A stretch of 20,435 nucleotides of DNA from a virus: IMG/VR virus record IMGVR_UViG_3300022725_000337, positions 1-20,435 of that record. One strand, written 5' to 3'. Shown in pieces: positions 1 to 20,435 of the stretch (within the stretch, counting starts at the first letter, position 1; each line of letters starts with the position of its first letter). The position numbers were made by a program, and so were the translations under genes. A model generated the notes under the pieces. The model did not search any database. It worked only from the letters and a program-made list of their open reading frames with translations, and was not told the origin of the DNA.

Positions 1-480
1 ATGAATCGATGGACACCCGTGTTGGTGACGGCGGCGATGCTGCTTGCGTACTCGGCTGGTCGGGCCGGTGGCGACGACAAGCGGACGGACGTGGTGCGGA
101 CGATGAGTACGGAACGGCTCGAAATCGTCGACTCGAAAGGGAATAATCGGATTTTGATGACCATGATCGGTGATGCGCCATTCATGGCGTTTCTCGGTGA
201 GGACGGTCTGCCGCAGTTGACCGTCGATGCAACTGGCGGAGGATGTGCCTTGCGTGCGTATGAACAGGGTAAGCTGCGGTTGGCCTTGGGCTTAAATGAT
301 GGCGACGCCGCGCTCGCATTGATGAACGACAAGGAACTCGCGCGAACGATTGTCAGCGACGTCGGGGTTTCGATTCGTGACGAACAAGGACGACAGCGGA
401 TTGCAATAGCAGCCGCGCCAGCAATGACCTCGATGATGATCGTCGATGAAGACGGCAAGATCACTTGGCGCGCGCAGTGA
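1..480 (+). CDS. Exported protein of unknown function
   Basis: The 159-residue protein begins with a short basic segment (MNR) followed by a hydrophobic stretch to about residue 20 (VLVTAAMLLAYSAG), which reads as a secretion signal. The mature part has several similar beta-rich segments of the form 'hydrophobic-D-x-x-G-x-x-R/K-hydrophobic', for example RLEIVDSKGNNRILMTM near residue 40, VSIRDEQGRQRIAIA near 125 and MMIVDEDGKI near the C-terminus. This suggests repeated short beta-hairpins. I do not recognise a family. The ATG is the first base of the window, so a longer upstream start cannot be excluded, although the signal peptide argues that this is the true N-terminus. It is separated from the phage-like genes by about 700 bp, so it may be a host gene flanking a prophage. 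Confidence 0.7.
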   Translation: MNRWTPVLVTAAMLLAYSAGRAGGDDKRTDVVRTMSTERLEIVDSKGNNRILMTMIGDAPFMAFLGEDGLPQLTVDATGGGCALRAYEQGKLRLALGLNDGDAALALMNDKELARTIVSDVGVSIRDEQGRQRIAIAAAPAMTSMMIVDEDGKITWRAQ

Positions 481-512
481 ATGCCTCTTCGGATACCAAT
501 GTGAAAAAGATT

Positions 513-542
513 CTTGACACGCCTGGCCGCCCAGCGCAGAAT
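513..542 (+). promoter_or_regulatory. Weak sigma70-like promoter candidate
   Basis: TTGACA (513-518) matches the -35 consensus exactly. It is followed after 18 bp by CAGAAT (537-542), which matches 4 of 6 positions of TATAAT. Transcription would start near 549 and run into the hairpin at 621-675. A single perfect hexamer in G+C-rich DNA can arise by chance. Confidence 0.25.
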
Positions 543-620
543 CCCGGCGATTAAAAAATTACAAGGGCGAGTAGTACCGCCCCGAGACAACGAAACAACC
601 TGAGCTTCCGGCATTCAATC

Positions 621-680
621 GAACGCCGGGCCTGATTTGCCTTCGCAACCCGTGGGGACATCAGGCTCGGCGTTCGTTTT
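621..680 (+). terminator. Terminator-like hairpin with alternative upstream fold
   Basis: Bases 621-636 pair with 660-675 to give a 16-bp stem containing a single G-U pair. A small TTGC/GCAA hairpin sits in the loop, and GTTTT follows at 676-680. The T tract is short, so intrinsic termination is plausible but weak. The left arm overlaps a second hairpin (608-612 with 625-629, extended by TTC/GAA inside), so the two folds exclude each other, as in an attenuator. Confidence 0.35.
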
Positions 681-725
681 GCGCGAAGGATCGCGTTGCG
701 AATGCTACGGACGGCAAGCAGAATA

Positions 726-754
726 GAGACTAGAGACTGGAGACTGGAGACTGG
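726..754 (+). repeat. Family B heptamer array B1
   Basis: Four tandem units of GAGACTA/GAGACTG. It lies in the gene-poor stretch and lacks the conserved 3' tail (GACCACTGGA) seen in the longer copies. Confidence 0.8.
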
Positions 755-960
755 ATCGGTTTCCAGGTTTCGGAATTCCCTTTCTTCGCGCGGCGGTGAT
801 CGCGCCAACGGCGCCGCCGCGCCCCAAAACCATACCGGCTTGCGAAACCTTTCGGCGACGGTGGTCCGCAATAGCGGACCCTACGCGCGAGCGCTTGGCG
901 TTCGTCGGGGCATGGATGCGCCGGCGGGCGCTGTTTTGCAACCTCCCATTGGCCCCACAC

Positions 961-990
961 CCGCCGCGCCACGGGTGACCGGCGCGGCGG
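961..990. repeat. Perfect 10-bp GC hairpin
   Basis: CCGCCGCGCC (961-970) is the exact reverse complement of GGCGCGGCGG (981-990), with a 10-base loop. A run of six T lies 24 bp further on (1014-1019), too far for a standard terminator. Confidence 0.5.
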
Positions 991-1108
991 CGGGGTCGGG
1001 GTTCACCAATACCTTTTTTCACATGACGTTTGGGCGGTCTACGGGCCGTCCGGTGCGCGACGGTCGGCGGTGCATGCCCGGCGTCCGTCGCGTTGCTTTG
1101 GCATCAAC

Positions 1109-1130
1109 GGCGGGCATGGCCCGCCCTACA
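1109..1130. repeat. Family D palindrome D3 (variant)
   Basis: GGCGGGC-ATG-GCCCGCC followed by CTACA. Compared with copies D1 and D2, the stem carries a T-to-C change in the left arm and a matching A-to-G change in the right arm, so pairing is kept. Confidence 0.65.
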
Positions 1131-1180
1131 CATACGATCAGTGCCACGGCGTGGCACTTTGCGAAAATACCTTGTTTTAC

Positions 1181-1186
1181 AGGAGA
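1181..1186 (+). promoter_or_regulatory. Ribosome binding site deciding the lipoprotein start
   Basis: AGGAGA lies 6 bases before the ATG at 1193. It selects that start over the upstream in-frame ATG at 1070, whose extra codons would translate the D3 palindrome. Confidence 0.7.
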
Positions 1187-1192
1187 AATGAT

Positions 1193-1936
1193 ATGATTCG
1201 GATTCGTCAGATGAGTGTCAAGTGTGTGTCACTTTTGGGTTGGTGGGCATTGCCCACCCTACTCGTCGGGTGCATCGTGGGGTGCGCGCAATCGACGGAT
1301 TCCCGGTTCGATGTGCCGCCCGAGCAGCGGGTGGTGACGCCGACCACCGGGGGCGAACAGGCCAGCCAGGGCAGCGACGTGGATGTGTTCGTGACCAACG
1401 CGCCACGAGGCAGCACCATCCCCGGCGCCGGCGGGTTCGACGCGGGGATCGCGTTCGGGTCCATCGGCCAATACCCCGCCGATGTGGCCGGGTTCGGCGG
1501 CGATGGGCAACCCTTCGATCGCGGACAGGCCGGCTATCTGCAAATCACCCACCTGACGGTCAATACAGGACCCACCACGCCCAGCGGGGCGACGGTGACG
1601 GGCAGCGGAACCGGCACGCAAACGGCCAGCGCCACGGGCACGCAAACGCCGACGCAAACCATCACGCCGGAAGTGTCCGCCGCCGCGCCGATCGGACTGG
1701 CGGCGCCCGGGGGGCTGGTGGATCAGAACGCGACGGCGACCGGAAGAGGCACGTCGGACGTGGCGAAAACCAGCACGAACTCGATGACGGTGGCGCAACT
1801 GGCGGATTTGGCTCAGACCAATCCGGGGCTCGCCAAGTCGATTTTTGAGCAGATGTTTGGGACGAATACCGGACCGGATGCTGGCGCAACCGGCTCTGAT
1901 TCGGGTGACGTGGGGGCGATTACGCCGGACGAATAG
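1193..1936 (+). CDS. Putative Thr/Gly/Ala-rich lipoprotein
   Basis: The 247-residue protein starts at ATG 1193, with AGGAGA 6 bases upstream. The N-terminus has basic residues, a hydrophobic core (LLGWWALPTLLV) and two possible lipobox cysteines, C27 (LVGC) and C31 (IVGC), predicting a lipid-anchored envelope protein. The rest is low-complexity and probably disordered: rich in Gly, Thr, Ala and Ser, with runs such as TGSGTGTQTASATGTQTP around residues 140-160. A helical C-terminal segment (MTVAQLADLAQTNPGLAKSI) precedes an acidic end. No family is recognised. The codons of the hydrophobic core include a family D palindrome (1242-1262), and the stop codon TAG is part of the following heptamer array. 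It could belong to the host or be an accessory gene of the phage. Confidence 0.6.
   Translation: MIRIRQMSVKCVSLLGWWALPTLLVGCIVGCAQSTDSRFDVPPEQRVVTPTTGGEQASQGSDVDVFVTNAPRGSTIPGAGGFDAGIAFGSIGQYPADVAGFGGDGQPFDRGQAGYLQITHLTVNTGPTTPSGATVTGSGTGTQTASATGTQTPTQTITPEVSAAAPIGLAAPGGLVDQNATATGRGTSDVAKTSTNSMTVAQLADLAQTNPGLAKSIFEQMFGTNTGPDAGATGSDSGDVGAITPDE
1242..1262. repeat. Family D palindrome D1, inside lipoprotein signal peptide
   Basis: GGTGGGCATTGCCCACC followed by CTAC, nearly identical to D2 at 12805-12826. Here it is translated as part of the hydrophobic core of the signal peptide (residues about 17-24). Confidence 0.75.
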
Positions 1937-1982
1937 AGACTGGAGACTGGAAACTGGAGCCGCTCCCTTACGGTCGCGGTTC
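1936..1982 (+). repeat. Family B array B2 with CCGCTCCC hairpin tail
   Basis: Three heptamers (GAGACTG, GAGACTG, GAAACTG) are followed by GAGCCGCTCCCTTACGGTCG and adjoining bases to 1982. The same tail follows array B4 at 3673-3698. The first G completes the TAG stop of the lipoprotein gene. Confidence 0.8.
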
Positions 1983-1999
1983 GGATCAGAGGTGACGAC

Positions 2000-2215
2000 A
2001 TGGCTCGGGTGGTCAACGCGGAACGCAGCACGATCGTTGGAACGGCTGAGCAAATCCAGCATCTGCTGGCGCGGCTCGCCGGACGCGGGGCCGCGGTGGT
2101 CAACCTCGATGGATCGAACTTCGTGGTGCTGGATAAACCGATCAGCGACAAGCGATTGGCCGACGCGCTGGCGATCACGCCGACGCGATCGGATGGCAAA
2201 CGCAGAAGGCAATAG
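2000..2215 (+). CDS. Small protein of unknown function
   Basis: A 71-residue basic protein. The ATG at 2000 is preceded by an AGAGGTGA Shine-Dalgarno-like sequence that lies just after the B2 repeat. Residues 15-50 look like an alternating helix and strand unit (IQHLLARLAGRGAAVVNLDGSNFVVLDKPIS), and the C-terminus is strongly basic (SDGKRRRQ). I do not recognise a family. It lies at the start of a run of small phage genes with the same orientation and similar spacing, so it is probably a phage accessory gene. The next gene begins 49 bp later, beyond a family C hairpin. Confidence 0.6.
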   Translation: MARVVNAERSTIVGTAEQIQHLLARLAGRGAAVVNLDGSNFVVLDKPISDKRLADALAITPTRSDGKRRRQ

Positions 2216-2226
2216 CGGTGAAGATG

Positions 2227-2258
2227 GTCCCCAGGCTCGCGCCTGGGTCTCGGATTGG
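2227..2258. repeat. Family C hairpin C1
   Basis: CCCCAGGC-TCGC-GCCTGGGT stem-loop followed by CTCGGATTGG. It ends 6 bp before the start codon of the holin-like gene. The outermost stem base differs from consensus. Confidence 0.8.
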
Positions 2259-2264
2259 CAATGC

Positions 2265-2582
2265 ATGAAAGCGTCGATCGATGGCATTTTGAACGCTTTG
2301 GTTTGGTTCGCCTCGCGGCTTAAGAGCCGAAAGGTGCGCACGGCGATCGCGACGGTCATCGCGGCGTTTGTCGCCGACAGTGGATTCGAGGCGGATGAAT
2401 CCTTAATCGTCACCATCCTGGGCGTGGGCGTGGCGGTGATTTTGGGGACGGCGCTGGAAGATTTCGGGATCAAACGGCGATCTAGTGTGCTTGATCGATC
2501 GGCGCAACAGGCGATGCAGAGCACCGCTGGCACAGCGGTGGCACACGGTGGAAACGGGTCTTCGGAGGCGGAACGGAATTGA
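2265..2582 (+). CDS. Holin-like small membrane protein
   Basis: A 105-residue protein. The ATG at 2265 is chosen because it follows the C1 repeat and starts the recognisable protein. The N-terminal 25 residues are amphipathic and basic (LVWFASRLKSRKVRTAIAT). Residues about 28-40 (ATVIAAFVA) and 49-63 (VTILGVGVAVILGTAL) are hydrophobic and could form one or two membrane segments, after which the chain ends in charged residues. Size and position fit a phage holin or a small inner-membrane protein, but no diagnostic motif is present. The last 20 or so residues (QSTAGTAVAHGGNGSSEAERN in part) are translated from a family A repeat, so the ancestral protein probably ended near residue 85. Confidence 0.5.
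   Translation: MKASIDGILNALVWFASRLKSRKVRTAIATVIAAFVADSGFEADESLIVTILGVGVAVILGTALEDFGIKRRSSVLDRSAQQAMQSTAGTAVAHGGNGSSEAERN
2518..2546. repeat. Family A hairpin A1, within holin-like gene
   Basis: Stem CACCGCTG-GCA-CAGCGGTG followed by GCACAC. Relative to the usual CACTGCTG/CAGCAGTG stem, both arms carry a matching T-to-C and A-to-G change, so pairing is kept. It is translated as the C-terminus of the holin-like protein. Confidence 0.8.
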
Positions 2583-2610
2583 GGAGCACTGCCGTCACGG
2601 CAGTGGCACA
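2583..2610. repeat. Family A hairpin A2
   Basis: Stem CACTGCCG-TCA-CGGCAGTG followed by GCACA. It carries a second compensated variation of the stem (CTG to CCG, with CAG to CGG). It begins directly after the TGA of the holin-like gene and ends 3 bp before the GTG start of the next gene. Confidence 0.8.
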
Positions 2611-2613
2611 GGC

Positions 2614-3021
2614 GTGGAAAACTTTTGGTTTGGCAATCCGGAAGGCTTGAGCGAACGGGACGAATCGGTCTATGCGCTGCTGTGCCGGCACTTCGATGAT
2701 CGACCGATCAACGCGCGGGAGATCGCGGAAGCTTGCGGGATCGCGCCGAAGTCGGGCGTGGAAATCCGCAAACGGCGGGTGCGCGAATGCATCGAACGCA
2801 TCCGCGAAAAAGGCGCGCCGATCTGCGCCACGCTGGACGATGGATACTGGCTGGCGGTTGACGGGATGGAGTTTCGCCGATGGTGCGAATGGTCCAAGTC
2901 AGGGGCCAGAGGCAAGTTCGCCCGCGCTCGACGCCTGGCCGGGGCGGTGGCCGATCAGGCCGCGGGACAGGGACGATTGTTTGCGGGAGGGTCGGATGGT
3001 GTGGATGTGTTTCGGCGGTGA
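2614..3021 (+). CDS. Winged-helix DNA-binding protein (phage accessory)
   Basis: A 135-residue protein from GTG 2614. This start is chosen because upstream in-frame codons only translate the A2 repeat. Residues about 14-75 fit a winged helix-turn-helix: a first helix (ESVYALLCRHF), a second and recognition helix (NAREIAEACGIAP, then EIRKRRVRECIERIREKG), and a beta-wing ending in GYWLAV. The pattern 'R-x-x-I-E-x-I-R-E-K-G-A-P-I-x-x-x-x-x-x-GYWL' is typical of small phage and HTH_11-type proteins that read short operators. The C-terminal 55 residues are basic, then Gly-rich. A role as transcription factor or packaging accessory is inferred from fold and position. No operator was identified. Confidence 0.6.
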   Translation: MENFWFGNPEGLSERDESVYALLCRHFDDRPINAREIAEACGIAPKSGVEIRKRRVRECIERIREKGAPICATLDDGYWLAVDGMEFRRWCEWSKSGARGKFARARRLAGAVADQAAGQGRLFAGGSDGVDVFRR

Positions 3022-3024
3022 ATG

Positions 3025-3054
3025 AAGAGCACTGCTGATACAACAGTGGCACAC
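3025..3054. repeat. Family A hairpin A3
   Basis: Stem CACTGCTG-ATA-CAACAGTG with one mismatch, followed by GCACAC. It begins 4 bp after the winged-helix gene and is followed at once by heptamer array B3. Confidence 0.8.
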
Positions 3055-3062
3055 GGAGTTCA

Positions 3063-3129
3063 GAAACTAGAGACTGGAAACTGGAGACTAGAAATTGCAG
3101 ATTCTAGTTTCTTGTTTCTGACCACTGGA
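3063..3129 (+). repeat. Family B array B3 with GACCACTGGA tail
   Basis: Four heptamers (consensus GARACTR) lead into an imperfect palindrome around CTAGAAATTGCAGATTCTAG, then TTTCTGACCACTGGA. The tail is shared with B5 and B7, and in slightly changed form with B4. Confidence 0.8.
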
Positions 3130-3137
3130 GCCTAGAA

Positions 3138-3659
3138 GTGACTTTTGCTGAAGCGGTTGAGGCGATGAAGGCGGGGCACTCGGTGCGGCGGGAATGCTGG
3201 TCCAATCAGCACATTAACGCATGCACCAGCGTCGACTGCATCGTTGACGCCGGCGGCCACAAAGCCTGCCTGGGCATCGCGGATTTTGAAGCGACCGACT
3301 GGCGGCGATGCGATGGGCTGGATCGCGACGCGGCGGACGCGGTGATCGATGTGGCGCATGAGCTTTGGCGGCTTTCGGAAACGATTCAAAACGCGATGGA
3401 TTCACCGGGGGTGCTCAAGACGGTGACGATTGGTCATCTTACGCAGGCGGCGGTGCGGATCATCGTCGCGGAATGCGAAGGGCTTTCGCTGGTGAATCTG
3501 AACTGCATCGCCGTCGGGCGGTTCATGGTGGATGTGAAGTGGGCGGGGGATGGGCCGCGGAAGAGCACTGGCGAACGAGCCGCCAATGGCGCCCAGAGCA
3601 CTGCTCATAGAGCAGTGGCACACGGGGGTGGAGACTGGAGACTAGAGACTGGAGACTAG
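3138..3659 (+). CDS. DUF2829/Tad2-like protein (possible anti-Thoeris)
   Basis: A 173-residue protein from GTG 3138. Residues 1-60 resemble the DUF2829 domain, whose best-studied member Tad2 sequesters cyclic ADP-ribose signals and blocks Thoeris immunity. The family opening 'M-T-F-x-E-A-x-x-A-x-K-x-G-x-x-V-x-R-x-x-W' is matched by MTFAEAVEAMKAGHSVRREC and the following W21, and the closing 'D-x-x-A-x-D-W' by ADFEATDWRRC at 48-58. Resemblance is from memory of the family. The central part is shorter than typical members. Residues 60-140 form an unrecognised helical and beta extension. The final 20 or so residues (STAHRAVAH, then DWRLETGD) are read from repeats A4 and B4, and the TAG stop is formed at a heptamer junction. 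Other DUF2829 proteins have no known function, so activity is an inference. Confidence 0.5.
   Translation: MTFAEAVEAMKAGHSVRRECWSNQHINACTSVDCIVDAGGHKACLGIADFEATDWRRCDGLDRDAADAVIDVAHELWRLSETIQNAMDSPGVLKTVTIGHLTQAAVRIIVAECEGLSLVNLNCIAVGRFMVDVKWAGDGPRKSTGERAANGAQSTAHRAVAHGGGDWRLETGD
3595..3623. repeat. Family A hairpin A4, within DUF2829-like gene
   Basis: Stem CACTGCTC-ATA-GAGCAGTG followed by GCACAC, translated as the C-terminal STAHRAVAH. A decayed partial copy (AAGAGCACTGGCGAACGAGC) lies 35 bp upstream at about 3561-3580. Confidence 0.85.
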
Positions 3660-3715
3660 AGACTAGAGGCTGGAGCCGCTCCCTTACGGTCGCGGTTCTG
3701 TTTCCGACCACTGGA
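3631..3715 (+). repeat. Family B array B4 with both tails
   Basis: Six heptamers, the last GAGGCTG, are followed by the CCGCTCCC hairpin tail (3673-3698) and then TTTCCGACCACTGGA. This copy joins the tail seen in B2 to the tail seen in B3, B5 and B7, indicating one composite family. Confidence 0.85.
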
Positions 3716-3730
3716 GAATGGAGTCAAGGT

Positions 3731-4123
3731 TTGAGCGTTGAACACGAGCGTCTGGTGGCGGAAATCGAAAAACTGCGCGGCGCGGTCAACGCCGAAATGG
3801 CGGGCATGCGCGGATCGATCGACACGCTGGCCGCGAAGGTCGAAGCATCGCAATCGCGGCATCATCAGGAAATCACCTCGCTGTTCGAGCGGTATGGCGA
3901 CGTGGAAAAAAGAGTACGAACCGTCGAACAATCGTACGTGCCGCAGTCCGCGTTCGGACCGGTGGCCAATGACGTGAAGAACCTGCAAGTGGATTCGGTG
4001 CGGCGCGATGATTTCGTGTCGCTGCGCACGGAATTCGGCGAAATGAAAACGCAGGTGACGCGGCTGGTCGCAGCCGCCGGATTCGTGGTGGCGGCGATCC
4101 AATTGGCGGTGAAGTTTTTGTGA
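3731..4123 (+). CDS. Coiled-coil protein with C-terminal membrane segment
   Basis: A 130-residue protein from TTG 3731. No in-frame ATG gives a full-length product, and an AAGG sits just upstream. Residues 5-75 are strongly helical with heptad-like spacing (VAEIEKLRGAVNAEMAGMRG, then KVEASQSRHHQEITSLFE), residues 90-110 continue the helix, and residues 111-130 (LVAAAGFVVAAIQLAVKF) form one membrane span at the extreme C-terminus. This layout is seen in XhlA-type holin partners and other small phage lysis accessory proteins. It lies two genes after the holin-like gene, which supports but does not prove a lysis role. Confidence 0.55.
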   Translation: MSVEHERLVAEIEKLRGAVNAEMAGMRGSIDTLAAKVEASQSRHHQEITSLFERYGDVEKRVRTVEQSYVPQSAFGPVANDVKNLQVDSVRRDDFVSLRTEFGEMKTQVTRLVAAAGFVVAAIQLAVKFL

Positions 4124-4135
4124 TTCGAAGAACTT

Positions 4136-4167
4136 GTCCCCAGGCTTGCGCCCGGGGCTCTGATTGG
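4136..4167. repeat. Family C hairpin C2
   Basis: CCCCAGGC-TTGC-GCCCGGGG with one stem mismatch, followed by CTCTGATTGG. It ends 7 bp before the next start codon, the same placement as C1. Confidence 0.85.
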
Positions 4168-4174
4168 GAATGCG

Positions 4175-4429
4175 ATGGGTGACGCGACGATTGACAAACG
4201 ACTGCGGGAATTGAGCGAACAGCATGAACGCACGCTGGTCGATCTCAAGCGGCATATGACCGAGTTGATCTACGAGCTGATGCAGTGCGACAACGCCAAG
4301 AAGCTCAGGGACATCAGCGAGACGGATATCGAAGACATGGCCGGCAAGGTGCTGGGCATCCGGGGATTCAGGCGGACGCTGCTGCAAATCGATCAATCGA
4401 TTCGGGCGTTGGCGCCGCCGCGGGTTTAA
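4175..4429 (+). CDS. Small helical protein of unknown function
   Basis: An 84-residue protein from ATG 4175. It is highly charged and predicted to be almost all helix (IDKRLRELSEQHERTLVDLK, then HMTELIYELMQCDNAKKL). No membrane segment, cysteine cluster or catalytic motif is visible, and no family is recognised. It lies directly before the terminase genes, where phages often encode small packaging or lysis accessory proteins. No Shine-Dalgarno sequence stands out. The upstream DNA is the C2 hairpin. Confidence 0.55.
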   Translation: MGDATIDKRLRELSEQHERTLVDLKRHMTELIYELMQCDNAKKLRDISETDIEDMAGKVLGIRGFRRTLLQIDQSIRALAPPRV

Positions 4430-4442
4430 GGACACGTTGGCA

Positions 4443-4471
4443 GACGCACTGCTGACACAGCAGTGGCACAC
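4443..4471. repeat. Family A hairpin A5
   Basis: Stem CACTGCTG-ACA-CAGCAGTG followed by GCACAC, immediately followed by array B5. This is the third A-then-B pair in this part of the window. Confidence 0.85.
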
Positions 4472-4477
4472 GGTCTG

Positions 4478-4544
4478 GAGACTGGAAACTGGAGACTAGA
4501 GTGTGGAGACCGGGAATTCTAGTTTCAAGTTTCTGACCACTGGA
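4478..4544 (+). repeat. Family B array B5 with GACCACTGGA tail
   Basis: Four to five heptamers, one degenerate (GAGTGTG), then AATTCTAGTTTCAAGTTTCT and GACCACTGGA. It ends 16 bp before the small-terminase start. Confidence 0.8.
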
Positions 4545-4560
4545 TACTGGATCACGATGA

Positions 4561-5115
4561 ATGGGCGAACGCGGACCACAACCCTGGCACGAGAAGCTTC
4601 GAGAGACGGAGCCGGAGGTCTTCGCCAAAATGATGGCGGGGGTTCACAGCGGAGAGTCGCTCAAAGACCTGCACGAACGGCTGGAGCTTGGCGGGTACAT
4701 TTCGTACTCGCGCTTCTGCCGTTATGTGGATTCGGCCATCCCGCAAGCGGCGGATCGAGCGACGGCGGCGCGGCTGGTCGAGAAAATGCTGCGCGGCGAA
4801 ACGGATGTGAACGACACCATGCGCTTCGTGATGACGAGCGCGGTGGCGGGCACCATCGCCGATGGGGTCAAGAGCAGCACGCTGGCGGCGCTGATAAAGG
4901 AAATCACCCGCACGCAAAAGCTGATGCTCGAATGGCGCAAGGATCAACGGGACAGCGAACTGCACACGATCAAGATGAGACTGGCGGAGGCCAAGGTCAA
5001 GATCAATGCGGCGGCCAAAGATGGCGCCGGTGGCAAGAAGGTGGTGGATCTGGAGACGGTGACGCGGCTGCTGATGGATGCGGATATGGGGGCGGAGTTG
5101 CCGGCGGCGGGGTAA
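4561..5115 (+). CDS. Terminase small subunit (Mu gp27-like)
   Basis: A 184-residue protein from ATG 4561. A second ATG at 4557 is in the wrong frame. The opening MGERGPQPWHEKL is typical of small-terminase proteins. Residues 25-60 (VHSGESLKDLHERL, then GGYISYSRFCRYV) have the 'long helix, then S-x-x-x-x-x-R-Y' arrangement of DUF3486/Mu gp27-like proteins, which recognise phage DNA for packaging. Residues 65-165 are a long helical, probably oligomerising, region. It lies directly before a Mu gp28-like large terminase, the natural partner. Assignment rests on context plus weak motif resemblance. Confidence 0.65.
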   Translation: MGERGPQPWHEKLRETEPEVFAKMMAGVHSGESLKDLHERLELGGYISYSRFCRYVDSAIPQAADRATAARLVEKMLRGETDVNDTMRFVMTSAVAGTIADGVKSSTLAALIKEITRTQKLMLEWRKDQRDSELHTIKMRLAEAKVKINAAAKDGAGGKKVVDLETVTRLLMDADMGAELPAAG

Positions 5116-5123
5116 GTGAATTG

Positions 5124-5153
5124 AAGAGCACTGCTCACAGAGCAGTGGCACAC
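5124..5153. repeat. Family A hairpin A6
   Basis: Stem CACTGCTC-ACA-GAGCAGTG followed by GCACAC. It is followed 22 bp later by family C copy C3, so this junction holds an A-then-C pair. Confidence 0.85.
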
Positions 5154-5175
5154 ACGAACGCGGATTTGGACGATG

Positions 5176-5207
5176 GTCCCCAGGCTTGCGCCTGGGGCTC
5201 TGACTGG
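5176..5207. repeat. Family C hairpin C3
   Basis: CCCCAGGC-TTGC-GCCTGGGG perfect stem followed by CTCTGACTGG, ending 9 bp before the large-terminase start. Confidence 0.85.
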
Positions 5208-5216
5208 CGGGCGGAT

Positions 5217-6590
5217 ATGACCGAACGGACTCGGGCCAAACGAATCTACTGGCTGGACTACCAGAAGCGGCACATCGCCGATACCGCGCGCTATCTGCTG
5301 TACGAGAAATCGCGGCGGGTGGGGTTCGACTGGACCGAAGCGTACAAGCAGTCGATGCTGCGCGGCGGCGGGCAGCGGGATCGCGATCTGTGGTACACGT
5401 CCGCTGACGAATCTGCCGCCGCCGAGTTCATCGAATACTGCAAACAGTTCAACGAACGGGCCAGCCACGTCGCCGATTACTTCACCGAAGACATCGAAGA
5501 CGCCGGCCATCCCAAGGGATCGATCAAGACGTTCTGCGTGCGCTTCGCCAATGGATCGCGGATCAACGCGCTGACCAGCAACCCGCGCCGCATGCGCAGC
5601 AAGGGCGGCGATGTGACTATCTCGGAATTCGCCTTCCACGATGATCCGCAAAAGCTCTACGCCGCCGCCCAGCCGGTGATGATGTGGGGCGATCGGATGA
5701 CCATCGGCTCGACGCACAACGGGGTGGGATCCAAGTTCAATCGCTTCTGCGGCGACGCCCGAGCCTTCGCCGAAGGCCGGACCGAGATCGGCGGGCGGCT
5801 GCTGACGCCGTGGAGCCATCACGTGGTGGACATTCACGCCGCGGTCGCCCAGGGCCTGGTGCGGCTGATCAATCTGGAACGGGGCACGTCGTTCGGCGAT
5901 GATGAATTTCTCAAGCAACTGCGCGCCGGATGCGACACCGAAGATGACTGGCTTCAGGAATACTGCTGCCAACCGAGCACCGAAACCACCGCCTGGCTGC
6001 CGTATGATCTGATCTACACCTGCGAAGATGCTTCGTGCCCGCAACCGGGCGAGCCACTCGCGGCGCTGACCGGAGGGCCGGTGTACTACGGCGTGGACGT
6101 GGGCCGCAAAAAGGATCTGACGGTCGCGTGGTTCTTCGAGCAGGTGGGCGACGTGCTGGTGACGCGGCGCATCCTGGTTCTTGAAAAGACGCCCATCCCC
6201 CAGCAAATCCAAATCATCGCCGGCGCGGCTCGCCAAGCTGGCGCGGCGCGGGGATGCATCGACGCGACGGGCATCGGGCTGGGCGTGGGAGAAGGGTTGC
6301 AGGCGCTGCTCGGTCAGTACGCGGTCGAACTGGTGACGTTCACCAACCCGGTCAAGGAAGCGCTGGCGGTGCCGGTTCGATCGCGGTTTGAGGATCGTTC
6401 GATCCGCATTCCAGACAACGACCAGATTCGGGAAGGATTGCACAAAGTGCGCAAGACGGTGACCGCGACGGGTGCGATCCGCTTCGACGCGGCGCGGGAT
6501 GACAGCGGGCACGCGGATGAGTTCTGGGCGGCGGCGCTGGGGATTCACGCGGCGGGAACCAGTTCCGGCGCAGGAGCGATGGTGATCTGA
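5217..6590 (+). CDS. Terminase large subunit (Mu gp28-like)
   Basis: A 457-residue protein from ATG 5217. Earlier in-frame codons run through the small-terminase gene and repeats, so they are excluded. It is the ATP-driven DNA packaging motor with a headful or cutting nuclease. The ATPase part has a degenerate Walker A at residues 31-40 (KSRRVGFDWT, without the usual GK-S/T) and a Walker B-like strand at 131-140 (GDVTISEFAF) with acidic E137. The C-terminal RNase H-like nuclease shows D294 (YGVDVGRKKDLTVAW), D349 (GCIDATGIGLG) and D434 (SGHADEFWAAALG), the expected three acidic positions. The 'SR-x-x-G-x-x-W' Walker A form is characteristic of Mu gp28-type terminases. The stop overlaps the next ATG by one base (TGATG), implying coupled translation with the portal gene. 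Confidence 0.9.
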   Translation: MTERTRAKRIYWLDYQKRHIADTARYLLYEKSRRVGFDWTEAYKQSMLRGGGQRDRDLWYTSADESAAAEFIEYCKQFNERASHVADYFTEDIEDAGHPKGSIKTFCVRFANGSRINALTSNPRRMRSKGGDVTISEFAFHDDPQKLYAAAQPVMMWGDRMTIGSTHNGVGSKFNRFCGDARAFAEGRTEIGGRLLTPWSHHVVDIHAAVAQGLVRLINLERGTSFGDDEFLKQLRAGCDTEDDWLQEYCCQPSTETTAWLPYDLIYTCEDASCPQPGEPLAALTGGPVYYGVDVGRKKDLTVAWFFEQVGDVLVTRRILVLEKTPIPQQIQIIAGAARQAGAARGCIDATGIGLGVGEGLQALLGQYAVELVTFTNPVKEALAVPVRSRFEDRSIRIPDNDQIREGLHKVRKTVTATGAIRFDAARDDSGHADEFWAAALGIHAAGTSSGAGAMVI

Positions 6591-8974
6591 TGGCGGGAAT
6601 CGCGCATACATGGAAACGCTGGACAGGCGCGATCTCCAATGGGATCAAGAGCGCCATTCACACGCTGCGCGATCCGATCCAGGCGTGGCTGCTGGATGAC
6701 ACGTCCAACGCCGGCAAGCACGTGGGCGACGCCTTCAAGAACGCGGTCTACGTGTACGCGGCGATCAGCGGGGTGGCCGAAGCGTGCGCGTCGGTGATGC
6801 TGCAAATCCAGGATGAAAATAACGACGCGGTGGATCGGCAAGATGATCCTTCAGTCAAGATTCTGGCCAACCCCAACGCGCTGCAGAGCCGCAAGACCTT
6901 CATCGAAGGCACGCTGATCAACCTGCAGCGCGACGGAGCGGTGTTCTGGTATTCACTCGATCCACTGCGCGCGGTGAACCCACTCAAGCGAGCTATCCAT
7001 ATCGCACGCAAACAGAACATGAAACCGATGATCGCCGGCGGGCGACTGGTGGGTTGGAAGTTCACGCCGCGCGGCGCGGTTTCGCCGATCGAACTGCCCA
7101 TCGAGCAGGTCTGCCGGCTGTATTTTTACGATCCGGACGACGAATTGGGCGGACTGTCGCCGTCGCACGCGGCGCAACTGTCGATCGATCAGTTCGTCTT
7201 CGCCAGCCGATACAACGCCAGCGTGTTTCGCAACGGGGCCGATCCAGGCTCCATCTTCGAGATGGAGGGGACGCCGACCGAAGAGCAGCGCGAACAGATC
7301 GCCGACGCGATTCGCAAGTGGCACACCGGAACCGAAAACGCGAAGCGCCCCTTCTTCGGCTGGGGCGGTTTGAAGTGGAAGCCGGGCGTGCAGTCGATGA
7401 AGGACATGGACTGGCTCGAAGGCAAACGTGACACGCGCAACGAACAACTCGCTGCGTACAAGGTGCCCCAGGTGATCGCGGGGATTCTGGATGACGCATC
7501 GCTGAATAATACCCGAGAGCAGGTGCTGCTTTTTTGGGATCATCGCGGCAAGGCGCTCTTGAGCTACGTGGTGGAGTGTTGGAATGGCTTCGTTCAGCGG
7601 GCGATCGATCCGAGAAAACACGTCGAACCGATCTGGACCAGCGTCGAAGCGTTGATGGAACGAGCCATCGAAAAGTTTAAAGGCGCGCTGTCGCTTCAAG
7701 AGTTCGGCATCCCGCTCAACGTGATCATCGAAGCGATGGACATGCCGTTCCCCACGTTCCCGTGGGGCGATGAACCACTGGTGGCCGCTGGCAAGATCCC
7801 CATCACGGTGCTGATGTCCGACGCATCGGGCATGCAGCAGAATGATCGACTGCCCGAAGGGCAGATGCCCGGCGACGAGGGCGACGAACCGGAGGATGGC
7901 GATGGCACGATCGAGGCGGCGTTTCGCGCGGTCGAACGAGCCATCGATCACGACGAAAAAACGGCGCGGGAACGAGCCATCCATCGCAACTGGTGGGCGA
8001 GCTTCGCGGGGCTGCGAGAATTGGCGACGCTGCAATATCGATCGTTTTTCTTGCGGCAACGCGATGACATGATCGCCCGGCTGGAATCGATCGGGCTGCC
8101 CAACGTTGAACGTGGTGGAAAAGAGCACTGCTCACAGAGCAGTGGCACACGGGCTCTGGATCATCGCGGGCGCATCAAAGCCGAAGTGGAACGGTGGCTG
8201 GATCGGGTGGTCTTTGATCTGGAGATTGAGGATGGCCGGTTGCGCGTGCTGTCACAGGAACAGTTCAAAGAGACCGCGATTCTGGGCGGCACGCAGGCGG
8301 GCGCGGAAGCGGCGGTGGCGTCGGAGTTCGTGTTCAACATCGAATCGCCGGCGATGCGGCGCCACCTGCGAAACCAGCGGCTTCGGATTCGCAACGTCAA
8401 CCGAACCACGCAGCGCGCCGTGCGCCGGGTGCTGGTCGATGGGCTGGACGCCGGCGAATCGCTGGGCGAAATGAGCGAACGCATCCGGCGGGTGATGGGC
8501 ACGCGATCGGGATCGCAAGCGTTTACCATCACCCAGACCGAGATCCACGAAGCCATTTCAGCCGGACGAAAAGAGGGATTCAAACAGGCGGGGATCAAGG
8601 GGTGCCGCTGGCTGACCAGCGGGCAGGCGGTGGAGCCGGACGGGCCGGTGCGAATTGCGCACTTCAACGAACAGGCTCGAACGCGCGATCAGGCGGTGTC
8701 GGTGTACGAAAAGTTTCGGCTGGTGGACGTCAAGAGCGGGGTGGTCAGCGAGTGCGATTTCCCTGCACAGGGGGTCTTGCCGCCCGGCCAGAGGATCAAC
8801 TGCCGCTGCATGATTTTGGCGGCGATCGGCAAGGATGGCGGCGCGGTGGATTACGCCAAGGTGCATTTTCGCGACGATCGCGGCGCGTGCCGCCGACTGA
8901 ACCAATGGTTCAGTCAACTGAAATGGGGCGGCGCAGCGAAACAGACGACGAAACTACCAGGGAACCAGAATTGA
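6590..8974 (+). CDS. Portal protein fused to MuF-type head protein
   Basis: A 794-residue protein. Residues about 1-420 are an HK97-type portal, the dodecameric ring through which DNA enters the head. They include the family segment GGLSPSHAAQLSIDQFVF near 187, then NGADPGSIFEM and a later WLEGKRDTRNEQLAAYKVP. An acidic Gly-rich linker (GDEGDEPEDGDG, about 425-437) leads to a MuF-like domain (Phage_Mu_F, about 440-760): LGEMSERIRRVMGTRSGSQA, then QTEIHEAISAGRKEGFKQAG, ending in the typical GQRINCRCMI near 735-742. The two are usually separate neighbouring genes. A family A element lies in frame at 8121-8150 (residues about 510-520, KEHCSQSSGT). No stop or frameshift is present, so the fusion appears intact. 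Translation is coupled to the terminase stop. Confidence 0.85.
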   Translation: MAGIAHTWKRWTGAISNGIKSAIHTLRDPIQAWLLDDTSNAGKHVGDAFKNAVYVYAAISGVAEACASVMLQIQDENNDAVDRQDDPSVKILANPNALQSRKTFIEGTLINLQRDGAVFWYSLDPLRAVNPLKRAIHIARKQNMKPMIAGGRLVGWKFTPRGAVSPIELPIEQVCRLYFYDPDDELGGLSPSHAAQLSIDQFVFASRYNASVFRNGADPGSIFEMEGTPTEEQREQIADAIRKWHTGTENAKRPFFGWGGLKWKPGVQSMKDMDWLEGKRDTRNEQLAAYKVPQVIAGILDDASLNNTREQVLLFWDHRGKALLSYVVECWNGFVQRAIDPRKHVEPIWTSVEALMERAIEKFKGALSLQEFGIPLNVIIEAMDMPFPTFPWGDEPLVAAGKIPITVLMSDASGMQQNDRLPEGQMPGDEGDEPEDGDGTIEAAFRAVERAIDHDEKTARERAIHRNWWASFAGLRELATLQYRSFFLRQRDDMIARLESIGLPNVERGGKEHCSQSSGTRALDHRGRIKAEVERWLDRVVFDLEIEDGRLRVLSQEQFKETAILGGTQAGAEAAVASEFVFNIESPAMRRHLRNQRLRIRNVNRTTQRAVRRVLVDGLDAGESLGEMSERIRRVMGTRSGSQAFTITQTEIHEAISAGRKEGFKQAGIKGCRWLTSGQAVEPDGPVRIAHFNEQARTRDQAVSVYEKFRLVDVKSGVVSECDFPAQGVLPPGQRINCRCMILAAIGKDGGAVDYAKVHFRDDRGACRRLNQWFSQLKWGGAAKQTTKLPGNQN
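8121..8150. repeat. Family A hairpin A7, in frame inside portal-MuF gene
   Basis: Stem CACTGCTC-ACA-GAGCAGTG followed by GCACAC, identical in core to A6 at 5124. At 30 bp it preserves the reading frame and adds about 10 residues between two helical segments of the MuF domain. Confidence 0.9.
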
Positions 8975-8988
8975 TTGGAGCGTGAGCA

Positions 8989-10050
8989 ATGGCGATTCGG
9001 ATTAAAGACTTTTCGTCGGTTATACCGTCTGAATATCGAGAGTTGTTCGATGGGGCTGGCGTGCCCGACGGGTTGCAATACGCGCTGGTCAAAGGACGCC
9101 GATTGTCAGCGCTGTTGAATCGGCTGATCGACGATCAGGTGAACGAAGAAACGAGCCGCGCGGATGTCATCCAAAACATGGCCCGAGCCGCTGGGATTTC
9201 GGCGGGCACGGTAAATGAAATTCTCAATGGTGATATCGATTGTCCGCCACTTCGCCGACTGTCTGGATTCGCCAGCGCGCTTGAATCGACGCTTGATCGT
9301 TTACGCAGCGCCGCAGAGAGCGACGGCTGTGAATATGGTCGAGAATCATCGGCATGTCCGTCCAAAGCCGAAGCTCACAAGAGTCGATCGGTTCGGTTTG
9401 TCGCTAGTGATGATTCTGTCGATCTGGATGATGAAATTATCGTTGGCGGCGCCTTTCAGCGAAGAATTGGATCGTTTGCATCCAACCCGGTGCTGTTGGC
9501 TGGACATCGGCACACCACCTCGACTGGCGCATCTTCGGTCATCGGGAGCGTGAAGGAATTGGACGCATCATCCAGCCCCATGACAGCACGGGCGGTGTTT
9601 GGGGATAACGCGGCTGGCGAGGATCACTGGAGGTTGTACCGAGACGGCCATCAACGCGCGTTCAGCGTAGGCTTTCGGGTTCTGAAGACGGAAAGTAAAT
9701 CGGGCCGAACCCATATCGTCGATGCCTTGCTGCTGGAGATCAGCGCCGTTGCGGTGCCGGCGAATCCCAACGCGCTGGTCATGGACTTCGTCGCTGGCCG
9801 ATTGGCCGGTTTCGCCGAACAGCGCAGCCGTCAAGACGCAGGTCACCGGGAGTTGGATGAACTTCGGCACGCAATCGACGAAATGACCCGCGAGGTGGGC
9901 AAGCATGGACGCATCCTGGGCACGCAGCCAGATCGCGAAAAAGACTTCGACGATCAATCCGGCGGCGGCGACACGGATGGCGACGACGCCGAATTCATCG
10001 AAATGGTGAACTCGATCGGAAACGAACTGGCGGCGAGTGCGCCGAGTTAA
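8989..10050 (+). CDS. HK97-type prohead protease with N-terminal HTH
   Basis: A 353-residue protein from ATG 8989, with GGAG 8 bases upstream and only 14 bp after the portal gene. Residues about 134-275 are a Peptidase_S78/HK97 gp4-like serine protease that matures the capsid: NPVLLAGHRH (H173 or H175), RAFSVGFRV (S226) and LLEISAVAVPANPNA (E250 followed by the family PANP motif). Residues 55-100 resemble an XRE-type helix-turn-helix (ADVIQNMARAAGISAGTVNE, then ILNGDIDCPP). Residues 275-353 are charged and helical, then acidic, as in proteases with a scaffold-like tail. Typical HK97-type proteases are near 200-230 residues, so both extensions are extra. The HTH may bind DNA, or may be a protein-binding fold. 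Confidence 0.85.
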   Translation: MAIRIKDFSSVIPSEYRELFDGAGVPDGLQYALVKGRRLSALLNRLIDDQVNEETSRADVIQNMARAAGISAGTVNEILNGDIDCPPLRRLSGFASALESTLDRLRSAAESDGCEYGRESSACPSKAEAHKSRSVRFVASDDSVDLDDEIIVGGAFQRRIGSFASNPVLLAGHRHTTSTGASSVIGSVKELDASSSPMTARAVFGDNAAGEDHWRLYRDGHQRAFSVGFRVLKTESKSGRTHIVDALLLEISAVAVPANPNALVMDFVAGRLAGFAEQRSRQDAGHRELDELRHAIDEMTREVGKHGRILGTQPDREKDFDDQSGGGDTDGDDAEFIEMVNSIGNELAASAPS

Positions 10051-10102
10051 TTTTGGTTTGGTCTAGCGCCCGCCGTCATGGGTGCGCGGACCACTTTGAC
10101 AT

Positions 10103-10107
10103 GGAGG
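10103..10107 (+). promoter_or_regulatory. Strong ribosome binding site of capsid gene
   Basis: GGAGG lies 6 bases before the ATG at 10114 and favours it over the in-frame ATG at 10078. The 63-bp gap it lies in is the only gap longer than 30 bp without a family A-D repeat. Confidence 0.7.
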
Positions 10108-10113
10108 TCGAAA

Positions 10114-11523
10114 ATGAATTCGACTAAACAACGCAAGATGGCAGTGGGCCGGCACGTGATCAAAACGACCGGCGGTGGCGGAAGCGGCGCTGGCGCCGTG
10201 ACCAAAAGCGGCGACGGCGGCGGGTCGAGCGACGCCAAGTCGGCGATGCTCAGGTTGCAGGAGACGATCAGCGGTCGATTCAAATCGATCGATGACGCCT
10301 TGGCCGAGCACAAGGCGGCGCTCGACGCGCTGCCCGACGACGCGGCCAAACGGCTCGATGACGTGGGCGAAAAGCTCAAGACCATCGAGGAAGCGATCGA
10401 ACAGCATCTCAAGCAGGGGCCGGGGTTCGGTCAATCCGATCTGACCAAGCACGATCCGGGCTGGGGCGGATTCTGGCCGAATCGGAAAATGGCCGAAGAC
10501 TTCGGCTGCTACCTGCTGGGCATCATCCGACGCAGCGAAGATTTTCTCAAACGCTTCTGCGAGTCGGGGGTGGACTACACCGTGCGCAACAACAGCGGGC
10601 AAGTGGTCAAGACCGCCGACTTCGTCAAAGACTTGCTGATCAGCGATGACGCCGCCGCCGGTTATCTGGCGCCGGACGAATTCGTCGCGCAAATCATCAG
10701 GCACGTCAATCAGTTCGGCGTGGCGCGATCCAAGCTGCGCGTGGTGCCCATGTCGCGCGAACGGCAGAAGTGGCCGAAGTTCATCGGCGGATTCACCGTG
10801 TACTACCCCGACGAAGCGGAAGCGCCGACGGCCAGCGATCTATCGCTGGGGATGGTGACGCTGACCGCCAAAAAGTGGGCGGTGCTGACCTTCGCGTCCA
10901 TCGAACTCGAAGAGGACTCCATCGCGGGTCTAGGCGAAATGATTGCCGGGGAATTCGCCCGGGCGATCGCCCAGGCGGAAGACAACAACACGTTCAACGG
11001 CGACGGGACCAGCACCTACGCCGGCATCGTCGGTGTGCTCAAAAGCCCCAACGTCATCAGCAAGGTCATGGGGGCGGGCGATACGTCGTTCGCAGACGTG
11101 AGCTATGACGACATCGTGGATCTGATGATCGCGCCGCCCGACTGGGTGCGCAAGATGGAAGACGTCGGGTTCTATATGTCGCCGGAAATTTTGGGCACGG
11201 TGATGAAGATCAAGGATGGCCAGGGACGGCCCATCTTCGTGCCCACGCCCAACGAAGGTTTCGTAGGGCGGCTGCTGGGACGACCGGTGTTCGAGGTGAC
11301 GGCGATGCCCGGCACCGCCGCCGACGCGATCTCGACGGCTTTCATGTGCTTCGGATCGCTGAGGGCGTGGGGCATGCTGGGACAGCGGCGGGCGGCGAGC
11401 ATCCAGCGCAGCACCGAAGTCAAATGGCTCGAAGACATGGTGGCGCTGAAGGTGGTGCCGCGACAGGATATCCAAGAGACCGTGGGCGAGGCGATGGCGC
11501 GGCTGGAAACGGCGGCGGCGTAA
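10114..11523 (+). CDS. Major capsid protein, HK97 fold
   Basis: A 469-residue protein from ATG 10114, with GGAGG at 10103-10107. It builds the icosahedral shell. Residues 1-45 are basic and Gly/Ser-rich. Residues about 45-110 are a coiled-coil delta domain that would act as internal scaffold and be removed by the upstream protease (LQETISGRFKSIDDALAEHK). The body from about 150 follows the HK97 pattern: GYLAPDEFVAQIIRHVNQFG, KLRVVPMSRERQKWP, a P-domain spine, then GGFTVYYPDEAEAPTASDLS, and the late LLGRPVFEVTAMP followed by the C-terminal KWLEDMVALKVVPRQD segment. Length is typical for an uncleaved HK97-type precursor. The cleavage site cannot be read with certainty. Confidence 0.9.
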   Translation: MNSTKQRKMAVGRHVIKTTGGGGSGAGAVTKSGDGGGSSDAKSAMLRLQETISGRFKSIDDALAEHKAALDALPDDAAKRLDDVGEKLKTIEEAIEQHLKQGPGFGQSDLTKHDPGWGGFWPNRKMAEDFGCYLLGIIRRSEDFLKRFCESGVDYTVRNNSGQVVKTADFVKDLLISDDAAAGYLAPDEFVAQIIRHVNQFGVARSKLRVVPMSRERQKWPKFIGGFTVYYPDEAEAPTASDLSLGMVTLTAKKWAVLTFASIELEEDSIAGLGEMIAGEFARAIAQAEDNNTFNGDGTSTYAGIVGVLKSPNVISKVMGAGDTSFADVSYDDIVDLMIAPPDWVRKMEDVGFYMSPEILGTVMKIKDGQGRPIFVPTPNEGFVGRLLGRPVFEVTAMPGTAADAISTAFMCFGSLRAWGMLGQRRAASIQRSTEVKWLEDMVALKVVPRQDIQETVGEAMARLETAAA

Positions 11524-11577
11524 CGACACTGCTGACAGAGCACTGCTGACACCACTGCTGACACAGCAGTGGCACAC
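11524..11577. repeat. Compound family A element A8
   Basis: The left arm CACTGCTGACA occurs three times in succession, but the right arm CAGCAGTGGCACAC occurs only once, at the end. This looks like nested insertion or slippage at a family A hairpin. It begins directly after the capsid stop codon. Confidence 0.85.
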
Positions 11578-11597
11578 TTACACTTGGAGAAACAATC

Positions 11598-11987
11598 ATG
11601 GATCCTTTGAACGACACCAAGCGAGCCGTCGCGATGCAGCCGCGCACCAGTTCGGCCAGCACAACCAACGGCATCACCATCGACGCGCGCGACTTCAAGG
11701 ACGTGGTGTTCACGGCGCTGATCGCAGCGATCGGGGCGAGCACCACCTTCACGTTCAAGTTGCAAGACAGCGACGATGGGACGACGTGGGCGGATGTGGC
11801 CGGGGCGGCGCTGCCGGCGGCGCTGGACTCCACCGTGGTCAACGACGTGAGCGCGTCGATCAAGTATCGCAGACACGCGGGCGGCGCGAAACGATTCGTG
11901 CGCTGTGTGGTGACCATCGCGGGAACCAACACGGCGTTCTATGCGATCATGGCGGAACTTCGGAATCCGGCGCAGGCTCCGGTTTAG
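11598..11987 (+). CDS. Putative head decoration or small beta-rich virion protein
   Basis: A 129-residue protein from ATG 11598, with TTGGAGA upstream. It is predicted to be nearly all beta-strand: VFTALIAAIG, then TTFTFKLQDSDDGTTWADV, SIKYRRHAGGAKRFVRCVV and NTAFYAIMAEL. The 'L-Q-D-S-D-D-G-x-T-W' segment is common in small phage head proteins encoded just after the capsid gene, several of which decorate or stabilise the shell. Identification rests on position and composition only. An alternative is a head-tail joining protein. Confidence 0.5.
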   Translation: MDPLNDTKRAVAMQPRTSSASTTNGITIDARDFKDVVFTALIAAIGASTTFTFKLQDSDDGTTWADVAGAALPAALDSTVVNDVSASIKYRRHAGGAKRFVRCVVTIAGTNTAFYAIMAELRNPAQAPV

Positions 11988-12019
11988 TTGAGCATTGAAC
12001 GGGCGCCGCGGATCAAGAT

Positions 12020-12050
12020 GTCCCCAGGCTTGCGCCTGGGGCTCTGATTC
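12020..12050. repeat. Family C hairpin C4
   Basis: CCCCAGGC-TTGC-GCCTGGGG perfect stem followed by CTCTGATTCG. Unlike C1 to C3 it lies 50 bp before the next start codon. Confidence 0.85.
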
Positions 12051-12100
12051 GCGGCTCGTATCGATCGGAATTCAAACACGCATCGAAGGAGAATCGAACC

Positions 12101-12334
12101 ATGTCTGACAAGCACACTTACACGGCCAGCGAGGAGGGCGGAGCGGTGATCGTCGAAGGCCGCGCGTTGCTCTATCCGGATAACGAATTCAACCGGAAGG
12201 CGGGACGCACGACACAGTGCGAACTGAACGAGACAGAGGCGGCGCGGTTCGGCGATCGGTTGATCAAACTCGGTTCGGCGAAGAGCGCGGAAGCGACCAA
12301 GACGAAACCGGCGGAAGCGACCAAGACGAAGTGA
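12101..12334 (+). CDS. Small head-region protein of unknown function
   Basis: A 77-residue protein from ATG 12101, with GAAGGAGAA 9 bases upstream. Residues 1-60 look like a small alpha/beta unit (GAVIVEGRALLYPDN, then NETEAARFGDRLIKLG). The C-terminus is a near-perfect duplication of AEATKTK, created by a 24-bp tandem repeat (12287-12331). No family is recognised. Position between the capsid and connector genes suggests a head completion or structural accessory, but nothing in the sequence proves it. Confidence 0.55.
   Translation: MSDKHTYTASEEGGAVIVEGRALLYPDNEFNRKAGRTTQCELNETEAARFGDRLIKLGSAKSAEATKTKPAEATKTK
12287..12331 (+). repeat. 24-bp tandem repeat in coding sequence
   Basis: GCGGAAGCGACCAAGACGAA and adjoining bases occur twice with a 24-bp period. 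The repeat is in frame and gives the duplicated Lys-rich C-terminal tail. Confidence 0.8.
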
Positions 12335-12343
12335 TTGGAATCA

Positions 12344-12372
12344 AAGAGCACTGCTCATAGAGCAGTGGCACA
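12344..12372. repeat. Family A hairpin A9
   Basis: Stem CACTGCTC-ATA-GAGCAGTG followed by GCACA. It forms a tandem pair with A10, with a 37-bp period that includes the flanking GGAAT. Confidence 0.85.
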
Positions 12373-12380
12373 TGGAATTG

Positions 12381-12410
12381 AAGAGCACTGCTCATAGAGC
12401 AGTGGCACAC
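12381..12410. repeat. Family A hairpin A10
   Basis: Second member of the tandem pair with A9, same stem and loop. The following AGGAATGGAG provides the ribosome binding region of the next gene. Confidence 0.85.
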
Positions 12411-12421
12411 AGGAATGGAGA

Positions 12422-12706
12422 ATGAACATGGAACATCCATTTGAACCACACGATCAGGATCGGGTCACGGTGGAAGTCGTGCATCCGCAAGGCGTGAAGG
12501 AAGACGGCAAGGAATACAAAAAAGGGATGTGGGTCACACTGTCTCGCGGGCACGCCATGGCGCAGAATCGACCCGGCGGCCAGGTGTATCGTGTCATCAA
12601 GACGGTGCGCTATCACAATGATCCCAACCCGTCGGACAGCTACGAACAGCCGATTGCGCCGCAGCCGCTGGATGTGAGTGGGGATGGGATCAACGCGGGC
12701 GAATAG
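12422..12706 (+). CDS. Small virion-region protein of unknown function
   Basis: A 94-residue protein from ATG 12422. An in-frame ATG at 12428 is also possible. A GGAG sequence directly precedes it. It has a hydrophilic beta-rich middle (RVTVEVVHPQGVKEDGKEYK, then GMWVTLSRGHAMAQN and GQVYRVIKTVRY) resembling a small SH3-like or beta-barrel module, and a Pro/Asp-rich tail. No family is recognised. The last 14 codons plus the following A element are duplicated once downstream (12731-12799), outside the reading frame's stop. Head-tail connector accessory is possible from position. Confidence 0.5.
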   Translation: MNMEHPFEPHDQDRVTVEVVHPQGVKEDGKEYKKGMWVTLSRGHAMAQNRPGGQVYRVIKTVRYHNDPNPSDSYEQPIAPQPLDVSGDGINAGE

Positions 12707-12799
12707 CACTGCTGACACAGCAGTGGCACACAGCCGTTGGATGTGAGTGGGGATGGGATCAACGAGGGCGGTTAGCACTGCTGACACAGCAGTGGCACA
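12662..12799 (+). repeat. 69-bp tandem duplication spanning gene end and A element
   Basis: Copy 1 (12662-12730) holds the last 14 codons plus stop of the preceding gene and hairpin A11. Copy 2 (12731-12799) repeats this with a few substitutions, including a second TAG stop, and holds A12. The period is a multiple of three. Divergence between copies shows that the duplication is not very recent. Confidence 0.9.
12706..12731. repeat. Family A hairpin A11
   Basis: Stem CACTGCTG-ACA-CAGCAGTG followed by GCACAC, starting at the stop codon of the preceding gene. It is part of the 69-bp duplication. Confidence 0.85.
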
Positions 12800-12800
12800 C
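12775..12800. repeat. Family A hairpin A12
   Basis: Identical stem and loop to A11, within the second copy of the 69-bp duplication. It is followed at once by D2. Confidence 0.85.
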
Positions 12801-12804
12801 AAGA

Positions 12805-12826
12805 GGTGGGCAGTGCCCACCCTACG
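12805..12826. repeat. Family D palindrome D2
   Basis: GGTGGGCAGTGCCCACC followed by CTACG, ending 7 bp before the connector start codon. It differs from D1 only in the central base of the loop. Confidence 0.8.
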
Positions 12827-12833
12827 GTGACGA

Positions 12834-13457
12834 ATGCTGACGACGCTGGATGATGTCAAGGCGGTCAAGGGGATCCCCCTGGCGACCACGACGCACGACG
12901 CGGTGATCAACGCGATCATCGCCTCGGTCAGCGCGGCGATCGCGCAGTATTGCCGGCGGTCCGACCCGCGAACCGGAGCGAGCCTGCTCGAACGCGCCGT
13001 CGATCGGATCGAATACCCCGCGTCGATGGGCGACTGGATCAAAGCACGGCTCTATCCGATCGAGAGCGTCGCCGAACTGATCCAGGCGTCGGATCGGGAT
13101 TTCGCCAACGCCACGCCGCTGGTGGAGGGCACGGACTTTTTGGTCAGCCATAATCGCAGCGACAAGATCGTGGCGATCAACGGGGCGATATTCATCGGGG
13201 GCGTGCAGGTGATTCGGCTGACGTTCACCGGCGGATATTTCACCGGCGACGCGGGCAGCCTGCCCGCGGGAGCGACGCCGCTGCCCGCCGATTTGAAGTG
13301 GGCGGCGACGCAGCAGGCGTATCACGAGTTCGCCCGACGCGAATCGCTGGGCGAAGACGCGATCAACATCGGCGACATGAACGTGTCGCGAGTCAAGGAT
13401 GGGCTGCTGACCATCGTCAAAGAAAAACTCGCGCCGTATGTGGACCGGAGCCTCTGA
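12834..13457 (+). CDS. Head-tail connector protein, gp6-like
   Basis: A 207-residue protein from ATG 12834. The N-terminal helical part (LTTLDDVKAVKGIP, then DAVINAIIASVSAAIAQYCR) and the alternation with beta segments (VDRIEYPAS, then GVQVIRLTFTGGYF) fit the phage_gp6-like connector family that forms the ring below the portal. The family commonly has 'L-x-x-V-K-x-x-L-x-I' at the start and 'A-x-x-x-x-A-x-x-x-F-x-R-R' near the C-terminus, here AATQQAYHEFARRES around residue 160. The central insert, including ATPLVEGTDFLVSH, makes it longer than short gp6 members. Its stop overlaps the next ATG by one base. Confidence 0.75.
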   Translation: MLTTLDDVKAVKGIPLATTTHDAVINAIIASVSAAIAQYCRRSDPRTGASLLERAVDRIEYPASMGDWIKARLYPIESVAELIQASDRDFANATPLVEGTDFLVSHNRSDKIVAINGAIFIGGVQVIRLTFTGGYFTGDAGSLPAGATPLPADLKWAATQQAYHEFARRESLGEDAINIGDMNVSRVKDGLLTIVKEKLAPYVDRSL

Positions 13458-14098
13458 TGGCCGCGACGTTCATCAAGCTGACGCCCGAGTCGCGCCGGGC
13501 AATCCGGCGCAGCGCCGAGCGAGGACAAGTGTTCGAGGAGGGCATGGTGCGCATCGCAACCCAAGCGGGCGTCTTGATGTCCAACGCTATCGCGGTCTCC
13601 GAATTCGGTCCGGGTCGAACGCTGGAAAATGTGACCGGTACGCTGCGATCCTCGATCGCGTCGCGGGTGCAGGGGGCGACGGTGACGGGTCTGGCGATCA
13701 GGGTGGGGGTGACCAAAGGGCCGGCGACCCGATACGCCTCGATCCACGAACGGGGTGGAGTGATCGAGCCGGTCAACAAAAAGTATCTGGCGATCCCACT
13801 CGAAAAGACCTCCGGCGGTCGGCCCAAGTTTCCCACTCCGGCGAGCGCGGCGGCCAAGTTCGGCGAAAAGAACGTGATCGTGATCAAAAGCAAGAAGGGC
13901 AACCTGCTGATCGTACGACTGAGGCGGGTATCAGGCAGCGACAGGGGCAAGGTGATCGGCATTGAGCCGCTGTTCGTGCTCAAAAAGAGCGTGAAGATTC
14001 CGGCGCGGCGGTGGCTCAGCGGCGGCGTGCGCCGCAACATCGGCGACATGCGATCTTGGATGCAAAACGAAGTCGATCAACTGCTGGGGGCGAGCTGA
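13457..14098 (+). CDS. HK97 gp10/Mu gpG-like head-tail morphogenesis protein
   Basis: A 213-residue basic protein whose ATG overlaps the connector stop (TGATG), implying coupled translation. It shows the hallmark 'R-Y-A-x-I-H-E-x-G-G' (RYASIHERGGVI around residues 94-105) and the late 'K-I-P-A-R-R-W-L' (about 178-185), both typical of HK97 gp10-like and Mu gpG-like proteins that join head to tail. Length is above the usual 130-160 residues because of an inserted segment at about 110-170 rich in Lys and Gly. The following gene begins 2 bp after its stop. Confidence 0.75.
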   Translation: MAATFIKLTPESRRAIRRSAERGQVFEEGMVRIATQAGVLMSNAIAVSEFGPGRTLENVTGTLRSSIASRVQGATVTGLAIRVGVTKGPATRYASIHERGGVIEPVNKKYLAIPLEKTSGGRPKFPTPASAAAKFGEKNVIVIKSKKGNLLIVRLRRVSGSDRGKVIGIEPLFVLKKSVKIPARRWLSGGVRRNIGDMRSWMQNEVDQLLGAS

Positions 14099-14100
14099 TC

Positions 14101-14535
14101 ATGGCGGCTGCGAAATACAGCGGATTCATCGATCAGTTGCTGGCCGAGCCGGCGATCGTTGCGGCATTCGGCTCGCAGATTCATCGACGCCAAGTCAACG
14201 TGCTCAAGGAAGACTCGTTTCCGCTGTTGGCTGTGTGGATGGACAGCGCCGGACACGGAGGGCAAGCGGCCAGCGACGGGAAGTTTTCGTACGAGGCAAC
14301 GTTCGTTTTTATGGTCGCGGCCAAACTGGTGGATGGGGAGAGCCAAGACAAGCGGCTGGGAGAGATGCTCAAAGTGGTGATCGACGCTGCGGAAGCGTTC
14401 TCCAGCGCGGAGGGCGTGGAATTCGTCATCGGCGATCAGGATTCTGATAACAACGCCGACAGCGGCGACGGCTCGAAGGTGTGGGCCAGCTTCGCGGTGA
14501 CGTTGAATTACATTCGCGCACGCGGTGAGTATTGA
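14101..14535 (+). CDS. Putative tail terminator/completion protein
   Basis: A 144-residue protein from ATG 14101, 2 bp after the gp10-like gene. It has an N-terminal helix (YSGFIDQLLAEPAIVAAFG) and a beta-rich core (FPLLAVWMDSAG, then FSYEATFVFMVAAKLVDGES) with a central helix (KRLGEMLKVVIDAAEAF) and a final strand (VWASFAVTLNYIRA). Size, alpha/beta pattern and location between a gp10-like gene and a tail-tube candidate fit the gpU/gp17-type tail terminator, which caps the tail tube. No sequence motif is diagnostic, so the call rests mainly on gene order. Confidence 0.55.
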   Translation: MAAAKYSGFIDQLLAEPAIVAAFGSQIHRRQVNVLKEDSFPLLAVWMDSAGHGGQAASDGKFSYEATFVFMVAAKLVDGESQDKRLGEMLKVVIDAAEAFSSAEGVEFVIGDQDSDNNADSGDGSKVWASFAVTLNYIRARGEY

Positions 14536-14542
14536 CGGAGTT

Positions 14543-14570
14543 GTCCCCAGGCTCGCGCCTGGGGCTGTGA
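14543..14570. repeat. Family C hairpin C5
   Basis: CCCCAGGC-TCGC-GCCTGGGG followed by CTGTGAAGGAG. The 3' flank becomes the ribosome binding site (AGGAGA) of the next gene. Confidence 0.85.
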
Positions 14571-14582
14571 AGGAGAATTGTG

Positions 14583-14996
14583 ATGCCAGTGGTGACCAAT
14601 GTTCAAAGCGCGACGCATGGGGCGACGGCGCTGCCGGGTTTGAAGCGATTCAGCTTCAACACCAACACGTCGATCAAACGCAGCCAATCGGACGGCAACC
14701 CGGAAGTGCTCGACGCCGTGAGTGCGTCGTCCAGCGGGCAGGCTGTTTTCGACGACGTGAGCACGTACAACACGGCGGTCGAAGCCGCAGAGCAAAACCT
14801 GGTGGTGGTGGGCCGCGTGGTCGGCGGCGCGGCGACGCGGGAATTCACCGCCAAGAACGTGAAGTTCACCGGCGCATCGGGCAACCTGCCCGATCTGGTG
14901 GGCCAACAGATGGGTGAATTCGTGGCCAACTGGATCGGATCGCCAGGGGCATCCGATACGGCGGCGACGATGGTGACCAACGCGGCGGGGGCGTAG
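14583..14996 (+). CDS. Putative major tail tube protein
   Basis: A 137-residue protein from ATG 14583, with AGGAGA 6 bases upstream. A GTG one codon earlier is less well placed. It is beta-rich and small: LKRFSFNTNTSIKRSQSDGN, then SGQAVFDDVSTYN, NLVVVGRVVGG, then REFTAKNVKFTGASG. The C-terminus is Ala/Gly-rich. It lies just before the tape measure, the normal site of the tube gene, and would form the hexameric rings of the tail. The stop TAG abuts heptamer array B6. Confidence depends on gene order rather than a motif. Confidence 0.55.
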   Translation: MPVVTNVQSATHGATALPGLKRFSFNTNTSIKRSQSDGNPEVLDAVSASSSGQAVFDDVSTYNTAVEAAEQNLVVVGRVVGGAATREFTAKNVKFTGASGNLPDLVGQQMGEFVANWIGSPGASDTAATMVTNAAGA

Positions 14997-14999
14997 TTG

Positions 15000-15035
15000 G
15001 AGACTGGAGACTGGAGACTAGAGACTAGAGACTAG
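15000..15035 (+). repeat. Family B array B6
   Basis: Five heptamers, two GAGACTG then three GAGACTA, with no conserved 3' tail. It occupies the gap where tail assembly chaperone genes would be expected. Confidence 0.85.
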
Positions 15036-15097
15036 ATCGGCGATGAACGAGTTACAGCATATGGAGCACCGCGCGGGCTGAAGCCACGCGGCTCGTC

Positions 15098-16567
15098 ATG
15101 GGCAGCATCGAAGAAGAAATCAGGATCACCGGAGGGCAGCGAAGCAAGCAGGAGCTTGACGCGGTCGCCGAGGGCAACGAACGGGTGGCGCGCACGACGG
15201 ACGATGCGGGCGACGCCGGCGAACGCGGAGCGAGGTCGTTCGATGGCCTGAATTCCACGTTCCAGCGCGGCGTTGCTGTGGCTAAATCGTTTGTGGGAGG
15301 ATTGATTGGAGCGCTGGGGGTGCAGGCGGCGCTGTCGGCAAGTCGGGAAGAGGCAGACAAAGCGAGAGAATCTCTGGAAAAATTCGCCGATTCGATGGCG
15401 GCTGTGATTGCGCTGTCGAAGGACCCGAAATTGTTGAGCATCGCGACTGATGCAGCGATTTCCTCGGGGCGCGATATTGGGCAGATCGGGGATGCGCTGT
15501 TCGCCATAGTCAGCGGTACAGCAGGCGCGTCGCGCGATGAGCAAGTCGGCCTTCTCCAAGAATCACTGGAGATCGGAAAAGGTGAACCAGGGGTGGGACT
15601 CGGGGAGATCACCGAACTACTTCTGCGCCTGCGAAATGTCAGCGGAGGTAGGCTCGATGCCCAGCAAATTCAAAACCTGGCGATCGCGACAGAAGACCTT
15701 GGGCAGATTGACATCGGACAATTGGCGCGATTTCTTCCCCGGACGCTCAAGCCTGGCGAAACGGCGGGGCTTGAGCTTTCGGAAACATCTGCGGTGTTTG
15801 CGCTGTTGAGCCAAGTGCTCAAGCCCGAACTCGCCGCGACCGCGACGGAGGGGATTTTAACCAGGCTCGCCGCGCCGGGGGCTGAAGGCGAAAAGATTCT
15901 CAAACAACGCGGCGTGCAACAAGGCGCCGGAGTGTTGGATATCCTGGAGACGCTTTCGGGCGTCGATGCGTTGAGCGCGAAGGAATTGCGCGACCTGGTG
16001 GGCGAGGGGCCGGGCGCATCGGGTCTTCCGGTGTTGCTCGAACAGTTCGAGAAGCTGATCCGATTTCGGGACCAGATCAGAGCGGCTACGCAGATTGGGG
16101 CTCCAGACTTGGGCGCCGAGAAAGTGGATTTTCTGCGCACGGTGTTGCCGGGATTCTCTGAAACGGAAGTATCACGACAGGCCGCGCAACGCACCGAAGC
16201 GGCCCGGCGGGAAGATCCAAACGTGGCGATCGCGAGGCTCGCTCGGGCGGCTCTGGAAGATACGCTGACCGAGACGGATTCAAGTGGGTTTTCACGGAGT
16301 GTTCGTCTTGGCCTGTTTGACGCGCTCGTTTCTGTGGGGTTTTCTCCGGCGACCTCGGTTGCTTTGGCGGGCGGTACTGGTGTTGATGACAGTGAGCAAG
16401 CGCGATCGCTTGGCGGTCTGGCGTTGGATCGATTGGAAGAGTTGAGCAACCAGATCAACCAGCGACCCGCGGGGAACATCAACATAACCAACATCGGAAC
16501 GAACTATGACGGCTCGCGGGCGGAGGCCGGGACCGTTTCGCCCACGCCGGCGGAGGTCGGCGATTGA
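15098..16567 (+). CDS. Tail tape measure protein
   Basis: A 489-residue, predominantly helical protein from ATG 15098. The N-terminal 50 residues (IEEEIRITGGQRSKQELDAV) and the hydrophobic segment at about 64-80 (SFVGGLIGALGVQAALS), followed by EEADKARESLEKFADSM, are typical of the start of tape measure proteins. The rest contains helical repeats around EITELLLRLRNVSG and GQIDIGQLARFLPRTL, and a disordered Asn/Thr/Pro-rich end. Using the usual 0.15 nm per residue, it would span a tail of about 70 nm, short for a siphovirus. No Shine-Dalgarno is obvious. A conserved ATG at the 3' end of the upstream region could start a 12-codon ORF (15043-15078), but that is not convincing. The stop overlaps the next ATG. 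Confidence 0.75.
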   Translation: MGSIEEEIRITGGQRSKQELDAVAEGNERVARTTDDAGDAGERGARSFDGLNSTFQRGVAVAKSFVGGLIGALGVQAALSASREEADKARESLEKFADSMAAVIALSKDPKLLSIATDAAISSGRDIGQIGDALFAIVSGTAGASRDEQVGLLQESLEIGKGEPGVGLGEITELLLRLRNVSGGRLDAQQIQNLAIATEDLGQIDIGQLARFLPRTLKPGETAGLELSETSAVFALLSQVLKPELAATATEGILTRLAAPGAEGEKILKQRGVQQGAGVLDILETLSGVDALSAKELRDLVGEGPGASGLPVLLEQFEKLIRFRDQIRAATQIGAPDLGAEKVDFLRTVLPGFSETEVSRQAAQRTEAARREDPNVAIARLARAALEDTLTETDSSGFSRSVRLGLFDALVSVGFSPATSVALAGGTGVDDSEQARSLGGLALDRLEELSNQINQRPAGNINITNIGTNYDGSRAEAGTVSPTPAEVGD

Positions 16568-16998
16568 TGGTCACGTTCGCGGCGCCAACTTTTACGAATC
16601 TGGATGTGGGATTGCCCGGGAGCGCGAGCAACCCGGACGACGCGCAGTCTACGGTGCTGGTGCAACCGGGGGCGGTGACGGCGCGGGCGATTGGGTTCTC
16701 GTTTCCCGGACACATCGGTGAATATCAGCACACGCTGGGCGCGGGGACGCAGCAGATCAACTGGAACCTGGTTGTGAGGGCGCGGACGCTGGCGATTCTG
16801 GCGGCGATCGATGGCTCGATTCGCACCGCACAGTTCGCCGGCGAAGGCACGATGGTGGACGCGGACGGCGTGAGCTATGCGCGGACCGTGCTGGTCGGGC
16901 ATCAAAAAGGGACAAGGGCCATCATTCGCGATGCGGAACGGTTCGGTTGGGTGCTGCGCCAGGATGTTTTGACGTTTCGGGTGCTGGCGCCGAGCTAG
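16567..16998 (+). CDS. Minor tail protein, position of distal tail protein
   Basis: A 143-residue protein whose ATG overlaps the tape measure stop by one base (TTGATGG). It is beta-rich with PTFTNLDVGLPGSASN, then TVLVQPGAVTARAIGFSFPG and INWNLVVRARTLAILAAIDG. Its location immediately after the tape measure is that of the distal tail (Dit) protein in siphoviruses, but it is smaller than typical Dit proteins (about 250 residues), so it may be only the N-terminal ring domain or another minor tail protein. The TAG stop is formed by the first unit of array B7. Confidence 0.5.
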   Translation: MVTFAAPTFTNLDVGLPGSASNPDDAQSTVLVQPGAVTARAIGFSFPGHIGEYQHTLGAGTQQINWNLVVRARTLAILAAIDGSIRTAQFAGEGTMVDADGVSYARTVLVGHQKGTRAIIRDAERFGWVLRQDVLTFRVLAPS

Positions 16999-17065
16999 AG
17001 ACTGGAGACTAGAGACTGGAAACTGGAGACTGGAAACTTCTAGTTTCTAGTTTCTGACCACTGGA
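16998..17065 (+). repeat. Family B array B7 with GACCACTGGA tail
   Basis: Five or more heptamers, then a GAAAC/GTTTC inverted repeat with TTCTAGTTTCTAGTTTCT, then GACCACTGGA. It begins at the stop codon of the minor tail gene. Confidence 0.85.
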
Positions 17066-17076
17066 TTCTTGAACTT

Positions 17077-19458
17077 ATGCCTCCTGCGAAAGCGGACAAT
17101 CAAGTGCGGCCTTTTCGGGTTTGGCGCGAGGCTACACCCGGCAGCGGCGTGTTGGTGCTGGATGATCGCAGCGTGCCGATCGACGCGCATCAAGGGGCCA
17201 ACGGAAAGTCGCGAGCGCGGTTTCGGCTGCTCACCCAGGAAACCAAGGCCGCGCAGGGATCGCCGCCGTTTTCGGAACTGTCCGAAGCGGACATCGATCG
17301 AATGTATGGTCCGATGGTGCGCATGGCCATCGCGGCGGTGACGCCCACCGCGGGTCTGGTCAATGTGATCGCACACGGGTACGTGAGCAAACGCAACCTG
17401 AACATCGGTCGAAGCGGCGATCGATCGTTCTATAACGACACCATGCAGATCGAACCGGCCATCGGGCGAATGGCGGTGACCATGCATCGACACGTGTGGG
17501 GCCGGTACATGCTCAGCCGAGCGGCGACCGACGATCTGGGATATGACGACGGCGCTTTCGGCGATGCGAACGTGATTACCGATGGAGGCGGGGCCGGGGG
17601 CGTGGCCGACGCCACGTTCGCAAGCGCACTGACCCACGTCGCGCTGCCGTGCATCTTCAACCCGATCGGAAAAGATGAGTCGGGCAATCCGGTGATGATG
17701 CCCAACCGATCGCGCCGACCGATCTTTGTCACCGGTTCGGATGTGCCTACGGTGGACGGCGGAATCCACGTGTTCACCTTCGAGGGTGATCCGAACGCGA
17801 GGCCGTGGACCTATCTGCAAGCTCTGCGCTACCTGGTCGCGCTGCATGGGTTCGACGCGGTGTCGTTCGGCCTGTCGTTCGACGAGCTTTGGGGCGCGAC
17901 GCGAAACGGATCGGCGCCGGACTTCTGGCACTTTCTGGATGAGGATGATGTGGTCATCCCATCCGATCGAGCGCCCGAAGGCTGGCAGGAAACCATGACC
18001 CGCAGAGCCAATGCGCTGAACTGCGAAACGCTGAGTCTTCTGGAAGCGATCGAGGCGATCAGCGACGCGACCGGGATGCGCATGAGCGAACGGCACGAAG
18101 GCAGCGGCAACGCGACCAGCATCAGCGTCAGCACGCAAATGGAATTCTGGACCGCGGGCGATCGCACGCAGCGCACGCTGGGGTTGCAGCGGTCCGGCGA
18201 TCCGATGGCGGTCAGTGGGCACCATGACGCCATCGGAAAACTGCACAGCCTCAGCGACATCTTCTTGCACAACCAATTGGCCAGCCTGACTGCGCAGCGC
18301 GACACGGGCAACATGGCGTCGCACGTGGAAGTGCTGGGCGGACGAAAGCTTCTGCAAGTCACCGTGGAACTGCAACCGTTTTGGCCGCCGGATGCGGATT
18401 GGGATGATGTTGATAGCGGATCGATCGGAACGAAGTCAGACGCTGCGTTCGCCGGCGATGCGCCGTTCGAGAGCATTGAAGGGAGTGCGTTTTACAATCG
18501 GTTTCACACCAAGGGGAAAGACTTCGGTCTCGGCGGCAATCGGATGGTCGGGCGGCTTTGGGGCGCGGACTTCGGCGGCGAACTCGATCCCTCGATTATG
18601 AATCGATCGACCGGTCCGTTCACCAATTACAACCAACCGGCGCGGCTCAGCGATCTGACCAATTTGGTGATTTCGCTCGATAAGCAAGTTCGGCGCCGAC
18701 GGCAAATGCTGAAGACGATCGTGATGGATGACACCGGGCGGCGCGAGGGGGTGCTTGTGGAATTGTCGCCCGACGATGGGATGACCTGGCTGCGAATGCC
18801 GATCACTTCCAAGATCGGAATTCTCACGCGACAGTTCGCCATCTATTTTGAAAATCAGGACGTGCTGACCATCGGGCAGCATCTGATCGGCGACGATATG
18901 CGGTCGATCATCTTTCCGGGTTCGTCGGGCCTGGGAAAAGAGAATTTCTATCACGCTTACATACTGAATCAACTGCGGGTGAGAGTGACCTGCGTGATCG
19001 ATCTGGACGGGCGAATCGATGAGATCGCGTTCGACTCGAACAGCGCGGTGCGCGATCATCGGATCACGCGGCTGATCAGCGCCAAAGAATCGTTTCGGGA
19101 TATCGATGCGCAGTCGCACGGGGACAACACGCTGCTCGGGCTGGGCACGGATGTGCTGGATGGGCCGCGAGCCAGGCGGTTCGCGCTTGCGATGCTGCGC
19201 AGGCATCAGGGGGCGGCGCTGCGCGGCGATCCTCTGATTCCGTGGGTGGCGCTGGATGATGAGTTCGCGCTGGGGGATTCCGTGCTGGGGATCCGACGGA
19301 CCAAGTCGGATGTTGTGGATATCTCGTTCGGCGGCAACGCGGCGCGGGATGGGGATTTTCCGGTGATCGTTCAGAAGGTGTTCAAGCTGGACGGCGAGCA
19401 ATCGACGCAGTTGGTGCTCACCGATGGCGAATTGCGACGCTCTAACGGGAAGACGTAA
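17077..19458 (+). CDS. Large tail hub-like protein
   Basis: A 793-residue protein from ATG 17077. No clear Shine-Dalgarno precedes it, and B7 lies just upstream. Its size and location after the tape measure and a Dit-sized gene fit a tail hub or tip protein (gp27-like or tail-associated). The N-terminal 100 residues are beta-rich with RVWREATPGSGVLVLDDR, then VNVIAHGYVSKRNLNIG. A segment around 245-275 reads ARPWTYLQALRYLVALHGFD, a helix common in planctomycete-type tail hub proteins as I recall them. A later region includes VLVELSPDDGMTWLRMP and PWVALDDEFALGDSVLGIRR near the C-terminus, compatible with repeated beta domains. No lysozyme or peptidase motif was found. The stop TAA overlaps the start of hairpin A13. 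Confidence 0.5.
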   Translation: MPPAKADNQVRPFRVWREATPGSGVLVLDDRSVPIDAHQGANGKSRARFRLLTQETKAAQGSPPFSELSEADIDRMYGPMVRMAIAAVTPTAGLVNVIAHGYVSKRNLNIGRSGDRSFYNDTMQIEPAIGRMAVTMHRHVWGRYMLSRAATDDLGYDDGAFGDANVITDGGGAGGVADATFASALTHVALPCIFNPIGKDESGNPVMMPNRSRRPIFVTGSDVPTVDGGIHVFTFEGDPNARPWTYLQALRYLVALHGFDAVSFGLSFDELWGATRNGSAPDFWHFLDEDDVVIPSDRAPEGWQETMTRRANALNCETLSLLEAIEAISDATGMRMSERHEGSGNATSISVSTQMEFWTAGDRTQRTLGLQRSGDPMAVSGHHDAIGKLHSLSDIFLHNQLASLTAQRDTGNMASHVEVLGGRKLLQVTVELQPFWPPDADWDDVDSGSIGTKSDAAFAGDAPFESIEGSAFYNRFHTKGKDFGLGGNRMVGRLWGADFGGELDPSIMNRSTGPFTNYNQPARLSDLTNLVISLDKQVRRRRQMLKTIVMDDTGRREGVLVELSPDDGMTWLRMPITSKIGILTRQFAIYFENQDVLTIGQHLIGDDMRSIIFPGSSGLGKENFYHAYILNQLRVRVTCVIDLDGRIDEIAFDSNSAVRDHRITRLISAKESFRDIDAQSHGDNTLLGLGTDVLDGPRARRFALAMLRRHQGAALRGDPLIPWVALDDEFALGDSVLGIRRTKSDVVDISFGGNAARDGDFPVIVQKVFKLDGEQSTQLVLTDGELRRSNGKT

Positions 19459-19486
19459 GAGCACTGCTCATAGAGCAGTGGCACAC
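19457..19486. repeat. Family A hairpin A13
   Basis: Stem CACTGCTC-ATA-GAGCAGTG followed by GCACAC. Its first two bases (AA) are part of the TAA stop of the hub gene. Confidence 0.85.
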
Positions 19487-19513
19487 GGATTGGAAAGTTG
19501 ACCAGGTGAACAG

Positions 19514-19972
19514 ATGAGTTCGATTGCGGTTTCCATTCCGGTGGCTGATTCGATTGTGGCGGGTGATCGCGCGGAGGTGCGGATCAACGGCGCTGTGCTG
19601 GGACGGTTCGCGCTGCGACCGGGTGAGACGCCGCTGGCCGGTCATCTGTTCGGCGCGCATCTGGTTGATCCGTTTTTGGGGCGACCGCCGGCGGCGGGTT
19701 GGCTCGAAGCGGCGCATCTTTCGGGCAATCATCTTCAAACGCTGCCGATCGTGACACTGGACACGCCGCCGCTGGCGTTTGGGCTGTACGACGTCGAGGT
19801 GGCGCTGATCGACGCTCTGGGCAACGAGTCGCCCGATCCGCCGTCGGCGCTTCAGGCGTTTTTGAATATCGGTCCATTGGATTTTCCGAGCGATCCGCGG
19901 TTCGGCTCACAAGTCGGCGCGGGTCCGATCACGTTCGCTTTTACACCCAGCCAGGAGGTGCTCAATGGCTAA
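19514..19972 (+). CDS. Distal tail/fibre-region protein of unknown function
   Basis: A 152-residue protein from ATG 19514. Two beta-rich halves (ADSIVAGDRAEVRINGAVLG, then GLYDVEVALIDALGNESPDP) flank a short His/Gly-rich middle (GHLFGAHLVDPFLG, then AHLSGNHLQTLP). The second half resembles an Ig-like or fibronectin-like strand pattern common in tail accessory proteins. I do not recognise a family. Its last 8 bases overlap the next gene, which has a strong AGGAGG (19953-19958) inside this coding sequence. The two are probably co-translated and act together at the tail tip. Confidence 0.55.
   Translation: MSSIAVSIPVADSIVAGDRAEVRINGAVLGRFALRPGETPLAGHLFGAHLVDPFLGRPPAAGWLEAAHLSGNHLQTLPIVTLDTPPLAFGLYDVEVALIDALGNESPDPPSALQAFLNIGPLDFPSDPRFGSQVGAGPITFAFTPSQEVLNG
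19953..19958 (+). promoter_or_regulatory. Ribosome binding site inside upstream gene
   Basis: AGGAGG lies 6 bases before ATG 19965 and within the codons of the preceding gene, fixing the start of the last gene despite the 8-base overlap. Confidence 0.75.
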
Positions 19973-20435
19973 GGTCTATCCCGCGCAGAATTTTCCATCG
20001 GACGCGACGATCGAGGCGTTGAACGGAACCACACACGTCGAGACGGGCGTGCCGTTCGTTCCGGTGGGAACGAATCAAAATAGCTCGCCGGCGCTGGAAG
20101 TGCAGTTCAACCGGGCGGAGAAAATGAAGCTTGACGCGCTGGCTTTTGCCTTGGAAGGCAAGGTGGAGGCGGAGGGCGGCCTGAACGTCGGGGTGCGACC
20201 GTTGCTGTATCGATCAGCCGCCAATCGCTTCGAGTATGACGGGGCCACGGGCGTGGCGGTACCGGATGATGCAGTGACGTTTTTGTGGTTGGACTCGGCC
20301 AACGCGCTGCAGCAGGGCGCGGCGCTGCCCTCGACGGCGACGGTGCATATGCCGCTCGCGGAAGTGACGGCTGCGAACGGGGCGGTGACCGCGGTGAAAG
20401 ACGTTCGTGGTTGGGGGATGAAGTGGGTGAGTTGA
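19965..20435 (+). CDS. Tail-fibre-like protein
   Basis: A complete 156-residue protein ending with the TGA at the last base of the window. The central and C-terminal part reads as the small beta domain found in phage fibre or receptor-binding proteins: LNVGVRPLLYRSAANRFEY, then VPDDAVTFLWLDSANAL, then HMPLAEVTAANGAVTAVKDV and RGWG, a pattern in which a property is set, a unit value follows and 'D-x-R' closes the chain. From memory this resembles modules in other phage fibres. It overlaps the preceding gene by 8 bp. A longer fibre or chaperone gene may follow outside the window. Confidence 0.55.
   Translation: MAKVYPAQNFPSDATIEALNGTTHVETGVPFVPVGTNQNSSPALEVQFNRAEKMKLDALAFALEGKVEAEGGLNVGVRPLLYRSAANRFEYDGATGVAVPDDAVTFLWLDSANALQQGAALPSTATVHMPLAEVTAANGAVTAVKDVRGWGMKWVS

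Follow-up and report, generated by a model that had tools for sequence, protein, structure and literature searches.

Which process filled nearly every gap of a viral late operon with short palindromic repeats, and do these repeats serve the phage that carries them? The window analysed here comprises all 20,435 nucleotides of IMG/VR record IMGVR_UViG_3300022725_000337. A Mu-like transposable phage of Phycisphaerae is the probable carrier, judging from a relative with a TerL 61-63% identical that encodes a MuA-type transposase; the 20 kb window itself ends before the early region.

Family A, counted at 3 or fewer mismatches and compared with 100 dinucleotide shuffles of the window, has 13 copies, and family C (GTCCCCAGGCTYGCGCCTGGGGCTC, the GTCCCC family) has 5, each with a shuffle expectation of 0.00. 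Together with 7 copies of family B, an array of the heptamer GAGACTR, and 3 of family D, a TTCTAGTTTC arm inverted relative to that array, our recount reproduces the numbers of an earlier sequence-only reading (Table 1). That reading included neither the additional families K (GAGCCGCTCCCTTACGGTCGCGGTTC, copies at 1957 and 3673) and E (GGTGGGCATTGCCCACCCTAC-type, copies at 1109, 1242 and 12805) nor the uniform strand: every copy of A, B, C, D, K and E in the window lies on +. Since two A pairs are tandem duplications, with units of 37 bp (12347 region) and 69 bp (12705 region), the A copies represent about 11 independent sites. Predicted DNA folds of A, C and E have z from -2.7 to -4.3, and that of K is weaker (z -0.9).

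Placement is far from random. From 1937 on, 16 of the 17 gaps longer than 30 bp are occupied, or 17 of 18 when the upstream gap 481-1196 is included, as had been claimed, and 10051-10113 is indeed the only gap without a family; by eye, it holds an imperfect hairpin of its own, GCGCCC...GGGTGCGC. The midpoints of 26 of the 33 elements fall in the 17 gaps (2.2 expected; maximum of 10 in 20,000 simulations), and elements cover 48% of gap bases. The first element lies 15 bp or less from the upstream stop in 14 of the 16 occupied gaps, while the distance from element to next start ranges from 2 to 102 bp. Three A copies are intragenic, in ORFs 2265-2582 and 3138-3659 and in the portal gene.

Table 1. 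Repeat elements in the window, with their setting and the state of the same site in relatives
Element	Position	Strand	Context
A, degenerate (paired stem change)	2520..2546	+	in 3' part of ORF 2265-2582; remnant aligns in L213
A, degenerate	2585..2611	+	gap 2583-2613; heptamer array and D arm instead in L213
A	3028..3054	+	gap 3022-3137; no A at this junction in L213
A	3597..3623	+	3' end of ORF 3138-3659; lacking in L213
A	4445..4471	+	gap 4430-4560
A	5127..5153	+	gap 5116-5216
A	8124..8150	+	in-frame insert KEHCSQSSGTR, variable linker of portal-MuF gene
A and two slipped partial copies	11527..11577	+	gap 11524-11597; GTCCCC elements in L213
A	12347..12373	+	unit 1 of 37-bp tandem pair
A	12384..12410	+	unit 2 of 37-bp tandem pair
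A	12705..12731	+	unit 1 of 69-bp tandem duplication that includes the gene's 3' end
A	12774..12800	+	unit 2 of 69-bp duplication
A	19460..19486	+	gap 19459-19513; heptamer array and E in L213
C	2227..2251	+	
C	4136..4160	+	
C	5176..5200	+	
C	12020..12044	+	junction occupied likewise in L213 and L249
C	14543..14567	+	
B (heptamer array)	720..755	+	
B	1936..1959	+	abuts stop codon; common to L213
B	3062..3094	+	
B	3629..3675	+	spans stop codon of ORF 3138-3659
B	4475..4510	+	
B	15000..15036	+	
B	16995..17038	+	overlaps stop codon
D (arm)	3103..3129	+	inverted to heptamer array
D	4518..4544	+	
D	17039..17065	+	
K	1957..1982	+	
K	3673..3698	+	
E, GTAG-type palindrome (variant)	1109..1129	+	
E	1242..1262	+	
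E	12805..12825	+	

Phycisphaerae genomes contain families A, C and K as dispersed repeats, which supports the earlier suggestion that host mobile palindromes colonised the phage. Matches to A in the genome collection lie nearly all in Phycisphaerae/Planctomycetota MAGs, at up to 125 per 5.2 Mb, and a reading of the repeats as phage-borne and absent from hosts was dropped on this account. Family K was matched in 106 of 397 Phycisphaerae genomes, with at least 54 copies in one of them (G025), and its inverted doublets are also seen in hosts; as an exact 24-mer it was absent from 392 Planctomycetota genomes, but looser searches found it widely. Family C shows compensatory stem changes in Phycisphaerae genomes, although in only 13 and 6 copies.

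The host copies of A are mostly extragenic, and 171 of 224 have a neighbour within 150 bp, with 64 pairs in the -+ (tail-out) arrangement, 28 in tandem and none as +-; the -+ arrangement is that of REP doublets (REPINs). Whereas host A thus occurs mostly as inverted doublets, the phage copies are singletons, spaced at one per 1.6 kb of the operon. Density of A in the window is at least 25-fold that of the densest sampled MAG, a contrast that could shrink because the phage's own host is not among the sampled genomes; across those genomes, the true host again not among them, A is not equally dense.

Comparison with relatives reveals how quickly the junctions change. Among the relatives, at least one is a prophage adjoining sdh genes; a search of IMG/VR with the MCP returned no relative and the protein encoded at 17077-19458 had no match in phage records. 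The window and the related L213 are strongly mosaic: g11598, g17077 and g19514 are 90%, 87% and 94% identical, versus 49% for the MCP and 40% for the portal, and their TerL genes have no similarity. For the genes that are 87-94% identical, dS is 0.10-0.30 and dN/dS, in a range that leaves out the MCP, is 0.17-0.40. Repeat turnover must be fast, since L213 carries different repeat families at the same junctions between these very genes; at several junctions the filler has changed with both flanking genes kept, and at junctions 1937 and 11988 the element is common to both. The virion genes are therefore under purifying selection while the junction fillers turn over fast. In the genome G017, a syntenic prophage has no A-D elements, while its MAG has 70 A copies, and the shared gaps sum to 346 bp there versus 928 bp in the window. 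The sequence-only reading had held that relatives without the elements at the same junctions would favour recent colonisation, and relatives lacking them or carrying different ones are what we find.

These data also bear on two other origins. Linkers borne by the phage, through which homologous recombination would exchange gene modules, had been entertained in the sequence-only reading and would suit the mosaicism, but seven identity breakpoints between the window and L213 lie no nearer to elements than do points drawn at random around gene ends (P=0.72). Moreover, the linker idea fails because the syntenic G017 prophage lacks A-D and L213 often has other families at the same junctions, where fillers change and flanking genes stay; we consider it highly improbable. 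Scarcely more credible is a decaying prophage that collected repeats in a repeat-rich chromosome: the host-type repeats and the prophage adjoining sdh genes agree with it, whereas the dN/dS values, the intact ORFs and an A density far above that of sampled hosts do not, and random host-like insertion would not give uniform orientation.

The account that we prefer, and that the sequence comparisons make reasonably probable, is that REP-type host palindromes colonise the phage gaps and that their single orientation is maintained by selection or by strand-specific insertion. Families A, C, K and E would be REP-type palindromes, and B with its arm D short heptamer arrays, both as in Phycisphaerae genomes, and colonisation of the late-operon gaps of this probable Mu-like phage would be continuing. 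The putative route is that host REPINs, transposed as single strands by a RAYT/TnpA-REP-type mechanism, entered the phage DNA during its residence in the chromosome. Gaps just 3' of stop codons would tolerate inserts, and so would fill; one orientation may be kept either because reversed copies would be harmful in a long operon transcribed as one unit or through a strand preference of insertion. No benefit to the phage is required. Several observations stand against this account: the proposed mobile unit of REPINs is the doublet (PMC3116915), but the phage copies are single; the extended 5' flank of A described below is missing from the sampled host A loci; the searches described below tied no RAYT to A and revealed no clean target site or insertion intermediate; and the density contrast could shrink.

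Orientation is the feature that most invites a functional explanation. Across up to eight phage records, 26 of 27 A copies, 20 of 20 B, 9 of 9 C and 8 of 8 K are in sense. Selection against inversions alone is insufficient, as it predicts random orientation per family and phage, and nearly all families are sense everywhere. The hairpins might instead act in the late-operon RNA, through 3'-end protection, inter-cistron processing or stops to antisense transcription, the last considered because the opposite strand of A reads a hairpin followed by CUCUU. The sense bias, the position of first elements close behind stops, three A copies that are terminator-like on the minus strand, and a 5' flank that is A-richer in phages (3.1/8) than in hosts (2.1/8) all point this way. 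Nevertheless, the syntenic operon of G017 functions in the absence of A-D, relatives have one family in place of another at a given junction, host single copies have no sense bias (8:13), terminator-like sites overall number 14 versus 14.1 in shuffles, and an Rfam search of the elements matched no RNA family, so that an RNA role appears unlikely. Intrinsic terminators on the coding strand were also considered and rejected, no A or C copy having scored on +.

Insertion into a single-stranded target during phage replication could orient the copies with no selection at all, a tentative possibility that we rate slightly above an RNA role. According to PMC6006769, the lagging-strand template is where IS200/IS605-type enzymes find their target. 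The six A copies of phage 3300048561 all lie on one strand, including one antisense to the neighbouring genes, as strand-specific insertion would predict, although this is a single exception. Furthermore, a phage that integrates in either orientation should average out the direction of the host fork, unless its own replication has fixed polarity.

Family A may also have been copied within the phage lineage. Agreement among the 5' flanks of A copies amounts to 5.2-5.4 of 12 positions in the window, versus 3.4-3.7 in hosts and a null maximum of 4.0, and this shared flank would fit later copying after the initial colonisation. In its extended form, GAATTGAAGAG, the flank occurs at several window sites; it is absent from every sampled host A locus and has one match, with 2 mismatches, in 397 genomes, while a scan of viral records gave two 17-base matches. 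We think it distinctly unlikely, however, that the phage has made host REP palindromes its own, as an adapted subfamily of A that amplifies in-lineage as singletons and stays in sense because it protects the late operon against antisense transcription or acts in the processing of its RNA.

Candidate transposases were sought near the host repeats. In G017, a GTAG-type palindrome has 75 copies, mostly as -+ pairs, and this palindrome flanks a RAYT gene in both G017 and the genome G010; the g4175/terS gap of the G017 prophage holds one single GTAG-type copy, in sense. Family E and a related GGTCCGC family end in CTAC (GTAG), and C ends in GAGC on the reverse strand. No RAYT could be tied to A, which was nearby at 2 of 30 Y1_Tnp loci, about the density expectation by our estimate, and no clean target site or insertion intermediate was seen. 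The palindrome in the MCP/g12101 gap of the G017 prophage is single-copy in that genome and not a genome repeat.

The closest known system is REP/REPIN with RAYT (PMC3116915, PMC3733652, PMC2817692), which likewise comprises tagged palindromes of 20-30 nt at high copy in host genomes, found there as inverted doublets, sited just 3' of ORFs with some in-gene copies, and able to supply stop codons. Unlike these, the phage copies are single, almost all in one orientation and many-fold denser, and A has neither a GTAG nor a CGTC tag (its outward end is GTGTGCC) and no identified RAYT. Relative to this cited literature, the density of A against the densest sampled MAG, the singletons and the sense orientation are new. 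REP elements have been taken to mark chromosome that is old and stable, and in Pseudomonas REP deserts are where prophages and other mobile elements lie (PMC3390384). Dense phage palindromes matter because that genome comparison placed mobile elements in the deserts, a rule that an operon with A every 1.6 kb breaks. They also document exchange between host REPs and phage within a short evolutionary time, and provide a countable system (sense versus antisense, filled versus empty junctions) in which insertion and selection can be weighed as causes of REP orientation.

Other parallels are looser. The SAS/ESAS of Cluster K mycobacteriophages (PMC3203893), to which the sequence-only reading had likened the repeats, are also repeated intergenic motifs, partly inverted repeats and nearly all in one orientation. 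The analogy is nonetheless poor: SAS are located at start codons, and orthologous genes share them (PMC3203893), whereas the window elements sit at stops, vary between relatives and also occur in host genomes. Mu-like transposable phages of P. aeruginosa are linked with REP sequences too (PMC5977238), but there the phage inserts near host REPs, while here the REPs are inside the phage. Finally, Rickettsia palindromic elements, as they are cited in PMC3733652, are in-frame palindromes in protein genes, comparable to A in the portal linker; they belong to a bacterial genome and are mostly intragenic, whereas the window elements lie mainly in phage gaps.

The four repeat families recognized by the sequence-only reading (A to D), and the copy numbers it gave, proved to be real, with a chance expectation below one copy for A and C; two further families, K and E, were added (table). 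Its description of almost every gap as filled also holds after base 1936, where elements lie in 16 of 17 gaps longer than 30 bp. Gaps make up less than 7% of the window, and 26 of 33 elements are centered in them; the elements cover 48% of gap bases, and all 33 are on the + strand. The exceptions to gap location are three A copies within ORFs, one of which is inserted in frame into a variable linker region of the portal-MuF protein, without counterpart in the aligned portals of the related phage L213 and the Phycisphaerae genome G017. In most gaps the first element begins within 15 bp of the stop codon, which the heptamer arrays (B) frequently overlap.

In kind these elements are ordinary REP-type repeats; their place, density, and orientation are unusual. 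A pattern scan of genomes for A yielded 120 stretches or more, almost exclusively from Phycisphaerae/Planctomycetota MAGs, and the few matches in other phyla may be misbinned contigs. The densest MAG sampled has 125 copies over 5.2 Mb, which amounts to one every 42 kb; the window has one every 1.6 kb. Of 224 A copies examined in host loci, 171 have a neighbor within 150 bp, and adjacent opposite pairs are all tail-out (64 -+, 0 +-), the same paired geometry as REP doublets (REPINs; PMC3116915). Matches to K are present in 106 of the 397 Phycisphaerae genomes, and G025 has at least 54 copies, -+ pairs among them; in G012, C is found with compensated changes in its stem, and B has weak matches in a few hosts. 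A related GTAG-type palindrome, mostly in -+ pairs, is repeated 75 times in G017 and 47 times in G010, flanking a RAYT transposase gene in both. Together with such palindromes, the orthologous RAYT genes of L239 and L240 clearly constitute a RAYT/REPIN system; no RAYT linked to A was found. Mobile elements of Pseudomonas lie in REP deserts (PMC3390384), whereas this phage operon has REP-type repeats in its gaps. Literature searches turned up no phage operon described as being filled with REPs, which is not proof of absence.

Across up to eight phage records, whose copies are not fully independent, A is sense in 26 cases, antisense in one, and mixed in one, with sense-to-antisense counts of 20:0 for B, 9:0 for C, 8:0 for K, and 6:1 for E; single host A copies between co-directional genes are sense in 8 cases and antisense in 13. 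The sole antisense phage copy shares its strand with the other five A copies of its phage. Such one-sidedness may reflect either transcript-level selection or strand-specific insertion. In the antisense direction, A reads as an 8-bp hairpin with CUCUU after it, and three of its copies have terminator-like scores on the minus strand; overall such sites show no excess, and an antisense-strand terminator is a weak lead.

All six families recur in L213 (IMGVR 3300023199_000265), all + and co-oriented with the genes. The two phages are strongly mosaic, the genes starting at 11598, 17077, and 19514 being 90%, 87%, and 94% identical, against 49% for MCP and 40% for the portal. Their TerL genes share no tblastn similarity, although genes a short way upstream are 87-94% identical, an apparent whole-gene replacement. 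Near-identical blocks have dS of 0.10-0.30 and dN/dS of 0.17-0.40. The sequence-only reading took absence from relatives at the same junctions as support for recent colonization; within near-identical blocks fillers do differ at most junctions, and only two keep theirs. At one of these, the related phage L249 also carries C, although its genes are just 44-50% identical. When 80 TerL relatives at greater distance, together 1.26 Mb, were searched with an imperfect fuzzy scan, none of the families was found. The proposal that the elements are linkers for modular exchange is not supported: the seven window/L213 identity breakpoints, at a median of 55 bp from an element, are no nearer than random near-gene-end points (P 0.72).

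The 12 bases 5' of A agree at 5.2-5.4 positions in the window, 3.4-3.7 in host copies, and at most 4.0 in random gap 12-mers. The sequence GAATTGAAGAG is repeated at several dispersed window sites and at none of the host A loci, with a single near match (2 mismatches) in 397 genomes. This shared flank suggests that A was copied within the phage lineage. Tandem duplications and slipped copies show local amplification too.

Features of the window and of related loci
Feature	Location	Description
Family A		GAGCACTGCTnnnnnAGCAGTGGCACAC
Family B		heptamer array GAGACTR
Family C		GTCCCCAGGCTYGCGCCTGGGGCTC
Family D		TTCTAGTTTCT arm
Family K		GAGCCGCTCCCTTACGGTCGCGGTTC
Family E		GGTGGGCATTGCCCACCCTAC
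Non-coding stretch	window 481-1196	long; several different palindromes, in part conserved in L213
Common filler	window 1937-1999	window and L213
Common filler	window 11988-12100	window and L213; C in L249
Junction	g2265/g2614	A in window, B+D in L213
Junctions	g2614/g3138, g3138/g3731	A in window, absent in L213
Junction	MCP/g11598	A in window, C in L213
Junction	g16567/g17077	B+D in window, B+K+C in L213
Junction	g17077/g19514	A in window, B+E in L213
TerL	window 5217-6590; L213:4117-5586
Slipped partial A copies	window 11527-11577
37-bp tandem	window 12336-12409
69-bp tandem duplication	window 12662-12801	3' end of gene 12428-12706 plus A
Nested palindromes	L213:10106-10262, 12042-12198	GGCGGCATGTCCTCTGACT..CGGACAC within loop of C elements
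RAYT genes (Phycisphaerae MAGs)	L239:1336-1911; L240:1456-2031	between GTAG-type palindromes GGTCCGCACAGCGGACCCTAC
Syntenic putative prophage (L296)	G017:C32, about 75-93 kb	adjoins sdh genes
MuA-type transposase	L217:6828-8993	phage contig attributed to Phycisphaerae hosts

A virion operon fully syntenic with the window lies in G017 and has none of families A to D, though that MAG has 70 A copies genome-wide. Its gaps total 346 bp over shared junctions, versus 928 bp in the window, and hold one single GTAG-type palindrome, in sense orientation. The stretch analyzed, in which no early region was recognized, may represent either a partial prophage or a cluster of particle genes.

The window encodes TerL, portal-MuF, protease, MCP, connector proteins, and a minor tail protein; the IMG/VR record spans 20,435 bases and contains no host sequence. 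Named-phage TerL relatives include Pseudomonas phage B3 (38%). The contigs closest by TerL (61-63%) that also carry A, with A at identical positions in records 3300048073 and 3300048561, come from a phage that encodes a MuA transposase. From these two lines, our best guess is that the carrier would be a Mu-like transposable phage. Three related phages (L214, L215, and L217) carry another, CAGGCTGCAGGCTTTAGGCTGC-like heptamer array in gaps, in the same type of position as B, with one such array of L214 on the opposite strand.
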